A DNA stretch of 64,000 nucleotides from Acidovorax sp. NCPPB 3576 (GTDB lineage Bacteria; Pseudomonadota; Gammaproteobacteria; Burkholderiales; Burkholderiaceae_C). The notes under the pieces are model-generated. The model worked only from the letters and a program-made list of their open reading frames with translations, did no database searches and was not told the origin of the DNA. Positions 1 through 64,000 of this stretch are shown piece after piece. The position numbers were made by a program, and so were the translations under genes. Within the stretch, counting starts at the first letter, position 1. Every line of letters starts with the position of its first letter. The stretch covers positions 399,501 through 463,500 of the forward strand of contig NZ_CP097267.1 of assembly GCF_028473605.1 (NCBI RefSeq), in the 5' to 3' direction.

Positions 1-4
1 CGGT

Positions 5-340
5 ATGAGCGTGGGTTACTTCGCTGGGGTGCAGACCACCCGCGAGGATGCCAACGCAGAGATCGAGCGATTGCAGGGCACGCACAAGCAGGCGTTGGAG
101 GTCATCGCCGGCCGCCAGGCCAGCACCGCCGTCAAGCTGGCCGCCGTGGCGGACACCGCGGCCACGGCGGCAGAGACAGCCAAGGATGCCGCGGACACGG
201 CGGCCACGGCGGCCACCACCGCAGGCAAGGCCGCCAAGGCGGCGGGCGTACCCGCTGCGGCGCTGGAGAACGACCGCAAGGCGATCAACACCACGATCAC
301 GCGGGCCAACCAGCGCATCAAGGAAGGAGGCGCACGATGA
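5..340 (+). CDS. Phage lysis-region protein, alanine-rich coiled coil (possible i-spanin-like), probably 5'-truncated by window edge
   Basis: The 111 residues readable here begin VGYFAGVQ, which looks like the end of a membrane segment, so the true start probably lies left of the window. The rest is a charged stretch followed by an Ala/Thr/Asp heptad-like repeat (about residues 40-80) typical of a rigid coiled coil. It overlaps the next gene by the four bases ATGA, as in a tightly packed phage operon. Position before lipoprotein genes suggests an Rz-type inner-membrane spanin, but this rests on layout and architecture only. No enzymatic motif is visible. Confidence 0.6.
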   Translation: MSVGYFAGVQTTREDANAEIERLQGTHKQALEVIAGRQASTAVKLAAVADTAATAAETAKDAADTAATAATTAGKAAKAAGVPAAALENDRKAINTTITRANQRIKEGGAR

Positions 341-789
341 CCCGTGCTGCATTATTGATAGCTGTCTGCGCAATGATTATGGGCTGCGCAGCCTCGCCCG
401 CGCAGGCGCCTGCCGAGGATCGCGTGCTGGCCATCGCCGTGCCAGCTTGGGAGGCAGCCCCAGCGCGCACCGCGGAACCTGAGCCCCGTGCGTGCCCACC
501 GCTGCCGGTGCTGCGCGCGGGGGCGTCACCCCTGGAGCGGCGCGTGCATACCCAGACCATCGTGCGCATGTACGCGGACTGCGCAGAGGCTCCGCCGGCA
601 GAGTCTTCCGCATGCGAGTTGCTGTCGATCGCTTTCGACGAGGCCGAACTGGCGCCGGCCTGGTACGTGCGTGCTGGCTCGTTACTGGAGCGATGCGGGT
701 ATGCCAAGGCGGGTGCCAAGGCCGCACACCGCGCATGCTATGCCGAGCGTCGCAACGGCAGTGCCCGTGATTGCGAGGCCCTGCCATGA
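337..789 (+). CDS. Prophage lipoprotein of the lysis cassette
   Basis: 150-residue protein with an n-region (MTR), a short hydrophobic core and a lipobox ending M-G-C-A (Cys17), so it should be lipidated and anchored at the outer or inner membrane. The mature part contains several cysteines and a PPLPV motif. It overlaps the preceding gene (ATGA at 337) and the following one (ATGA at 786). Pairing with the coiled-coil protein upstream is reminiscent of Rz/Rz1 spanin pairs, though it is longer than a usual Rz1. Bases 346-372, which encode the signal-peptide core, match the dispersed repeat described elsewhere in this annotation. Function is inferred from context only. Confidence 0.65.
   Translation: MTRAALLIAVCAMIMGCAASPAQAPAEDRVLAIAVPAWEAAPARTAEPEPRACPPLPVLRAGASPLERRVHTQTIVRMYADCAEAPPAESSACELLSIAFDEAELAPAWYVRAGSLLERCGYAKAGAKAAHRACYAERRNGSARDCEALP
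346..372 (+). repeat. Dispersed 27-nt ATAGC repeat, copy 1 (coding, in signal peptide)
   Basis: Matches the window consensus GCTATTNNTTTGATAGCT followed by a G/C-rich GCGCA-like tail. In frame it encodes A-A-L-L-I-A-V-C-A of the lipoprotein signal peptide. Confidence 0.55.
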
Positions 790-1151
790 CCCCGGGCCAG
801 TACCTGCTGGCGGCCAGCGTCGCCGCCAATGCCGCCCTGGGCTGGGCCTACCTGGGCCAGCGCGACGAAACCACCGCAGCCCGCGGCGAGACCCAGGCTA
901 TGCAGCAGCAGCGCGACGGCATCCGCTCGGCGGCCAGCGCCTGCAGCGCGGGCGTTGAGGATCTGGCCCAGGCCGGAAAGCAGCGCGCCGCCGCCGCCGC
1001 CCCGGCTCGCCAGGCCGCTGCCGGCCGCGCCGCCGTGCACAACGCCAAGGCCGACGCGATCCTGTCCGCACCGGCCGCCGTGCCGGGTGATGCTTGCGCC
1101 AGCGCGCAGGCCCGGGTCGATGACTGGCTTAAGGGGAGGGCGCGGCCATGA
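786..1151 (+). CDS. Rz-like i-spanin candidate of the prophage
   Basis: 121 residues from the ATG at 786, which overlaps the previous stop as ATGA; an upstream TTG at 771 is possible but less likely. Residues about 5-22 form a single N-terminal membrane segment (YLLAASVAANAALGWAYLG). A Gln/Arg/Ala-rich helical region follows, with Cys residues near 50 and 105. One N-terminal anchor plus a periplasmic coiled coil is the architecture of phage Rz inner-membrane spanins. A matching Rz1-like lipoprotein lies at 1477. The family assignment is architectural, not by motif. Confidence 0.65.
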   Translation: MTPGQYLLAASVAANAALGWAYLGQRDETTAARGETQAMQQQRDGIRSAASACSAGVEDLAQAGKQRAAAAAPARQAAAGRAAVHNAKADAILSAPAAVPGDACASAQARVDDWLKGRARP

Positions 1152-1480
1152 TGACCCTGGCTCAGCCGGTGCGGATGATCTCTGGCCGCTACGCCCCATG
1201 CGCGATCGAAGATGCCACCCATGTCACGCTCAACATTCCCGGCCCGGCGGGGCGCCTCACGTTGCCAGTGATGCTGAAAGGTCGGCGCGAAGGCACGGGG
1301 TGCTGGACATGGAATGGCAGCACTACGGCGCCGACTCTGCGCCCCAGTGTGCTCAACACCGGCCACGCCCACCGGTGCCACACCTGGATCACGGACGGGT
1401 GCGCGCAATACCTTGATGACAGCTCGCACGACCTGCGCGGGCGGACCGTGCCGCTTGGCGCGTTGGAGGATATGCCATGA
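1148..1480 (+). CDS. DUF6527-type phage protein
   Basis: 110 residues, starting at ATGATG overlapping the previous stop. The core pattern CWTWNGS, PTLRPSVL, CHTWITDG and YLDDSSHDL is what I recognise as the DUF6527 family, small proteins frequent in phage tail/lysis regions of proteobacteria. The spaced His/Cys/Trp residues suggest a compact beta-rich, possibly metal-binding fold; this is inference. It sits between the two spanin-like genes in one continuous overlapping operon. Molecular function is unknown. Confidence 0.7.
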   Translation: MMTLAQPVRMISGRYAPCAIEDATHVTLNIPGPAGRLTLPVMLKGRREGTGCWTWNGSTTAPTLRPSVLNTGHAHRCHTWITDGCAQYLDDSSHDLRGRTVPLGALEDMP

Positions 1481-1767
1481 AAACCGCTATTGCTTTGATA
1501 GCTTACTGCGCACTTGCTGCGGGGTGCGCAACCCAAAATCATGTGGAAGTTCAGCGGGTGAATGTACCGATCCCGGTGGCCTGCGAAGAGCCTGTGCCCG
1601 ACCGGCCGTCCATGCCCACCGAGGCCCTGCGCATGGGCGCGACGGTGGACGACTTCGCGCGCGCCGCCATGCCGGAGATCGAGCGGCGAGAAGGGTATGA
1701 GGGGGAGTTGCTGACGGCGCTGGGCAACTGCCGGGCGCCCATCAAGCCCGCGTTGCCGAGCGAATAG
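1477..1767 (+). CDS. Rz1-like o-spanin lipoprotein
   Basis: 96 residues. The signal peptide ends A-A-G-C-A (lipobox, Cys17) and is followed by VPIPVACEEPVPDRP, a Pro-rich stretch typical of Rz1-like outer-membrane lipoproteins. The C-terminal half (EIERREGYEGELLTALGNC) is a short helix pattern I associate with Rz1-like proteins of Burkholderiales prophages. It probably pairs with the membrane-anchored protein at 786 to fuse inner and outer membranes at lysis. It overlaps the upstream stop (ATGA) and is the last gene of the overlapping operon. The signal-peptide core lies in a copy of the dispersed repeat. Confidence 0.75.
   Translation: MKTAIALIAYCALAAGCATQNHVEVQRVNVPIPVACEEPVPDRPSMPTEALRMGATVDDFARAAMPEIERREGYEGELLTALGNCRAPIKPALPSE
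1486..1512 (+). repeat. Dispersed 27-nt ATAGC repeat, copy 2 (coding, in signal peptide)
   Basis: GCTATT, then TTGATAGCT and the tail TGCGCA. In frame it encodes A-I-A-L-I-A-Y-C-A, the hydrophobic core of the Rz1-like signal peptide, in the same frame as copy 1. Confidence 0.6.
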
Positions 1768-1933
1768 CCCCGGCCTGGGCCACTCTTTCGTGGCCAGGTG
1801 GGGCGACGTAGGGCCTCGCTGCCGGCTATCAGCTGCCTTCCGCCTGCAGGTCGTGGGCAGCCGTGTGAGCTATCTGGCTTCGGGGATACTCATGCTGTTG
1901 TTGCCCTGCCGCTCCGTAAACCGTTGACCGCCC

Positions 1934-2203
1934 ATGATCCTGACCCTGCAGATTCATAAAGAAGAGCCCGGCCGCTATGCGGCGCAAGTCCTGAACGGCC
2001 ACGCAGAGGTGGCCACCTTCGACGCCTCGACGATTGGCGGGGCCATCCGCGAATGCGGCGCCGGCCCGCTGCCCGAGGTGTCCGCCTTCCATATCTGGTA
2101 TGGACACGTCAGCATCGGGACCACATTAACCGCGACCATGCGGCACGACAGCGAGACGCTGGCCCAGCGTCTGATGACCTTGCACGGGCAACTCAAGAGT
2201 TAA
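1934..2203 (+). CDS. Small hypothetical protein at prophage end
   Basis: 89 residues beginning MILTLQIHKEEPGRYAAQVL. I do not recognise a family. The predicted layout is alternating beta strands with a central helix (STIGGAIRECGAG) and no signal peptide or membrane segment, so it is probably cytoplasmic. No convincing ribosome-binding site precedes the ATG. It lies between the lysis operon and the truncated tRNA that marks the prophage edge, so it is probably a late-integrated accessory (moron) gene. Coding is supported by uninterrupted frame and a protein-like composition only. Confidence 0.5.
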   Translation: MILTLQIHKEEPGRYAAQVLNGHAEVATFDASTIGGAIRECGAGPLPEVSAFHIWYGHVSIGTTLTATMRHDSETLAQRLMTLHGQLKS

Positions 2204-2308
2204 ATCTCATGGGAAACGCACCTCGCTAAAATCCGATCTGCGCACCCCAGCTTGACCGAAAAATTCCCACGGGCCAAGCGCTACGCCGCGCCACAGGGGC
2301 TTTGTGCA

Positions 2309-2358
2309 AAGGATTGAAAATCCTTGTGTCGGTGGTTCGATTCCGCCCCAGGCCACCA
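2309..2358 (+). pseudogene. tRNA-Phe 3' half (GAA anticodon arm to CCA), probable prophage att site
   Basis: A 5-bp anticodon stem (2309-2313/2321-2325) closes the loop TTGAAAA with anticodon GAA. It is followed by a T-arm (2331-2347) and an acceptor 3' strand CCAGGCC-A-CCA (2348-2358). The 5' acceptor strand GGCCTGG and the D-arm that should precede it are absent, so this cannot fold as a tRNA. A 3' tRNA half at the outer edge of a phage gene block is the classic product of tRNA-targeted integration. The intact tRNA-Phe should lie left of the window beside the integrase end. Confidence 0.85.
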
Positions 2359-2370
2359 AACATCTCTCAA

Positions 2371-2397
2371 AGCCCATCCATAGCGATGGGCTTTTTT
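2371..2397 (+). terminator. Rho-independent terminator after the tRNA remnant
   Basis: Perfect 8-bp hairpin AGCCCATC/GATGGGCT with a 6-nt loop, running into TTTTTT. It is probably the original tRNA-Phe terminator, left in place when the phage inserted. Confidence 0.85.
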
Positions 2398-2457
2398 GTT
2401 TCTGCGCCGGCAAATGGCTTTCAGTGGGTGGTAACGCGTTGCTCTGCTCAAATCACT

Positions 2458-4110
2458 CTATCCAAGACTTATTGGAACGGGTGCCAAATAACGCAGTCCC
2501 TCCCGACGTCCGCATCCCACATCACCGCTTCGTATGGCGGCTGCTCTGTCTTGAATGCCCTCGCGCTGTGCTGGGCTCAGCGTGCCCAGCCGCTCTCGCT
2601 GAAATTCGAGCCGGGGCGCATTTTCCAGCCGGGCTTGATGACGAAGAAGGAATTCCCAATACAGAGTGGTGAACGGGCACGCCGCATCGCCCTGAAAAGC
2701 GGCGGGATCGTATTTGCACCCCGCGCAAGGCCCGCCCATGCGCTGGATGTACTTCCCGGTGGCGATGTAGGGCTTGCTGGCCATCAAACCTCCGTCGGCA
2801 TATTGGCTCATGCCCAGCGTGTTGGGCAACTCCACCCATTCGACGGCGTCCACATAGACCGCCAGATACCACTCGTGCACGGCCTTGGGCTTGACCCCCA
2901 GCAGCATCGCGAAAAGGCCCGTCACCATCAGGCGCTGGATGTGGTGCGCATAGCCATGCGCCAGGGTCTGGCGGATGGTCTGGTGCAGGCATTCGAAGTC
3001 CGTGCCGCCGGTCCAGTACCAGGCGGGCAATTCGCCTGAGGCTTCCAGCGCGTTGCGTTCGACGTAGGCCGGCATCTGCGTCCAGTAGATGCCGCGAACA
3101 TATTCGCGCCAGCCGAGGATCTGCCGGATAAAACCTTCCACGCTCGCCAGCGGTGCCCTGCCGGCCCGATAGGCCGCCTCGGCTGCGGCGACGACCTCGC
3201 GCGGGTTCAGCAGTTTGAGGTTGAGCGCAGCGGACAGGTGCGAGTGGTACAGCCAGGGCTCGCCCGGCCACATCGCATCCTGGTAAGGGCCGAACACGGG
3301 CAGCCGGTGGTCGATGAAATCTGCCAGCGCCTGCAATGCGTCCTGCCGGGTGACGGGCCACGCGAAGCTCTCCAGATCGCCGGGGTGGTCCGCAAACTGC
3401 TCCTGGACCCATCGCAGCGCATGGCGCGTCGTTTCGTCCGGTTCGAAGCGGCTTCGTTCCGGGACCATGCCCGGGCCATTGCGGCCGAAGGTTTGGCGAT
3501 TGGCTTTGTCGTAATTCCATTGGCCGCCTTCGGGCTCGCCGTCGGCCATGAGCACGTTGTGGCGTTGCCGAAGTGTCCGGTAGAAATATTCGAGCCGCAA
3601 AGGCTTGCCTTGCAGATGCCGTGCATAGGCTGCGAATTCTTTGACGGTCGTGTAGAAGTGGCGGTCGGGCCGGACTTCCAACCCCAGCCCAGCCTCGGCT
3701 GCGGCGCAGGACAGCGCCGTCCATACCCGCCAGTCCCCGGGCGCCGTCATGACGAGCTGGTCGGGTCGCAGCGTACGAAGCGTGGATTGGAGTTCGCCCG
3801 CCAGCGTGTCGCTGCGGCCCGGGCCATACAGGCGCGTGTAGCGCAGCCTCCAGCCTTTGCCGCGGACTGCCTGCGCGAAGTGCCGCATGGCCGCAATGAA
3901 CATCGCGATGCGCGGCTTGGAGGACCAGACGTGCGTGGACTCTTCCTTCACCTCGGCCATCCACACGCAGTCCTGGTCGGGATCGAAACCATCGAATGCC
4001 GAAGCCTCCAGATCGAGCTGATCGCCCAGCACGATGACGAGGGTGCGAACGGGCCTTTGGATCGGGTCTTCTTCGCTGAAGTCGGAGAGCGTCATGCGCG
4101 GCATATCCAA
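2458..4110 (-). CDS. phrB: Fe-S bacterial (6-4) photolyase / cryptochrome-type protein
   Basis: 550 residues of the FeS-BCP/CryPro class that uses light and FAD to repair pyrimidine (6-4) lesions. An N-terminal alpha/beta domain (VIVLGDQLDLEASAF, about 25-160) is followed by the helical FAD domain. Four cysteines at 374, 462, 465 and 478 have the spacing 88-3-13 known for the [4Fe-4S] ligands of Agrobacterium PhrB (C350, C438, C441, C454). The C-terminal block CAGCKYDP and CPFTTLYW is characteristic. The start could also be M3 or M6. It is the first chromosomal gene beyond the prophage edge and is transcribed toward it. Confidence 0.93.
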   Translation of the reverse strand: MDMPRMTLSDFSEEDPIQRPVRTLVIVLGDQLDLEASAFDGFDPDQDCVWMAEVKEESTHVWSSKPRIAMFIAAMRHFAQAVRGKGWRLRYTRLYGPGRSDTLAGELQSTLRTLRPDQLVMTAPGDWRVWTALSCAAAEAGLGLEVRPDRHFYTTVKEFAAYARHLQGKPLRLEYFYRTLRQRHNVLMADGEPEGGQWNYDKANRQTFGRNGPGMVPERSRFEPDETTRHALRWVQEQFADHPGDLESFAWPVTRQDALQALADFIDHRLPVFGPYQDAMWPGEPWLYHSHLSAALNLKLLNPREVVAAAEAAYRAGRAPLASVEGFIRQILGWREYVRGIYWTQMPAYVERNALEASGELPAWYWTGGTDFECLHQTIRQTLAHGYAHHIQRLMVTGLFAMLLGVKPKAVHEWYLAVYVDAVEWVELPNTLGMSQYADGGLMASKPYIATGKYIQRMGGPCAGCKYDPAAFQGDAACPFTTLYWEFLLRHQARLENAPRLEFQRERLGTLSPAQREGIQDRAAAIRSGDVGCGRREGLRYLAPVPISLG

Positions 4111-4347
4111 CGCGGATCAATGGGTGGACGGGCCGTATCCGGGCCTTCGCCAGTCGCGCCAAAGCCAAGGCGCATTCATGCAGGATCGCCGTGGCATTGA
4201 CGATGATTCGGACGCTTTAAAAGGCGTCCACGATTTCTTTCGGCGTCCAATTGCGAGCCAGCGCCAGCTCGTACCCTTGGCGCAAGCGCTTGCCGCTCGA
4301 ACTCTTCGAAGGTCGACCGAGTGGGGGCGTGCGGTTCGGCTGTGGCG

Positions 4348-5181
4348 TCAGCTCTTCAAAAAGCCGATCAGCGCGGCATTGAACTCCTTCGCATGCGACA
4401 GATTGAAGCCATGGGGAGCGCCCGCGATGACCTTGAGCACGCTCCCGGGGATCGCCTTGTGCGTGCGCGCACCACTGACTTCCAGTGGCACGATGGAGTC
4501 TGCATCGCCGTGCAGGACGAGCGTCGGCACCTTCACGCTTTTCAGGTCTTCGCGGAAGTCGGTTTTGCCAAACGCCTCGATGCAGTCGAGGGTGCCTTTG
4601 GGCGATGCCATCGCGGCGATGTCGCGTGCGTATTGGCGCTGTTCCTCGCTGACTTTCAACTCGCCGTCCACGCTGAAGAAGTTGTGCGTGAAGTTCTCCA
4701 GGAATGCCATCCGGTCTTTTTTGACGCCTTCCTGGAATCGCGCAATCGTCGCGTCGTCGAGCCCACCCTCCGGGTTGTCGGCGCTTTGGTAGAGGTAGGG
4801 CGGAACGGCGCCGGCGAAGACCAGCTTGGCCACGCGCTGGCTGCCGTATTGGGCGATGTACCGCGCCAGTTCACCGCCGCCCATCGAGAAGCCGACCAGG
4901 GTGGCATCCGTCAAATCAAGGCCCGTCATCAGCGCATCCAGGTCCTTCGCGAAGGTGTCGTAGTCATAGCCATTCCAGGGTTGCGACGATGCGCCGAAGC
5001 CGCGGCGGTCATAGGCAATCACGCGGTAGCCTGCTTCGACCAGGGCGGGGATCTGGGCCTCCCATGAGCGTCCGCTCAGGGGCCAGCCATGGATGAGAAC
5101 GACGGGGGCGCCCTGACCATAATCTTCATAGTGGATCTCGACAGGATGGCGGGCGCTGGATTCGGTTTGGAGCTTGGGCAT
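4348..5181 (-). CDS. Alpha/beta hydrolase, non-haem chloroperoxidase/arylesterase type
   Basis: 277 residues from MPKLQTE, chosen because AAAGG lies upstream and the residues before it do not fit the family. HGWPLSGRSW forms the oxyanion region and GFSMGG carries nucleophile Ser99. Asp in HGDADSIVP and His in GAPHGF complete the triad. This pattern is the cofactor-free haloperoxidase/arylesterase branch of the fold. No signal peptide is seen, so it is cytoplasmic. It is flanked by the photolyase and the diguanylate cyclase on the same strand, with gaps too wide to claim an operon. True substrate cannot be read from sequence. Confidence 0.88.
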   Translation of the reverse strand: MPKLQTESSARHPVEIHYEDYGQGAPVVLIHGWPLSGRSWEAQIPALVEAGYRVIAYDRRGFGASSQPWNGYDYDTFAKDLDALMTGLDLTDATLVGFSMGGGELARYIAQYGSQRVAKLVFAGAVPPYLYQSADNPEGGLDDATIARFQEGVKKDRMAFLENFTHNFFSVDGELKVSEEQRQYARDIAAMASPKGTLDCIEAFGKTDFREDLKSVKVPTLVLHGDADSIVPLEVSGARTHKAIPGSVLKVIAGAPHGFNLSHAKEFNAALIGFLKS

Positions 5182-5283
5182 TCGGCACAACCTTTGCAGT
5201 GAAAGACAGACACCCATTGGGTCCAGAATTTCAAACCAAGTCAATCGGACCCGTCCTACCTCATCCGCGGCTTGGCTGCGACA

Positions 5284-6732
5284 TCACGTTGGCGACGTAT
5301 CCTCGTAAACCTTGAATCCCGTGGCCTGCTGTTTGGCCGCGTACATGGCCAGGTCTGCGCAGTGCAGTACCTGCGCGGCCACGGTCGAGTTCTCGGGCGA
5401 GCGGGCGATGCCGATGCTGGCCCCGACGTTCACCCACTGGTCCGGGCGCACCTGAATCGGTTGCCGGATGGCGTTGACGATGGCCGCCGCGGCCTCCTGC
5501 ACGCGCTGCAGGTCCTGGGTGCGCATCAGGATGGCGAATTCATCGCCTCCCAGGCGTGCCAGCGTGTCCGACGATCGCACGTGTTTCTTGGTGCGAAGCG
5601 CCACCTCTTTCAGAACGGCGTCCCCCGCCTCGTGGCCGTAGTTGTCGTTGATGGCCTTGAACTTGTCGAGATCCATCAGCAGGATGGCGTACCCGGTGTT
5701 CAGCGCCTGCTGGTTCTGCTCGGCGTTCTGCAGGTTGATCTCGAACAACCGGCGGTTGGCCAGGTGGGTCAGCGCATCGCGGTGCGCCACGTTCTCGAGC
5801 GGAACGACCACGCGGTTGGTGATGAGGTTGGTGGCCAGGATGGAGATGAAGGAGCTGAACAGGATGCTCGCCGCGAACAGGCCCTCCAGCCGCAGGAAGG
5901 GCGAGAAGACCGGCGCGAAAGGCTTGGCCACCACCGCGAGGACATTGGAGCCCTGGAGCCCGCCCAGGTTGATGACCTTGGCCCGGTACTGCGCGCCATC
6001 CGTGCCTTCCGCCGAAAAGTTATCGGAAGACTGCGCATGTTGGTGAATGCTCTTGTTCAGCACGATGCCAGGCAGGGTCGAGGTGTGGATGACGAAGTCG
6101 CCCTCGCTCTCCTGCGACAAAAACGCCATCTTCAACTGGGTCATTTTGGTGAACTGCTCCACCGCCATGGTGTTGACGCGATAGCCCAGGAAGATGTTCA
6201 TGATGGGCATGGGCGCACTGATCGTGGCCTTGACCCAGTTATAGAGCACCGGGGTGTGCTCCCCCGCAGCCAGCGGGCCGATGCTGCGGCCGGTTTCACT
6301 GATCTCGGTCGCCAATGCTTCCAGCGTCGCGTCCAGGTCCATGTCGCGCTCGTTCAACAGCTGGGTTGCCGAGGCCCGCGCCACGATCTTGTGATTGAGG
6401 TCGGTGAGCACGATCAGTTCGGCCCCCGTGCGTGCCAGCTGGCTGGCCAGCGCCGACTCGATGGTGGCGCGGTTGCCGTTGGCGATCGTGTGCTGCAGCC
6501 CGTAGTCTTTGGTGACCAGCAGCGAGGTCTGCTGCCGGTTGTCTTTGCGGGTGGCGGCCGTGTACAGGAAGGTCTGAGCGCCGCCTTCCAGCGCGGAGTC
6601 CACGCTTTCCAGCGCGATGTTGCGGTTGGCGAAGTGCAGGAAGACGAACGCCACCACCTGGACGATGATCAGCGCCGGGACCAGCAGCATCAAGAGCTTT
6701 CTGGTGGAAGCGTTCGCCAGCGTCTTCTTCAT
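5284..6732 (-). CDS. Membrane diguanylate cyclase with periplasmic sensor domain
   Basis: 482 residues. A first membrane helix lies at about 12-34 (LLMLLVPALIIVQVVAFVFL). A periplasmic region of about 220 residues resembling a Cache-type ligand sensor follows, then a second helix at about 262-285 and a C-terminal GGDEF domain. The active-site GGDEF (395-399) is intact, and the RSSD inhibitory I-site sits five residues before it. It should therefore make cyclic di-GMP and be product-inhibited. There is no EAL domain. The signal sensed is unknown. It is a single gene with a 366-bp leader to the divergent phosphatase gene. Confidence 0.92.
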   Translation of the reverse strand: MKKTLANASTRKLLMLLVPALIIVQVVAFVFLHFANRNIALESVDSALEGGAQTFLYTAATRKDNRQQTSLLVTKDYGLQHTIANGNRATIESALASQLARTGAELIVLTDLNHKIVARASATQLLNERDMDLDATLEALATEISETGRSIGPLAAGEHTPVLYNWVKATISAPMPIMNIFLGYRVNTMAVEQFTKMTQLKMAFLSQESEGDFVIHTSTLPGIVLNKSIHQHAQSSDNFSAEGTDGAQYRAKVINLGGLQGSNVLAVVAKPFAPVFSPFLRLEGLFAASILFSSFISILATNLITNRVVVPLENVAHRDALTHLANRRLFEINLQNAEQNQQALNTGYAILLMDLDKFKAINDNYGHEAGDAVLKEVALRTKKHVRSSDTLARLGGDEFAILMRTQDLQRVQEAAAAIVNAIRQPIQVRPDQWVNVGASIGIARSPENSTVAAQVLHCADLAMYAAKQQATGFKVYEDTSPT

Positions 6733-7097
6733 GGATGAAAGCCCCCTCCTGAAAATGATGGAATGGAAGGCCGGCCGTCGTTGCGGTCACTGACCTTGGA
6801 TTCTTGTCATGCGCCTGCTCTGCAGAGTCAGGCATGCGCCTTGTTCTTCGCGGTGCCTCTTCAGGACACTTCAACTCATGCCGTTGCGCGCGTGTGCCCA
6901 GCAAAGCGCTTCGGCCCCGCCGCCCGCTTGCTCGGGCAACATCCCCGCAATCGCTCCCAGCAAGCGGGTTTGGCTTGTGCGTAGCCAGTATAGGGTGGCG
7001 CTTCCCGGCTGGCGCATCGGTGCAGCGCGATCAACGCGATGGGCCACTCCCCTTTCCCGGCGATCCGAGCCGCGCGCCTTTCGCATAAAGTGGCTGC
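6733..7097. other. Divergent intergenic region, no gene seen
   Basis: 365 bp between the diguanylate cyclase (minus) and the phosphatase (plus). It must hold both promoters. I see no RNA gene, strong hairpin or repeat, and open frames crossing it are short or continuations of shadows. Confidence 0.5.
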
Positions 7098-7850
7098 ATG
7101 AGCGACTCCCACCCTTACACCCGTTCGCTGAATCTGTTGGGCGCCACCAATTTCCGCGACCTGGGGGGCTACCCGGGCGAGCAGGGCCGGCCCGTGCGCT
7201 GGCGCCGTTTGTTTCGCTCCGACCACCTGGCTGCGCTGACCCCGGAAGATGCGCAGACGCTGGCGGCGCTGGGCCTGGCGCGGGCCGTGGACTTCCGTGG
7301 CGAACACGAGCGCGCCACGCTGGCCTATGTGCTGCCCGACGTGGCTTACTACCCGCTGTCCATCGAGCCCACGGTGGTGCAGCGTGCCAAGGAAATGGCG
7401 CTGTCGGGCCACACGCTCACGCCAGAGATCGCGATGGAGTTGATGCGCGACACCTATCGCGCTTTCGTCGCGCACAACACCCGCGAATTCGCCACGCTGT
7501 TCGAACACCTGCTGGAAGACCACACGCCGCTGGTCTTCCATTGCACCGCCGGCAAGGACCGCACGGGCTTTGCGGCGGCGCTCATCCTGCTGGCGCTTGG
7601 CGTGCCGCGCGAGGTGGTCATGCAGGACTACCTGCTCACCAACGGGCTGTACCGCCGGCCCGCGCAGGTGAACGGGGCTGCGCCCGAAGCGGTGCTGAAC
7701 GTGCTGTGGCGCGTGCAGCAGGATTTTCTCGAAGCGGCCCTGCAGGCCGTGGATGCGGACCATGGCGGCGTGCTGCAGTACCTGGAGCAGCGGCTGGGGG
7801 TGGGTCCCAGCGAACGCAAGCGTCTGGCGCAGTGGTATCTGGAGCCCTGA
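7098..7850 (+). CDS. Tyrosine-protein phosphatase (Y_phosphatase3 type)
   Basis: 250 residues. NFRDLGGY near residue 17 is the entry motif of this family, and HCTAGKDRTG near 144-153 is the HCx5R phosphate-binding loop with catalytic Cys and Arg. Families with this arrangement dephosphorylate phosphotyrosine or phosphoinositides. No signal peptide is present, so it acts in the cytoplasm. A monocistronic unit is likely: a long leader precedes it and a bidirectional terminator follows. The physiological substrate is not predictable. Confidence 0.9.
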   Translation: MSDSHPYTRSLNLLGATNFRDLGGYPGEQGRPVRWRRLFRSDHLAALTPEDAQTLAALGLARAVDFRGEHERATLAYVLPDVAYYPLSIEPTVVQRAKEMALSGHTLTPEIAMELMRDTYRAFVAHNTREFATLFEHLLEDHTPLVFHCTAGKDRTGFAAALILLALGVPREVVMQDYLLTNGLYRRPAQVNGAAPEAVLNVLWRVQQDFLEAALQAVDADHGGVLQYLEQRLGVGPSERKRLAQWYLEP

Positions 7851-7895
7851 TCGGCGCGTCGCCGGCAACCGCAGGTCCCAAGGGGCCCAGGCATG

Positions 7896-7924
7896 AAAAA
7901 GCCGGCAACGGGTGCCGGCTTTTT
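7896..7924. terminator. Bidirectional rho-independent terminator
   Basis: GCCGGCA/TGCCGGC stem (7901-7907/7913-7919) preceded by AAAAA and followed by TTTTT. It serves the phosphatase (plus) and the convergent HU gene (minus). Confidence 0.85.
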
Positions 7925-7962
7925 CGATGCCGCAGTGCCAGGCACTGCGGCCCATCGGCGGT

Positions 7963-8478
7963 TTAGGCCGTTGCGTCCTTGAGCTTCTTCAGCGCGCGGG
8001 TCTTGATCTTGACCGATGCGGGCTTGGCGGGGAACCAGCGCTCGGCACCCGTGAACGGGTCCTTGCCGAAGCGCTTTTTCTTGGCGGCCACTTGCTGCAG
8101 GCCGATCTTCATCAGGCCGGGCAGCGTGAATTCGCCGGAGCCCTTCTTGTGCACCGAAGCCAGGATGGCCGATTCCAGCGCTGCGAGCACGGCCTTGGCG
8201 GCCTTGGGCTCGACGCCGGCCTGCTGCGCCAGGTGGGCGATCAGCGAGGTCTTCGTGAACACTTCCTTCAGCGGCTTGAGCGCTGCGGGGGCTGCCTTGG
8301 CGGCGACCGGGGCCTTGGCCTTGGGGGCGGCGGCTTTCTTGGCGGGAGCTGCGGCCTTCTTCACGGGAGCGGCTTTCTTGGCCGGTGCTGCGACCTTCTT
8401 GGCCACGGGGGCTGCAGCCTTCTTGGCTGCGGGGGCCGCCTTCTTTGCAGGAGCGGTGGTTTTCTTTGCAGTTGCCAT
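7963..8478 (-). CDS. HU-family DNA-binding protein with histone H1-like Lys/Ala/Pro tail
   Basis: 171 residues from MATAKKTT; an in-frame upstream ATG would add a non-conserved stretch. Residues about 3-75 are PAKKA-type repeats as in eukaryotic H1 tails, AlgP and bacterial HC proteins. From about 83 (LKEVFTKTSLIAHLAQQAG) to the end is an HU/IHF fold, including the GSGEFTLPGLMKIG region and a beta-arm-like segment (AAKKKRFGKDPFTGAERWFPAKP). It is a nucleoid protein, and the tail should raise nonspecific DNA affinity. It is divergent from the PhaM gene, whose product also ends in a Lys/Pro/Ala tail. Tandem coding repeats make tail length variation likely. Confidence 0.92.
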   Translation of the reverse strand: MATAKKTTAPAKKAAPAAKKAAAPVAKKVAAPAKKAAPVKKAAAPAKKAAAPKAKAPVAAKAAPAALKPLKEVFTKTSLIAHLAQQAGVEPKAAKAVLAALESAILASVHKKGSGEFTLPGLMKIGLQQVAAKKKRFGKDPFTGAERWFPAKPASVKIKTRALKKLKDATA

Positions 8479-8755
8479 GGTGTTGGTATTTCTCGGAAAA
8501 AGTGGTGAACATTCCAGCATGCTGGTCGCCGGATTCTAGGGGGTTTGCATCCACGGGCGCGGGCCGCACGCGGATTGCGCGCTGCAAGCGGCATGGATGC
8601 TGGGTTTTCATGCCCCAAGGCGCGCGCAGAAAGCGGCGCCGGCCAGGTCGCTTTGCCGCGCGTGGCCATGCCCGCGGCGTTGGCCCCGCGGAGCAATCGC
8701 GTTAAGCTGTCCCATCCCCCACCGGCGCCATGCAGCGCATCGCAAAGGAATGGCC

Positions 8756-9640
8756 ATGAGCGACACATCTCCCTTCGGCTTCGGCAAGTTCGTGCCGGGC
8801 TTCGATTTCCTCCAGAACCTCGCCAAAGGCGCATCGGGCGGCGTGCCGCAGATGCCCAGCCTCTCCAGTTGGGTGGCGCCCACGATCAGCGTGGAAGAGC
8901 TGGAAAAACGCATCGACGAGTTGAAGGCCGTGCAGTTCTGGCTGGAGCAGAACTCGCGCGCTTTAAGCGCCACGGTGCAGGCGCTGGAGGTGCAGAAGAT
9001 GACCCTTGCCACGCTGAAAGGCATGAACGTGGCGATGGGCGATCTGGCCGGGGCCTTCGCGCCCAAGCCATCGCCCGCGGCGCCCGCCCCCGAGCCGGCC
9101 CGTGCCGCTCCCGCGCCACATCGTGAGTCCTATCGCGAGGCCCGTCGCGAGGCACCACCGGCCGAGCCACCCGCTCCCGAGGCCGCGGCCGAAGACGACG
9201 TGACCAGCGACAACGCGGCCACATCCACCGCCATTCCCGGCGTAGTGGACCCGATGCAATGGTGGGGCGCCCTGACCAGCCAGTTCCAGCAGATCGCGGC
9301 CAATGCGTTGGGCGATGCGTCCCACCAAGCTGCGGTGGAGGCCACGCGCGGCGCGGCGACCGAAGCCTTCAAGACGGCTACCGACATGGCCACGCAGTTG
9401 GCGGCGCAGGGTTTGCAGGGCGTGCAGGAGGCCACGCGCATGGCCGCGGCATCGCAAGGCGCGGATGCGCCGCCTGCCCGCGGCCGCAAGTCCGCCGCAG
9501 CCCCTGCCGCTTCGAAGCCCAAACGCACCCGTGCCGCCGCTGCGCCGCAAGAGGCACCCACCAAAAAACCGGCGCCCCGGCGCGCAGCCGCCCCTGCGGC
9601 AGCCAAGACCGCCGCGCCCCGAAAGCGCACAGGGAAGTGA
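8756..9640 (+). CDS. phaM: PhaM-type polyhydroxyalkanoate granule regulator
   Basis: 294 residues from the ATG at 8756, preceded by AAGGA at the right distance. The N-terminal block FGKFVPGFDFLQNL and PTISVEELEKRIDELKAVQFWLEQN with the following helices is the PhaM signature. PhaM activates PHB synthase PhaC and attaches granules to the nucleoid. After a low-complexity Pro/Ala/Glu linker (about 100-165) a second helical part contains WWGALTSQFQQIAANAL. The tail (about 245-294) is rich in KPKRTR, KKPAPRR and PRKRTGK, as expected for DNA binding. The adjacent divergent gene encodes another nucleoid protein with a basic Pro/Ala tail. Confidence 0.9.
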   Translation: MSDTSPFGFGKFVPGFDFLQNLAKGASGGVPQMPSLSSWVAPTISVEELEKRIDELKAVQFWLEQNSRALSATVQALEVQKMTLATLKGMNVAMGDLAGAFAPKPSPAAPAPEPARAAPAPHRESYREARREAPPAEPPAPEAAAEDDVTSDNAATSTAIPGVVDPMQWWGALTSQFQQIAANALGDASHQAAVEATRGAATEAFKTATDMATQLAAQGLQGVQEATRMAAASQGADAPPARGRKSAAAPAASKPKRTRAAAAPQEAPTKKPAPRRAAAPAAAKTAAPRKRTGK

Positions 9641-9701
9641 CCGCCTTTTTTTCTGACATGGCCGCCCGCGCAGCGGGCCGCCGCGACCTTTGCCATCGAC
9701 C

Positions 9702-11024
9702 ATGAAACTCTTTCCCAACGGCCACGCCACCCATCCCCAGTGGCGCATGGCAGCCGCGCTGGTGCTGGCGCAACTGCGCGCGCAGATGGCGCTGCCGCAG
9801 TACGCCAGCGCGCCCACCCTGGGGGTGCTCTACATCACCGACCACTACGCCAACGAGGCGCAGGCCCTGCTGGACTTCGTGTCGGCCGAGCTGCCCGAGG
9901 TGACCGACTGGAGCGGCACCGTGGGCGTGGGCGTGGCCGCCAACAATGCCGAGTACTTCGATGAACCGGCGCTGTCCGTCATGCTGCTGGACCTGCCACC
10001 CGACCAGTACCGCGTGTTCTCCGGCGTGGCGCCGCTGGCGCGCAATGCGGCCAGCGGGTTCGTCGCGCACACGGCGCTCGTGCACATGGACGGACGCACG
10101 CCCGACCTGGCCGAGCTGATCGATGAAATGGCCGACCGCACGGCCACCGGCTACCTGTTCGGCGGCCTGTCGGCCAGCCGCAGCGCGAGCGTGCAGTTCG
10201 CCGTGGGCGGCAACGGCAACATCGCGGGGCAGGGCGGCGCGCGGGGCGTGTTCGATGGCGGGCTGTCGGGCGTGGCCTTCGGCGAGGGCGTGAGCCTGCT
10301 GTCGCGCGTCACGCAGGGCTGCCAGCCGGTGGGGCCGCTTTGCACCATCACCGAGGCGCAGGACAACGTGGTGCTGGCGCTCGATGGCCAGCCGGCGCTG
10401 GATGCGCTGCTGGACACGCTGCACATTTCGCTCGACGGCGACCCGCAGCCCGCGCTGCGCGAGGTGCGGGCCACGCTCGCGGGCCTGGTGGATGCCGGCG
10501 TGCAGCCGCTCGGCCGGGCCGGGCATTTCGGCACGGACACCCGGGTGCGCCACATCGTGGGGCTCGATGCCACGCGCCGCGGCGTGGCCCTGGCCGACCA
10601 GGTGGAAGAGGGCATGCGCCTGGCGTTCTGCCAGCGCAACGTGGCGGCGGCACGCGCCGACCTGATGCGCATCTGCGCCGAGATCCGCGAGGAACTCACG
10701 CCCGAGGAAACCGAAACCCTGCCCGCGCCGGCACCTTCGGCCGACAGCGAGCGCCGCGCGCTCGCGCAGGCCCTGGGCGGCAGCGCCGACCGGCCGGCGC
10801 GCGCGCCGGTGCAGCGGCACATGGTGGGGGCGATCTACGTGAGCTGCTCCGGCCGCGGCGGCCCGCATTTCGGCGGGCCGAGCGCGGAGCTGCAGATCGT
10901 GCGCCATGCGTTGGGCGACGTGCCGCTGGTGGGGTTCTTCGCCGGCGGCGAGATCGCCCATCACCGGCTGTATGGCTACACCGGCGTGCTGACGGTCTTC
11001 ACCAGCGAGCACGCGCCGGCCTGA
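9702..11024 (+). CDS. FIST domain (FIST_N + FIST_C) sensory protein
   Basis: 440 residues from MKLFPNG, the first ATG in frame. The protein shows FIST N-terminal features (GVLYITDHYANEAQALLDFVSAELP, then GTVGVGVAAN) and a C-terminal FIST_C region ending SCSGRGG and VGFFAGGEIAH. The terminal motif GFFAGGEI is highly characteristic. FIST proteins are cytoplasmic ligand-binding modules thought to bind small molecules such as amino acids and to signal to partners. Here the protein stands alone with no kinase or cyclase domain and lies 61 bp after phaM. Partner and ligand are unknown. Confidence 0.9.
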   Translation: MKLFPNGHATHPQWRMAAALVLAQLRAQMALPQYASAPTLGVLYITDHYANEAQALLDFVSAELPEVTDWSGTVGVGVAANNAEYFDEPALSVMLLDLPPDQYRVFSGVAPLARNAASGFVAHTALVHMDGRTPDLAELIDEMADRTATGYLFGGLSASRSASVQFAVGGNGNIAGQGGARGVFDGGLSGVAFGEGVSLLSRVTQGCQPVGPLCTITEAQDNVVLALDGQPALDALLDTLHISLDGDPQPALREVRATLAGLVDAGVQPLGRAGHFGTDTRVRHIVGLDATRRGVALADQVEEGMRLAFCQRNVAAARADLMRICAEIREELTPEETETLPAPAPSADSERRALAQALGGSADRPARAPVQRHMVGAIYVSCSGRGGPHFGGPSAELQIVRHALGDVPLVGFFAGGEIAHHRLYGYTGVLTVFTSEHAPA

Positions 11025-11133
11025 GCCCGGGGCAGCGAAAGGCGCCGCGCGGCGTGCTCGCAGGCCGTGCGCCCCCTTCCCGGCCGGTCCAACGGGGTTT
11101 TGAGCCTTTTCGGCCTCACGCCCTAGAAAATCA

Positions 11134-11160
11134 TGCGGTGGCAGCTATAAAAATAATAGC
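11134..11160 (-). repeat. Dispersed 27-nt ATAGC repeat, copy 3 (intergenic)
   Basis: On the minus strand it reads GCTATTATTTTTATAGCTG followed by CCACCGCA, the best match to the consensus. It lies between the convergent FIST and dadA genes, where its CTAT/ATAG dyad could also weakly terminate transcription. Confidence 0.6.
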
Positions 11161-11168
11161 AAAAGCCG

Positions 11169-12473
11169 TCAAATTGCCGGCATGAGCGCGGGCGCGGCCG
11201 TGCGCGGCATGCCGGTGAAGGCGAAGTCCACTTCCGGCGCCAGCCCGCTCACGATGCGGGCGATGGAGCGGCCCGAGCCGCAGGCGTGCGTCCAGCCCAG
11301 CGTGCCGTGGCCCGTGTTGAGGAACAGGTTGCCGATCTTCGTCTTGCCGATCAGCGGCACGTTGCTGGGCGTGGCGGGGCGCAGCCCGGTCCAGAACTGG
11401 GCCTGGCGCGTGTCGCCCGCGCCGGGAAAGAGTTCTTCCACGCGGCGCACGATGGCCTCGCAGCGCACGGGGTTCAAGTCGCGCTGGTAGCCGTTGAGTT
11501 CTGCCGTGCCGGCGATTCGCAGGCGGTCGCCGCGCTCGCTGGTGTAGCGCGAGAAGACGAGCTTGTATTCATCGTCCGTCAGGCTCACCTCGTAGGCCGC
11601 CGAGGCATCGCGCACCGGCAGGGTGACCGAATAGCCCTTGGCCGGGTAGATGGGCAGGCGCAGGCCCAGTGGCTCGGCCAGCAGCGGGCTGAACGAGCCC
11701 ATGGCCAGCACGTAGGCATCGCCCCGCACGCGTTCGAAGCGGCCTTCCGCGTTGGTGATCTCGGCATGGTCGATGGCGCCGCCTGCCGTGCGCAGCGCCG
11801 TGATGTGGCAGCCGGTACGGAACTGCACGCCCGCCGCCTGCGCCAGCCGGGCCAGCTCGCGCGTGAAGGTGTTGGCGTCGCCCGATTCGTCCTCGGCCGT
11901 GTAGGTGGCGCCGGCCAGTTGCGGGCGGATGTGGGCGAGTGCGGGCTCCAGCCGCACGGCCTCGTCGGCGCTGACCACGCGGCGCTCGCAGCCCAGGGCG
12001 CGCATCTGCTCGGCGGGGGCGAGCGCGGCATCGAACTCCCGGGCGCTCGTGTAGAAATGCAGGATGCCCTGCGTGCGCTGGTCGTACTGGATGCCCGTAT
12101 CGCGGCGCAATTGCTGCAGCGTGTCGCGGCTGTAGGTGCCCAGGCGCACGATCTGCTCGATGTTGTGCCGCGTGCGCGCCGGCGTGCATTCGCGCAGGAA
12201 CTGCAGGCCCCACAGCCACTGGCGCATGTCGGCGCGCAGGCGAAAGAGCAGGGGGGCGTCTTCGCGGCCCAGCCATTTCAGCACCTTGAACGGCGCGCCG
12301 GGATTGGCCCAGGGCTCGGCATGGCTCACCGAGATCTGCCCGCCGTTGGCGAAGCTGGTTTCCGCGCCGGGAACGCCCTGGCGGTCGGTGACGGTCACTT
12401 CGTGGCCGAGCTGCTGCAGGAAGTAGGCGGAGGTGGTGCCGAGCAGGCCGGCACCGAGAACGATCACGCGCAT
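11169..12473 (-). CDS. dadA: D-amino acid dehydrogenase small subunit DadA
   Basis: 434 residues. The N-terminal FAD-binding Rossmann motif is VLGAGLLGTTSAYFLQQLG (about 4-22). FANGGQIS at about 41-48 and the C-terminal block LNTGHGTLGWTHACGSG are DadA hallmarks. The enzyme oxidises D-amino acids, classically D-alanine, to oxo acids and ammonia and passes electrons to the membrane quinone pool. A tandem glycine riboswitch lies just upstream on the same strand, suggesting glycine-controlled expression and perhaps glycine-related catabolism. One copy of the dispersed repeat lies in the leader between riboswitch and start. Confidence 0.93.
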   Translation of the reverse strand: MRVIVLGAGLLGTTSAYFLQQLGHEVTVTDRQGVPGAETSFANGGQISVSHAEPWANPGAPFKVLKWLGREDAPLLFRLRADMRQWLWGLQFLRECTPARTRHNIEQIVRLGTYSRDTLQQLRRDTGIQYDQRTQGILHFYTSAREFDAALAPAEQMRALGCERRVVSADEAVRLEPALAHIRPQLAGATYTAEDESGDANTFTRELARLAQAAGVQFRTGCHITALRTAGGAIDHAEITNAEGRFERVRGDAYVLAMGSFSPLLAEPLGLRLPIYPAKGYSVTLPVRDASAAYEVSLTDDEYKLVFSRYTSERGDRLRIAGTAELNGYQRDLNPVRCEAIVRRVEELFPGAGDTRQAQFWTGLRPATPSNVPLIGKTKIGNLFLNTGHGTLGWTHACGSGRSIARIVSGLAPEVDFAFTGMPRTAAPALMPAI

Positions 12474-12523
12474 GATTCACAAGCCTTTTGGAAGGTTTGC
12501 ACCAAGCAAATCGCCGGCGTGGC

Positions 12524-12550
12524 GCTATTGAATCGATAGCATGCAGCCGA
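12524..12550 (+). repeat. Dispersed 27-nt ATAGC repeat, copy 4 (in the dadA leader)
   Basis: GCTATTGAATCGATAGC with a diverged tail. It lies between the glycine riboswitch and the dadA start codon, so it is transcribed as part of the dadA leader. Confidence 0.5.
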
Positions 12551-12580
12551 CGGCGATCTGCCGTGCTGCCGCTCCCCCTG

Positions 12581-12763
12581 TCCTTGGTACCTGAGAGATT
12601 CACCCTGCGCCAACACGGCGAGGGGCTTGCTCCTTCGGTGCGCCATGGCATGCATGGCGGCTCTCCAGACGGCTTTGATGGTGGTGCAGTACGGGACCTG
12701 AGCGTGTATGGGAGTTTGCGCCTTCGGTGGAGCGGCCCGGGGGCCGTTCGCTCTCCTGCGGGG
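12581..12763 (-). ncRNA. Tandem glycine riboswitch (gcvT motif) upstream of dadA
   Basis: Two aptamers on the minus strand. Aptamer 1 starts near 12763 (GCAGGAGAGCGAACG) with core CACCGAAGGCGCAAA and closes at CGCTCAGGTCCCG near 12691. Aptamer 2 starts near 12670 (TCTGGAGAGCCGCC) with core CACCGAAGGAGCAAG and closes at TCTCTCAGGTACCAAGGAC near 12581. The GGAGAG...CCGAAGG...CTCAGGTA pattern repeated twice is the glycine riboswitch signature. It sits 108 bp before dadA. Whether it acts on transcription or translation is not clear; I see no obvious U-tract terminator after it. Confidence 0.93.
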
Positions 12764-12830
12764 TGCATCGTAGCAGCGAAGCCGCGCCGCGCAAACCCGG
12801 TGCGCGGTGAAGGGGGCCGTGCCGCAGCGG

Positions 12831-13850
12831 TCAGTCGATGCGGATCCGGGCGTCCTTCACCACCTGGGCCCACTTGGCGCGGTCGGCGTGGACGGTCTGG
12901 CGGAACTGCGCGGGCGTCTCGATGCGCACGGCGTTGCCCTGCGATTCGAAGCGCTCGCGCACGTCGGGCTGCTCCAGCACCTGGCGCAGGGCGGTGTTGA
13001 GTTGTTGCACCACGGCGGCGTCCGTTCCCTTGGGCGCGAAGAGGCCGAACCAGATCGAGCTGTCGAAGCCCTGCGTGCCCGGCAGGCCGCTGGAGGCAAT
13101 GGTGGGCACCTCCTTGACGGCGGCCACGGGCTTGGCAGTGGTCACGCCCAGCAGGCGCACCTTGCCGGCCTTGTAGTGCGGCAGCACGGTCTGCACCTGG
13201 TTCATGATGCAGCAGGTCTCGCCGCGCACCACCGACGTGATGGCTTCGGGGCCGCCCTTGTAGGGCACGTGGACCATGTCCAGGCCCAGGCGCGCATTGA
13301 ATTCGGCGAACGCCATGTGCGTGCCGGCGCCGTTGCCGGTGGAGGCGTAGTTGTATCGGCCCGGGTGGGCCTTCACCGCCGCGACGAACTCCTGGAGCGT
13401 CTTCACGTCGATGACGTTCGGGTTGATGGTGAGCACGTTCGACACGTCGATCAGCGGGCCCACGGGCACGAAGTCGTCCTCCACGTCGAAGGGCAGCTTG
13501 GGGTAGAGCGCGGCGTTGCTGCCGTGCGTGGCGGCGGTGCCGAAGGCCAGCGTGTAGCCGTCGGGCCTGGCGCGGGCCACGAACTCGCTGGCGATGTTGC
13601 CGGCGGCGCCCGATTTGTAGTCGATGACGATGGGCTGCCCGAGCTTCTGGCTCAGGGGCTCCTGCACCGCGCGGGCCACGACGTCGATGCCCGAGCCCGC
13701 CGGAAAGCCCAGGATCAGGGTGATCGGTTGCCGGGGCCAGCCGGCCGCTTCGGCGTGGGCGCCGAAGCTGAAGGTGGCGGCCGCGGCGCAGGCCAGGGCG
13801 GCGGCGATGCGGTGGATGGCTCGGTGAGTGATGGAAAAGAGGGGCGGCAT
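12831..13850 (-). CDS. Tripartite tricarboxylate transporter (TTT) substrate-binding protein, Bug family
   Basis: 339 residues from MPPLFSITH. A signal peptide (cleavage near GAHA-EA) is followed by WPRQPITLILGFPAGSGIDVVAR, the usual opening of Bug proteins, and by VIDYKSGAAGN, ATHGSN and VPYKGGPEAITSVVRGE, which line the ligand pocket of the periplasmic binding fold. Bug proteins deliver small carboxylates. No membrane subunits (TctA/TctB) are nearby, which is common for the many orphan Bug genes in Comamonadaceae. A further in-frame ATG upstream is possible but lacks a better ribosome site. Ligand unknown. Confidence 0.92.
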   Translation of the reverse strand: MPPLFSITHRAIHRIAAALACAAAATFSFGAHAEAAGWPRQPITLILGFPAGSGIDVVARAVQEPLSQKLGQPIVIDYKSGAAGNIASEFVARARPDGYTLAFGTAATHGSNAALYPKLPFDVEDDFVPVGPLIDVSNVLTINPNVIDVKTLQEFVAAVKAHPGRYNYASTGNGAGTHMAFAEFNARLGLDMVHVPYKGGPEAITSVVRGETCCIMNQVQTVLPHYKAGKVRLLGVTTAKPVAAVKEVPTIASSGLPGTQGFDSSIWFGLFAPKGTDAAVVQQLNTALRQVLEQPDVRERFESQGNAVRIETPAQFRQTVHADRAKWAQVVKDARIRID

Positions 13851-13972
13851 GGCAGAGGGGCGCTGAACGCGGGGTGGGAACCGATGCGCCATTGTGGGCA
13901 GGCGTTCATGCGCCGCACGCCATATGCATATGGGCCGGGGGCGCGCCGCCGCCATAGGGTGAACGCGGTGGG

Positions 13973-13995
13973 CGCGGGGCCGCGCGGGCCCCGCG
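13973..13995 (-). terminator. GC-rich hairpin downstream of the YXWGXW gene
   Basis: 9-bp perfect stem CGCGGGGCC/GGCCCCGCG with a 5-nt loop, a few bases after the stop of the minus-strand gene at 14000. No T-run, so termination is only suggested. Confidence 0.45.
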
Positions 13996-13999
13996 TGGC

Positions 14000-14422
14000 T
14001 CAGTACCGGTTCGGGTTGTCCGGGCGGCGGTCCTGGCGGTTGGGCACGCCGTCGCCGTCGCGGTCCCAGCCGCCGCGGCGCATTTCCCAGCGGCCGTCGT
14101 GTTGCACCCAGGCCGGCTGGCGATAGACATAGCCGGGGCGGGCACGGACCCAGTGGCCGGCCACCCAGACATGGCGGTGGCCACGCCATTCCCAATGGCC
14201 CGTCTCCCACACCATGCCGCGGCGCGGGGGCGGCACGGCTTCACGGCGGGGTGGGGGTGGTGCCTGGTACTGCACCATCACGGGCCCGGGCTGCTGGTAC
14301 ACCGGTCCGCCGGCCTGCACGATCACGGTGGCACTGGTGGCCGCGCGCGCCACGGTGGTGACGGAGCCCAGCGATGCGAGGGCCAGCGTGGCGGCGGTGA
14401 GGGCAATGGTCTTGCGGGTCAT
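14000..14422 (-). CDS. YXWGXW-repeat secreted protein with Asp-rich C-terminus
   Basis: 140 residues. A clear signal peptide (ALTAATLALASLGSVTTVARA) is followed by a Pro/Gln linker. Then come tandem W-rich units (GHWEWRGHRHVWVAGHWV, then PAWVQHDGRWEMRRGGWD) typical of YXWGXW-repeat proteins. The tail DRDGDGVPNRQDRRPDNP resembles a thrombospondin type 3/EF-hand-like calcium loop. It should be periplasmic or surface exposed. These proteins are abundant in Burkholderiales, but their role is unknown. It is probably monocistronic and followed by a GC hairpin. Confidence 0.85.
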   Translation of the reverse strand: MTRKTIALTAATLALASLGSVTTVARAATSATVIVQAGGPVYQQPGPVMVQYQAPPPPRREAVPPPRRGMVWETGHWEWRGHRHVWVAGHWVRARPGYVYRQPAWVQHDGRWEMRRGGWDRDGDGVPNRQDRRPDNPNRY

Positions 14423-14470
14423 GAGTTGTGACCGGGTGTTTCCGGCCGGGCGGGGGCCAGGGCCTGCGCC

Positions 14471-15013
14471 TCACCGGGCGGCGTAGCGCGCCAGCAGGGT
14501 GCGCACGATGCGCCGGTGGAACGGAACGACCAGCGCCATGTACACCCGGCCCAGCGTGTTGTGCACATGCACCACGGTGCTCAGGGCGACCCGGGGCGGT
14601 CCCTCCGGCGGTTGCCGCTTGGTCAGCGACACCTGCACGTCGAGGTGGCGGTCGTCCTGGCCCATGACCACTTCGTCGTCAGCCAGGTGCCGGATCCGGA
14701 AGATGCCCACGCGGTCGCCCACCCGGTAGCTGGCGGCGTCGCGCAGCGGGTGGGCGGCATCGCCACCGAGCGCTCCCAGGTCCTTCAGGCCTGCCAGCCG
14801 CACCAGCCGGTTGCGCAGCGCCATGAGCCGGTTCGTCCAGCCGGGCACTTGGGCCACGGTGGACAGCCAGGCCTGCAGCGCACTCGTCGCGGGATCGGGG
14901 TCGGTGGTTTCGTAGCTGTCGGCAAAGTAGGCGCCGGGCAGTGCCGATGCAATCGCGCTGCCGGGTGGCACCGCGACGGTGGTGATCGTTGGAGGGTGGG
15001 GCGTGGTGTGCAT
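14471..15013 (-). CDS. DUF2867 family protein
   Basis: 180 residues. GAYFADSYE near residue 27 and the C-terminal beta-rich part (DDRHLDVQVSLTKR then STVVHVHNTLGRVYMALVVPFHRRIVRTLL) fit DUF2867, a START-like or SRPBCC-like family found alone or fused to SDR domains. No signal peptide is seen. The gene lies 42 bp downstream of the XRE regulator on the same strand and is likely co-transcribed with it. Function is not established. Confidence 0.8.
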   Translation of the reverse strand: MHTTPHPPTITTVAVPPGSAIASALPGAYFADSYETTDPDPATSALQAWLSTVAQVPGWTNRLMALRNRLVRLAGLKDLGALGGDAAHPLRDAASYRVGDRVGIFRIRHLADDEVVMGQDDRHLDVQVSLTKRQPPEGPPRVALSTVVHVHNTLGRVYMALVVPFHRRIVRTLLARYAAR

Positions 15014-15055
15014 GAGGTGGTGGGGCGTTGTGCCGAAAACAAAGGGTGGCGCGGC

Positions 15056-15787
15056 TCAGCGCCGCATGCTGGTGAACACGTCGAACTCCCAGCTGCGCAG
15101 CGCCAGCAGCACGGTGTAGCCCTCGCGTTCGCGCTCGGATACGCGCTGGTCGGCCAGGTGCTGCTGCGCGAAATCGTTCGCCACGCGCTGCATGCGTTCC
15201 CAGAAGGCCGGCGCCAAGCTGCGGCTGATGGCGCCGTGCACCAGCAGAACGCCTTCGCCGGGGCCGTCGAAGCTGCCGGCGAAGTAGTCGAGCAGCGCAT
15301 GGTCGCGAAAGTAGTGCATCACCGGGCCGTGCGGGCGCCAGCGGAAGGTCTTGGCGAGCTTGAGGCGGTAGCGGTTCAGCGGGCGCAGCTCGATGATGCC
15401 GATGCGGTCGAGCTGCACGAGGTATTTGACGCCCTCGGCCTCGCTCAGCCGGTAGGTGGTCACGATCTGCTCCAGCGTCCACTGGCTCAGCACGCAGATC
15501 GCCATGAGCATCAGCTTCTTGTCGGCCACCACGGCCGTTTCCTGCGCCTGGCTCAGTTCCTTGAGCAGCGGCTGGCTGTCGGCCACGCGCCGGGCCAGGT
15601 CGGCGAAGTCGAGCGCCAGTGCCCGGCAGATCGCATCGATGCGCGACAGCGGCATGTCGCCCTTGGCCAGCATGCGCTTGACGCTGGATTCGGCCATGCC
15701 CAGGGCCTGGGCCAGGTCCGCGTACGTCATCTGTGCGGATTTGAGTTCTTTCTTGAGGGCGGCAACGAGGTCGGCGGTGGTGCTCAT
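15056..15787 (-). CDS. XRE-family helix-turn-helix regulator with large C-terminal domain
   Basis: 243 residues. The N-terminal HTH is at about 15-60 (MTYADLAQALGMAESSVKRML). A second region (LEQIVTTYRLSEAEGVKYLVQLDRIGIIEL, about 105-135) looks like a winged HTH. The rest is a helical C-terminal domain (MHYFRDHALLDYFAG) seen in beta-proteobacterial XRE regulators of unknown ligand. The ATG immediately follows a 7-bp inverted repeat and no Shine-Dalgarno sequence is evident, so the mRNA may be leaderless and autoregulated. It is followed by the DUF2867 gene, a plausible regulated partner. Confidence 0.85.
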   Translation of the reverse strand: MSTTADLVAALKKELKSAQMTYADLAQALGMAESSVKRMLAKGDMPLSRIDAICRALALDFADLARRVADSQPLLKELSQAQETAVVADKKLMLMAICVLSQWTLEQIVTTYRLSEAEGVKYLVQLDRIGIIELRPLNRYRLKLAKTFRWRPHGPVMHYFRDHALLDYFAGSFDGPGEGVLLVHGAISRSLAPAFWERMQRVANDFAQQHLADQRVSEREREGYTVLLALRSWEFDVFTSMRR

Positions 15788-15808
15788 GGGTATCGATTAT
15801 GGATACCC
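15788..15808. promoter_or_regulatory. Candidate operator abutting the XRE start codon
   Basis: Inverted repeat GGGTATC-N7-GATACCC directly upstream of the ATG of the minus-strand XRE gene. HTH regulators commonly bind such dyads. Autoregulation is inferred from position. Confidence 0.55.
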
Positions 15809-15910
15809 GGCGTGGCAGGCGATGGGCCTGGGCGCGTTTCATGCGCCTTGGGGGCGGTGTGGGGGGCGAGACTGCGTGCCATTCCCCGCTGTCTCCCGGA
15901 GCTTCCTCTC

Positions 15911-16864
15911 ATGCCCTCGTCCATCCGTTCCTTTGCCCGCCCCCTCCTCTCGCGCCCGGCCTTCGCCGAATGGGCCTTGTACGGCGCCCTGATCGCCTTG
16001 GCTGCCTTGAGCGCCTGGGGCCCGCACGTGGCGCCCAATCCGCACCAGCATGCCTTTGCCGACCAGCGCACGCTGTGGGGCATCGCCCATGCGATGGACG
16101 TGCTCACCAATCTGCCGTTCGCCCTGATGGGGCTGTTGGGTGTGCGGCGCCTGGCGCAGGGGGGATGCAGCGCCCCTGCCGGTGAAAAGGGGGTGAGTGC
16201 CGGGCGCACCACCACGACGGTGATGGCCGCGGTTTTCTTCTCGGGCTTGCTGCTCACGGCCGGTACCTCATCGCTGTACCACTGGATGCCGCACGACATC
16301 ACGCTGCTGTGGGACCGCATGGGCATGCTGGTGGCGTTCACCGGCCTGTTGGGCCTGGCCGTCGAAGGGCGCATGGGAACGCGGCCCGCCTGGGTGGTGG
16401 CCTTGGTGCTGCCGCTGGCGGGTTGGCTGTCGCTGCGGGCCTGGGGCATGGCGGGGCAGATGCTGCCCTGGGGCGTGCTGCAGGGCGGGGGCATGTTGCT
16501 GGTCGCGGCGCTGGCTTTTGCTCCGGTGCGGCCCGGTTGCCCGCCTCTGTCGCTGGTGGCCGTGATCGGCTGGTATGCCCTGGCCAAGCTGCTGGAGTTG
16601 GGCGACCAGGCGGTGTTCGGCTGGACGGGCGGCGGGGTGTCGGGCCACAGCCTCAAACACGTGGCGGCGGCCCTGGCTGCGTGGCCGGTGATCGCCGCGT
16701 TGGCTCCGCGCCCCTCGGGAACTCCCGGAGCCTATTGGGCGCAGTGCGTGCGGGCGGTGCCCTGGCACCGCCCGGCGGATGCCGCAGCGGGCACGGGCCG
16801 GGGCACAATCGCCGCCAGCGCGGACGAGGGGGCCCAGCGTGGGGCCGCGGCGCGACGCATCTGA
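15911..16864 (+). CDS. Ceramidase-like (CREST superfamily) membrane protein
   Basis: 317 residues with about seven hydrophobic segments. Conserved-looking polar residues inside membranes (GTSSLYHWMPHD, WDRMGM, GDQAVF and GHSLKHVAAA) match the His/Asp/Ser pattern of the alkaline ceramidase/PAQR (CREST) hydrolase superfamily. A zinc-dependent lipid amidase role is therefore possible, located in the inner membrane. It lies 26 bp before the MFS-acyltransferase fusion on the same strand, consistent with a small lipid-related operon. The C-terminal 40 residues are Ala/Gly-rich and probably not functional. Confidence 0.72.
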   Translation: MPSSIRSFARPLLSRPAFAEWALYGALIALAALSAWGPHVAPNPHQHAFADQRTLWGIAHAMDVLTNLPFALMGLLGVRRLAQGGCSAPAGEKGVSAGRTTTTVMAAVFFSGLLLTAGTSSLYHWMPHDITLLWDRMGMLVAFTGLLGLAVEGRMGTRPAWVVALVLPLAGWLSLRAWGMAGQMLPWGVLQGGGMLLVAALAFAPVRPGCPPLSLVAVIGWYALAKLLELGDQAVFGWTGGGVSGHSLKHVAAALAAWPVIAALAPRPSGTPGAYWAQCVRAVPWHRPADAAAGTGRGTIAASADEGAQRGAAARRI

Positions 16865-16890
16865 AGAACCATTCCACACAGGAGCACGGC

Positions 16891-18834
16891 ATGAGCCAAG
16901 AGCAGGCCCGCATGGCCGACCACCCCCGCGCGGCCGAGCCGTCGCACCCCAACCAGTTCGCCTTGCTGCGCCAGCGCCGCTTTGCGCCATTCTTCTGGAC
17001 GCAGTTCGCCGGCGCGGCGAACGACAACCTGTTCAAGTTCGCCTTCACGGTGATGGTGACCTACCAGCTCAGCGTGTCGTGGATGCCGCCGTCCATGGCG
17101 GGGCTGGTGATCGGCGCGCTGTTCATCCTGCCGTTCCTGCTGTTCTCGGCCACGTCGGGGCAGCTGACGGACAAGTTCGACAAGACCCGCATGATCCGCT
17201 TCGTGAAGAACCTGGAGATCGCCATCATGCTGGTGGCGGCCTGGGGCTTCCTCGCCTCCAGCGCCGCGGTGCTGCTGGCGTGCACCTTCCTCATGGGGCT
17301 GCATTCCACGCTGTTCGGGCCGGTCAAGTTCGCGTACATGCCCCAGGTGCTGAACGAGCGCGAGCTGACGGGCGGCAACGGCATGGTCGAGATGGGCACC
17401 TTCGTCGCCATCCTGCTGGGCCAGGTGGCGGGCGGGCTGCTGGTGGCGGTGCCGGACATCGGCCATGCCTGGGTGGCGGCGACCTGCGTGCTGCTGGCGC
17501 TGGCCGGGCGCGCGGTGGCGCAGTTCATTCCGAGCGTGCCGGCCACCGACCCGGGCCTGTCGATCAACTGGAACCCGGTGACCGAGACCTGGCGCAACCT
17601 CCGGCTCGCGCATGCGAGCCCCGTGGTGTTCCGCTCGCTGCTGGGCATCAGCTGGATGTGGTTCTTCGGCGCGGTGTTCCTCTCGCAGTTTCCGAGCTTC
17701 GCCAAGGAAGTGCTGCACGGCGATGCGCACGTGGCCTCGCTGCTGCTCGTGGTGTTCTCGGTGGGCATCGGCGTGGGCTCGCTGCTGTGCGAGGTGCTGA
17801 GCCGCCGGCACGTGGAGATCGGCCTGGTGCCGCTGGGCGCCATCGGCATGAGCGTGTTCGCCATCGATCTGTACTTCGCCTCCCGCTCCCTGCCGCCCGC
17901 ACCCGAGATGGGGCTGGGCGCCTTCGTGGCGCAGGCCGCGCACTGGCGCGTGATGGCCGACCTGGCGCTGCTGAGCCTGTTCGCCGGCCTGTACAGCGTG
18001 CCCATGTATGCCCTGATCCAGATGCGCAGCCAGCCCACGCACCGGGCGCGCATCATCGCGGCCAACAACATCCTGAACGCGCTGTTCATGATCGGCAGCT
18101 CGCTGATCGCCGGCGCGCTGCTGGGGGCGGGCTTCTCGGTGCCGCAGATCTTTCTGTTCACGGGCATCGCCAACGCCATCGTGGCGTTCTACATCTTCCT
18201 GCTGGTGCCCGAGTACCTGCTGCGCTTCGTGGCGTGGGTGGCGTCGCGCTTCGTCTACCGCTTCAAGATCCGGGGCGACGAGCACCTGCCCACCCAGGGC
18301 GCGGCCATCCTGGTGTGCAACCACGTGAGCTTCGTGGACGCGGTGCTGCTCATGGCGGCGAGCCCCCGTCCGATCTACTTCGTGATGGACCACCGTATCT
18401 TCCGCGTGCCGGTGCTCGGCTGGCTGTTCCGCCTGGCCAAGGCCATTCCCATCGCGCCGCAAAAGGACGATCCGGCGGTCTATGCCGCGGCGTTCGAGCG
18501 CGCCGCGCAGGTGCTGCGGGAAGGGGATTTGCTGGCGATCTTTCCCGAGGGCGGCATCACGCGCGACGGGCAGCTGCAGCTGTTCAAGGGCGGCATCATG
18601 AAGATCCTCGACCGTGCCCGCGAGGAAGGCGTGGCGCCCCCGGTGATCCCGATGGCGCTGACCAACCTGTGGGGCTCGTATTTCAGCCGCATCGAGCGGG
18701 GCACGGCGATGGCGCGGCCCTTCCGGCGCGGGCTGTTCAACCGCGTGGGCCTGAATGTCGGGCCGGCCGTGCCCGCAGCGCTGGTGCAGCCCGAGCTGCT
18801 GCACGCGCGCGTGGCGGGCCTGTTGGCCGACTGA
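16891..18834 (+). CDS. MFS transporter fused to 1-acyl-glycerol-3-phosphate acyltransferase (LplT-PlsC type)
   Basis: 647 residues from the ATG behind CAGGAG. Residues about 20-440 form a 12-helix major facilitator unit related to lysophospholipid flippase LplT (FWTQFAGAANDNLFKFAF). About 455-647 is a PlsC acyltransferase with motif I NHVSFVD (H-x4-D) and motif III EGGITRDG. In Aas/LplT systems lysophospholipids are flipped inward and re-acylated; here both steps would be in one chain. The AMP-dependent acyl-ACP synthetase domain of longer family members is missing. It acts at the inner membrane in phospholipid repair and is followed by a GC hairpin. Confidence 0.9.
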   Translation: MSQEQARMADHPRAAEPSHPNQFALLRQRRFAPFFWTQFAGAANDNLFKFAFTVMVTYQLSVSWMPPSMAGLVIGALFILPFLLFSATSGQLTDKFDKTRMIRFVKNLEIAIMLVAAWGFLASSAAVLLACTFLMGLHSTLFGPVKFAYMPQVLNERELTGGNGMVEMGTFVAILLGQVAGGLLVAVPDIGHAWVAATCVLLALAGRAVAQFIPSVPATDPGLSINWNPVTETWRNLRLAHASPVVFRSLLGISWMWFFGAVFLSQFPSFAKEVLHGDAHVASLLLVVFSVGIGVGSLLCEVLSRRHVEIGLVPLGAIGMSVFAIDLYFASRSLPPAPEMGLGAFVAQAAHWRVMADLALLSLFAGLYSVPMYALIQMRSQPTHRARIIAANNILNALFMIGSSLIAGALLGAGFSVPQIFLFTGIANAIVAFYIFLLVPEYLLRFVAWVASRFVYRFKIRGDEHLPTQGAAILVCNHVSFVDAVLLMAASPRPIYFVMDHRIFRVPVLGWLFRLAKAIPIAPQKDDPAVYAAAFERAAQVLREGDLLAIFPEGGITRDGQLQLFKGGIMKILDRAREEGVAPPVIPMALTNLWGSYFSRIERGTAMARPFRRGLFNRVGLNVGPAVPAALVQPELLHARVAGLLAD

Positions 18835-18864
18835 GCGAGCGGGTTTGCGCTGCGGCCCCGCCGT

Positions 18865-18888
18865 GCCCCGCTGCGAAAGGAGCGGGGC
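18865..18888. terminator. GC hairpin between convergent genes
   Basis: 8-bp stem GCCCCGCT/AGCGGGGC with an 8-nt loop between the convergent MFS-PlsC and E1 genes. No T-run. Confidence 0.4.
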
Positions 18889-18896
18889 GCGCTGAC

Positions 18897-21593
18897 TCAG
18901 GTGGCGGCCAGCGAGGCCAGACCGCGCGGTTGCGGCTGCCCGGCGGACGCCTCGATCGGGCCGTCCTCTTCGCAGGCGCGCAGGCTGGCCTGCACGATGG
19001 CATCGGCATCCACCGCGAAGTGCGCCCGCAGGGCGGCCCGCGAGTCGCTGCGGCCGAAGCCGTCGGTGCCCAGCGTCACGTAGCGCCGGCCCGGCGGCAC
19101 GAAGGCGCGCACCATCTCGGGCAATGCCACCACGTAGTCGCTCGCGGCGACGATGGGCCCGGACGTGGGCGCCAGTTGCTGCTCGAACCAGCTGCCCACC
19201 GCATCGCGCTCGCCCTGGCGCCAGCCGCGCTCGCAGGCCTGTCCTTCGCGCGCCAGTTCCACGTAGCTCGTCACGCTCCACACATCGGCCGCCACGCCGT
19301 GCTGCTGCTCCAGCCGGTCGGCGGCCTTGAGCACCTCGCCCAGGATGGCGCCGCTGCCGAAGAGCTGCACGCGGTGCGCCAGTGCCGGCGCGCCCTGCCG
19401 CAGCCGGTACATGCCGCGCACCACGCCGTCGTGCGCGTCGGCCGGCAGGCTGGGGTTGGCCACGTTCTCGTTGGTGACGGTGATGTAGAAGAATTCGTCG
19501 ATCTGCGCCTCGACCATGCGACGCATGCCGTGGTCCACGATCACGGCCAGCTCGCCCGCGAAGGCCGGGTCGTAGGCGCGGCAGTTCGGAATGGTGGAGG
19601 CCATCAGGTGGCTGCTGCCGTCCTGGTGCTGCAGTCCTTCGCCGCCCAGCGTGGTGCGGCCCGACGTGGCGCCGATGAGAAAGCCGCGCGCCCGCTGGTC
19701 CGCAGCCGCCCAGATCAGGTCGCCCACGCGCTGAAAGCCGAACATGCTGTAGAAAATGTAGAACGGCAGCATCGACAGCCCGTGCGTCGAATAGCTCGTG
19801 GCCGCCGCCGTCCACGAGGCCAGCGCGCCGGCCTCGGTGATGCCTTCTTCCAGGATCTGGCCGGATTTTTCTTCCCGGTACACCAGCATCGAGGCGTTGT
19901 CCTCGGGCTGGTAGAGCTGCCCGAACGGCGCATAGATGCCGACCTGGCGGAACAGCCCCGCCATGCCGAAGGTGCGGGCCTCGTCGGCCACGATGGGCAC
20001 CACGCGCGGTCCCAGCGCCTCGTCTTTCAGCAGGTTGCCCATCAGGCGCACGAAGGCCATGGTGGTGCTCATGGCCTTGCCGTCCGCGTCCAGCGCAAAG
20101 CCCCCGGTGGCCGGCAGCGGCGGCACCGCCACCTCGGGCGCCCGGGCGCGGCGTGCGGGCAGGTAGCCGCCCAGCGCCTGGCGGCGGTCGTGCAGGTAGC
20201 GCATCTCGGCGCTGTCGTCGGCGGGCTTGCAGAAGGCGGCGGTGCGGGCCTCTTCGTCGGTCAGCGGCAGGTGGAAGCGGTCGCGGTAGGCCAGCAGTTC
20301 GTCGGCGCCCAGCTTCTTGTGCTGGTGCGAGGTCATGCGGCCCTGGCCCACGCTGCCCATGCCGTAGCCCTTCATGGTCTTGGCCAGCACCACGGTGGGC
20401 TGGCCGGTGTGGCCGGCTGCGCGCGCGAAGGCGGCATGCACCTTGGCCGGGTCGTGCCCGCCGCGGCGCAGGCGGTCGATGTCGTCGTCCGACAGGTGGG
20501 CCACCAGGGCCTGCAGTTCGGGGCTCTTGCCGAAGAAGTGGCGGCGGTTGAAGGCGCCGTCGTTCGCGCTCAGGGTCTGGAACTCGCCGTCCACCGTCTG
20601 TGCGAAGGCCCGGGCCAGCGCGTGGCCGTGGTCGCGCGCCAGCAGCGCGTCCCATTCGGAACCCCACAGGCATTTCACGACGTTCCAGCCGGCGCCGGTG
20701 AACAGCGATTCCAGCTCGTCCACGATGCGGCCGTTGCCGCGCACCGGGCCGTCCAGGCGCTGCAGGTTGCAGTTGATGACGAAGATGCAGTTGTCCAGCC
20801 CCTCGCGCGCGGCGAGGGTGAGCGCGGCGATGGATTCGGGCTCGTCCATCTCGCCGTCGCCGAAGAAGCCCCAGACCTTGCGGCCCGCCGTGTCGCACAG
20901 GCCCCGGTCGGCCAGGTAGCGCATGAAGCGCGCCTGGTAGATCGCCTTGATCGGGCCGATGCCCATCGAGCCCGTGGGAAACTGCCAGAAATCCGGCATC
21001 AGGTAGGGGTGGGGGTAGGAGGTCAGGCCCTGGATGCCCTTGGCCTCGGCGGCCAGCTCCTGCCGGTAGTGGCGCAGGGAGTCTTCGCTCAGCCGGCCTT
21101 CCAGGTAGGCGCGTGCATACACGCCGGGCGCGGAGTGCGGCTGGAAGTACACCAGGTCGCCGCCGTGCTGCTCGGTGCGCGCATGGAAGAAATGGTGGAA
21201 GCCCACCTCGAACAGGTCCGCCGCCGAGGCGTAGCTGGCGATGTGGCCGCCCAGCTCGCCCTGCGCGGCATTGGCCCGCACCACCATGGCCAGCGCGTTC
21301 CACCGCACGATGGCCGACAGCCGCTGCTCGATCTGCGGGTCGCCCGGGTAGGGCGGCTGCTCTTCCACCCGCACGGTGTTGAGGTATGAGGTGATGCCGG
21401 CCGGGCTCCATTGCAGCCCGCGCTGGCGCGCATGGGCCAGCAGCGCGTCGAGCAGGGCCGCGGCACGCTCGCGGCCCTGGCGGGGCTCCCAGGCGGCCAG
21501 CAGGCCGTCGAGCGCATCGCACCATTCCTGGACTTCACCCGGGTCGAGCGTATCGGGCAAGGGGGTGGCGCCGGGCCAGCCGAGTCGTGTCAT
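18897..21593 (-). CDS. Homodimeric 2-oxoacid dehydrogenase E1 (AceE/MdeB type), acdS-linked
   Basis: 898 residues of the AceE-type single-chain E1. The thiamine-diphosphate motif is GDGEMDEPES...NCNLQRLDG (about 240-290). The N-terminal block ITSYLNTVR and the middle domain around GEGLQHQDGSSHL are conserved, and the C-terminal transketolase domain is present. It decarboxylates a 2-oxo acid and acylates an E2 lipoyl domain. No E2 or E3 gene is near, unlike a standard aceEF operon. It begins 27 bp after acdS on the same strand, so it is probably co-transcribed. Since AcdS makes 2-oxobutyrate, the likely substrate is 2-oxobutyrate, as proposed for MdeB beside methionine gamma-lyase. Confidence 0.92.
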   Translation of the reverse strand: MTRLGWPGATPLPDTLDPGEVQEWCDALDGLLAAWEPRQGRERAAALLDALLAHARQRGLQWSPAGITSYLNTVRVEEQPPYPGDPQIEQRLSAIVRWNALAMVVRANAAQGELGGHIASYASAADLFEVGFHHFFHARTEQHGGDLVYFQPHSAPGVYARAYLEGRLSEDSLRHYRQELAAEAKGIQGLTSYPHPYLMPDFWQFPTGSMGIGPIKAIYQARFMRYLADRGLCDTAGRKVWGFFGDGEMDEPESIAALTLAAREGLDNCIFVINCNLQRLDGPVRGNGRIVDELESLFTGAGWNVVKCLWGSEWDALLARDHGHALARAFAQTVDGEFQTLSANDGAFNRRHFFGKSPELQALVAHLSDDDIDRLRRGGHDPAKVHAAFARAAGHTGQPTVVLAKTMKGYGMGSVGQGRMTSHQHKKLGADELLAYRDRFHLPLTDEEARTAAFCKPADDSAEMRYLHDRRQALGGYLPARRARAPEVAVPPLPATGGFALDADGKAMSTTMAFVRLMGNLLKDEALGPRVVPIVADEARTFGMAGLFRQVGIYAPFGQLYQPEDNASMLVYREEKSGQILEEGITEAGALASWTAAATSYSTHGLSMLPFYIFYSMFGFQRVGDLIWAAADQRARGFLIGATSGRTTLGGEGLQHQDGSSHLMASTIPNCRAYDPAFAGELAVIVDHGMRRMVEAQIDEFFYITVTNENVANPSLPADAHDGVVRGMYRLRQGAPALAHRVQLFGSGAILGEVLKAADRLEQQHGVAADVWSVTSYVELAREGQACERGWRQGERDAVGSWFEQQLAPTSGPIVAASDYVVALPEMVRAFVPPGRRYVTLGTDGFGRSDSRAALRAHFAVDADAIVQASLRACEEDGPIEASAGQPQPRGLASLAAT

Positions 21594-21620
21594 GGTGCTG
21601 CGTTCTCCTGGATGGGTCGA

Positions 21621-22637
21621 TCAACCGTTGCGGAAAAGGAAACTGTAGGCGTTCAGGGCGGGCACGCCGCCCAGGTGCGCATACAGCACCTTGGAGCCTG
21701 CCGGAAATTCGCCGTTGCGCACCATCTCGATCATGCCGTGCATCGACTTGCCTTCATAGACCGGGTCGGTCAGCATGGCCTCCTGGCGCGCACACAGGCG
21801 GATCGCCTCCAGCGTGCCTTCGCTGGGCAGGCCGTATTCCGGGCCGCCGTAGCGCGTGTCCAGCACGATGTCGGCTTCGGTGATGTCGCGGCCCAGCTCC
21901 ACCAGCTGGGCGGTGTTCTGCGCGATGCGCAGGATCTGCGCGCGGGTCTGCTCCGGCTTGGCCGATGCGTCGATGCCGATCACCTTGTCGGCCCGGCCGT
22001 CGGCGGCGAAGCCCACCACCATGCCGGCCTGCGTGCTGCCCGTGACCGAGCACACGACGATGTAATCGAACTGAAAGCCCAGTTCCTTTTCCTGCTGGCG
22101 CACTTCTTCGGCGAAGCCGACGAAGCCCAGGCCGCCCTTGGGGTGCTCGGAGCAGCCCGCCGGAATGGGAAACGGTTTGCCGCCGGCCTGGCGCACGTCT
22201 TCCATGGCCTGCTCCCAGCTCGGGCGGATGCCGATGTCGAAGCCCGCCGCGTCCAGCCGCACGTCGGCGCCCATGATGCGGCTCATCTCGATGTTGCCCA
22301 CGCGGTCGTACACCGCGTCGGAGTAGTTCACCCAGTTCTCCTGCACCAGCACGCACTTCATGCCCAGGTGCGCGGCCACGGCGGCCACCTGGCGCGTCTG
22401 GTTGGACTGGATGCCGCCGATGGAGACCAGCGTGTCGTAGCCGCCTTCGATCGCCTCGGGAATGAGGTATTCGAGCTTGCGCGTCTTGTTGCCGCCGAAA
22501 GCCAGGCCCGAGTTGCAGTCCTCGCGCTTGGCATACAGCTCGACCTTGCCCCCCAGGTGGGCGGACAGGCGCGGCAGCGGCTGGATGGGCGTGGGGCCGA
22601 AGGTCAGCGAATGGCGGGGGAATTTCTGCAAGTTCAT
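21621..22637 (-). CDS. acdS: 1-aminocyclopropane-1-carboxylate (ACC) deaminase
   Basis: 338 residues from MNLQKFPR, the family's usual length and start. Lys51 in GGNKTRK binds PLP, and SNQTR holds the nucleophilic Ser. Glu in VYEGKSMHG and Leu in AHLGGVPAL occupy the two positions (295 and 322) that separate true ACC deaminases from D-cysteine desulfhydrases, so this is a genuine AcdS. It converts the plant ethylene precursor ACC to 2-oxobutyrate and ammonia in the cytoplasm. It is divergent from an Lrp-type regulator (AcdR) and directly upstream of an orphan E1 gene. This suggests a plant-associated lifestyle. Confidence 0.95.
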
Positions 22638-22854
22638 GGGAAGCATCCTGGCAAAGGGAGGGGCATGGGGGCGGGGTTCCGGCGCCGCGGTGGATTGCTG
22701 CTGCCGCGCAGTGGCAGGGCAACCGCCAAAGGCAGTCCGTTGCCTGGAATGGTAGGAAAATGCGGGCGCAATAGGGTTGCAAAAATGGATTGAAAATCGG
22801 TCTTGAAAAGAACAGTAAGCCTGTTTATTTCGATTTCATTGCAGGAAAACATTC
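22638..22854. promoter_or_regulatory. acdS-acdR divergent promoter region
   Basis: 217 bp, markedly AT-rich near the acdR side (22750-22850) compared with its surroundings. It must hold both promoters and the AcdR operator. I cannot define a single reliable Lrp box by eye. Confidence 0.55.
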
Positions 22855-23376
22855 ATGTGCGCAACAAAATTAAGAAAGCCTGCGGTGCCGGCACCCGCTG
22901 TCGATCTCACCGGCGAACTGGATCGCACCGACAAGGCCATCCTGCGGGCGCTGCAGCGCGATGCCTCGGTCTCCAACGTGGCGCTGGCGGCCAAGGTCCA
23001 CCTGAGCGCACCGGCCTGCCTGCGGCGAGTCGAGCGTCTCAAGCGCCTGGGGCTGATCGACGGGGTGGTGGCACTGCTCAATCCGCGCGCCGTGGGCGCT
23101 GGCATGCTGGTGATGATCGGCGTGGTGCTGGACCGCTCCACGCCCGAGTCGTTCGCCGAGTTCGAGAAGGCCGCTGCCAAGATCTCGGGCTGCATGGAAT
23201 GCCACGTGGTGACGGGCGAGTTCGACTATTTTCTACTGGTGCGCACCAAGGACAGCGAAAGCTTCAACCGCCTCCATGCGGAGCAGCTGCTCTACCTGCC
23301 GGGCGTGCGGCAGGTGCGCTCGTTCATGGTGATCCGCAACGTGCTATCGACGACCGAGCTGCCCATGGCGATCTGA
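22855..23376 (+). CDS. acdR: Lrp/AsnC-family regulator of acdS (AcdR)
   Basis: 173 residues. An AsnC-type HTH (LDRTDKAILRALQRDASVSNVALAAKVHLS, about 22-55) is followed by the RAM ligand-binding domain (VVTGEFDYFLLVRT, about 117-130). It has the divergent position next to acdS typical of AcdR, which activates acdS in response to ACC or its products and is relieved by leucine in studied species. The 25-residue N-terminal extension before the HTH also occurs in AcdR proteins. It probably controls the downstream E1 gene too, through the acdS operon. Confidence 0.92.
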   Translation: MCATKLRKPAVPAPAVDLTGELDRTDKAILRALQRDASVSNVALAAKVHLSAPACLRRVERLKRLGLIDGVVALLNPRAVGAGMLVMIGVVLDRSTPESFAEFEKAAAKISGCMECHVVTGEFDYFLLVRTKDSESFNRLHAEQLLYLPGVRQVRSFMVIRNVLSTTELPMAI

Positions 23377-23377
23377 C

Positions 23378-23409
23378 GCCGTCACGAGCTGCGCCCAGCC
23401 CGTGACGGC
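23378..23409. terminator. Hairpin after acdR
   Basis: 9-bp stem GCCGTCACG/CGTGACGGC overlapping the acdR stop region, 14-nt loop, no T-run. Confidence 0.45.
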
Positions 23410-23512
23410 GCTGCCGGTGTGTCTCGGCCGCTCAGCCACTGAATTGCAGGCGGTCTCCGGCGAGGCGCCGGCCACCGTCTGCCTGTGCGTACCCGACTTT
23501 CTGCAACGCTGC

Positions 23513-23544
23513 CCCGTGACCGCTGGCGCGACGGCGGTCACGGG
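23513..23544. terminator. Hairpin before the secreted paralog stop
   Basis: 11-bp stem CCCGTGACCGC/GCGGTCACGGG with a 10-nt loop, just downstream of the minus-strand gene ending at 23562. The arms resemble those of the hairpin at 23378-23409. Confidence 0.5.
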
Positions 23545-23561
23545 TTCCTGCTCGGCTCGCT

Positions 23562-25175
23562 TCAGGGCGCCTTCACGACATGCGGAAAGGTCAGCCCGTA
23601 GTTGGCCGCTACGCCGGGCGTGGCGCTGGGGTTGCTCAGCTTGGTGAACGCTGCGCCGATCAGGGGAATTCCTCTCGCGTCGGGTACCCGCATGACCGCC
23701 CAGCCGTTGAGGGCCGTGCCTGGCAGCGTCTTGCGGGCGATGGAGGAGGACACGGCCGACCGGCTCTCGGAGAACGAAAGCACGGACAGGGCGCCGCAGC
23801 TTTCTGGCTGCAATGCGGCGTCCGCCACCACGCTGTCGGGCGTGAGGGTGCCGTCGCGCGAGCCCATCCGGAAGCTCCAGCTGCCGCCCTGGCTGCAGAC
23901 GCCGTCGCGGACCTGGGTGTTGAGCGCGTGGAAGTACTGCTCGCCGGCCCCGCTGGGGGGCACGACGGAGTAGACGCGCTGGTTCGATGGGTCGGACTGG
24001 CTGTAGTCCTTGGCCACGCTGTACCGCTTGGTGGGTGTTGCGACCACCCAGTCGGTGCGGGCGGCGATGGAGTCGTCGAGAACGTACTGGTTCTTGAATT
24101 CTCGGACCGCCAGCAGCCGGGACAGGTCGCCTGCCGTCGCGCGGGCGCTGGCTGCGGTGGCGGGCAGATAGACGGGCGTCGAAAGATCGGGCAGGTCGTT
24201 ATAGCGGGCCAGCAGGACAGCGGATGCCGTCGGGAACGAGGTATTGCCCTGAAGGTCCTTGTTCCGGGTGGCCAGGCCTGCGGACACCAGCAGCGGGTCG
24301 GCGGTGTAGCGCTCTGGCTGCAACACTGCCGTGTCCGTGGGGGGGAACAGCATGTAGTTGCCGCGCGCCGGAAGGCCCGTGTTGTTGATGGCCTGGATTG
24401 CCGTGGCAGCGCCGGAGAACGTGGTGGAGCCGGGTACGTCGATGATGTACCAAGTTGCACTGAGCTGCCCGCTGGGGGCCGCAAGGCCGCGGCTGGCGGC
24501 GACGGCCTCGCTGCTCGTGTCCTGCAGCAGCGCTGCGTTGAGCACGGATTCGGAGCAGGGCGCGACTTCCTTGACTTGCTGGATGGCGACGGACAGCGCC
24601 GACTTGCTTGCGCCGTCGGTACCGTAGATCGATGCCTGTGGCACGTCGGCCATCACGATGGCTTCGATGGCGCCTTCGCGGGTGTTGGCCGCCATGACCT
24701 CTGGCGTCCATGCGGGGTCCAGCCGACTGGTGGAAAAAGGTTGCGCAACCCCTTGGGCCAGCCGCGGCAGCGTACAGGTGTTGTCACTTGTGGTCAGCTG
24801 AGCCAGGCCGTCGGCCCCGGCCGTCACGGCGCCCGTCCACACGTCGCCGGGCGACAGCAGCACATGCACGCTCAGCAGGCTGTCGCCGTTGTTGGCCCCG
24901 CGAAAGCGCACCTTCACGACCTTGCCGTTGTCGAGGTCGGTGTTCACGAGGTGCAGCACCGTCATCTGGCCGTTCTGTGCCGTGAAGTAGGGCACCAGCA
25001 ATGCATGGCCGGCCTGGCCTTCGGCCACCTTGATGCTGACGGCATCGGTCCCGCCCAGCTGCGTGCTGGAAGGCGTGGCGCCGGTGCCGGCGATCACGCC
25101 TGCGTGTGCTGCGCCGGCCATGGCCAGCGTGCCGAGCAGGGCGCTGACCGCCCCGGAAATGGTCTTGACTTTCAC
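23562..25175 (-). CDS. Secreted protein of unknown function, tandem paralog A
   Basis: 537 residues from a GTG start at 25175 with AGGAGA well placed before it. A signal peptide (SALLGTLAMAGAAHA) precedes the mature start GVIAGTGATPSS. The rest is beta-rich with conserved blocks shared with its neighbour: TAQNGQMTVLHLVNTDL, KVRFRGANNGDSLL, PGDVWTGAVTAG, YIIDVPGSTTFSGAATAI, FPPTD and PTKRYSV, and ending NYGLTFPHVVKAP. Several paired cysteines suggest disulphides in the periplasm or outside the cell. No known domain is recognised. It differs from the paralog throughout, so the duplication is old. Confidence 0.8.
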   Translation of the reverse strand: MKVKTISGAVSALLGTLAMAGAAHAGVIAGTGATPSSTQLGGTDAVSIKVAEGQAGHALLVPYFTAQNGQMTVLHLVNTDLDNGKVVKVRFRGANNGDSLLSVHVLLSPGDVWTGAVTAGADGLAQLTTSDNTCTLPRLAQGVAQPFSTSRLDPAWTPEVMAANTREGAIEAIVMADVPQASIYGTDGASKSALSVAIQQVKEVAPCSESVLNAALLQDTSSEAVAASRGLAAPSGQLSATWYIIDVPGSTTFSGAATAIQAINNTGLPARGNYMLFPPTDTAVLQPERYTADPLLVSAGLATRNKDLQGNTSFPTASAVLLARYNDLPDLSTPVYLPATAASARATAGDLSRLLAVREFKNQYVLDDSIAARTDWVVATPTKRYSVAKDYSQSDPSNQRVYSVVPPSGAGEQYFHALNTQVRDGVCSQGGSWSFRMGSRDGTLTPDSVVADAALQPESCGALSVLSFSESRSAVSSSIARKTLPGTALNGWAVMRVPDARGIPLIGAAFTKLSNPSATPGVAANYGLTFPHVVKAP

Positions 25176-25454
25176 GGTTTCTCCTGTGATTGGGATGGCA
25201 GGTGGGAACGTCTCCGCCATCGCCCGCGGGCCGCGCAAAGGCAGCCCGTCACGCGATGGGGTCGGCACGGTGGTGGGGGGCCAAAGGCCGCCCTGGGCGG
25301 CCGCTGCATGCAGCAGGCCACCCGCAAATCGAAACACCGCGCTGAGGATGGGAGCCATGCCGGGCGATGGTGCCCGGCGGCCCCTGCAAGGATCGTGAAC
25401 CCGTTCCGAGCGCCAGGTCCATGGCGGCTTGGACAGCCGCCGCCCTGCGTGCGC

Positions 25455-27047
25455 TCAGGGCGCTTTATACATGTGCGGCATGGTCAGGCCGTAATTGCCC
25501 GCGACGCCAGGTGTGGCATTGGGGTTGGTGAGCTTGAGCAGTGCCGCGCCGATGATGGGCCGGCCATCCGACGCATTCGTGGCGATGCTGGCCCAGCCGG
25601 ACACGAAGGCGTCCGAGCGGGGCTGCGTGGTGATCGACGCCGAGACGCTGGAGCGGCCCGCGTCCTGGAAACCCACCGTGGCCACCGTGCCGCAGGCCAC
25701 CACGGGGCTGAGGGCGAGCCGGGTGGTGGTCTGGCGGTCGAAATAGGTCAGGTTCCACTGGCTGCACACGCTCTCGGGGTTGGTCTTGACCTGGGTGTCG
25801 TCGCCCGAGAAATACTGGCTGCCGAGGTCCGAGGGCGGCACCACCGAATACACGCGGGCCACTGCGGGGGGCTGGCTGTAGTCGTAGGCCACGCTGTAGC
25901 GCTTGGTGGGCATCGACAGCACCCAGTCCGTCCGGGCGGAAATGGAGGGGTCGGTGGCGTACTGGTTCATCACCTCGGTGGCGGCGAATTGCGCCGACAG
26001 GTCCCCGGCCGTCCTGCGCGCGTTGCGCTCGCCGGCCGGCAGGTAGTAGGGCGTGGACAGGTCGGGCAGGTCGTAGTAGCGCGCCTGGATGACGGCCGCA
26101 TTGGTGGGCTCGCTGGTTTCGCCGTCGATGTTCTTCACGCGGGTGGCGACGCCGGCCGAGACCAGCAGCGGGTCGGCGGTGTAGCGCTCGGGCGAGGCGA
26201 CGGTCAGCCCGGTGGGCGGAAACAGCACGTAGTTGCCCCGTGCATTGCGGCCCGCGTTGTTGACAGCGCGGATCGCGGTGGCGGCCCCCGAGAAGGTGGT
26301 GGAGTTGGGCACGTCGATGATGTACCAGGTGCCCGCCACGCCGCCCGTGGGCGTGGCCAGGCCGCGGGCTGCGGCGGTGGCCTCGGTGCTGGTGTCTTCC
26401 AGCAGCGCGGCGCTCAGCGCCGCATCGGTGCAGGGGGCCGTTCCGTTCACCGGGCGGATGGCCGTGAAGAGGGCGGAGCGTTCCTGCTGGCCCGTGCCAT
26501 AAACGGCGGCGGCGGGAATGTCGGCCGCCACGATGGCCTCGATGGCGCCCTCGCGGGTGTGGTTGGCCTGCACGTCGGCGGCCCACAGGGGGTTGAGCCG
26601 CTCGGTGATGAAGGCCTGTGCCACGCCAGGCGCGAGCCGGGGCGAGGTGCAGGTCGCATCGGCGGTGGTGAGTTGCGCGATGCCGTTGGCGCCGGCCGTC
26701 ACCGCGCCGGTCCAGACGTCGCCAGGAGCCAGCAGCACGGTCATGTGCAGCAGGCCATCGCCGTTGTTGGCGCCGCGAAAGCGCAGCTTCACGGCCTTGC
26801 CGTTGTTCACGTCGGTGTTGACCAGGTGCAGCACGGTCATCTGCCCGTTCTGCGCCGTGTAGTAAGGCACCACGAGGCTGTGGCCGGGGCCGCTTTCGGC
26901 GATGGCGTAGGTGGTGGCATCGGTGGTGCCCATCACGCTGCTGGAGGGCGTGCCCCCCGTGCCGGCGATGACGCCGGCCAGGGCGCTGGAGGCGAAGCCG
27001 GCGCTGCACAGCAGGGCGCACGCGGCCGCGATCTTCTGGATAGGCAT
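25455..27047 (-). CDS. Secreted protein of unknown function, tandem paralog B
   Basis: 530 residues. Signal peptide AAACALLCSAGFASSALA, then GVIAGTGGTPSSS. It has the same length and block order as the gene downstream: TAQNGQMTVLHLVNTDV, RFRGANNGDGLL, APGDVWTGAVTAGANG, YIIDVPNSTTFSGAATAI and C-terminal NYGLTMPHMYKAP. AAGGA lies before the ATG. The two genes are 280 bp apart on the same strand, so each may have its own promoter. The conserved N-terminal domain could be a surface or adhesion module, but I recognise no family and assign no function. Confidence 0.82.
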   Translation of the reverse strand: MPIQKIAAACALLCSAGFASSALAGVIAGTGGTPSSSVMGTTDATTYAIAESGPGHSLVVPYYTAQNGQMTVLHLVNTDVNNGKAVKLRFRGANNGDGLLHMTVLLAPGDVWTGAVTAGANGIAQLTTADATCTSPRLAPGVAQAFITERLNPLWAADVQANHTREGAIEAIVAADIPAAAVYGTGQQERSALFTAIRPVNGTAPCTDAALSAALLEDTSTEATAAARGLATPTGGVAGTWYIIDVPNSTTFSGAATAIRAVNNAGRNARGNYVLFPPTGLTVASPERYTADPLLVSAGVATRVKNIDGETSEPTNAAVIQARYYDLPDLSTPYYLPAGERNARRTAGDLSAQFAATEVMNQYATDPSISARTDWVLSMPTKRYSVAYDYSQPPAVARVYSVVPPSDLGSQYFSGDDTQVKTNPESVCSQWNLTYFDRQTTTRLALSPVVACGTVATVGFQDAGRSSVSASITTQPRSDAFVSGWASIATNASDGRPIIGAALLKLTNPNATPGVAGNYGLTMPHMYKAP

Positions 27048-27264
27048 GCGGAGTCCTTCGGAGGGAGAGCCAATGATGGCGGCAGATTACCGCAATCCGC
27101 CCGGCTGCGGCACTCGCCGAGGGGCTGGGGAAGCAGGGAAAGTATCGCCATGCGATACCAGGCAGCCGAAAGTCCGCCACCTGTGCATTCCAGCGCGTGC
27201 CGGGGCGGGCGGCTTGCGCATGATCCGCCCCATGTTCCACCACGGGCCGCAAGCCCTTCTCTCC

Positions 27265-27792
27265 ATGTCACACCCCTTTGCTCCTTCGCCCCTGATCCAG
27301 CGCGATACGCCCGCCTGGCGCCTGCAGGTCTGGGTTTCGTTCGGCATCGCCGTGTTCTGCTGCGCAGTGGGGCTGGCCTGGCTGCCAGGGGAGGCCATGG
27401 AGCGGGCCTTCATGGTGATGGGATACGTCTTTTGCCTGTCGGCCGCGTTCATGCTGGCGAAGTTCGTGCGCGACAACCAGGCGCGCCGCGGCGCGGACAC
27501 GCCGATGTTCAAGCTGGTCGTCTGGGGCGCGTTCGCGGTGGCCGTGGGCCTCACGGGCTGGGGCCTGTGGAGCATGGACATCAACCCGACCTACCAGGCC
27601 TTCCTGGGCGTGAGCTGGCTCTACCTGATCACCACCGCCTTCACGCTGGCCAAGATGCTGCGCGACCGCCACGAGGCGGACCTGGCCGACGCCCGCTGGC
27701 AAGGCCGCCGCGAGGCCTCCATGCAAGCCGGCGGCCCCCCTTCCGCACCAGCCGCTGCCCCGGACAAGGCCGGCAAGGCGACGGTGGAGTAA
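27265..27792 (+). CDS. YiaA/YiaB-family inner membrane protein
   Basis: 175 residues from MSHPFAPS. Four hydrophobic helices are arranged as two similar pairs (VWVSFGIAVFCCAVGLAWL with MVMGYVFCLSAAFMLAKFVRD, then VVWGAFAVAVGLTGWGLWSM with WLYLITTAFTLAKMLRD). This is the YiaAB two-helix domain repeated. The repeated AKFVRD/AKMLRD ends show the duplication. The C-terminal tail is charged and Pro/Ala-rich and cytoplasmic. Function of this family is not known. It is divergent from the secreted paralogs. Confidence 0.85.
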   Translation: MSHPFAPSPLIQRDTPAWRLQVWVSFGIAVFCCAVGLAWLPGEAMERAFMVMGYVFCLSAAFMLAKFVRDNQARRGADTPMFKLVVWGAFAVAVGLTGWGLWSMDINPTYQAFLGVSWLYLITTAFTLAKMLRDRHEADLADARWQGRREASMQAGGPPSAPAAAPDKAGKATVE

Positions 27793-27886
27793 CCCGAGGG
27801 CCGGAGCGGGCGGGGTGCCCGCTTTCCCGGCTGTCCAGCGCGCGCACGGGTCCCCCGCTGGCGCCCCTTTTTTCTGGAGAAAGACC

Positions 27887-28357
27887 ATGCGCATCGAGAC
27901 TCTGATCCCCCGTTTTTCCTGGACCCGCCAGGCCGCGGGCTTCGGCCTGGCCTGGGCGCTGGCGGCAGGTGCCGTGCATGCGCAGAGCGAGGTGTCCGTC
28001 GGCCTGTCGCTGCTGCCCGTGGCGTCGGTGGTGGGCACCGCCTCGGTGGCGTCCACGGCCGCCGGGGCCGTGGCGGCCGTTCCCGTCGCGTTGTCGGTGG
28101 GCGGTGCGATCCTCACGGTGAAGGTGGTGGAGGCATCGGCCAACGGCACGGTGTATGTGCTGGAGCGGGCGTCCGACGGTGCACAGGTCAGCGTCGAGGT
28201 GGCAGGCCGTGCGGCCTCCGGCGCCGTCCACGCCGTGGGAACGGTGGTGGCCTGCAGCGTGATCGGCACCGGTGTCGTCCTCTCGGTGGCGGGCGAGGCG
28301 CTGGCCTTTGTGCCCAATGCCCTGGGCCGTGCGCTGCTCTACAACGAGCGGCTGTGA
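27887..28357 (+). CDS. Secreted Ala/Val/Gly-rich hypothetical protein
   Basis: 156 residues from the ATG at 27887 with GGAGA six bases ahead. A signal peptide (AAGFGLAWALAAGAVHA) precedes a low-complexity but strongly hydrophobic mature part with two long runs (LSLLPVASVVGTASVAS and VHAVGTVVACSVIGTGVVLSV), which may insert into a membrane. It lies 11 bp before a DUF2145 gene and is probably co-expressed with it. No family recognised. Confidence 0.72.
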   Translation: MRIETLIPRFSWTRQAAGFGLAWALAAGAVHAQSEVSVGLSLLPVASVVGTASVASTAAGAVAAVPVALSVGGAILTVKVVEASANGTVYVLERASDGAQVSVEVAGRAASGAVHAVGTVVACSVIGTGVVLSVAGEALAFVPNALGRALLYNERL

Positions 28358-28368
28358 GAGGGCGGCCC

Positions 28369-29172
28369 ATGCGAAGACTGCTGCTGGCCGCCATGGTGGC
28401 CGTCGCTCTGGCCGGTACGGGCGCCGCGCACGCGGGCCGCTCGTGCGAGGCGCGCAAGCCGACCCCGCAGCTCATCGAGCGCGGCATGGATCTGGCCGCC
28501 CGCACGGCCCGCGCCCTGGACGCGGAGCACGCCCGCTCGGGCACCCAGGTGGTGGTGCTGGCGCGCGCGGGGCAGGACCTGTCCCGGTACGGGCTGCGCT
28601 ACTCGCACCTGGGCTGGGTCTACCGCACGCCGCAGGGGTCGTGGCGCGTGGTGCACAAGCTCAACGAGTGCGGCACCGCGGTGGGTGTGGTGTACCGGCA
28701 GGGGCTGGGCGAGTTCTTTCTCGACGACCTGTGGCGCTACGAGGCCGTGTGGGCCGTGCCAACGCCCGAGGTGCAGCAGCGGATGCTGGTGGTGCTTGCC
28801 GACCGCACGCGCGCCACGGCCATGCACCAGCGGCCCTACAGCATGGTGAGCTACGCCTGGGGCACCAAATACCAGCAATCGAACCAGTGGGCGATGGAGA
28901 CGCTGGCCGCGGCCATGGAGCCCGACACCGTGCTCCGGCGCGACCAGGCGCAGGCCTGGCTGCGCTACAAGGGGTACGAGCCGACCGTGCTGAAGGTCGG
29001 CGCGCTCACGCGGCTGGGTGGGCGTGTCACGGCGGCGAATGTGGCGTTCGACGACCACCCGGACAGCGAGCGTTTTGCCAACCGCATCGCCACGGTGACG
29101 GTGGACTCCGTCCTGGCATGGCTGCAACGCGCGCAACTGGCGTCGGCCCCGGTGGCGCTGCCGCCGCCGTGA
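28369..29172 (+). CDS. DUF2145 family secreted protein
   Basis: 267 residues from MRRLLLAAM; a GTG at 28354 overlapping the previous stop is possible. A signal peptide ends AAHA-GR. The mature protein has the DUF2145 pattern: GTQVVVLARAGQDLSRYGLRYSHLGW, then WRVVHKLNEC and YSMVSYAWGTKYQQSNQWAMETLAA. The Ser-His, Cys and Asn-Gln-Trp features resemble a papain-like (NlpC/P60-related) fold, but catalysis is unproven. It is periplasmic and paired with the hydrophobic secreted protein upstream. Confidence 0.85.
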   Translation: MRRLLLAAMVAVALAGTGAAHAGRSCEARKPTPQLIERGMDLAARTARALDAEHARSGTQVVVLARAGQDLSRYGLRYSHLGWVYRTPQGSWRVVHKLNECGTAVGVVYRQGLGEFFLDDLWRYEAVWAVPTPEVQQRMLVVLADRTRATAMHQRPYSMVSYAWGTKYQQSNQWAMETLAAAMEPDTVLRRDQAQAWLRYKGYEPTVLKVGALTRLGGRVTAANVAFDDHPDSERFANRIATVTVDSVLAWLQRAQLASAPVALPPP

Positions 29173-29220
29173 CTTCCACGCGGGTTTATAGTCAAAAGCC
29201 GCTGATGCCGGGATATTGAT

Positions 29221-29247
29221 TGCCTGTGTTGCTATCAAATGAATAGT
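29221..29247 (-). repeat. Dispersed 27-nt ATAGC repeat, copy 5 (intergenic)
   Basis: Minus strand ACTATTCATTTGATAGCA with tail ACACAGGCA. It lies between the DUF2145 gene and the zinc-ribbon gene, about 24 bp upstream of the latter's start codon. Confidence 0.55.
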
Positions 29248-29270
29248 ATTTCAATGCTGAGGAGCTGATC

Positions 29271-30407
29271 ATGAGCAAATCCCTTCGCCTGTCGGAAAAA
29301 TGGTTCCGCCGGGGCCTGTGGCTGGTGTCGCTGGTGTTCGCCAGTTTCCTGATCGGGCTGGGCGGCACCGTGGTGGACGACCTGCCCAAGGTCGAGGCCA
29401 CGCTGCAGCTCGATGACTTTCTGGACCGCCCCGCCGCGGACGCGCTGCGCGCCCAGGTGCGCAACGCGCAGCAGGCCGAGGAAAGCGCGGACACGGCGCT
29501 CGACCAGGCCCGCTTGCAGCTGGCCAAGTCGCGCAGCGAAACCGCGGCCGAGCGCGAGACCTTCAACAACTGGCTGGCCACGCGCAGCGCCACGCAGCAG
29601 TCCGAGCACAACCCCGAAGTGGTGCAGCGCACGCAGGCGCTGGACCGCCTCAAGCTGCGCGAGCGCCAGACCCAGCAGGCCGTCGAGGCGCAGCAGCAGG
29701 CCGCGCTCGATGCGCGCCAGGCGGCGGCTGCCGCGCAGCAGCGGCTGTCCGCGCTGGAGCAGGGCGGCTACGAGCGCATGGCCGTGCAGCAGCGCAAGGT
29801 GCAGTTGCGCGTGTTCCTGTACCGGCTGGCGCTCACCCTGCCGCTGCTGGTGATTGCCGGCTGGCTGTTCGTCAAAAAGCGCAAGGGCACTTACTGGCCG
29901 TTCGTGTGGGGCTTCATCTTCTTCGCGCTGTTCGCTTTCTTCGTCGAACTGGTGCCCTACCTGCCCAGCTACGGCGGCTATGTGCGCTACGTGGTCGGCA
30001 TCGTCGTGACCGCGCTGGTCGGGCGCTATGCCATCGTGGCGCTCAACCGGTACCTGGAGCGCCAAAAGCGTGCCGAGGCGCTGCCCGACCAGGAGCGCCG
30101 CAAGGAGCTGAGCTACGACGTCGCCCTGGCGCGCCTGGCCAAGAGCGTGTGCCCGGGGTGCGAGCGGCCGGTGGACCTGAAGGACCCTGCCATCGACTTC
30201 TGCCCCCACTGCGGCATCGGGCTGTTCGACCACTGCGGCGCGTGCAGCACCCGCAAGAGCGCATTCGCCCGGTTCTGCCATGCCTGCGGAGCGGGTGCGA
30301 GTGCCGGCCGGGGGCTGCCGGGCGGCGAATCGGAAGCCTCCGTCACGGCGTCGCCGCACAGCGCCGGACCATCGGCTGGCGGCCTCGCTCCCGCGGGATC
30401 AGCCTGA
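29271..30407 (+). CDS. Membrane protein with coiled coil and double zinc ribbon
   Basis: 378 residues. A first helix is at about 15-37 (GLWLVSLVFASFLIGLGGTVV), then a long Gln/Ala/Arg coiled coil at about 55-185. Three to four membrane helices follow at about 190-262 (LYRLALTLPLLVIAGWLFV; FVWGFIFFALFAFFVELV; YVVGIVVTALVGRYAIV). A cytoplasmic tail carries two zinc ribbons (CPGC...CPHC and CGAC...CHAC, about 300-345). The Gly/Ser tail is disordered. Role unknown; the ribbons suggest protein-protein or metal contacts. It is a single gene. Confidence 0.78.
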   Translation: MSKSLRLSEKWFRRGLWLVSLVFASFLIGLGGTVVDDLPKVEATLQLDDFLDRPAADALRAQVRNAQQAEESADTALDQARLQLAKSRSETAAERETFNNWLATRSATQQSEHNPEVVQRTQALDRLKLRERQTQQAVEAQQQAALDARQAAAAAQQRLSALEQGGYERMAVQQRKVQLRVFLYRLALTLPLLVIAGWLFVKKRKGTYWPFVWGFIFFALFAFFVELVPYLPSYGGYVRYVVGIVVTALVGRYAIVALNRYLERQKRAEALPDQERRKELSYDVALARLAKSVCPGCERPVDLKDPAIDFCPHCGIGLFDHCGACSTRKSAFARFCHACGAGASAGRGLPGGESEASVTASPHSAGPSAGGLAPAGSA

Positions 30408-30446
30408 ACGGAGTCCTGGAGGCGGTGAGGTCTGTGGCGTGGCGCC

Positions 30447-31136
30447 TCAGCCGCCCATCACCACCGGGCCGCCCTTGGCCAGCGCCCGCTGGTAGGCCGG
30501 GCGGGCCCGCATGCGGGCCTGGTAGGCCTGCAGGTGCGAGTGCTGGCCGGCGTTCTGCACGCGGCTCATGGCCGCCTCGACCGGAAAGCTCATCTGGAAA
30601 TCGGCCATGGTGAGGTCGGCTCCGGCAAACCAGGCGTTGCGCGACAGGTGGTCGTCGATGAAGGCCATGGCCGTGGCCAGGTTGGGGTCCACCAGCTTTT
30701 GCTCCGCCTTGCCGCACACGGCCCGCGCGATGGGGCGCACGAAGAACGGCATGGGCTGTTTGGGCAGCGTCTGGAAGACCAGCTTCATCACCAGCCAGTT
30801 CATCAGCGAGCCCTCGGCGTAGTGCATCCAGAAGCGGCACTGGCGGCGTTCGGGCGTGCCGCGCGCCGGCTCCAGGTGCGCGAGGTCGCCCTGTGCCTTC
30901 GCGCCGTAGCGGTCCACCAGGTATTCGATGATGGCGCCCGATTCGGCGATGACGTCGTCGCCTTCGGTGATGACCGGCGACTTGCCGAGCGGATGGATCT
31001 TGCGCAGCTCCGGCGGCGCCAGGCGGGTGCGCGGGTCGCGCTGGTAGGTCCGGAGTTCGTAGGGCACGCCCAGTTCTTCCAGGAGCCACAGGACGCGCTG
31101 CGAGCGCGAGGTTTCGAGGTGGTGGACGGTCAGCAT
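30447..31136 (-). CDS. Glutathione S-transferase family protein
   Basis: 229 residues. The N-terminal thioredoxin-like domain (LTVHHLETSRSQRVLWLLEELGVPYEL) has Ser10/Arg11 where glutathione-activating residues lie, then HPLGKSPVI with the cis-Pro and the ESGAIIEYLVDRYG glutathione-binding turn. The all-helical C-terminal domain includes WFAGADLTMADFQMSFPVEA, the N-capping box of GSTs. It is cytoplasmic; substrate unknown. Similar proteins in this family act in detoxification or as beta-etherase-like enzymes. Monocistronic on the minus strand. Confidence 0.9.
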   Translation of the reverse strand: MLTVHHLETSRSQRVLWLLEELGVPYELRTYQRDPRTRLAPPELRKIHPLGKSPVITEGDDVIAESGAIIEYLVDRYGAKAQGDLAHLEPARGTPERRQCRFWMHYAEGSLMNWLVMKLVFQTLPKQPMPFFVRPIARAVCGKAEQKLVDPNLATAMAFIDDHLSRNAWFAGADLTMADFQMSFPVEAAMSRVQNAGQHSHLQAYQARMRARPAYQRALAKGGPVVMGG

Positions 31137-31246
31137 GGCGCCATCGTAGCGGGCGCACGCCGGGCCGGATACCGCCGCGGTCCCGCAGCGGACATCGCCG
31201 GGCCCCGTGCTGCGCGTCCAGTGCCGGGGGGGCCGGGGTTCTCGGG

Positions 31247-32470
<1,224 letters not shown>

Positions 32471-32551
32471 CTACACTGGACCGCACCGTCTGCCGGGCGC
32501 GCGAAGCGCATCGCCGGCAGCGACCTCAGACTCCCGGAAAAGGACACGAAC

Positions 32552-33037
32552 ATGCTCAAGATCCTCATCGCCGTCGATGGCTCGGACCTCTCCCTGGACG
32601 CCGTGCATCACACCCTGGCCCTGCTGCGCCAGGGCCTGCGCGCCAGCGTCGTGCTGGCCCATGTGCAGGAACCCGCCACGCTCTATGAAATGGTGGTGTC
32701 GCGCGATCCGGACCTCATCGCCGCAGCCAGCCTGGAAGCCGGCCTGCACCTGATGGCCCCGGCCCGCGCGATCTTCGAGGCCGCGGACGTGGAGCATGAA
32801 ACCGATGTGGGCGTGGGCGATGTGGCCAATACGCTGGTGGAGATCGCCGAGCGCCACGGCTGCGGCATGCTGGTCATCGGAGCCCGCGGGCAGGGCGCCA
32901 TCCGCAGCGCGTTGCTGGGATCGGTGTCGCAGGCGCTCGTGCATGCGAGCCATGTGCCGGTGACCATCGTCAAGCACGCCGACGCGCTGGAAACCGTGGA
33001 TATGAATGCCGAGGGCGGGCAGGAAGCCCTGGCCTGA
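32552..33037 (+). CDS. Universal stress protein UspA family
   Basis: 161 residues from the ATG behind AAAAGGA. The N-terminal ILIAVDGSD is followed by the C-terminal ATP-binding pattern G-x2-G-x9-G-S (GARGQGAIRSALLGSVSQAL) and VPVTIVK. It belongs to the ATP-binding branch of the family. A cytoplasmic dimer is expected, made under stress or stationary phase in studied bacteria. It is divergent from tgt with a short intergenic region. Confidence 0.92.
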   Translation: MLKILIAVDGSDLSLDAVHHTLALLRQGLRASVVLAHVQEPATLYEMVVSRDPDLIAAASLEAGLHLMAPARAIFEAADVEHETDVGVGDVANTLVEIAERHGCGMLVIGARGQGAIRSALLGSVSQALVHASHVPVTIVKHADALETVDMNAEGGQEALA

Positions 33038-33054
33038 TCAATCTCGGCAAGTTC

Positions 33055-33441
33055 TCAGGCGGCCTTGCGGAAGGGCTCGCTCGGGCGCTGCAGCTTGCCG
33101 TGCGGCAGGCTGGCCAGGCGCTTGAACATGCGCCGGCAGTAGCCGTTGATCCACAGGCATTTGTTGAGCTCGTCCACCGGCAGCGGGCCGGAAACGACGA
33201 CGATGTCGTTGGCCACTTCCAGCGCACCGGCGGCGCGCAGGCGGCGGCGCGTGTTGCTGGCCCAGGACTGGATGCGCGATGGGGTTCCGTGCTGATGGAC
33301 CTCGCCCGTGTGCGCATCGAAAGCGATGGCAACGGTGTCGGTCTTCAGCTTGAAACGGCGCTCGCCTGTGACGGCACTGGGCGCCTCGCGCATGTCGTAC
33401 AGGTAATAACTTCCGGCCTTGAGCTGATATTGCATGTCCAT
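33055..33441 (-). CDS. Conserved-looking hypothetical protein
   Basis: 128 residues with no signal peptide. It starts MDMQYQLKAGSYYLYDM and has a basic centre (SWASNTRRRLRAAG) and the pattern LPVDELNKCLWINGYCRRMFKRLASLP. The mix of short strands and amphipathic helices suggests a compact cytoplasmic protein. I do not recognise a family. It is convergent with uspA, only 17 bp away, and far from pldA upstream. Confidence 0.65.
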   Translation of the reverse strand: MDMQYQLKAGSYYLYDMREAPSAVTGERRFKLKTDTVAIAFDAHTGEVHQHGTPSRIQSWASNTRRRLRAAGALEVANDIVVVSGPLPVDELNKCLWINGYCRRMFKRLASLPHGKLQRPSEPFRKAA

Positions 33442-33631
33442 GGTTTCGTCCTCCGAGGGGCATTGTCCTGGGGGCTTGGACCGGCAATGGTGGAGAAAGC
33501 GGCATGAAAACGCCTCTTATTCCAGAGAGTGGTGCTCGGGGCCTGCCGGACTTCGGTGTGCGTGCCATTGTGTCGGCGCGCGTGCGCCGATTCAAGGCAG
33601 CAACCCCGTCAAAGGGTAACCGGATGTGATA

Positions 33632-33668
33632 CGGCCGGCCCCGCGCAGCACCTGCGCGGGGCCGGCCG
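33632..33668. terminator. Very strong 17-bp hairpin downstream of pldA
   Basis: Perfect 17-bp inverted repeat with a 3-nt loop (arms 33632-33648 and 33652-33668; core GGCCGGCCCCGCGC), 14 bases past the pldA stop. No U-tract on either side. It probably stops transcription or protects mRNA 3' ends. Confidence 0.6.
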
Positions 33669-33681
33669 AGCGCTCAGAGAA

Positions 33682-34908
33682 TCAGAAGTCCACCAGGCTT
33701 AGGCCGACGCTGAACACCGTGCGCTTGCGGTTGTAGTCGATCATGCTGTCGCCGTAGCCGCTGAACAGGGCGGTGTGCAGGCGCAGGTTGCTCTTGCTGC
33801 CGCCCAGGCCCTTGCCCAGATTCTGCAGCCATTCGATGCGTGCCGAGCCCCGCGGCGTCGAAGCCAGCGAGTGCCGCACGGTCACACCCACGGTGTTGTC
33901 GCGGTCGTAGTTCCAGTTCACCTGCAGCTCGCCGCGGCCGATGTAGTCGCTGATGCCCGGGTTGTCGTCGCTGTCGGCGCTTTCGCTCAGGCGCTTCCAC
34001 AGGCGCGCGTTCACGCTCCAGCGGTTGTCCAGCTCCATGCCGGTCATCAGGTACACGCGGTTCCAGCTGCGAGACAGCGGCAGGCTCTGGCCGTTCGACT
34101 GGTGCACCAGCCCGATGCCGCTGTAGCGCCAGCGCCAGCCGAAGGGCAGCTTGGCGTCGGTGGGGTACACGTACATCACTTCCGGCTCGTGGTCGGTCGC
34201 GCGGAAGGGGCGCGAGATGTCGGGGCTGAACAGCTGCCAGTACGACTGCTGCGTGTAGCCCACCCACACCGAGTCCTTGAGCGTGGGATGGCCCTGCGTG
34301 AGCAGGCCCTGGGCGATCTTGGTGCGCACCGACAGCTGGATGCGGTTCTCGGTGGTCCGGTAGTCCACGGCCGACGTGGCGTTGTGGTCCGGCACGGGCG
34401 AGGTGGGCTGGCGGTTCACGTTGCTGCCCTTGACCACCGAGACGCTGATCGGCCGGTAGCCACGGAAGCGGAAGGTGCCGCAGTCGCTGCCCGACTCCAG
34501 CTCCCAAAAGCGCGACAGCGTGCTGTACTGCTCATCGCGGCAGCCTTCCACCTGGGCGACGTCGATGAGGCGGGTGGCCGGCAGCGTCGTGTCCACGGGG
34601 GTGGGTGGTGCGGAACTGGCCGTGGTGTTGCCGGTGGGTGCGCCGGCCGATGCGGCGGGCGCTTTCCAGGCCTGCTGGCCCGCCCACTGGTCGAAGCAGG
34701 CCAGGCGCGCGGTGCTGTCGCCGGCCATGGCGGTGCAGCGGCGCCAGGCGTCGCCGGCCGCTTCCGCCTGGGCGGGCGTTTGCGCCAGCGCGGCGCCCGC
34801 GGGGGCGCACAGGGCCAGGGCCAAAGTGCCCAGGCGCCGGGGTGTCATGGCCTGCCGGACTGCTTGCGCAGCACGGGCGGGGCGGTGGTGTTTTATGCGT
34901 TGTTCCAT
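33682..34908 (-). CDS. pldA: Outer-membrane phospholipase A (OMPLA)
   Basis: 408 residues from MEQRIKHH, chosen because AAGGAG and GAGGA precede it; MTPRRLG at 34848 is an alternative that gives a cleaner signal peptide (LGTLALALCAPAGAALA). The C-terminal beta-barrel holds the PldA catalytic motif GLVHQSNGQSLPLSRSWNRVY with His, Ser and downstream Asn. YRPISVSVVKGSNVNRQP is a typical strand block. The N-terminal 110 residues include a Cys-containing pre-barrel segment (WRRCTAMAGDSTARLACFDQWA) found in Comamonadaceae homologs. It hydrolyses phospholipids in the outer leaflet on membrane damage, with calcium and dimerisation. Confidence 0.92.
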   Translation of the reverse strand: MEQRIKHHRPARAAQAVRQAMTPRRLGTLALALCAPAGAALAQTPAQAEAAGDAWRRCTAMAGDSTARLACFDQWAGQQAWKAPAASAGAPTGNTTASSAPPTPVDTTLPATRLIDVAQVEGCRDEQYSTLSRFWELESGSDCGTFRFRGYRPISVSVVKGSNVNRQPTSPVPDHNATSAVDYRTTENRIQLSVRTKIAQGLLTQGHPTLKDSVWVGYTQQSYWQLFSPDISRPFRATDHEPEVMYVYPTDAKLPFGWRWRYSGIGLVHQSNGQSLPLSRSWNRVYLMTGMELDNRWSVNARLWKRLSESADSDDNPGISDYIGRGELQVNWNYDRDNTVGVTVRHSLASTPRGSARIEWLQNLGKGLGGSKSNLRLHTALFSGYGDSMIDYNRKRTVFSVGLSLVDF

Positions 34909-35137
34909 GTTCCTCGTATCTCCTTGCCGCAACTGCCTTGTTCCACCTGGCCGATCCAGGTGGCGCTGATGATGTTCCTGCCCTTGGCCGATGCCCCGGG
35001 CGCCAGATCGCTTGGGCCCACGTCACCCCCGACCTGGGCCGGAGTGCCGTCGCGCTGCACGGGGCCACGCATGCTCTGTGCCAGCGCCGGTTGCGCTGGA
35101 CGCGGCAACACGGGGCGGCGGATCATGGCATGGCCGG

Positions 35138-37201
35138 TCATGGCGGGGCGTTCTGCGCCTTGCGCGCAGCGAATTCGGCGCGCAGCGCCTTGAGTTTTTC
35201 GCGTGGGTCTTCGCGGGCGGTGTTCTTGTCCAGCGCCATCTCGGCGATGAAGCGGCTGGGCTGCGCGTTCACCATCTCACGGCCCTTCTTGCGCTTTTTC
35301 GTCCAGCTGACGGCTAGGCTGCGCTGGGCGCGGGTGATGCCCACGTACATCAGGCGGCGCTCTTCCTGCAGGCGCTGCAGCGTGTCGTCGCTCACCTTGA
35401 GCTGCCGGCCCTCGTCGTCGTCGAGCTTGAAGGGCAGCATGCCCTCGGTCACGCCCACCAGCACCACATGCGGCCACTCCAGGCCCTTGGAGGCATGCAG
35501 CGTGGACAGCGTGACCATGTCCTGGTCCTTCTCGCGCTCGCTGATGGTGGACAGCAGCGCGATGGTCTGAGAGACCTCCAGCAGGCTCTTGGTCTCCTTG
35601 GTGACGACGCTGCCCGAGGTGTCGTCGATCTGGCCGCCGGCGCGCTGCGACATCCAGTCGCAGAACTCCAGCACGTTGCTCCAGCGCGCGGCCGCGACCT
35701 TCTCGCTGTCCTCGCCGTCGTACAGGTGCTTTTCGTAGTCGATTTCCTTGAGCCAGTCGGCCAGGAAGGCGCGCGAATCCTCGGCGCCGTGCGTGTGCCG
35801 GGCGCGGTATTCGAGGTCGTTGACGTAGCGCCCGAACTCCATCAGCCCGTCGAGCGCGCGCTTGGGGATGGCCGCCGGCAGCATGCCGTTGAACAGCGCG
35901 CCGAACATGCTCAGCTTGTGCTTGGTCGCGAATTCGCCCAAAGCGCCCAGCGTGGTGTGGCCGATGCCGCGCTTGGGGCTCGTGATGGAGCGCAGGAAGG
36001 CCGGGTCGTCGTTGTTGTTGATCCACAGGCGGAACCAGGCGCACAGGTCCTTGATCTCCGCGCGGTCGAAGAAGCTCGTGCCGCCCGAGACCTTGTAGGG
36101 GATGTTGGCCTTGCGCAGCGCCTTCTCGAACGGCTTGGCCTGGTGGTTGGCGCGGTACAGGAGGGCGAAGCTCTTCCAGGCCGGCGGCGGGTTGGCCGCG
36201 GCACGCAGGCTCTGGATGCGGGCCACGGCGCGCTCGGCCTCGTGCTCTTCGCTGTCGGCATCAACCACGCGCACCGGCTCGCCTTCGCCCAGTTCGGAAA
36301 ACAGCGTCTTGGGAAACAGCTTGGGGTTGGGCTGGATCACGTTGTTGGCCGCGCGCAGGATGGCGCTGGTGGAGCGGTAGTTCTGCTCCAGCTTGATCAC
36401 CTTGAGCTGCGGAAAGTCGATCGGCAGCTTTTTCAGGTTGTCCAGCGTGGCGCCGCGCCAGCCGTAGATGGACTGGTCGTCGTCGCCCACGGCGGTGAAG
36501 CGAGCGCGTTCGCCCACGAGCAGCTTGAGCAGCTCGTACTGCGTGGCATTGGTGTCCTGGTATTCGTCCACGAGCACGTGGCCCAGCACCTTTTGCCACT
36601 TGCTTCGCACCTCGGGGTGGTCGCGCAGCAGGCGCAGCGGCATGCCGATGAGGTCGTCGAAATCGACGCTCTGGTAGGCGGCCAGGCGTTCTTCATAGCG
36701 CCCCATCAGGACGGCGATGCTGCGTTCGTTGTCGTCGGCGGCCTGGGCCAGCGACTCCTGGGCGTTCAGGCCCATGTTCTTCCACTTGCTGATGGTCCAC
36801 TGCCATTGGCGGGCGGTGGCCATGTCGGTCGTGCCGCCGGCCGCGTCCTTGAGGATGCCGGTCACGTCGTCCGCATCGAGGATGCTGAACTGGGGCTTGA
36901 GCCCGAGCACGCGCCCGTCCTCTCGCACCATGCGCACGCCCAGCGCGTGGAAGGTGCACACCAGCACGTCCTTGGCCGCCCGTCCGATGAGGCCCTGCGC
37001 GCGCTCGCGCATTTCTGCGGCGGCTTTGTTGGTGAAGGTGATGGCGGCGATGCGGCGCGGCTCCAGCCCCATTTCGATCAGCCGCCCGATCTTGTGGGTG
37101 ATCACCCGCGTCTTGCCCGAACCCGCGCCCGCCAGCACGAGGCACGGCCCCTCGGTGTAGTGGACAGCCTGGAGCTGGGCGAGATTGAGACCGGCGGACA
37201 T
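35138..37201 (-). CDS. rep: ATP-dependent DNA helicase Rep (UvrD/SF1)
   Basis: 687 residues. Walker A GAGSGKT sits near residue 25. ITFTNKAAAEMRER (motif Ia), DEYQDTN (motif II), GDDDQSIYGWRGA (motif III), LEQNYRS (motif IV), STLHASKGLEW (motif V) and EERRLMYVGITRA (motif VI) follow in order, all intact. Length matches Rep rather than UvrD or PcrA with their longer tails. It unwinds 3'-5' and helps replication forks past proteins. It is monocistronic and divergent from the GTPase/Roadblock operon. Confidence 0.94.
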   Translation of the reverse strand: MSAGLNLAQLQAVHYTEGPCLVLAGAGSGKTRVITHKIGRLIEMGLEPRRIAAITFTNKAAAEMRERAQGLIGRAAKDVLVCTFHALGVRMVREDGRVLGLKPQFSILDADDVTGILKDAAGGTTDMATARQWQWTISKWKNMGLNAQESLAQAADDNERSIAVLMGRYEERLAAYQSVDFDDLIGMPLRLLRDHPEVRSKWQKVLGHVLVDEYQDTNATQYELLKLLVGERARFTAVGDDDQSIYGWRGATLDNLKKLPIDFPQLKVIKLEQNYRSTSAILRAANNVIQPNPKLFPKTLFSELGEGEPVRVVDADSEEHEAERAVARIQSLRAAANPPPAWKSFALLYRANHQAKPFEKALRKANIPYKVSGGTSFFDRAEIKDLCAWFRLWINNNDDPAFLRSITSPKRGIGHTTLGALGEFATKHKLSMFGALFNGMLPAAIPKRALDGLMEFGRYVNDLEYRARHTHGAEDSRAFLADWLKEIDYEKHLYDGEDSEKVAAARWSNVLEFCDWMSQRAGGQIDDTSGSVVTKETKSLLEVSQTIALLSTISEREKDQDMVTLSTLHASKGLEWPHVVLVGVTEGMLPFKLDDDEGRQLKVSDDTLQRLQEERRLMYVGITRAQRSLAVSWTKKRKKGREMVNAQPSRFIAEMALDKNTAREDPREKLKALRAEFAARKAQNAPP

Positions 37202-37365
37202 GCGCAGAAAAAGAAGGCGTTGGCAGGCGCCGGCAAGGCACGGGGTGGCACCCGCCTGCCGGTGGAAGGGGGTGCAGAAGCGCGCAATGATACTGGCACG
37301 CGGCCAGCGCGGGCGGCCCCTTTTTTACTAGGTTTCTCCGGCGCTGGCGCCGCGGTTTTTGGAAT

Positions 37366-37413
37366 TTGTCAATAGGTAATCATTTTCCGCATTTTTAGCA
37401 AATTTATTGACAA
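37366..37413. promoter_or_regulatory. 9-bp inverted repeat over the -35 box of the GTPase operon
   Basis: TTGTCAATA (37366-37374) and its exact reverse complement TATTGACAA (37405-37413), 30 bp apart. The right arm contains the -35 hexamer. It is a candidate operator for a dimeric regulator. Confidence 0.55.
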
Positions 37414-37437
37414 TGTATCAAGGTGCATCTTTATACT
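37407..37437 (+). promoter_or_regulatory. Sigma-70-like promoter of the GTPase/Roadblock operon
   Basis: Consensus TTGACA at 37407-37412 and TATACT at 37432-37437 (spacer 19), in an AT-rich stretch unlike its surroundings. It would give a leader of about 30 nt before the ATG at 37473. Confidence 0.6.
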
Positions 37438-37472
37438 GACCCATCCATTTGCTTTCCATCGGGGTCACCGCC

Positions 37473-38180
37473 ATGCGCGATGCTTCAGCGGGGGTGGCCG
37501 CAGAGATGCTCACCCCCCACTTCTACGAGCGTTTCCACAAGCTGTTCAGTGTCGCGTCGCGCAAATCCCTGCTCCGCTGGCATGAGGTGCCGGCCGCCGA
37601 GGCGCAGGTGCTGCTGCTGGACGATGCCAGCGCCCCCCAGCCCGGCTCCACGGCCCCCTGCCTGGTGTGCGTCGGCGGCTCGTTTCCCGACAAGGCGCCT
37701 CAGGCGCAATGGACGGCGCGCCTGCAGTCCGGCTACACGCTGGCGGACCTGATCGACGTGCTGGACCGTGCCGCCGTTTTCCTGATGGATTGGCGGGCCC
37801 GCCAGAAGATGACCGCCGCCTCCGCCGACACGGCGTGGGAATCCCCCGCCGCGGCACGCATCGCGTTCGGCGCTTCGCACCAGCGGTTCCAACTGAGTTC
37901 CTGGGTGTCGCTGGGCGCGCCGTTCCGCTCGGGCGGCAACGTGCGGGCGCTGGCGTTGCTCACCCGCGCGCCGGTCAGCCTGGCGCAGTTGTGCGAGCAC
38001 AGCGGCCTCGCGCCTGCCGCCGCGCAGGCGCTGCTGGCCGAGTTGTCCCGGCGCAGCGTGCTGCGCACCGAAACGGCGGCGGCTGCGCCCGACGTGCGCG
38101 CGGACCGCCACAGGCCGGCCGGGCACGGCGGGCTGGTGCAGCGCCTCGCGCGCTGGGTGCGCGGCGGGGGCCAGGCATGA
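37473..38180 (+). CDS. Unknown protein with C-terminal winged-helix-like region, first gene of GTPase operon
   Basis: 235 residues from the ATG at 37473; an upstream TTG at 37449 is less likely. The N-terminal 100 residues (MLTPHFYERFHKLFSVASRKSLLRWHEVP; VCVGGSFPDKAP) fit no family I know. The segment about 155-210 (GNVRALALLTRAPVSLAQLCEHSGLAPAAAQALLAELSRRSVL) reads like a winged helix of the DUF742/CvnC kind, in which one strand and three helices end in a 'L..L..RGLV' pattern. The gene overlaps the GTPase start (ATGA). It is probably an adaptor or effector of the GTPase. Confidence 0.72.
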   Translation: MRDASAGVAAEMLTPHFYERFHKLFSVASRKSLLRWHEVPAAEAQVLLLDDASAPQPGSTAPCLVCVGGSFPDKAPQAQWTARLQSGYTLADLIDVLDRAAVFLMDWRARQKMTAASADTAWESPAAARIAFGASHQRFQLSSWVSLGAPFRSGGNVRALALLTRAPVSLAQLCEHSGLAPAAAQALLAELSRRSVLRTETAAAAPDVRADRHRPAGHGGLVQRLARWVRGGGQA

Positions 38181-38719
38181 ACGGGGCGTTGCCGCGCATC
38201 GCGCTGGTGGGCCCCATGGGCATCGGCAAGACCACTGCGCTGCGCTCGCTGTGCGGCGACGTGATGGCGTCCTCCGACGTGCCCAACCTGGACCGGGCGG
38301 CCCATTCCAAGGAATTCACCACCGTGGGCGCCGAGTTCGGCGAGATCGACCTGGGCGATGGCGAACACGTGCAGGTGTGCGGCTGCCCCGGGCAGGACCG
38401 ATTCGACTTCGTGCGGCAGTGGATTCTCTCGGTGTCGATGGGCGTGTTCATCATGGCCGACGTGTCTCAGCCCTCGGCGGTGGGCGACACGCTCGATCTG
38501 CTCGCCGAAATGGCCGAGCAGCCCGATCCGCCGCTGGCGCTGGTGCTCAGCGCCCGCCCGGCCACGCCCGCGCAGATCGAGGCGTTCGGCCGCGCGCTGT
38601 CGGCCTCGCCCCACGGCGTGGTCCCCATCCTGGAAGCCGACCCGCGCGACCGCGGCCAGCTGCTGGAGGCGCTGGGCGCACTGGCTTCCATGCTGTCCCT
38701 GCAGAACGAACTGGACTGA
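38177..38719 (+). CDS. Small Ras-like GTPase of the Roadblock-associated (CvnD/MglA-like) type
   Basis: 180 residues. P-loop GPMGIGKT (12-19); switch I TTVGAEFGEIDL (48-59) resembles the TTVAMDFG pattern of CvnD-type proteins; switch II GCPGQDRFDF (69-78) keeps PGQ and DRF. The guanine-specificity motif NKxD is not recognisable: the expected strand reads ALVLSARPA. So nucleotide preference may be unusual or relaxed. No lipidation site or membrane helix is seen. It lies between a wHTH-ending protein (4-bp overlap) and two Roadblock proteins, which are the usual GAP-like or scaffold partners of such GTPases. Confidence 0.85.
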   Translation: MNGALPRIALVGPMGIGKTTALRSLCGDVMASSDVPNLDRAAHSKEFTTVGAEFGEIDLGDGEHVQVCGCPGQDRFDFVRQWILSVSMGVFIMADVSQPSAVGDTLDLLAEMAEQPDPPLALVLSARPATPAQIEAFGRALSASPHGVVPILEADPRDRGQLLEALGALASMLSLQNELD

Positions 38720-38723
38720 ACCC

Positions 38724-39128
38724 ATGATGAACAAGGCGAACATCGTCGTCCCACCGGAGCGCGCGCAGGCCGCCCGGGAGGTGCTGGACCGCGTGGTGGC
38801 CCCTGCGGGCGACGTGCGCATGGCGCTGGTGACCACGCTCGACGGCTTCGAGGTGGCTTCCCTGTCGGTGGGCGGCGGCCTGGAGGTGCGCCGGCTGGCA
38901 GCCATGGCCGGCTCGCTCATGGCCATGGCCCGCGCCGTGGGCCGCGAAATCGACTACCCCGGCTGCCGCCGCCTCACCTTCGAGACCGAGGCAGGCCTGG
39001 CGATCTTCCAGGCCATCGGCGGCGCCTTCCCCTGCATCCTGTGCCTCGTGCTGGAAAAGCAGGCCGTGCTCGGGCGGGCCCTTTGGACCGCCGGCGAGGT
39101 CGCCCAGCAACTGGGCCGCCCCGAATGA
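38724..39128 (+). CDS. Roadblock/LC7 domain protein 1
   Basis: 134 residues. It has the Roadblock layout: an N-terminal helix (ERAQAAREVLDRVVAP), strand ALVTTLDGFEVASLS, a long helix RRLAAMAGSLMAMARAVGREI, then strands LTFETEAGLAIFQAIGG and CILCLVLEK, and a C-terminal helix. Roadblock dimers bind or activate small GTPases such as MglA (as MglB) or CvnD (as CvnB). It starts five bases after the GTPase stop; the ATG at 38727 is equally possible. Cytoplasmic. Confidence 0.85.
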   Translation: MMNKANIVVPPERAQAAREVLDRVVAPAGDVRMALVTTLDGFEVASLSVGGGLEVRRLAAMAGSLMAMARAVGREIDYPGCRRLTFETEAGLAIFQAIGGAFPCILCLVLEKQAVLGRALWTAGEVAQQLGRPE

Positions 39129-39213
39129 TCCCCCGCGCGCTGCCGGACCTGCCGGCGGCGCGCATTTGTGCATGCCTTCCCCTTTCCGTGTCTTTGTTTA
39201 AGGAATCGAACCC

Positions 39214-39573
39214 ATGGCCTCCCTCCAAGAATCTCTGAATCAACTCCATGCCATCGACGGCGCCCTGTGCGCAGCCGTGGTGGACAGCGGCAGCGGCATG
39301 CTGCTGGGCAGCGTCGGCACCGGCTTGGACATGGAGCTGGCGGCTGCCGGCAACACCGAAGTGGTCCGTGCCAAGAACAAGACCATGCGTTCGCTGGGCC
39401 TGGCCGACAAGATCGACGACATCCTCATCACGCTGGGCAAGCAGTACCACGTGATCCGCCCGCTGGCTGCGCACGAAGGCCTGTTCATCTACCTGGTGCT
39501 GGACAAGGAACGCTCCAACCTCGCCCTGGCACGCCGCAAGGTCCAGGAAGTCGAGCAAGGCGTCCAGATCTGA
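39214..39573 (+). CDS. Roadblock/LC7-like domain protein 2
   Basis: 119 residues. ESLNQLHAIDGALCAAVVDSGSGMLLGSV forms the first helix and hairpin. A long helix follows (AAGNTEVVRAKNKTMRSLGL), then DDILITLGKQYHVIRPL and GLFIYLVLDKERSNLALARRKVQEVE. The order matches the Roadblock fold. It is only distantly similar to the Roadblock protein just upstream, so the two could form a heterodimer on the GTPase. GGAATC precedes the ATG by a short gap. It is the last gene before a strong terminator. Confidence 0.82.
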   Translation: MASLQESLNQLHAIDGALCAAVVDSGSGMLLGSVGTGLDMELAAAGNTEVVRAKNKTMRSLGLADKIDDILITLGKQYHVIRPLAAHEGLFIYLVLDKERSNLALARRKVQEVEQGVQI

Positions 39574-39623
39574 CAAGGCTCACCGGGCCGCCACGCCCTC
39601 AGGGGCTTTGAACGGCCTCTGCT

Positions 39624-39647
39624 GCCCGCCCCGAGCGGGCTTTTTTT
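39624..39647 (+). terminator. Rho-independent terminator of the GTPase/Roadblock operon
   Basis: GCCCGC/GCGGGC stem with a 5-nt loop followed by TTTTTTT. Confidence 0.85.
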
Positions 39648-39696
39648 CGCGGGGACGCGTGGCGCCCTGCACGCTGCCTTGCGCCGACAATGGGCC

Positions 39697-40647
39697 GTGC
39701 TGTCCGTTCTGTCCATCACTTTTCCCTTCTTCGCGCTCGTGCTCTGCGGCTACCTGGCCGCGCGTGCAGGCGCGCTGCCGCAGGTGGCCATTCCCGGGCT
39801 GAATGCGTTCGTGCTGTTCTTCGCGCTGCCGTGCATGCTGTTCCGCCTGGGCGCGAACACGCCCATCGGCCAGTTGCTGGACCCGGCGGTGGCGGGCGTG
39901 TACATCCTGTGCGGCCTGGCCCTGGTCGGTGCCACCGTGGCGCTCACGCGGGCGCGGCAGGGCTGGAACGATGCGGCCTTCGGTGCGCTGGTGACCGCCT
40001 TTCCCAACACCGGGTTCATGGGCGTGCCGCTGCTGGTGGCGCTGCTGGGCGCGTCGGCGGCGGGGCCCGCCATCCTGACGATGCTGGTGGACATGGTGCT
40101 GACCACCTCGCTGTGCATCGCCTTGTCGCGGCTGGACGGCGTGGGCACGCACGGCGTGGCGGTGGCGGTGCGCCGGGCCTTGCGCGGCATGGCGACCAAC
40201 CCCATGCCCTGGGCCATCGCGCTCGGGGCCGTGGCGTCCGCGCTGCAGTGGACATTGCCCGGCCCGCTCGACCAGACGGTGGCCATGCTGGCCGGCGCGG
40301 CATCGCCCGTGGCGCTGTTCACGATCGGCGCCGTTCTGGCGCGCTCGCAGATGAACCAGCACGACCGCGTGCCCCCGCGCGACTACGTGCCGGTGGCGCT
40401 CGCCAAGCTGTTCGTGCACCCGCTGCTCGTCTGGGGGGCGGGGCATGGCGCGATCGCGGCGGGCGTGCCGCTCACGCCGTTCGCGCACACGGTGCTGGTG
40501 CTGGTGGCGGCGCTGCCCAGTGCCAGCAACGTGTCGCTGCTGGCCGAGCGCTTCGGCGCCCACAACGGGCGCATCGCGCGGATCATCCTGGTGTCCACCG
40601 CGCTGGCGTTTTTGAGCTTTTCGGCCGCCACCGCAATATTGATCTAG
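39697..40647 (+). CDS. AEC-family (auxin efflux carrier) transporter
   Basis: 316 residues from a GTG at 39697 (a TTG at 39679 is the alternative); no good ribosome site decides it. About ten membrane helices in two five-helix halves. FPNTGFMGVPLL near residue 105 is the helix-breaking motif of the AEC/BASS fold, and LVAALPSASNVSLLAERFG near residue 270 is its counterpart. It probably exports or exchanges small carboxylates such as malate. It is separated from the GTPase operon by a terminator and convergent with priA. Confidence 0.9.
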   Translation: MLSVLSITFPFFALVLCGYLAARAGALPQVAIPGLNAFVLFFALPCMLFRLGANTPIGQLLDPAVAGVYILCGLALVGATVALTRARQGWNDAAFGALVTAFPNTGFMGVPLLVALLGASAAGPAILTMLVDMVLTTSLCIALSRLDGVGTHGVAVAVRRALRGMATNPMPWAIALGAVASALQWTLPGPLDQTVAMLAGAASPVALFTIGAVLARSQMNQHDRVPPRDYVPVALAKLFVHPLLVWGAGHGAIAAGVPLTPFAHTVLVLVAALPSASNVSLLAERFGAHNGRIARIILVSTALAFLSFSAATAILI

Positions 40648-40654
40648 GCGTTGC

Positions 40655-40681
40655 GCTATTTATTTGATAGCAATCGATGGC
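40655..40681 (+). repeat. Dispersed 27-nt ATAGC repeat, copy 6 (intergenic)
   Basis: GCTATTTATTTGATAGCA with a diverged tail, between the convergent AEC and priA genes, starting eight bases past the AEC stop. Confidence 0.55.
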
Positions 40682-40720
40682 GCATGACGCCAACCTGCCA
40701 GGCACGACCCCGCCGGGGGA

Positions 40721-42862
<2,142 letters not shown>

Positions 42863-43502
42863 TTGTTCAGGTGGGATGGCGATGCGTGCGGTAAGTGGTT
42901 GATTTGCCGAAGTTTTGGAGCCGCAAGATTTTTTCTGTGGATAACTTTGTTGACATCCCTGGGCGGGACCCATGGGGCGCGATCCCGCATCGCTTCGATC
43001 TCCGTCCAGACACCCTCAGAACGATATGAAAAAACGGTTATGAATCAATGATCTATTAAAACCAGCATGAGAACCTTGCGCATCCTGCCGGGCCTGCCTT
43101 CATGCTGCATCGCATCAAGCCACTTGTGCATAAGTGGGCCCGCGTTGACCTTGTCAAGGGGCCATTCTGTGCTAAGCGATGGCGCGAAGATCGGGCAACT
43201 TCTTCAATGGGCGACGCAAGTGCTTGATTTACCGAGGATTTTGGGAAATTGCCGATTTTCTGTGGATAACTTTGTTGATATCCCCGCCCGACCAGCCCGC
43301 AAGCCTTGTCAAACCGTGGTTTTGTTACCTTGCCCGGAAATTCGGCAAATCCTGCAAGGCGTTATGAATCAACGACTTGCAGATCCCAACTCATTATTTT
43401 GATGCCCATCAAAAAGATTCCTGGGAATGCAGGCTGTGCGCCAAGGTGGTGCGCGCGGTGTGAATAACTTCACCCTAGCGCAGCCCCTTCATCTCCGTTC
43501 TG
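42863..43502. other. 640-bp priA-hemE intergenic region, AT-rich with DnaA boxes
   Basis: No convincing gene. Perfect DnaA boxes occur at 42936-42944 and 43261-43269. One-mismatch boxes occur at 43125-43133 (TGTGCATAA) and 43459-43467 (TGTGAATAA). AT-rich stretches lie at 43021-43062 and 43360-43400. It also carries the promoter for priA on its left side. It may be a replication-initiation or DnaA-binding locus. Confidence 0.55.
42893..43280. repeat. Duplicated DnaA-box module between priA and hemE
   Basis: Two copies of a roughly 62-bp module at 42893-42955 and 43218-43280, 325 bp apart. Each has AAGTG-N-TTGATTT-N-CCGA, then a 23-bp identical stretch (42931-42953 and 43256-43278) holding a perfect DnaA box TGTGGATAA. 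A further 12-bp pair GTTATGAATCAA lies at 43037-43048 and 43361-43372 with the same offset. Confidence 0.75.
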
Positions 43503-44615
43503 TCAAGCCTTTCGCTGTGCGCGGGAATGGCTGTGCACCGTTTCCACCAGGGCCGCCACATGCTCCGGGGGCGTGAACTGGCTGATGCCGTGGCCCAGGT
43601 TGAAGATGTGCGTGGGCCCGGTGGTGGTGGGGTCGGTGTGCGGCGCGCCGAAGCTGTCCAGCACGGCGCGGGCCTGCAGCGCGATCTGCTCGGTCGGGGC
43701 GAACAGCACGTTGGGGTCGATGTTGCCCTGCAGCGCCTTGCCGGGTCCGCCCGCCGCACCGCCCACCAGCGCACGGGCACGGGCCAGGTTGGCCGTCCAG
43801 TCCAGGCCGAGCACCTCGCAGTCCAGGTCCTTCATGGCGTCCAGCCAGAGCGCGCCGCCCTTGGTGAACACGATGCGCGGCACGTCGGTGCCGTCCACGC
43901 CGGTGCGCTTGAGCTGGGCCAGCACGCGGGTGGTGTAGGCCAGGCTGAAGGTCTGGAAGGCGCCATCGGCCAGCACCCCGCCCCAGCTGTCGAACACCAT
44001 CACGGCCTGGGCGCCCGCGTCGATCTGCGCGTTCAGGTAGGCGGCCACGGCATCGGCGTTGATGGCCAGGATGCGGTGCATCAGGTCGGGGCGGCTGTAC
44101 ATCAGCGTCTTCACCAGGCGGTAGTCGTCGCTGCCCTTGCCCTCCACCATGTAGCAGGCCAGCGTCCAGGGGCTACCGGAAAAGCCGATCAGCGGCACGC
44201 GGCCGTCGAGCGCGCGCCGGATGCTGGTGACCGCATCGAACACGTAGCGCAGCTTGTCCATGTCGGGCACGGCCAGGGCTGCCACGGCCGCTTCGTCGCG
44301 CACCACGTGGGCGAAGCGCGGGCCTTCGCCCTCGGCGAACGACAGGCCCAGGCCCATGGCGTCGGGCACGGTGAGGATGTCGCTGAACAAAATGGCGGCA
44401 TCGAGCGGGAAGCGCTCCAGGGGCTGCAGCGTGACCTCGGTGGCGTAGTCCACATGGGTGGCCAGCCCCATGAAGCTGCCCGCCCGGGCCCGCGTGGCCT
44501 TGTATTCCGGCAGGTAGCGGCCGGCCTGGCGCATGAGCCACAGGGGGGTGTAGTCGGTGGCCTGGCGCCGGCAGGCGCGCAGGAAGGTGTCGTTCTGGAG
44601 GGGGGCGAAGCTCAT
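43503..44615 (-). CDS. hemE: Uroporphyrinogen decarboxylase
   Basis: 370 residues from [11 protein letters not shown]; an upstream in-frame ATG adds a non-conserved stretch. Signature 1 [14 protein letters not shown] (about 25-38) and signature 2 [16 protein letters not shown] (about 138-153) are intact. Asp in [12 protein letters not shown] is the catalytic acid, and HIFNLGHGI near the C-terminus closes the active site. It decarboxylates uroporphyrinogen III to coproporphyrinogen III in haem synthesis, in the cytoplasm as a dimer. It lies beside a DnaA-box region, as hemE does in Caulobacter. Confidence 0.95.
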
Positions 44616-44694
44616 GCCCCTGATTGTCGCGTAGCCGCAAGGCCGGGCGTTTGCGCCAGGTCCATGCCCGGCCCCGGCGGCCGGGCCATCCCGT

Positions 44695-45609
44695 TCAATC
44701 CGCTGCCGCATCCCCCAGAAGCCCCGCTGCGCCAGCCTCGGCCAGCCGGGTGACCAAGGGGTGGATCACCTTGCGCGCGCTGTAGATCAGGTGAAAGTGC
44801 TCGTGCACGTCCGCCGTGGTGCCCACCGGCTCCAGCCCGTAGGTGCGCTGCAGGTGTTCGCCCAGCAGCAGCGGCGCCGGCATCACGCCCATGCCGGCGG
44901 CGGCGAAGGTGCTGAGCAGGGCGCTGTCCTCGAACTCCCCCGCCAGCCGGGGGCGGATGCGCTCGCGCTCCAGCCAGTGGTCGATGCGAGCGCGCAGCGC
45001 GGCGTGGGCGGTGGGCAGGATCACCGGCACCACGGCCAGGCTGTGCGGGAAGTTCTGCGAGGCCGCGCGGGCCCACAACGGCGGCGCATACCAGCCGATG
45101 GCGCTGGTGCCCAGCAACTGGCTGGTGGTGCGCAGGGCGGGATTGGGCGGGGCGGAGCGGTCGGCCAGCACCGCATCGAGCTTGTGCAGCGCCAGCTCGG
45201 CCAGCAGGGGCTGGAACTCGCCGTCGTGGCACAGCAGGCGCAGGTGGGGCTCGTCCAGCACAGGGGTGAGCAGCCGGTGCACGGCCAGCTTGGCGATGCC
45301 GTCGGAGATGCCCAGGTTCAGCCGCACCGCCTGCCCGCTGGTCGCTTCGCGCACGCGCTGGGGCAATTGCTCGCCCAGCGCGAAGATGTGGTCGGCCTCG
45401 TGCAGGGCCGCCACGCCTGCGTCGGTCAGCACCAGGTTGCGCCCTTCGCTGCGCAGCAGGGCCACGCCCAGGTCCTTTTCCAGCGACCGGACCTGGGCGC
45501 TGATGGTTTGCACCGCCATGTCCAGCCGCTCGGCCGCGCGTGCCACGCCGCCCTCCTTGGCGACCACCCAGAAGTAATACAGGTGGCGGTAGTTGAAGCT
45601 CTGGCTCAT
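44695..45609 (-). CDS. nhaR: NhaR-type LysR transcriptional regulator
   Basis: 304 residues. The opening [40 protein letters not shown] is the NhaR subclass HTH rather than generic LysR. The C-terminal effector domain (about 90-290) has [19 protein letters not shown]. In E. coli NhaR activates the sodium/proton antiporter gene; here it is divergent from terC, with a perfect dyad in between. The target is therefore probably terC and possibly itself. The 79-bp spacing to hemE downstream makes co-transcription unlikely. Confidence 0.88.
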
Positions 45610-45637
45610 GGCGGGCGGGGGGGTGAAAATGGAATGG

Positions 45638-45652
45638 TTCGGAAAAACCGAA
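45638..45652. promoter_or_regulatory. Candidate LysR/NhaR operator
   Basis: Perfect dyad TTCGG-N5-CCGAA (T-N11-A type) in the nhaR-terC gap, 29 bp before the nhaR start. Confidence 0.6.
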
Positions 45653-45833
45653 GTAATGGTACTGGGAAGGCGTCTTCTTTTCTGGCTGCGGCGGCCCCAC
45701 AGTCCGGTTCGTTCTCATCCATTACTTTTCTAACAAGCCATGAACCACCTGCAGCCCGTTTCCCTTGCGCCGCCTTCGGCGTTCACCCAACCGCCGTCGC
45801 CGCGCGGCTTTCAACCGATCGGAGGCTAAAGCC

Positions 45834-46817
45834 ATGGAAACCATTGGAACCTGGTGGATGTGGGCGGGTTTTGCCGTCTTCGTCGTCGTCGCGATCGGGA
45901 TCGACCTGCTGGTCATGGAGCGCCAGGGGGCGCACAAGGTGACCACCAAGGAGGCCGTGGGCTGGAGCTTGCTCTGGTTTTCGCTGGCTTTCGTGTTCGT
46001 CGGCATTCTGTGGTGGTATCTGAACGGCTCGCAGGGCCGGGAGGTGGCCAACACGGTGTCGATGCAGTTCATCACCGGCTACCTCGTTGAAAAGAGCCTG
46101 TCGGTGGACAACATCTTCGTGTTCCTGATGCTGTTCAGTTACTTCGCCGTGCCGGCGGAATACCAAAAGCGCGCGCTGATCGTCGGCATCATCGGCGCGA
46201 TCGTGCTGCGCACGGTGCTGATCCTGGCCGGCGCCTGGCTGCTGGCCACGTTCCACTGGCTGCTGTATGTGTTCGGCGCGTTCCTCGTCATCACCGGCGT
46301 GAAGATGTGGCTGGCCGCAGGCAAGGAGCCCGACATCGCCACCAACCCGGTGCTGAAGTTCCTGCGGGGACGCATGCGCATCGCCGACACCTTCGACGGC
46401 GAGAAGCTCACGACGATGATCGGCGGCGTCAAGCACTACACGCCGCTCTTCGTGGTGCTGGTGCTGATCGGCACGACCGACATCATCTTCGCGGTGGACA
46501 GCATTCCGGCGATCTTCGCCATCACGAACGACCCGTTCATCGTGCTGACCGCCAACATCTTCGCCATCCTGGGCCTCCGTGCGCTGTACTTCCTGCTGGC
46601 CGACCTGGCGAGCCGCTTCCACCTGCTGGCGTATGGCCTGGCGCTGGTGCTGGTGTTCATCGGCGCGAAGATGCTGCTGATCGACCTGTACAAGATCCCG
46701 ATCGGCTACGCGCTGCTGGTCACCGCGGGCCTGATCGCCGGCTCGGTCGCCGCCTCGCTGTGGACCTCGCGCGGCCAGCCCCGCGAAACGCCCGCCTTGC
46801 CCCACGACCCCCGTTAA
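45834..46817 (+). CDS. TerC/Alx-family integral membrane protein
   Basis: 327 residues from METIGTW behind CGGAGG. It has nine or so membrane helices. The helix motifs SVDNIFVFLMLFSYF (about 87-101) and IGTTDIIFAVDSIPAIFAIT (about 212-231) carry the paired acidic residues of the TerC metal-ion site. Alx members export manganese in E. coli and are induced by alkali. No yybP-ykoY riboswitch was found upstream, so control may fall to the divergent NhaR-type regulator. A 52-residue membrane protein follows 21 bp later. Confidence 0.92.
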   Translation: METIGTWWMWAGFAVFVVVAIGIDLLVMERQGAHKVTTKEAVGWSLLWFSLAFVFVGILWWYLNGSQGREVANTVSMQFITGYLVEKSLSVDNIFVFLMLFSYFAVPAEYQKRALIVGIIGAIVLRTVLILAGAWLLATFHWLLYVFGAFLVITGVKMWLAAGKEPDIATNPVLKFLRGRMRIADTFDGEKLTTMIGGVKHYTPLFVVLVLIGTTDIIFAVDSIPAIFAITNDPFIVLTANIFAILGLRALYFLLADLASRFHLLAYGLALVLVFIGAKMLLIDLYKIPIGYALLVTAGLIAGSVAASLWTSRGQPRETPALPHDPR

Positions 46818-46838
46818 TAACCCCAGGAGAGACTTGCG

Positions 46839-46997
46839 ATGTCCATGGTCGAATCGATTTTGCTGTGCCTGCTGGTGACCCTGGTCATCACCACGTACGT
46901 CGGCTGGCGCTCGGGCAACGAGCGCCGCGATGTGGGGCTGCTCGCGGGCCTCACCGCCCTGTGCGGGGTGGGGACCGCGACCGCGCTGGCGGTGTGA
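46839..46997 (+). CDS. 52-residue membrane protein downstream of terC
   Basis: Small gene with a strong ribosome site (AGGAGA, 8 bases before the ATG) and a terminator 24 bp after its stop. It encodes two hydrophobic helices (ILLCLLVTLVITTYVGW and VGLLAGLTALCGVGTATALAV) separated by a charged turn (RSGNERRDVG), so a hairpin in the inner membrane with the loop in the cytoplasm. It is co-transcribed with terC by position. I recognise no family. It could modulate TerC, as small proteins do for other ion transporters; this is inference. Confidence 0.82.
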   Translation: MSMVESILLCLLVTLVITTYVGWRSGNERRDVGLLAGLTALCGVGTATALAV

Positions 46998-47020
46998 CGC
47001 GGCAAATGCAGCAGTCAGCG

Positions 47021-47044
47021 GCGGCCTTCGGGCCGCTTTTTTTT
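47021..47044 (+). terminator. Rho-independent terminator of the terC operon
   Basis: GCGGCC-TTCG-GGCCGC tetraloop hairpin followed by eight T. Confidence 0.9.
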
Positions 47045-47066
47045 GCCCGCGCTGGTTCGGACGCGA

Positions 47067-47675
47067 TCAGGCGGGCGACTTGTACTTGATCGAGCAGCCG
47101 TAGGGCTGCGTGGTCGCCGTGGCGATCGGCTTGCCTGCCAAGGCGTCGGCCAGGCCGGCCTTCACGTAGTTGGTGGCCTTCGGAATGTCGGCCGGGCGTG
47201 CGGAAGGAATGCTGTCGATGCCGCCGGCGTACACCAGCGTTCCCTTCGGGTCCACGATGTACAGGTGGGGCGTGGTGCGTGCGCCGTAGGCATGGCCGGC
47301 GGTGCCTTCTTCGTCCAGCAGCAGGGCGGTGGGCACGGCCTTGCGCTCGGTGAACCAGGCGGCCAGTTGTGCGGGGGCCAGGTAGTCGCTGCTGGCCTTT
47401 TCGGTGGAGTTCACCGACAGCCACACCACCCCCTGGTCCACCGCGCCCTTTTGCGTGGCCGGCATGTTGCCGCTGTCGTAATGCTTGCGCACGAAGGGGC
47501 AGCCCGGGTTGGTCCACTCCAGCACCACGTGCTTGCCCTTGAAGTCCGACAGCCGCACGGTCTTGCCGGTGGCGTCCTTCAACGCGAAGTCGGGTGCGGG
47601 CTGGCCCACGGTGGCTGCTGCCTGGGCAGCGCCCGCGGCGAGGAAAAGGCAGGCGAAGAGGGTCCGTCGAAGCAT
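47067..47675 (-). CDS. Secreted thioredoxin-fold (redoxin/AhpC-TSA) protein
   Basis: 202 residues from MLRRTLFAC with AGGAG ahead. Signal peptide cleavage near AAQA-AA. VGQPAPDFALKDATGKTVRLSDFKGKHVVLEWTNPGC is the redoxin domain. A single active-site Cys lies in NPGCPFVRKHY rather than CxxC, so it resembles a peroxiredoxin or a thiol reductase needing a partner. LLLDEEGTAGHAYGARTTPHLYIVDPKG holds the cis-Pro. The final Cys in YGCSIKYKSPA is conserved-looking and could be the resolving residue. It is periplasmic and lies just downstream of dsbD on the same strand. Confidence 0.88.
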   Translation of the reverse strand: MLRRTLFACLFLAAGAAQAAATVGQPAPDFALKDATGKTVRLSDFKGKHVVLEWTNPGCPFVRKHYDSGNMPATQKGAVDQGVVWLSVNSTEKASSDYLAPAQLAAWFTERKAVPTALLLDEEGTAGHAYGARTTPHLYIVDPKGTLVYAGGIDSIPSARPADIPKATNYVKAGLADALAGKPIATATTQPYGCSIKYKSPA

Positions 47676-47807
47676 GGCGTTTCTCCTGTCGAAAGAACGA
47701 ACGGGGCCGGGGCCCCCGGGGCGGCCCAGTGTCACCGACCCTCCTGCGCATCGCCACCCAAAACCCCCGTGCCGGCAGGGCGATGGCGATCCCGATGAAC
47801 GAAACGC

Positions 47808-50024
47808 TTACAGGCCGGCGATGGCCGCGCGCACTTCCTGCACGCCCAGGATTTCCGACAACACCACGGGCGGGCGGCCCGGCGCCTGCAGCACGTACAC
47901 CGGCACGCCGCTGCGCCCCAGTTGCGCCAGCGCGGCGGTGATGGCGGGATCGCGGCGCGTCCAGTCGGCGCGCAGCAAGGCCACGTTCTTGGCGGCGAAG
48001 TCCTTCAGCACGTCTTCGTGGGCCAGGGTGGTTTTCTTGTTGTACTGGCAGGTCACGCACCAGGCGGCGGTGTAGTCCACGAACACCGGCTGGCCCTTGG
48101 CCACCAGTTCCTCGGGCAGCCCGGGCTGCCAGGGGCGCCAGCCACCCGCCGTGGCAGCGGCCGCCGCCACCGCCGGGCTGGGCGGGGTTTCAAGCACTTT
48201 TGGTGCCCATGCCGTAGTCAAATATGCCAAGAGCGCTATCGAAATAGGAGCAATCGCCCAGCGGGTGCGCCCGGCGAGCGTGAGCGCCCAGACCGCCATG
48301 CTGAGCGTGACCAGCAGCGCCAGCAGGGCCGCCGCGCCGTCGATGCCGCTTTGCTGGCCCAGCACCCACACCAGCCACACCACGGTAGCGAACATCGGGA
48401 AGGCCATGAACCGGCGCAGCGTGTCCATCCAGGCGCCGGGCCGGGGCAGGGCGCGCGCCACCGCGGGCACCCAGCTGGCGGCCAAATACGGCAGCGCCAG
48501 CCCCAGGCCCAGCGCGCCGAACACCGCCAGCGCCTGCGCGGCCGGCAAGGTGGCCGTGAGGCCGAGCGAGGCGCCCATGAACGGCGCGGTGCAGGGCGAG
48601 GCCACGGCCACGGCCAGCACGCCGGTCAGGAACGCATCCACCGCCGGGTGGCGGGCCTGCAGGCTGGCCACCGAACTGGGCAGGAAACGCCCGAACTCGA
48701 ACACGCCCGCCAGATTCAGCCCGATCACGGTGAACAGCGCCGCCAGCAGCGCCACCACGCCGGGCGACTGCAGCTGAAAGCCCCAGCCCACGGCCTCGCC
48801 CGCGGCGCGCAGCGCGAGCATGAGCGCGCCCAGCGCCATGAACGACAGCACCACGCCGGCCGTGTAAGCCAGCCCGCCGATGCGATGGGCGCGGCGGTTT
48901 TGCGCATGCTGGGCAAAGCCCACCACCTTGATCGCCAGCACCGGGAACACGCAGGGCATGAGGTTGAGGATCAGCCCGCCCAGCAGCGCGCCCGCCAGCG
49001 CCGCCAGGAGCGTGCCCAGCGGCGCGGCGGTGACGGGGGGCGCGGCCGGCGCACCCCCGCCCTGGGCCGCGTTGGCGCGCAAGGCCGCCTCCAGTGCAGG
49101 CGAGACGCTGGCCATCGCCGCGAGCTGGGGCCAGCCGCCCTCCAGGGGCAACTCGGTGCGCCAGCCCTGGCCGGCATGGGCCAGCACCACGGGCATGGGC
49201 GTGGGGCTGGCGCTGCGCTGCGGCGACAGCGGCACGCGCGCCGTCCACACGTCGCCCTGCCAGGCCTGTGTCCAGTCGGCCGCGGTTTCGATCACACCGG
49301 TGGTTTCGGGAAAGAACTCCAGCGCCTTGCCGCGCAGCGCGGCGGGCAGCCCGGCCACGGTGAGGGCGATGGCGTCGCCGTCCACGCGGGCGCTGCTGGC
49401 CGGGGCGCCCTTGGCGGGCGCCGGCAGCGGCTGGGGGTGCGCCTGCTGCGCCGTGTCGAAGGCCGCGGCGCTCAGCGCCGTGGTGCTGCGGATCGGCAAC
49501 TGCAGGGTGAAGTCGCCTTCTTCGGGAATGCACTCCTTGCGGCACACCAGCCACGAGGCGCGCAGGTGGAAGGTGGCGGTGCGCGCCAGCGGGCCAGGCG
49601 CGAACGCATCGGAGACGGCCATGGGCACCGGCAGCAGCACCGTGCCCTCGTAGCCGTAGTTGGCCAGGTTGCCGATGGGGATCTTGCGCGGGACAGGCCA
49701 GGCGATGTCGCCGGCCTCGATGCCTGCGGGCACCTGCCACTCCAGCTGCGTGGGCAGGCCCGAGTCGCCCGAATTCATCCAGTAGGTGTGCCACTCGGGC
49801 TGGTGCGTGATCGACAAGCCCAGCCAGAGCGGCTTGCCCGGCGCCACGCCCTCGGGGGCGTGGGCCACCAGTTCGGCCTGCACATGGGGGGTGGTGACGG
49901 TGCTACTGCCGCTGCCGGCGCCGGTGGTTTTTGGGGGCAATTGGGCCCCGGCGCCCATGTGGAAAGCGCTGGCAGCTATCAAAAACAGAGCAGGCAGCAA
50001 GCGCTGGAGCAGGCGGTGTGACAT
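47808..50024 (-). CDS. dsbD: Protein-disulfide reductase DsbD
   Basis: 738 residues. Signal peptide (LLQRLLPALFLIAASAFHMGAGA), then a periplasmic alpha domain with Cys pair SWLVCRKECIPEEG. Eight membrane helices follow with LNLMPCVFP and ASPCTAPFMGA, the two Cys that shuttle electrons. A C-terminal thioredoxin domain has AWCVTCQ. All six catalytic Cys are present. It moves reducing power from cytoplasmic thioredoxin to periplasmic DsbC/DsbG and cytochrome maturation proteins. Two copies of the dispersed ATAGC repeat lie in its coding region, in the signal peptide and just after the last membrane helix. Confidence 0.95.
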   Translation of the reverse strand: MSHRLLQRLLPALFLIAASAFHMGAGAQLPPKTTGAGSGSSTVTTPHVQAELVAHAPEGVAPGKPLWLGLSITHQPEWHTYWMNSGDSGLPTQLEWQVPAGIEAGDIAWPVPRKIPIGNLANYGYEGTVLLPVPMAVSDAFAPGPLARTATFHLRASWLVCRKECIPEEGDFTLQLPIRSTTALSAAAFDTAQQAHPQPLPAPAKGAPASSARVDGDAIALTVAGLPAALRGKALEFFPETTGVIETAADWTQAWQGDVWTARVPLSPQRSASPTPMPVVLAHAGQGWRTELPLEGGWPQLAAMASVSPALEAALRANAAQGGGAPAAPPVTAAPLGTLLAALAGALLGGLILNLMPCVFPVLAIKVVGFAQHAQNRRAHRIGGLAYTAGVVLSFMALGALMLALRAAGEAVGWGFQLQSPGVVALLAALFTVIGLNLAGVFEFGRFLPSSVASLQARHPAVDAFLTGVLAVAVASPCTAPFMGASLGLTATLPAAQALAVFGALGLGLALPYLAASWVPAVARALPRPGAWMDTLRRFMAFPMFATVVWLVWVLGQQSGIDGAAALLALLVTLSMAVWALTLAGRTRWAIAPISIALLAYLTTAWAPKVLETPPSPAVAAAAATAGGWRPWQPGLPEELVAKGQPVFVDYTAAWCVTCQYNKKTTLAHEDVLKDFAAKNVALLRADWTRRDPAITAALAQLGRSGVPVYVLQAPGRPPVVLSEILGVQEVRAAIAGL
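48225..48251 (-). repeat. Dispersed 27-nt ATAGC repeat, copy 7 (coding, in dsbD)
   Basis: Minus strand GCTCCTATTTCGATAGCG and tail CTCTTGGCA; in frame A-P-I-S-I-A-L-L-A within a hydrophobic segment of DsbD ahead of the thioredoxin domain. Confidence 0.45.
49965..49991 (-). repeat. Dispersed 27-nt ATAGC repeat, copy 8 (coding, in dsbD signal peptide)
   Basis: Minus strand GCTCTGTTTTTGATAGCTG then CCAGCGCT; in frame A-L-F-L-I-A-A-S-A, the core of the DsbD signal peptide. Confidence 0.55.
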
Positions 50025-50071
50025 GTCGCAGGGTGGGAGCCGCAGCCCGGGGTTTGGTTCCTGGGCCAGTG

Positions 50072-50875
50072 TCAGGCGGCGAAGCCGAGCACCACGCGGC
50101 GCGACAGGGCGCCTTTCTTCTCGATCTTGGTCACGACCACGGCGCCGATCTCGCCGGTGTGCGCCACGTGCGTGCCGCCGCAGGGCTGCAGGTCGATCTG
50201 CGGCGCACCGGCCTCGCCCGTGCCGCCCACGCGCACGGTGCGCACCTGGCCCGTGCCGCGCGGGGGTTGCACGCTCATGCTCTTGACCAGGGCGGGGTTG
50301 GCGTCCAGTTCCGCATCGGTGACGGTGCCCAGGGTGACGGCATGGCCTTCGGCCACCAGCCGCGCGATGCCGGCGGTCAGCGCGTCCTTGTCCAGCGCGC
50401 CGTCCATGTGGAAATCGAGCCGCGCATAGTCGGAGGTGATCGAGCAGCCGTTCACGGGCTGCGCCACCAGGTGGCACAGCAGGTGGGTGGTGGTGTGAAA
50501 GCGCATCAGCCGGTGGCGGCGCTCCCAGTCGATGCGCGCGGTCACGGCCTCGCCCACTGCCCAGGGCGCTGCCTCGCCCGGTGCCGGCACGTGCACGATG
50601 GCGGCCGTGGGCCGGCCTTCGGCGTCCTTGCCCTTGCGCGTGTCGGCAATGGCGACGGTGCTGCCGTCCGCCCGCACCAGCACGCCGCTGTCGCCAGCCT
50701 GGCCGCCCCCGAGCGGGTAGAACACGGTACGGTCCAGCACGATGCCGCCGTCCGGCTGCACCGCCACCACGGTGGCCCGGCATTCGCGCAGGTAGGCGTC
50801 TTCGCGGAAGAGGTCTTGCGTGGCCAGTGCGGGTGGGTGAGCGGTCGCAGGGGCGGAGCGGTCTTCGGTCGTCAT
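50072..50875 (-). CDS. Alanyl-tRNA editing protein AlaX
   Basis: 267 residues. Zinc and catalytic motifs of the free-standing AlaRS editing domain are present: HTTTHLL (HxxxH) near residue 125 and CGGTHV near the C-terminus. LDRTVFYPLGGGQAGDSGVL matches the family's N-terminal glycine-rich loop. It deacylates Ser-tRNA(Ala) or Gly-tRNA(Ala) made in error. The start ATG overlaps the MATE gene stop by four bases, so the two are translationally coupled. The N-terminal 20 residues are variable. Confidence 0.92.
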   Translation of the reverse strand: MTTEDRSAPATAHPPALATQDLFREDAYLRECRATVVAVQPDGGIVLDRTVFYPLGGGQAGDSGVLVRADGSTVAIADTRKGKDAEGRPTAAIVHVPAPGEAAPWAVGEAVTARIDWERRHRLMRFHTTTHLLCHLVAQPVNGCSITSDYARLDFHMDGALDKDALTAGIARLVAEGHAVTLGTVTDAELDANPALVKSMSVQPPRGTGQVRTVRVGGTGEAGAPQIDLQPCGGTHVAHTGEIGAVVVTKIEKKGALSRRVVLGFAA

Positions 50876-52377
50876 GGCCCGATGGTAACGGCGGCGCCTG
50901 CGGGAGCGGCCTCCGTGCGGCGCGCCGTGGGCGTCGCGTGTGCCGGTGTGCACACCGGCGCGGGCGGAAGGCCGCCCACCTCGGCGGGCGTGGCCACCGA
51001 TTCGCCGGGCGGCAGCATGCGTGCCTGTCGCCAGCGGCCGAACCGGTAGTAGGCGATGGACATCAGCATGGCGCACAGCGCGCTGGCCGGAAAGCTCCAC
51101 CAGATCGCGTCCGCGCCCAGCACCGGCTGCAGCCCGTAGGCGATCGGCAGGCGGATGCCCCAGAGCGCCAGACCCAGGATGATGAGCGGCGGCACCACCG
51201 CGCCCGTGGCCCGCACCACGCCCGACAGCACGAAGGTCACGCCGAAGAACAGGAACGACCCCACCGCGATGTGGTTCAGGTGCCGCGCTGCTTCCAGCGC
51301 TGCGCTACCCTGCGGCAAAAAGAGCGACAGCGCCATGCGGTCCAGCAGGATGAGCGGCGCGATCAGCGCGCCCGTGAGCAAAAAGTTGAACAGCGTGCCG
51401 CTGCGCGCCACGCCGTCCACCCGGTCCCAGCGGCCCGCTCCCACGTTCTGCGCCGCCATCGACGAGCAGGCGGCGCCGATGGCCATCGCCGGCATCTGCA
51501 CGTAGGTCCACAGCTGCAGCGCCGCGCCATAGGCCGAGGCCGTGACCACGCCCTGGGCGTTGACCATCCCCATCACCATGAGCATGGCCAGCGAGATCAT
51601 CACCATCTGCACGCCCATCGGAATGCCCTTGACCACCAGCGCCCGCAGGATGGCGGGGTCGGGCACGAACAGGCGCCACTGCGCGCGGCCGATCCACAGC
51701 GGATGGCGCCGGTAGCGCAGCCAGGCCAGCAGCGCCGCGAAGCTCAGGGCGTTGGCCACCAGCGTGGCCATGGCCGAGCCGGCGATCCCCATGCGCGGCA
51801 GCGGCCCCAGGCCGAAGATGAGCAGCGGGTTCAGCGCCGTGTCCAGCACCACCACCAGCAGCAGGAACAGAAACGGCGTGCGCGTGTCGCCCGCGCCGCG
51901 CAGCACAGCCGAGATAAAGGCGAACAGGTACAGCAGCGGAATCGCCAGGAACAGCGTGCGCAGATACGCCTCGGCCAGCGGCAACGCGTCGGCCGGCGTG
52001 CCCATCCAGCCGAGGATTTCGCGCGACAGCGGCAGCCCCACCAGCGCGATGAGCACCGACGTGCCCCCGAAGAACGTGGCGCTGGTGCCCATCACGCGCT
52101 GGGCCTGCGCCAGGTTCCTGGCGCCCATGGCCTGCGCCACGAGGATGGTGGCCGCCATGCCCACGCCGAACACGGCACCGATCAGCAGGAAGAGGATGTT
52201 GTTGGCATTCGCCGTGGCCGTGAGCGCCGCCTCCCCCAGGTAGCGCCCCACCCAGATGGCGTTGATGGAGCCGTTGAGGGACTGCAGCACATTGCCCGCG
52301 AGGATGGGCAATGCGAACACCAGCAGCGTGCGGCCGATGGGGCCTTGGGTCAGGTCGCGCGTGGGGGGCTTTGGCAT
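50872..52377 (-). CDS. MATE-family multidrug efflux transporter
   Basis: 501 residues, twelve helices in two halves. Typical motifs are LPILAGNVLQSLNGSINAIWVGRYLGEAALTA and, in the second half, MAIGAACSSMAAQNVGAGRWDRV. The last 60 residues are a Pro/Ala/Thr-rich cytoplasmic tail of no clear fold. It exports cationic drugs or metabolites with sodium or protons. Its stop overlaps the alaX start (ATGA), an unusual pair that suggests shared expression rather than a joint function. Confidence 0.92.
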   Translation of the reverse strand: MPKPPTRDLTQGPIGRTLLVFALPILAGNVLQSLNGSINAIWVGRYLGEAALTATANANNILFLLIGAVFGVGMAATILVAQAMGARNLAQAQRVMGTSATFFGGTSVLIALVGLPLSREILGWMGTPADALPLAEAYLRTLFLAIPLLYLFAFISAVLRGAGDTRTPFLFLLLVVVLDTALNPLLIFGLGPLPRMGIAGSAMATLVANALSFAALLAWLRYRRHPLWIGRAQWRLFVPDPAILRALVVKGIPMGVQMVMISLAMLMVMGMVNAQGVVTASAYGAALQLWTYVQMPAMAIGAACSSMAAQNVGAGRWDRVDGVARSGTLFNFLLTGALIAPLILLDRMALSLFLPQGSAALEAARHLNHIAVGSFLFFGVTFVLSGVVRATGAVVPPLIILGLALWGIRLPIAYGLQPVLGADAIWWSFPASALCAMLMSIAYYRFGRWRQARMLPPGESVATPAEVGGLPPAPVCTPAHATPTARRTEAAPAGAAVTIGP

Positions 52378-52435
52378 GCGGCATGGTGCCAGCCGCCAGG
52401 GTGGCCCGGCTGTCGGCCGATGCCGGCACCGGCCA

Positions 52436-53452
52436 TCAGAACCCCTGCAGCACGACCTTGCCGATGGTGCGCCCGCTTTCCACCAGCGCGTGCGCCTGGC
52501 GCAGGTGGGCCGCGTCGATGCGCCCGCCGTCGGTGGTGAAGGTGCTGCGCAGGCGCCCGGCGTCCAGCAGGCGCGCCACTTCGGCCAGCAGTTCGCCCTG
52601 GCGGTACAGGTCGGGCGTGCCGAACAGCGAGCGGGTGAACATCATTTCCCAGTGCAGCGAAATGCTCTTGCGCTTGAGCGGCATCACGTCCAGCGAAGGC
52701 ATGTCGTCGATCACGGCGATCTGCCCCTGGGGCTGCACGCAGTCCACGTATTGCGCCATGTAGGCCGGCGTGTGGGTAAGAGCCGCCACATGGGCCACCT
52801 GCGGCACGCCCAGTGCGGCCAGTTGCGGGGCCAGCGGCTGGCGGTGGTCGATCACGTCGTGCGCGCCCATGTCCAGGCACCACTGGCGCGTCTCGGGGCG
52901 CGAGGCGGTGGCGATCACGCGCAGGCCGGTGAGCTGGCGTGCGAGCTGGATCAGGATCGATCCCACCCCGCCCGCGCCGCCTACCACCAGCAGGGACTGC
53001 CCTGCCGCGGCGCCGTCGCCGCAGGGAACGCGCAGCCGGTCGAAGAGGATTTCCCACGCCGTGATGGCGGTCAGCGGCATGGCGGCGGCCTGCGCATCGG
53101 ACAGCGTGGCGGGCGCATGGGCGGCGATGCGCGCATCCACCGTGTGCAGTTCGGCATTGGAGCCGGGGCGGTCGATGGCGCCAGCGTAATACACGCGGTC
53201 GCCCACGGCGAACCCCTGCACCGCGCTGCCCAGCGCCTGCACGGTGCCCACGGCGTCCCAGCCCAGCACCTTGGCCGCGCCGCCCTCGGGTGCGGCACTG
53301 GCGCGCACCTTGGTGTCCACCGGGTTCACCGACACGGCTTGCACGCGCACCAGCAGGTCGTGGTCTCCCGGCATGGGGGCGGGAAGGTCCAGGTCCACCA
53401 GGGCTTCGGGGTGGTCGATGGCTTGGGGGGCGTGGTAGCCGATGGCTTTCAT
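52436..53452 (-). CDS. Zinc-binding-type alcohol dehydrogenase / quinone oxidoreductase family protein
   Basis: 338 residues from MKAIGYH. GroES-like N-terminal domain (VSVNPVDTKVRAS; GWDAVGTVQALGSAV; GDRVYYAG), then a Rossmann domain with VVGGAGGVGSILIQLARQL for NADPH. The structural-zinc Cys cluster and catalytic Cys/His of true zinc ADHs are missing, so it is a quinone-reductase-like MDR acting on small quinones or enones. It is divergent from a LysR regulator that probably controls it. Confidence 0.9.
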   Translation of the reverse strand: MKAIGYHAPQAIDHPEALVDLDLPAPMPGDHDLLVRVQAVSVNPVDTKVRASAAPEGGAAKVLGWDAVGTVQALGSAVQGFAVGDRVYYAGAIDRPGSNAELHTVDARIAAHAPATLSDAQAAAMPLTAITAWEILFDRLRVPCGDGAAAGQSLLVVGGAGGVGSILIQLARQLTGLRVIATASRPETRQWCLDMGAHDVIDHRQPLAPQLAALGVPQVAHVAALTHTPAYMAQYVDCVQPQGQIAVIDDMPSLDVMPLKRKSISLHWEMMFTRSLFGTPDLYRQGELLAEVARLLDAGRLRSTFTTDGGRIDAAHLRQAHALVESGRTIGKVVLQGF

Positions 53453-53547
53453 GGGCAACTTTCTTCAAAAAAGGGAAAGGGAAACAGCGATGGCCGCACT
53501 GTAGGTTGGCAAAATGGATTTGATAAGCCGGCTTGAATCTCTATCTC

Positions 53548-53566
53548 TTTCAAATGAAATTTGAAA
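53548..53566. promoter_or_regulatory. Inverted repeat across the LysR start codon
   Basis: TTTCAAAT-GAA-ATTTGAAA spans the ATG at 53554. A second perfect 10-bp palindrome AAGCCGGCTT lies at 53525-53534. Both are candidate operators for autoregulation of the LysR gene and control of the divergent dehydrogenase. Confidence 0.5.
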
Positions 53567-54534
53567 ATATCTCCGACCTGCGCGTGCTGGTGGAAACCGC
53601 CCGGGGCGGCAGCCTCACCGCCGCGGCGCGGGTGCTGGAAATCACGCCCGCCGCGGCCAGCGCCATGCTCAAGCGGCTGGAGGCGCAGGTGGGCGCGCGC
53701 CTGTTCGAGCGCTCCACCCGCGCCATGCGGCTCACCGACCAGGGGCAGACCCTGCTCGACTACGCGGCGCGGGCGCTCGAGTTGCTGGAGGAGGGCGCCA
53801 GCCAGGCGGCCTCGGAGGCCGGGGCGCTGCGCGGCACCGTGCGCGTGGCCGCACCGTCGGACCTGTCGCGCAGCCTGCTGCTGCGGTGGTTCGACGGCTT
53901 CCTGCGGCAGCACCCGGGCGTGCACCTGGCCTTGTCGGTGAGCGACCGCGTGCAGGACGTGCGCCGCGACGCGGTGGACGTGGCCCTGCGCTACGGCGCG
54001 CTGGCCGATTCGCAACTGGTCGCCCGGCCGCTGTGCATCACCCGGCGCTTGGCCTGCGCTGCGCCGGACTACCTGGCACGGCGGGGCGTGCCGCAGCACC
54101 CCGCCGACCTGGCACGGCACGACTGCCTGACCCTGCACATCGCCGGCCGGCGCGAGGTGCGCTGGCATTTCGAGCGGGCGGCCGATGGCGAGGCGGTCTC
54201 GGTGGCCGTGGAGGGCGAGCGCAGCGTGGACGACGGCGCCATCGCGCACGAATGGGCGCTGGCGGGCGGCGGCATCGTCTACAAGTCGGCGATCGACGTG
54301 CGCGCCCACCTGCGCTCCGGCGCCCTGGTCGCGCTGCTGCCCGACTGGCTTGGCCAGCGCTACGCCCTGCACGCGGTGCTGCCCAGCAACCGCTTCGTGC
54401 CGGCGCGGGTGCGGGCGCTGGTCGATCACATCGCGCAGTGCTGCACGGCCCTGGTGGCCGAAGAAGGGATGGCGGCCAAAGAGACCAGGGGGGCCGCGAT
54501 GCCCGTCCATCCCGGCTGGGTGGCCCTGCCGTGA
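53554..54534 (+). CDS. LysR-family transcriptional regulator (CrgA/AaeR-like group)
   Basis: 326 residues from MKFENISDL. HTH at about 1-60 (LRVLVETARGGSLTAAARVLEITPAAASAMLKRLEAQVG). The effector domain (about 90-295) shows LRGTVRVAAPSDLSRSLLLRWFDGFLRQHP and DVALRYGALADSQLVARPL, as in regulators of quinone or aromatic stress genes. It is divergent from the quinone-oxidoreductase-like gene, the standard layout for a LysR regulator and its target. Its ATG sits inside an inverted repeat, consistent with autorepression. Confidence 0.9.
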   Translation: MKFENISDLRVLVETARGGSLTAAARVLEITPAAASAMLKRLEAQVGARLFERSTRAMRLTDQGQTLLDYAARALELLEEGASQAASEAGALRGTVRVAAPSDLSRSLLLRWFDGFLRQHPGVHLALSVSDRVQDVRRDAVDVALRYGALADSQLVARPLCITRRLACAAPDYLARRGVPQHPADLARHDCLTLHIAGRREVRWHFERAADGEAVSVAVEGERSVDDGAIAHEWALAGGGIVYKSAIDVRAHLRSGALVALLPDWLGQRYALHAVLPSNRFVPARVRALVDHIAQCCTALVAEEGMAAKETRGAAMPVHPGWVALP

Positions 54535-54601
54535 CGCCGCGCGCCCTGCGTTGCGGGGCCGCCCTGCGCGCCTGGCCCCGGCGCCGATAATCCTCCCGCC
54601 C

Positions 54602-54961
54602 ATGAATGCGCTGCGCACGCCCTTCCTCACCGCCCGCTGGCTGCTGGCGTGGTTCGCGCTAGCGCTGGGCGTGGCCGCGGTGTCGCCCCTGGTGCACCCG
54701 CAGTCGCTGATGGTGGTGTGCAGCGCCGCGGGCGTGTTCCAGCTCGTGGCGCAGGACGATGGCGCCCCGCCCGATGGCGGTGGGCTGCACACGCTCGACT
54801 GCGCGCTGTGCCTGCCGGGCGGTGCGCCACCACCGGCACCGCCGATGCGTGTGGCACCGCCGCAGCCGCTGGCCCACGCCGTTCAGCCCGTGGCGGCCGC
54901 GCGCATCGCCGCCCTGGTGGGCGCGCCGCTGCCCGCACGTGGGCCGCCGTTCGTTTCGTGA
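54602..54961 (+). CDS. DUF2946 family protein
   Basis: 119 residues. An N-terminal membrane helix (WLLAWFALALGVAAVSPLV) is followed by VVCSAAGVFQLVAQ and LDCALCLPGG, the Cys-bearing motifs of DUF2946, and a Pro/Ala-rich tail. These proteins are commonly encoded just before TonB-dependent receptors or copper genes, and the Cys pair suggests metal binding in the periplasm. Here the TonB receptor starts 138 bp downstream. Function unproven. Confidence 0.82.
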   Translation: MNALRTPFLTARWLLAWFALALGVAAVSPLVHPQSLMVVCSAAGVFQLVAQDDGAPPDGGGLHTLDCALCLPGGAPPPAPPMRVAPPQPLAHAVQPVAAARIAALVGAPLPARGPPFVS

Positions 54962-54974
54962 TGCCTTGAATCGT

Positions 54975-55007
54975 GCGCCGCACCCCGGGCTGGGCCCGGG
55001 GCGGCGC
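54975..55007. other. GC-rich hairpin in the DUF2946-TonB receptor gap
   Basis: CCCCGGGC/GCCCGGGG 8-bp stem extended by GCGCCG/CGGCGC with a small bulge. No U-tract. It may reduce read-through or control translation of the receptor gene. Confidence 0.4.
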
Positions 55008-55099
55008 GTGGGCGAGCGCCTGGGCGCAGCCCTTCGGTTTTCTTTGCCCTCGCCCTGCATCGCCGCGCACCGGCCGATGCGGGAGAGGGCCCACGGACG

Positions 55100-57169
55100 A
55101 TGGCCATGAAACGACTTTCCTTTCCCTCGGGCGCTGCGCGCCACACCCTTGCGCTGGCTGCCGCCACGGCCCTCGCGGCCCATGCGCAACCCGCGCCCGG
55201 CACTGCGGCCGAACCCATGGCCGATGCCACCCTCACGCTCGGCACCGTGCAGGTGCAGGCCGCCAGCGCGGGCCCGCTGCCCGTGCGCAACGTGTTCAGT
55301 TCGGTCGATATCCTGGGTGCCAGCGTGCTGCAGGACCAGCATGTGGACCACGCCTGGGAGTTGCTCGCGCGCGCGCCGGGCGTGCAGGTCACGCCGTTCC
55401 GCCAGGGCACCGATGCCGGGCGCTTTTCGATGCGCGGCTTCAACGGCGAAGGCCGCGTGAACGCCGTCAAGCTGCTGATCGACGGCATTCCCTCCAACGA
55501 CAACGCGGGCGGCATGCCCTACCTCGATGCGGTCTTCCCCATCGACATCGAGGCCATCGAGGTGGTGCGCGGCACCAACGACCCGCGCTATGGCCTGCAC
55601 AACATCGCAGGCAACGCCAACGTGGTCACGCGCTCGGGCGGCAACGGGGGCCGCGCCATCGCCACGGTCGGCAGCTTCGGCACGCGCGAGGTGCAGGTGG
55701 CCAAGGGCATCGAGAGTGGCAACTGGAGCCAGAACTACACGCTGGCCTGGCGCGACTCGGACGGCTACCGGGCGCACGCCGAAGGCACGCAGCGCGCGCT
55801 GTCGGGCAAATGGTTCTACACCAGCGACGACGGGCGCTGGCGCACGGGCCTGACCGCGCGCCACTACCGCAACCGCGCGCTCGAATCGGGCTACCTCACG
55901 CGCGAGCAGGCCGAGGCCGCGCCGCGCTCGTCCCCCGCCTACGCCAGCGCCGATCGCAGCGAGCGCGAGACCGGCCAGCTCGCCCTGCACATCGACGGCG
56001 AACTGGCCGACCGCCTCTCCTGGTCCGCCAAGGCCTATGGCAACCACTATGAGAACCAGCGCTGGGTGCGCTTTTCGCAGGCCGGCGTGCAGCAGGAGCG
56101 AGACAACGACGAGACGCACCGGGGCGCCCTGACGTCGCTCACCTGGCGCCCGCGGGTGGACTGGGCGCACGAGTTCACGCTCGAAAGCGGTGTCGATGCC
56201 CAGTGGCAGAGCAACGCCGCGCAGCGCTACCGCACCATCGAGCGCGTGCGGACCTCGCCGTTTCGTGACTGGAACTTCGACCTGGACACGCGCGGCGCTT
56301 ACGTGCAGGCCGTGGTGCGGCCCGTGGCGGCGCTGAAGATCGTGCCCGCGCTGCGCGTGGACCGCATCGGCGGGCATTTCTCCGACGGGCTCGCGGGCAC
56401 CAACGCACCGGTGCACGACTACGGCACCATCCGCCAGCCCAAGCTCAGCGTGGCCTACGCGCTCACGCCGGACACCAGCGTGTACGGCAACTGGGGCCGC
56501 ACCTTCCAGATCGGCACGGGCATCGATGCCTATCGCACGCAGTCGCGCAACCTCGATCCATCCATCAACGATGGCTGGGAGGTGGGCGCCAAGTTCCGTC
56601 CGCTGCCCTGGCTGGAGGCGCGCGCGGCGCTGTGGCGCCAGCGCGCATCGGGCGAGGTGGCGCGCGTGCTGGGTGTCGATGGCCTGCCCGATCCCGGTGG
56701 CCTGGGCAACGTGGGCCGCACGCTGCGCAAGGGCTACGACCTGCAGCTCAACGCGCAACTGCACGCCCGCTGGACCGGCTGGCTGGCCTATTCGCACCAG
56801 GTGGCGCGCATCACCACGCCCGACCCGAGCGCGCCGGCCACGGCGGACCGCGAGGTCGAGAACGTGCCGCACCACTTGGCCACGGCTGGCGTCACCTACC
56901 GCGCCACCGAGCAATGGGAACTGAGCGCCTCGGCCAGCGCGCAGGGCGACTACTTTCTGGACCGCACCAACACGCAGGGCCGCGCCGGTCGCTATGCGCT
57001 GTTGAACCTCGGCGCCACCTGGCACCTCACGCCCGAAATGGATGTGTCGGTGCAGGTGAAGAACGCCACCAACCGCCGCTACGTCTATGCGTGGTACGAC
57101 AGCGGCTCGTCGGGCTATTCGCCGGGAGATGGCCGCAGCGTGCTGGCCTCGCTCGGCTGGCGGTTCTAG
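55100..57169 (+). CDS. TonB-dependent outer-membrane receptor
   Basis: 689 residues with a signal peptide (LALAAATALAAHA). The plug domain is at about 50-190 (VFSSVDILGAS; ELLARAPGVQVTPFRQGTDAGRFSMRGFNGEGRVNAVKLLIDGIP; VVRGTNDPRYGLHNIAGNANVVTRSG). A 22-strand barrel follows, ending in GDGRSVLASLGWRF with the terminal Phe needed for barrel insertion. It imports a scarce ligand using TonB. The upstream DUF2946 gene suggests a metal chelate, but no siderophore, haem or cobalamin genes are near. A start two codons later is equally likely. Confidence 0.92.
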   Translation: MAMKRLSFPSGAARHTLALAAATALAAHAQPAPGTAAEPMADATLTLGTVQVQAASAGPLPVRNVFSSVDILGASVLQDQHVDHAWELLARAPGVQVTPFRQGTDAGRFSMRGFNGEGRVNAVKLLIDGIPSNDNAGGMPYLDAVFPIDIEAIEVVRGTNDPRYGLHNIAGNANVVTRSGGNGGRAIATVGSFGTREVQVAKGIESGNWSQNYTLAWRDSDGYRAHAEGTQRALSGKWFYTSDDGRWRTGLTARHYRNRALESGYLTREQAEAAPRSSPAYASADRSERETGQLALHIDGELADRLSWSAKAYGNHYENQRWVRFSQAGVQQERDNDETHRGALTSLTWRPRVDWAHEFTLESGVDAQWQSNAAQRYRTIERVRTSPFRDWNFDLDTRGAYVQAVVRPVAALKIVPALRVDRIGGHFSDGLAGTNAPVHDYGTIRQPKLSVAYALTPDTSVYGNWGRTFQIGTGIDAYRTQSRNLDPSINDGWEVGAKFRPLPWLEARAALWRQRASGEVARVLGVDGLPDPGGLGNVGRTLRKGYDLQLNAQLHARWTGWLAYSHQVARITTPDPSAPATADREVENVPHHLATAGVTYRATEQWELSASASAQGDYFLDRTNTQGRAGRYALLNLGATWHLTPEMDVSVQVKNATNRRYVYAWYDSGSSGYSPGDGRSVLASLGWRF

Positions 57170-57190
57170 GCGCCGGGCCGGCCGCCCAAG

Positions 57191-57217
57191 AAAAACGCCC
57201 CACGGCCGGTGGGGCGT
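57191..57217 (-). terminator. Terminator of the chemotaxis receptor gene
   Basis: 9-bp stem ACGCCCCAC/GTGGGGCGT with a 5-nt loop. On the minus strand it runs into a T-run. It lies between the convergent receptor genes. Confidence 0.7.
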
Positions 57218-57251
57218 GGGGCGGCGTTCGGTGGCGCAGGGGGCAGCGGCG

Positions 57252-59057
57252 TCAGAAGGTTTCCCAGTCGTCCGCGCCTGTGCCGGTGCTCGCCATCGCA
57301 GGCTGCCTGGCGGCTTTGGCTGGCGTGGCGGCAGGCATGGCCGACGGCGCCTTGGCGGGTGATGCCTGCAGTTTCCGCGCAGGGGCGGGCATGGCGCGCG
57401 GGGCCTTGGTGGCCGGAGCATGCGCCGAGGCCAGCGAGGCGGGCGCCGGCGCGGTTCGGCTTTGCGCCTGCGCGCGGCGGATGACGGCGCTGGAGGCCGA
57501 TTCTTCGAGCCGGAAGACGCTCACGATCTCCACCAGGCGGGTGGCCTGGTGGTTCAGGCTGTCGGCAGCCGCGGCGGATTCTTCCACCAGCGCTGCGTTC
57601 TGCTGCGTCACCTGGTCGAGCTGGTTCACCGCATCGCTCACCTGCGAAATGCCTTGCTCCTGCTCGTGCGTGGCGGCACCGATCTCGCCGATCAGGTCGG
57701 CCACGCGGCGGGCCTGCTCGACGATCTCGTTCATGGTGTTGCCGGCCTCGCTCACCAGCGCCGAGCCCTGCTCCACCGTCTGCACGCTCTGGCCGATCAG
57801 GGCCTTGATCTCCTTGGCCGCATCGGCGGAGCGGCCCGCCAGGCTGCGCACCTCGCTGGCCACCACGGCAAAGCCGCGGCCCTGTTCGCCGGCACGGGCG
57901 GCTTCGACCGCGGCGTTCAGCGCCAGGATGTTGGTCTGGAACGCGATGGAGTCGATCACGCCGATGATGTCGCTGATGCGGCGCGAACTGGCGGTAATGT
58001 CTTCCATCGTGCGAACCACGTTGCCCACCACTTCGCCGCCCTTGGTGGCCGTGGCGCTGGCCGAGGTCGCCAGCTGCGAGGCGGTGCGCACGGTGTCGGC
58101 GTTCTGCTTGACCGTGGAGGCCATCTCTTCCATCGATGCGGCCGTCTGCTGCAGGTTGGAGGCCTGCTCTTCGGTGCGCTGGCTCAGGTCGGCGTTGCCC
58201 GTGGCGATCTGCCCGGCGCCGGTCGCGATGGATTCGCTGCTCTCGCGCACCTGGCTCACGATGCCGCTCAGGCTGGTGCGCATGGCGTTCATGGCCGCCA
58301 GCACGCTGTGGGTGTCGCCCTGGCGCAACTGCACGCCGACCGCCAGGTTGCCGTTGGCCACCTGTTGCGCCACCTCGGAGGCATAGGCCGGCTCGCCACC
58401 CAGTTGCCCCTTGATCTGCCGGGTGATGGCCCAGGCCACCATGGCGCCCGCGGCGGCGGCGAGCGCAGCCAGCGCCAGCATCAGCGTGCCGGCGGCTGCT
58501 GCCGACTTCTCGGACTCGTCGGCCGTGCGCACGGTGGCGCCCTTCTGGTAGTCGATCAGGTCGTCCAGTGCCTTGAAATAGGCAGCTTGCACCGGGCGCA
58601 CCGGGCCAAGTAGCTGCTCGCGTGCCTGATCGTTCTGGTTGGCCAGGCCCATGTCCACGGCCTTGTTCAAGGCTTCCACATAGGCCGGCCGCGCTTGTCC
58701 GATCTGGGCGATCAAGGCTTTTGCCTCGGGGCTGGTCATTTGCTGGCTCAGGTGGCTGAGCAATTCGGCATTGCGTGCCTGGGCCTTGTCGATGCGGCGT
58801 TTTTCATCGGTCATCTGTGGAATGTCTTCCAGCAGCGCGATGTTGCGCGCTGCCCGGGCCACGGTGTTGATGCCATCCTTCATCTCTTGAAGCACCAGCA
58901 GATTGGCGATGCGCTCATGCGACAGCAGCTTGATGTTGCCGCCGACATGATCGAGCTGGAACCGTCCGAAGGCGGCCACCAGGAAACCGATGGCGATGAC
59001 GAGCGCGAAACCCGAGCCCAGCAAGGTGCCCAGTTTCATGCGTTGGAAGTAGTTCAT
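57252..59057 (-). CDS. Methyl-accepting chemotaxis protein with CheR-tether pentapeptide
   Basis: 601 residues from MNYFQRMK. Helix 1 (about 10-30) is followed by a four-helix-bundle sensor (about 35-185) and helix 2 (about 188-210). A HAMP region comes next, then the signalling domain with the hairpin tip [34 protein letters not shown], which is intact. A 100-residue Pro/Ala/Lys linker ends in DDWETF, matching the xWxxF tether that binds CheR and CheB. It is therefore a Tar-like, high-abundance receptor. The ligand domain is of the 4HB_MCP type; attractant unknown. Confidence 0.93.
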
Positions 59058-59295
59058 GGGAAGCCGCCTTTTTGCTTGAGTCGAATGCCGATTTAGCCGG
59101 TGCAATGGGTGTGTGTCAATGTGTAATTTTTATTTGACTTATGTAATCAATTCGTAGGACATCCACTCGCCTGCCGGTGCGCCGATGGCGAGGGGTCTGC
59201 TGGATGCGCTGGTCGGGCGGCGACAATCCGAACTTTGGTTCGTGCCCTGCGCTGCCCACGCTTTTCCCGCGCCATTTCCTCACCGCAACCGGCCC

Positions 59296-60624
59296 ATGAC
59301 CGCTTCCCGTCCCAATCTGATCTTCATCCTTGCCGACGACCTGGGCTATGCCGACCTGGGCTGCACCGGCGCGCGCGACGCCTACAGCGTGCCCGTGGAT
59401 GTCTCGCCGCGACTGGACGCACTGGCGGCCGGGGGCCTGCGCTGCACGCGGGGCTATTCCAATTCGGCCGTGTGTTCGCCCACGCGGTTCGCGCTGGCCA
59501 CGGGGCGCTGGCAGTACCGCCTGCGCGGTGCGGCCGAAGAGCCGCTGGCCAGCGTGCACGGCGACAAGGTGCTGGGCCTGCCACCCGGCCACCCCACGCT
59601 GCCTTCGCTGCTGCGCGATGCGGGCTACGCCACCGCCCTGGTGGGCAAATGGCACCTGGGCTACCCGCCGCACTTCGGCCCGCGCATGTCCGGCTACGAC
59701 ACGTTCTACGGCTTCCATGCCGGCGGCTCGGATTACTTCGCGCATTGCGACCCGCGCGGCCGCCCGGACTTCTGGGTCAACGAAACCGAGCACACCGAAG
59801 ACGGCTACCTCACCGACCTGCTCAGCCGCCGTGCGGTGGACTTCGTGCGCGATCAGTCGGCGGACCGCCCCTTTCTGCTCAGCCTGCACTACAGCGCCCC
59901 CCACTGGCCCTGGCTCACGCGGGAGGACCGCGCCGAATCCCGGCGCCTCGCCGGCTTCGGCAAGCATGTCGATGGCGGGAGCCTGGAAACCTACCAGCGC
60001 ATGGTCCACCACATGGACGAGGGCATCGGCTGGGTGCTGGATGCGCTGCAGGAAAAGGGCCTGGCCGAAAACACCCTGATCGTCTTCACCAGCGACAACG
60101 GCGGCGAGCGCTACTCCAACAACTGGCCGTTCGTGGGCCAGAAGATGGACCTGCTGGAGGGCGGCATCCGCGTGCCGCTGCTGGCACGCTGGCCCGCCCG
60201 CATCGACCCGGGCCGCGTGAGCGACACCCCCAGCCTCACCATGGACTGGACTGCCACCTTCCTCGATGCGGCCGGCGTGGCCGCCCACCCCGACTACCCG
60301 CTGGACGGCACCAGCCTGCTGCCGCTGTTCGACGACCCCGCGTGGAACCCGGAGCGCGACCTGTGCTGGCGCATGAAGCACCGCGAGCAGCGCGCGCTGG
60401 TGCGCGGCCGCCACAAGTACCTGCAGGTGGACGGCGTGGAATACCTGTTCGATGTGGTGGCCGACCCGCGCGAACGCGCCAACCTGCGCGACCGCGAGCC
60501 CGCGCGCCTGGCCGAACTGCGTGCCGCGTGGCAGGCGTGGGATGCAGAGCTGCCCGCGATCCCGCCAGAGGCCAAGGTCTCGCTCGTGTTCACCCGCAAC
60601 GAACTGCCGCAGGCCACCTTCTGA
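59296..60624 (+). CDS. Sulfatase family hydrolase
   Basis: 442 residues. FILADDLGYADLGCTG holds the two metal Asp. NSAVCSPTRFALATG holds CxPxR, whose Cys59 is converted to formylglycine. GKWHLGYPP and FTSDNGGER provide Lys, His, Asp and Asn of the active site. No signal peptide is visible, unusual for this family, so it may be cytoplasmic. No sulfatase-maturing enzyme is nearby. It is followed after seven bases by a creatininase-type gene, suggesting joint use of a substrate. Sulfate ester or phosphonate substrate unknown. Confidence 0.92.
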   Translation: MTASRPNLIFILADDLGYADLGCTGARDAYSVPVDVSPRLDALAAGGLRCTRGYSNSAVCSPTRFALATGRWQYRLRGAAEEPLASVHGDKVLGLPPGHPTLPSLLRDAGYATALVGKWHLGYPPHFGPRMSGYDTFYGFHAGGSDYFAHCDPRGRPDFWVNETEHTEDGYLTDLLSRRAVDFVRDQSADRPFLLSLHYSAPHWPWLTREDRAESRRLAGFGKHVDGGSLETYQRMVHHMDEGIGWVLDALQEKGLAENTLIVFTSDNGGERYSNNWPFVGQKMDLLEGGIRVPLLARWPARIDPGRVSDTPSLTMDWTATFLDAAGVAAHPDYPLDGTSLLPLFDDPAWNPERDLCWRMKHREQRALVRGRHKYLQVDGVEYLFDVVADPRERANLRDREPARLAELRAAWQAWDAELPAIPPEAKVSLVFTRNELPQATF

Positions 60625-60631
60625 ACCGCCC

Positions 60632-61486
60632 ATGACTTCCGCCCGCACCACGCCCCCGGCTCCAACTTCCCGCTTCTGGGCCGAATGGTCCGCCCGCGAC
60701 TTCGCGCAGGCGCTGGCCTCGGGCCGGGCGGCGCAAACCGTCGCCGTGCTGCCCGTGGCCGCCATCGAGCAGCACGGACCGCACTTGCCGCTCAGCGTGG
60801 ATGCCGCGCTGCTGCAAGGCGTGATCGATGCCGCGCTGCCGCAATTGCCGGCCGAGGTGCCGGCGCTGTTCCTGCCGCCGCAGAACGTGGGCCTGAGCAC
60901 CGAGCACACGGCCTATGCCGGCACCCTCACGCTCAAGCCCGCCACGCTCATCGCGCTGTGGACCGAGCTGGGCGAATGCGTGGCCCGCGCGGGCGTGAAG
61001 AAGCTGCTGCTGCTCAACGGCCATGGCGGCCAGGTGAGCGTGATGGACATCGTGGCGCGCGAGTTGCGCCAGCACTGCGGCCTGCTGGTGTACAGCGCCA
61101 GCTGGTTCAGCCTGCCGCTGCCCGAAGCCGTGAGCGCGCAGTTCAGCGCCGAGGAACACCGCTTCGGCATCCACGGCGGGGAGATCGAGACATCGATGAT
61201 GCTGCACCTCGCCCCCGGCACCGTGCACATGGCGCATGCGCAGCATTGGCGCTCCACCTCGCAGGACCGGGCGGAGCGCTACGCCCTCCTGGGCAACGGC
61301 AAGAGCGCCAAGATGGGCTGGGCCATGCAGGACTACCACCCGGCCGGCGCGGTCGGCAACGCCGCTGGCGCCACGGCGGAAAAAGGCCAGGCGGTCGTGC
61401 AGGCCGCGGCAGCAGGGTTGGTGCAGTTGCTGGGCGAGTTGCACGCGCTGCCGCTGGACACCGTGGTGGAACGCCCGGGGGGCTAG
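60632..61486 (+). CDS. Creatininase family protein
   Basis: 284 residues. Metal-binding motifs of the creatinine amidohydrolase fold are present: EQHGPHLPLSVDA near residue 47, LLLNGHGGQ near residue 127 and HGGEIETSMML near residue 181. These supply Glu, His, Asp and His for two metals. The family includes creatininase and formamide hydrolases of mycofactocin or riboflavin routes. It starts seven bases after the sulfatase stop and is surely in its operon. The substrate is not readable; a role after sulfate removal is possible. Confidence 0.9.
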   Translation: MTSARTTPPAPTSRFWAEWSARDFAQALASGRAAQTVAVLPVAAIEQHGPHLPLSVDAALLQGVIDAALPQLPAEVPALFLPPQNVGLSTEHTAYAGTLTLKPATLIALWTELGECVARAGVKKLLLLNGHGGQVSVMDIVARELRQHCGLLVYSASWFSLPLPEAVSAQFSAEEHRFGIHGGEIETSMMLHLAPGTVHMAHAQHWRSTSQDRAERYALLGNGKSAKMGWAMQDYHPAGAVGNAAGATAEKGQAVVQAAAAGLVQLLGELHALPLDTVVERPGG

Positions 61487-61499
61487 CGCTTTTCGGCGA

Positions 61500-61892
61500 T
61501 CACGCCAGCGGCAGCGCAATGCCCGATTCCTCGAAGACCTCGCGCACCACGGACAGCCCGTTGAGCGCCGCGGGAAAGCCCGCGTACACCGCCATCTGCA
61601 TCACCACCTCCACGATCTCCTGCGGCTGGCAGCCGACATGCAGCGCCGCATGCACATGCACCCGCAACTGGGGCAGGGCATGGCCCAGCGTGCACAGCGC
61701 CGCGACGGTCGCCAGTTCACGTTCACGCAAGCCCAGCCCTTCCCGCGCATAGATATCGCCGAAGGGAAACTCCAGCAGGTAGCGTGCGAAGTCGGGGAAC
61801 GATTTCGCCAGCCCCTCGACCACCGCCAGGCCTGCAGGGCCGTCCACGGCACCCAGCATGCGCCGGCCGCGTTCGTAGCGTTCGGCGCTCAT
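61500..61892 (-). CDS. Carboxymuconolactone decarboxylase (CMD) family protein
   Basis: 130 residues. The CMD core is ELATVAALCTLGHALPQLRVHVHAALHVGCQPQEIVEVVMQMAVYAGFPAALNGL with His in the HVHAAL helix. It lacks the CxxC pair of the AhpD branch, so it resembles PcaC-like gamma-carboxymuconolactone decarboxylases and related enzymes of unknown substrate. It is divergent from a LysR regulator whose start region contains a perfect dyad, a typical regulator-target pair. Confidence 0.88.
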   Translation of the reverse strand: MSAERYERGRRMLGAVDGPAGLAVVEGLAKSFPDFARYLLEFPFGDIYAREGLGLRERELATVAALCTLGHALPQLRVHVHAALHVGCQPQEIVEVVMQMAVYAGFPAALNGLSVVREVFEESGIALPLA

Positions 61893-62045
61893 TGGGCACC
61901 GCCTTGGCGCCGATGCGGCTGGCGGGGCGGGGTGGGGTGGCCAGTGGCCGGAAGGGGTTGGAGTCGGGTCATGAAAATCCTTGAAGTGGGTGGAATGCGT
62001 TCACTCTAGGGATGGCTTGCAGCGTTGGGAATGACGCGATTCGTG

Positions 62046-62060
62046 ATACCTTTTCGGTAT
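62046..62060. promoter_or_regulatory. Candidate LysR operator overlapping the start codon
   Basis: Perfect dyad ATACC-N5-GGTAT, reaching into the ATG of the plus-strand LysR gene. It is of the same size and layout as the NhaR dyad at 45638. Confidence 0.55.
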
Positions 62061-63018
62061 GCCAAGCCTTCTCGACTCCCGATCCCTGGCGCTCTTTCTT
62101 GCGGTGGCGGACGCGCTCAGCTTCCGGCAAGCGGCCGAAGCCCTGCACCTGTCCCAGCCACCCTTGAGCCGCGCGATCCGCGAGCTGGAGGAACGGCTGG
62201 GAACCCGGCTGTTCGACCGCACCACGAAGGGCGTGGGCCTCACCGATGCCGGCCAACGCTTGCTGCCCTATGCGCGCAGCGTGGGGAAGCTGCTGCGCGA
62301 TGCCGAGGCGGCGGTGGCGTGCCGGGGCGTGCCTCCCGCGCTGCGGCTGGGGCTGACCAGCGCGGTCGAGCCGGCCTGGTTTCGCGGGCTGGCGCAAAGG
62401 CTGCAAGCGGCCCAGCCCGGCACGACCGTCACCACCGTGTCGGACACCTCGCCCAGGCTGGTGCGGCAATTGGGCGTTGGCAAGCTGGATGCGGCCTTCG
62501 TGGCATTGCCGACGCAGGCCCCAGGGCTCGACGTGCTGGAGCTGGACCGGTTGCCCATGGTGGTCGCGATGCCGTCGTCCCATCCTCTGGCCCAGCGCAG
62601 GCAGGTGCGCCTCGGCGATCTGGTGCATGCCCCGGTCTTCTGGTTCGAGCGTGCCCGCCAGCCCGCGTTCTACGACCACTGCCAGCAGGTCTTCGCGCGC
62701 CATGGTTTCGCCCCGCCGAAACTGCGGGAGCCGGCGGACCACCACGTTCTGCTGGCCGAGGTGGCCGGTGGGCGCGGCATGGCGCTGCTGCCCCGGTCGT
62801 TCACCGCGCTGCGGCGGCCTGGCGTGGTGTACCGCGCGCTGGCCGAGGGCGAAGCCCTGGCGGTCGGTATCGGCCTGGCAACGCGGGAGGGCCGGCAGCC
62901 GCTGCGTGAGGTGCTGGTCGCCGCAGCGGGCGTGGTCCCTCAATCGCTTGCCACGCCGCCCCCGGCCCGCGCCAAGGCGCGGCGCGAGGCGCCGGGCGCT
63001 ACCACCCGGCGCCGCTGA
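62059..63018 (+). CDS. LysR-family regulator, divergent from CMD gene
   Basis: 319 residues. HTH about 1-60 (LALFLAVADALSFRQAAEALHLSQPPLSRAIRELEERLG). The effector domain resembles BenM/CatM/CbnR-type regulators of aromatic catabolism (LRLGLTSAVEPAWFRGLAQRLQAAQPG, then DAAFVALPTQAPGLDV and SSHPLAQR). The target is likely the adjacent CMD gene. The C-terminal 30 residues are basic and disordered. No Shine-Dalgarno is evident, and the operator-like dyad overlaps the start. Confidence 0.9.
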   Translation: MPSLLDSRSLALFLAVADALSFRQAAEALHLSQPPLSRAIRELEERLGTRLFDRTTKGVGLTDAGQRLLPYARSVGKLLRDAEAAVACRGVPPALRLGLTSAVEPAWFRGLAQRLQAAQPGTTVTTVSDTSPRLVRQLGVGKLDAAFVALPTQAPGLDVLELDRLPMVVAMPSSHPLAQRRQVRLGDLVHAPVFWFERARQPAFYDHCQQVFARHGFAPPKLREPADHHVLLAEVAGGRGMALLPRSFTALRRPGVVYRALAEGEALAVGIGLATREGRQPLREVLVAAAGVVPQSLATPPPARAKARREAPGATTRRR

Positions 63019-63067
63019 GCGCGGCGCCCAGCGCCGCAAAGCGTGGGCTGGTGGCGGCCCCAGCCGC

Positions 63068-63607
63068 ATGGATCAAAATCCCCGCATGCAAACCCCCACC
63101 GTATCCGACGCCCGCACCTACGCCATCACGATGCACGGCACGCAGAGGTATGGAGCGCACCCTTATTCGCACCACCTGGACGCGGTGGCTGCGGTCCTCG
63201 CGCCCTTTGGTGAAGAGGCTCAGTTGATCGGCTACCTGCACGACGTGGTGGAAGACACCGAGGCCACCGTGGCCGATGTGCGCGCCCGTTTCGGCGATCG
63301 GGTGGCCGATTGCGTGGACCTGCTCACGGACGAGCCCGGCGCGACCCGGAAAGAGCGCAAATCCAGGACCTACGCCAAGCTCGCCCAGGTGACCGGGCCA
63401 TTGGAGCTGGCGCTGTTGGTGAAGGTGGCGGACCGGCTCTGCAACGTGCGCGCGTGCGTGGCCGACGGCAGCCGCGCGCTCTGGACGGTGTACCAGGGCG
63501 AGCACGCCGTTTTCAAGGCATCCGCGTTTCGCCCGGGGCTGTGCGACGCGCTGTGGTCCGAACTGGACGCTCTGCTGGCCGATGGCGCGCTGCCGCAGGG
63601 CGCCTGA
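63068..63607 (+). CDS. HD-domain alarmone-hydrolase-like protein (small SpoT/MESH1 type)
   Basis: 179 residues from the ATG at 63068 (or 173 from 63086). Family motifs are MHGTQRYGAHPYSHHLDAV with metal-binding His, YLHDVVEDTEA with the HD pair, TDEPGATRKERK and VKVADRLCNVR with the final Asp. This is the hydrolase half of RelA/SpoT as found in small alarmone hydrolases. It would split (p)ppGpp or a related nucleotide. No synthetase domain is present. Cytoplasmic, single gene. Confidence 0.85.
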   Translation: MDQNPRMQTPTVSDARTYAITMHGTQRYGAHPYSHHLDAVAAVLAPFGEEAQLIGYLHDVVEDTEATVADVRARFGDRVADCVDLLTDEPGATRKERKSRTYAKLAQVTGPLELALLVKVADRLCNVRACVADGSRALWTVYQGEHAVFKASAFRPGLCDALWSELDALLADGALPQGA

Positions 63608-63634
63608 GTCGGTCGGGTGGTGGCGCCCGGGCGG

Positions 63635-63772
63635 TCAGCCCGCAGCGCGATCGGCCATGCGGTCCAGGGTTTGCATGGCATCGTCCGACAACGCCAGCGT
63701 GGCCGCGGCCAGGTTCTCGCGCAGGTGTGCGACCGAAGACGTGCCCTGAACGCGCGTGCCGCCCGCATCCGG
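63635..63772 (-). pseudogene. Aldo/keto reductase C-terminal remnant
   Basis: About 45 codons ending at the stop 63635-63637 encode GTSSVAHLRENLAAATLALSDD and a final helix, the cofactor-binding C-terminus of an aldo/keto reductase. The frame meets a stop (the histidine phosphatase stop) directly upstream at 63773, so the catalytic barrel is missing. It is probably what was left after a deletion. Confidence 0.72.
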
Positions 63773-64000
63773 TCAGGCGTGCGTCACCCAGCTCGCGTGT
63801 TCTTCGGTGTCCAGGTGCGGCAGCGTGTTGAAGGTCTGCATCATGAGGCGCTTTGGGGCGATGCTGAATTCGGTCACCGCGCTGTTGCGGATGCGCATGT
63901 TGAGCGCGATCGTCACCTCGGGCGGCGTGCTCAGCACCTCGCCCACGGCGGTGGAGATCGGCCCGCCGCTGGAGACCAGCAGCACGTGGTGCCCTACGTG
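63773..64000 (-). CDS. Histidine phosphatase (phosphoglycerate mutase) family protein, partial
   Basis: Only the last 75 residues or so lie in the window; the start is right of base 64000. HVLLVSSGGPISTAVGEVL holds the second catalytic His region of the branch, followed by ALNMRIRNSAVTEF and FNTLPHLDTEEHASWVTHA, the typical C-terminus. It acts on phosphate monoesters in the cytoplasm. Its stop codon abuts an aldo/keto reductase remnant. Confidence 0.82.
   Translation of the reverse strand, partial: HVGHHVLLVSSGGPISTAVGEVLSTPPEVTIALNMRIRNSAVTEFSIAPKRLMMQTFNTLPHLDTEEHASWVTHA

Follow-up and report, generated by a model that had tools for sequence, protein, structure and literature searches.

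A dispersed Acidovorax repeat whose hydrophobic frame was probably co-opted as signal peptide

The window, that is the whole stretch of 64,000 nucleotides analysed from Acidovorax sp. NCPPB 3576, carries eight copies of a dispersed repeat, and the four coding ones are all read in frame 0, as the initial annotation had claimed. We consider it probable (roughly 0.7) that this is an old, vertically inherited repeat whose hydrophobic frame has been co-opted as signal peptide. At the DNA level, the coding copies share more with the dispersed repeat than the peptides would need, and this resemblance is supported. From the overall reading of the initial annotation, this resemblance and the signal-peptide positions were retained, while present mobility and a single frame everywhere were given up.

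The repeat unit and its copies in the window

The excess of the motif over chance, proposed earlier as a check, was borne out genome-wide, with 138 matches to GCTATTNNTTTGATAGC at no more than one mismatch against 0 in the reversed control. The own-genome stretches examined gave 171 matches of at least 14 bits, and their reversed sequence none. The initial annotation had described a 27-nt unit with a CNGCGCA-like tail; the real unit is about 55-65 nt with GCTATTNNTTTGATAGC at one end of it, it falls into three classes (I, II and III), and the tail holds for class II and not for the other classes. The element consists of an AT-rich block with TTTGATAGC, a short spacer, a GC-richer block with GGGCTGGAGGCC and a T/A run, with a mean GC of 42-46% (53 nt, 119 own copies). 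The A block of class I is near-palindromic, and sense frame 0 of class II reads (A/T)LFLIAACA...GA-x-AQ. The element has turned up almost exclusively in one bacterial family. No Rfam family scored above the gathering threshold over the element copies, a description of the element was not found in the one open library of literature searched, and the genus and group names had 0 occurrences in PMC3733652 and PMC12306157.

As the profiles had to be free of the window, the class II profile was built from 40 intergenic copies of other genome records picked by an exact 20-mer, and those of classes I and III from own-genome copies outside the window (n=82 and n=24). The copies in the window and the gene carrying two of them are as follows.

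345..386, + strand: class II copy from which ORF 337-789 (MTRAALLIAVCAMIMGC), a prophage lipoprotein, takes its predicted signal peptide; nhmmer 16.1 bits, E 4e-4, model 4-47 of 67
1486..1544, + strand: element copy with a perfect A block, from which ORF 1471-1767 (MKTAIALIAYCALAAGC), a spanin-like prophage lipoprotein, takes its predicted signal peptide; 18-mer with 0 mismatches
11099..11163, - strand: element in the intergenic gap of a convergent gene pair; class III, 36.5 bits, E 2e-10; same site in G164
12503..12542, - strand: partial element in the intergenic stretch that separates a glycine riboswitch from gene 11169-12473; class I, 16.2 bits, E 3e-4; same site in G164
29187..29246, - strand: element in the intergenic gap of a tandem gene pair; class III, 44.5 bits, E 6e-13
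40620..40674, - strand: element at convergent 3' ends, overlapping the end of 39697-40647; class I, 31.2 bits, E 7e-9; same site in G164
48197..48253, - strand: element in dsbD, frame 0, coding APISIALLAYLTTAW, a hydrophobic segment ahead of the thioredoxin domain; class III, 9.7 bits, E 0.044
49930..49992, - strand: full-length class II element in dsbD, frame 0, coding ALFLIAASAFHMGAGAQ, the predicted h- and c-region of the signal peptide; 39.4 bits, E 2e-11, model 4-66 of 67
47808..50024, - strand: dsbD, 738 aa, carrying two element copies; Pfam DsbD_N, DsbD_TM and Thioredoxin_7

The sequence described in the initial annotation is present at all eight sites. An 18-mer with up to 3 mismatches recovered six of them, the exceptions being 346 and 48225, against 0.07 expected by shuffling. 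The ceiling in 20 shuffled windows was 8.8 bits for class I, 9.4 for class II and 10.6 for class III. The class II match at 1494-1544(+) (10.4 bits, E 0.024) and the class III match at 48197 (9.7 bits) are therefore marginal when taken alone, while the window-free profiles recovered the DsbD signal peptide at full length and the lipoprotein copy at 345..386 clearly.

Reading frame and signal-peptide positions of the coding copies

On synonymous recoding, 0 of 1500 sequences reached the match score at each of five sites (6-9 SD), those at 345 and 49930 among them. The earlier placing of the coding copies was upheld: in DsbD they form the predicted signal-peptide core and a hydrophobic segment, and in two prophage lipoproteins the predicted signal-peptide core. 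A survey of class II covered 80 loci out of 104 matching stretches; 26 had frame 0 and a nearby start, from which 15 with a negative coding score (L300 included) were dropped. The remaining 11 full sense coding copies were all in frame 0 and had an in-frame start 5-11 codons upstream; one sense partial (L286, 1 nt, gene end) and three antisense partials (L323, L329, L345) were left uncounted. The hosts of the 11 were DsbD (four), a lipoprotein family (three), LolA, an SLT_2 transglycosylase, GspD and HupE/UreJ, and as these amount to about seven gene families the frame test gives p 0.016. For seven of these copies and both lipoproteins of the window the true start escaped the gene finder, so the gene contexts are approximate.

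The claim of one frame only stood for the window and these 11 copies but not for all copies in genes. The 21 in-gene calls in the own-genome stretches examined were spread over four frames, with seven in sense frame 0 and 7, 4 and 3 in the three antisense frames; five of the seven sense calls were class III copies coding soluble Ala/Pro-rich linkers, and a weaker sense copy (L261) lies in another sense frame. Stop codons were considered as the cause of the frame, which suits class I (frame 0 open in 56 and frame 2 in 4 of 83 copies) but not class II (29 and 28 of 43 intergenic copies).

The copy at 48225 was initially taken for a chance match, having been missed by the short-motif search. It was accepted as an element copy on account of its orthologs, where the DsbD hydrophobic segment scores 33.4 (L185), 25.7 (L187) and 20.5 bits (L183) with class III and 26.1 bits (L198) with class II. 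Reversed DsbD loci reached a maximum of 7.8 bits, and 12 element-free DsbD loci (six depleted genomes described below, G001, G002, G006 and three other families) at most 5.4 bits. The isoleucine of LIA is encoded by ATA, which makes up 3% of isoleucine codons, in 12 of the 12 readable DsbD signal peptides from non-depleted genus members and G004, and in none of the six from the depleted clade. The signal-peptide site scores low in the element-bearing G157 (7.7), G152 (7.0) and G162 (4.0 bits), and G002 has 48 element copies with none at this site. The initial annotation had named orthologs in distant genera with the peptide and without the repeat as evidence against its reading, and this applies in part, as the DsbD signal peptides of the more distant G001, G002 and G006 are of similar length without the repeat. 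The DsbD segment lengths are constant within the genus whether the element is present or absent, which disfavours a fresh insertion; after the signal core DsbD is shorter in three other families, so an old insertion may have occurred.

Among the prophage lipoproteins, the product of 1471-1767 has a weak match to a PHROG Rz-like spanin (E 9e-4), and its phage ortholog L460 carries an A-block-like signal peptide (12.0 bits, class I). The copy at 345 has a low ungapped score of 3.3. Of the 21 phage loci examined, four (L457, L459, L488, L493) have a plausible gene whose signal peptide is element-like; ten scored at least 17 bits without a convincing gene, and seven scored lower, mostly on AT-rich contigs. 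One further phage scan found no element. With the L289 lipoprotein as query, a protein search returned 87 homologues.

Descent, homogenisation and placement of the repeat

The initial annotation had suggested a mobile or spreading element. As all 16 mappable copies (18 tried) lie at the same place in the sister genome G164, current mobility is unsupported, and recent mobility was set aside on this absence of insertion polymorphism. In our preferred reading, a family-specific repeat of about 55-65 nt, which lies mostly just behind stop codons, is held in place by descent. Class II offers in frame 0 a hydrophobic core and, next to it, what may be a signal-peptidase or lipobox region, and where the 5' end of an exported-protein gene held or gained such a copy this frame could have been tolerated or selected as signal peptide. 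The DNA resemblance beyond the needs of the peptide, the frame, the positions, the distribution and the joint absence in one clade are observed directly. Judging by position, hydrophobic core and protein family, the peptides probably work as signal peptides, recruitment probably ran from repeat to signal peptide, and some process presumably spread and homogenised the copies.

That process might itself be the explanation: a trans-acting process, such as conversion between copies or selection that favours a bound DNA motif, would keep all copies, those in genes too, near the present consensus of the genome, and signal peptides would just be places that tolerate such DNA, a reading we regard as credible though on the doubtful side. 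A six-species clade is depleted genome-wide (3-6 copies against 27-138), and this coincides with absence of the element at both DsbD sites and in a deacetylase, although the clade counts as a single event. The class also differs among species at orthologous sites, and the unchanged DsbD length within the genus is likewise in line with homogenisation. The DsbD segment is class III or II, the RAYT-upstream site class III or I/II, and the site at 29187, compared in 14 other genus genomes, class III, II/I or I; the element is absent there in the six depleted genomes, five of which show an empty site and a shorter gap, while the G162 locus is truncated and G152 has no match. However, the seven genomes with class III are closely related, the depleted clade aside, so these differences could be ordinary descent; the DsbD signal peptide keeps class II where other sites show class III, and the RAYT-upstream copy is missing in G088 and G162, which are not depleted. 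It is only tentatively suggested that in-gene copies evolve in concert with dispersed ones and that export-protein peptides are held to the current repeat consensus. If so, the repeat drives protein sequence, and signal peptides and a membrane segment lose the repeat along with the drive.

The element could instead serve mainly at mRNA 3' ends, in termination, attenuation or stabilisation, with the coding copies as side effects, which we hold to be rather unlikely. Intergenic copies (n=104) lie between 64 tandem and 35 convergent gene pairs against 5 divergent ones, at medians of about 20-38 nt behind the upstream stop, and class I has a GC-rich arm and a T run at its end; but avoidance of promoters predicts the same placement and the orientation is symmetrical (++ 32, -- 32). 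Folding is modest, the own copies exceeding mononucleotide shuffles by a small margin (mean z -1.95, -1.51 and -1.22, with 40 of 83 class I copies used). Class II gave no conserved fold, with 2 consensus pairs and zero covariation in an alignment where 20 columns are invariant through copy selection.

That the repeat is a REP/REPIN element moved by a RAYT transposase is improbable, and RAYT was judged an unlikely driver, since the presence of Y1_Tnp does not follow the repeat. Copy number and intergenic, 3' placement are as in such elements, Y1_Tnp occurs in 17 of 17 genus genomes, and overall there is a weak association (36 of 40 genomes with at least 10 copies against 76 of 110 others, p 0.01). 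However, the six depleted genomes retain the gene, and no match to it was found in G020, G040 (74% complete), G068 and G141, which have 76, 18, 10 and 169 copies; the RAYT is a single gene with the element close upstream in some genomes only, and class II has no conserved fold. Ordinary signal peptides resembling the motif by chance or amino-acid convergence are hardly credible given the recoding, the full-length matches and the low scores of element-free DsbD, even though LFLIAACA is a typical hydrophobic core and the copies at 1486 and 48225 are marginal alone.

On our preferred reading of an inherited and co-opted repeat, mostly non-coding dispersed DNA appears to supply conserved exported proteins, encoded by several unrelated genes, with their targeting peptides. 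The origin of new signal peptides, and repeat turnover shaping protein sequence genome-wide, can now be tested by comparison.

Comparison with known repeats

REP/REPIN elements share copy number and extragenic placement with the present element, but in those systems the presence of a cognate RAYT follows that of the repeat, which Y1_Tnp does not do here. Of the marks of a MITE, insertion polymorphism was absent against G164 for the 16 mappable copies, and the empty site with a shorter gap at 29187 in five of the six depleted genomes is the one difference in occupancy of this kind. BRE, as described in PMC3110155, are likewise dispersed in Comamonadaceae and their kin, mostly intergenic and sometimes coding. 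Full-length BRE repeats are 75-91 nt with 69% mean GC in Bordetella and often tandem; the present element lacks this combination (75-91 nt, about 69% GC, tandem) and is set apart by description, not by alignment. As in the Rickettsia palindromic elements and in ERIC (RU-1) and YPAL (RU-2), a dispersed repeat is here translated in frame inside conserved genes. According to PMC2229807, the Rickettsia elements are 105-146 nt with long hairpins and described as insertions, whereas here DsbD length is constant within the genus and the peptide probably has a signal-peptide role. ERIC and YPAL are small, mobile intergenic repeats that form in-frame fusions (Delihas 2007; PMC2759123, PMC2229807) and have 127 and 168 nt and long stable hairpins. 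Unlike them, the present element is about 60 nt, belongs to another family, lacks a conserved fold in class II, has copies in the conserved export genes DsbD, LolA and GspD and is jointly absent in one clade. What is new is this repeat family and its pattern, while the principle has been proposed before for the ERIC/YPAL repeats.

Abundance, build and placement of the element

The motif of the initial annotation was present in the window as described and occurred far above chance, with 138 matches (at most one mismatch) in the 5.41 Mb genome and none to the reversed control. It represents the AT-rich A block, one portion of a longer unit of about 55-65 nt in which a spacer leads to a second block. 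This second block was recognisable in 119 of the 127 own copies examined (class I 83, class III 25 and class II 11) and missing by our rule in eight, including the coding copies at 1486, in a deacetylase gene and at 3670395. The mean GC of the unit was 42-46% and that of the window 69%.

The 119 classed copies lay mostly between called genes (104; 64 in tandem, 35 in convergent and 5 in divergent gene pairs), with 13 in genes and 2 at edges; in tandem pairs the element stood at a median of ~20 or 38 nt behind the upstream gene, depending on orientation. All 16 mappable own copies (18 tested) had the element at the same site in the sister genome G164. A glycine riboswitch aptamer (Rfam; 12568-12678, reverse strand) was found just upstream of the element at 12503-12542 and the gene 11169-12473. 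Other features of the window were:

17594-17715, forward, Bcj11 sRNA match (Rfam, 93.6 bits) inside the called gene 16891-18834
2298-2355, forward, tRNA match (Rfam) without ARAGORN call, adjoining prophage-like genes; perhaps an attachment-site remnant
23562-27047, reverse, two similar genes side by side; repeats at a spacing of 1875 nt, 73-79% identity

Family-wide, the motif was matched in 64 of 150 genomes, with 0 to 218 copies each and 0 or 1 reversed-control match per genome and strand. Of 250 genomes from the whole order, three carried a stricter class II pattern; they belong to the seven of the window's family, and the 243 outside it had none. This absence holds for the stricter pattern only, as it missed one genome (G020) in which the first pattern matched 76 times. 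When named genomes were scanned with an exact 20-mer, 104 stretches matched; among 80 of these, most were named for Comamonadaceae genera (Polaromonas, Acidovorax, Ottowia, Comamonas and Rhodoferax), some were labelled by order or phylum alone and two bore odd labels, Alkalicoccus and a MAG labelled Desulfovibrionaceae. Judging from dsbD DNA common to G158 and P. anthurii, the window probably belongs to Paracidovorax.

Coding copies and their peptides

The coding copies in the window were:

345 and 1486, prophage lipoproteins
49930-49992, reverse, dsbD signal peptide
48197-48253, reverse, dsbD hydrophobic segment

These were scored with profiles trained without the window, of which class I and class III contain some in-gene copies of the own genome. 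The DsbD signal peptide was matched at full length, the first lipoprotein clearly and the second marginally. The DsbD hydrophobic segment matched marginally in the window and is regarded as an element copy because its orthologs score high, both with class III (L185 33.4, L187 25.7, L183 20.5, L184 16.1, L182 14.2 and L188 13.9 bits) and class II (L198 26.1, L199 13.6 and L186 12.6 bits); little or no element score was obtained at this segment in L193, L194 and L197. The coding copies resemble the element beyond the needs of the peptide, the observed score being reached in 0 of 1500 synonymous recodings at each of five sites, with this genome's overall codon usage applied at the prophage sites too. 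Outside the window, the N-terminal peptide of a polysaccharide deacetylase (Pfam PF01522) is also the element, of class III in G000 and G164, class II in G152 and mixed in G002. Scores at this site were weak in G004 (14.7 bits), G151 (10.7) and G154 (10.6), and below 10 bits in 18 of the 25 loci scanned (best at the site 9.1, in G088), the six depleted genomes described below among them.

The proposal that coding copies are always read in one frame stood in our survey of 80 loci, where every sense coding copy with a positive coding score (11 in all) was a frame-0 N-terminal peptide, hosted by DsbD (four organisms), a lipoprotein family (three organisms, of which L339 was assigned by eye), LolA, an SLT_2 transglycosylase, GspD and HupE/UreJ. 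For seven of the 11, the gene finder picked a start further downstream and so placed the copy between genes; these seven were accepted on open frame and coding score, with Pfam also for LolA, SLT_2 and GspD. The proposal failed in the scanned stretches of the own genome, where the 21 in-gene calls (a single copy near 1401800 was called on both strands and counts twice) fell in four frames, 7 in sense frame 0 and 7, 4 and 3 in the antisense frames. Five of these seven sense copies were class III linkers, e.g. AIKTIADEAINPPAG, and one antisense copy encodes a hydrophobic peptide. Thus, element class, and not frame alone, determines whether the encoded peptide is hydrophobic.

The survey also held 11 antisense copies fully inside called genes, with AQAAIK in nine and RRQLSK in two. 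An antisense copy was located at residue 74-77 of a same-looking protein in L301, L310, L314 and L315; the called start of L310 differs from the other three, and one of the four records is a MAG labelled Desulfovibrionaceae. On the viral contigs L457 and L459, small phage proteins carry the element as putative signal peptide, with an HNH match (E 2e-4) in L457 and none in L459.

Joint absence from one clade

Among the 17 genus members, six had 3-6 copies per genome and the remaining ones 27-138. These six depleted genomes form one nested clade (support 100/99), and their joint absence of the element is therefore counted as one event. The element was not found at either of their DsbD sites (at most 4.6 bits), and a leucine codon, CTG or CTC, stands at the position of the ATA isoleucine seen in the others. 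In the non-depleted members together with G003 and G004, this ATA was present in all 12 signal peptides that could be read and in 12 of 13 hydrophobic segments; the element-bearing G157, G152 and G162 retained it, although their signal-peptide scores did not exceed 7.7 bits. All six were empty at the intergenic site near 29187 and also at the site upstream of the RAYT gene, as were G088 and G162 at the latter. Five of the six had a gap of 66-68 nt near 29187, versus 96-125 nt in most element-bearing genomes, with exceptions in G157 (938 nt) and the element-free G150 (101 nt).

Origin of the coding copies and known repeats

Position, frame, conservation and joint absence are, like the resemblance to the element, observed; from sequence, the encoded peptides are predicted to function as signal peptides. 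The element would have been recruited into genes, and we infer a force homogenising its copies. The constant length of DsbD within the genus favours replacement, conversion or early recruitment over fresh insertion. The Y1_Tnp transposase was present in all 17 genus members, the depleted ones included, and so is not an obvious driver. The single RAYT-like Y1_Tnp gene adjoins the same gene, which we take to be gltB, in the genomes read (L169-L180 and L464-L480), except L466 and L474, which have a different neighbour.

Within the literature searched, this repeat family is new, as are its use by a number of conserved export genes and its joint absence from one clade. Delihas 2007 (PMC2759123, PMC2229807) describes small mobile repeats that are fused in frame and are proposed to form signal peptides and membrane segments.
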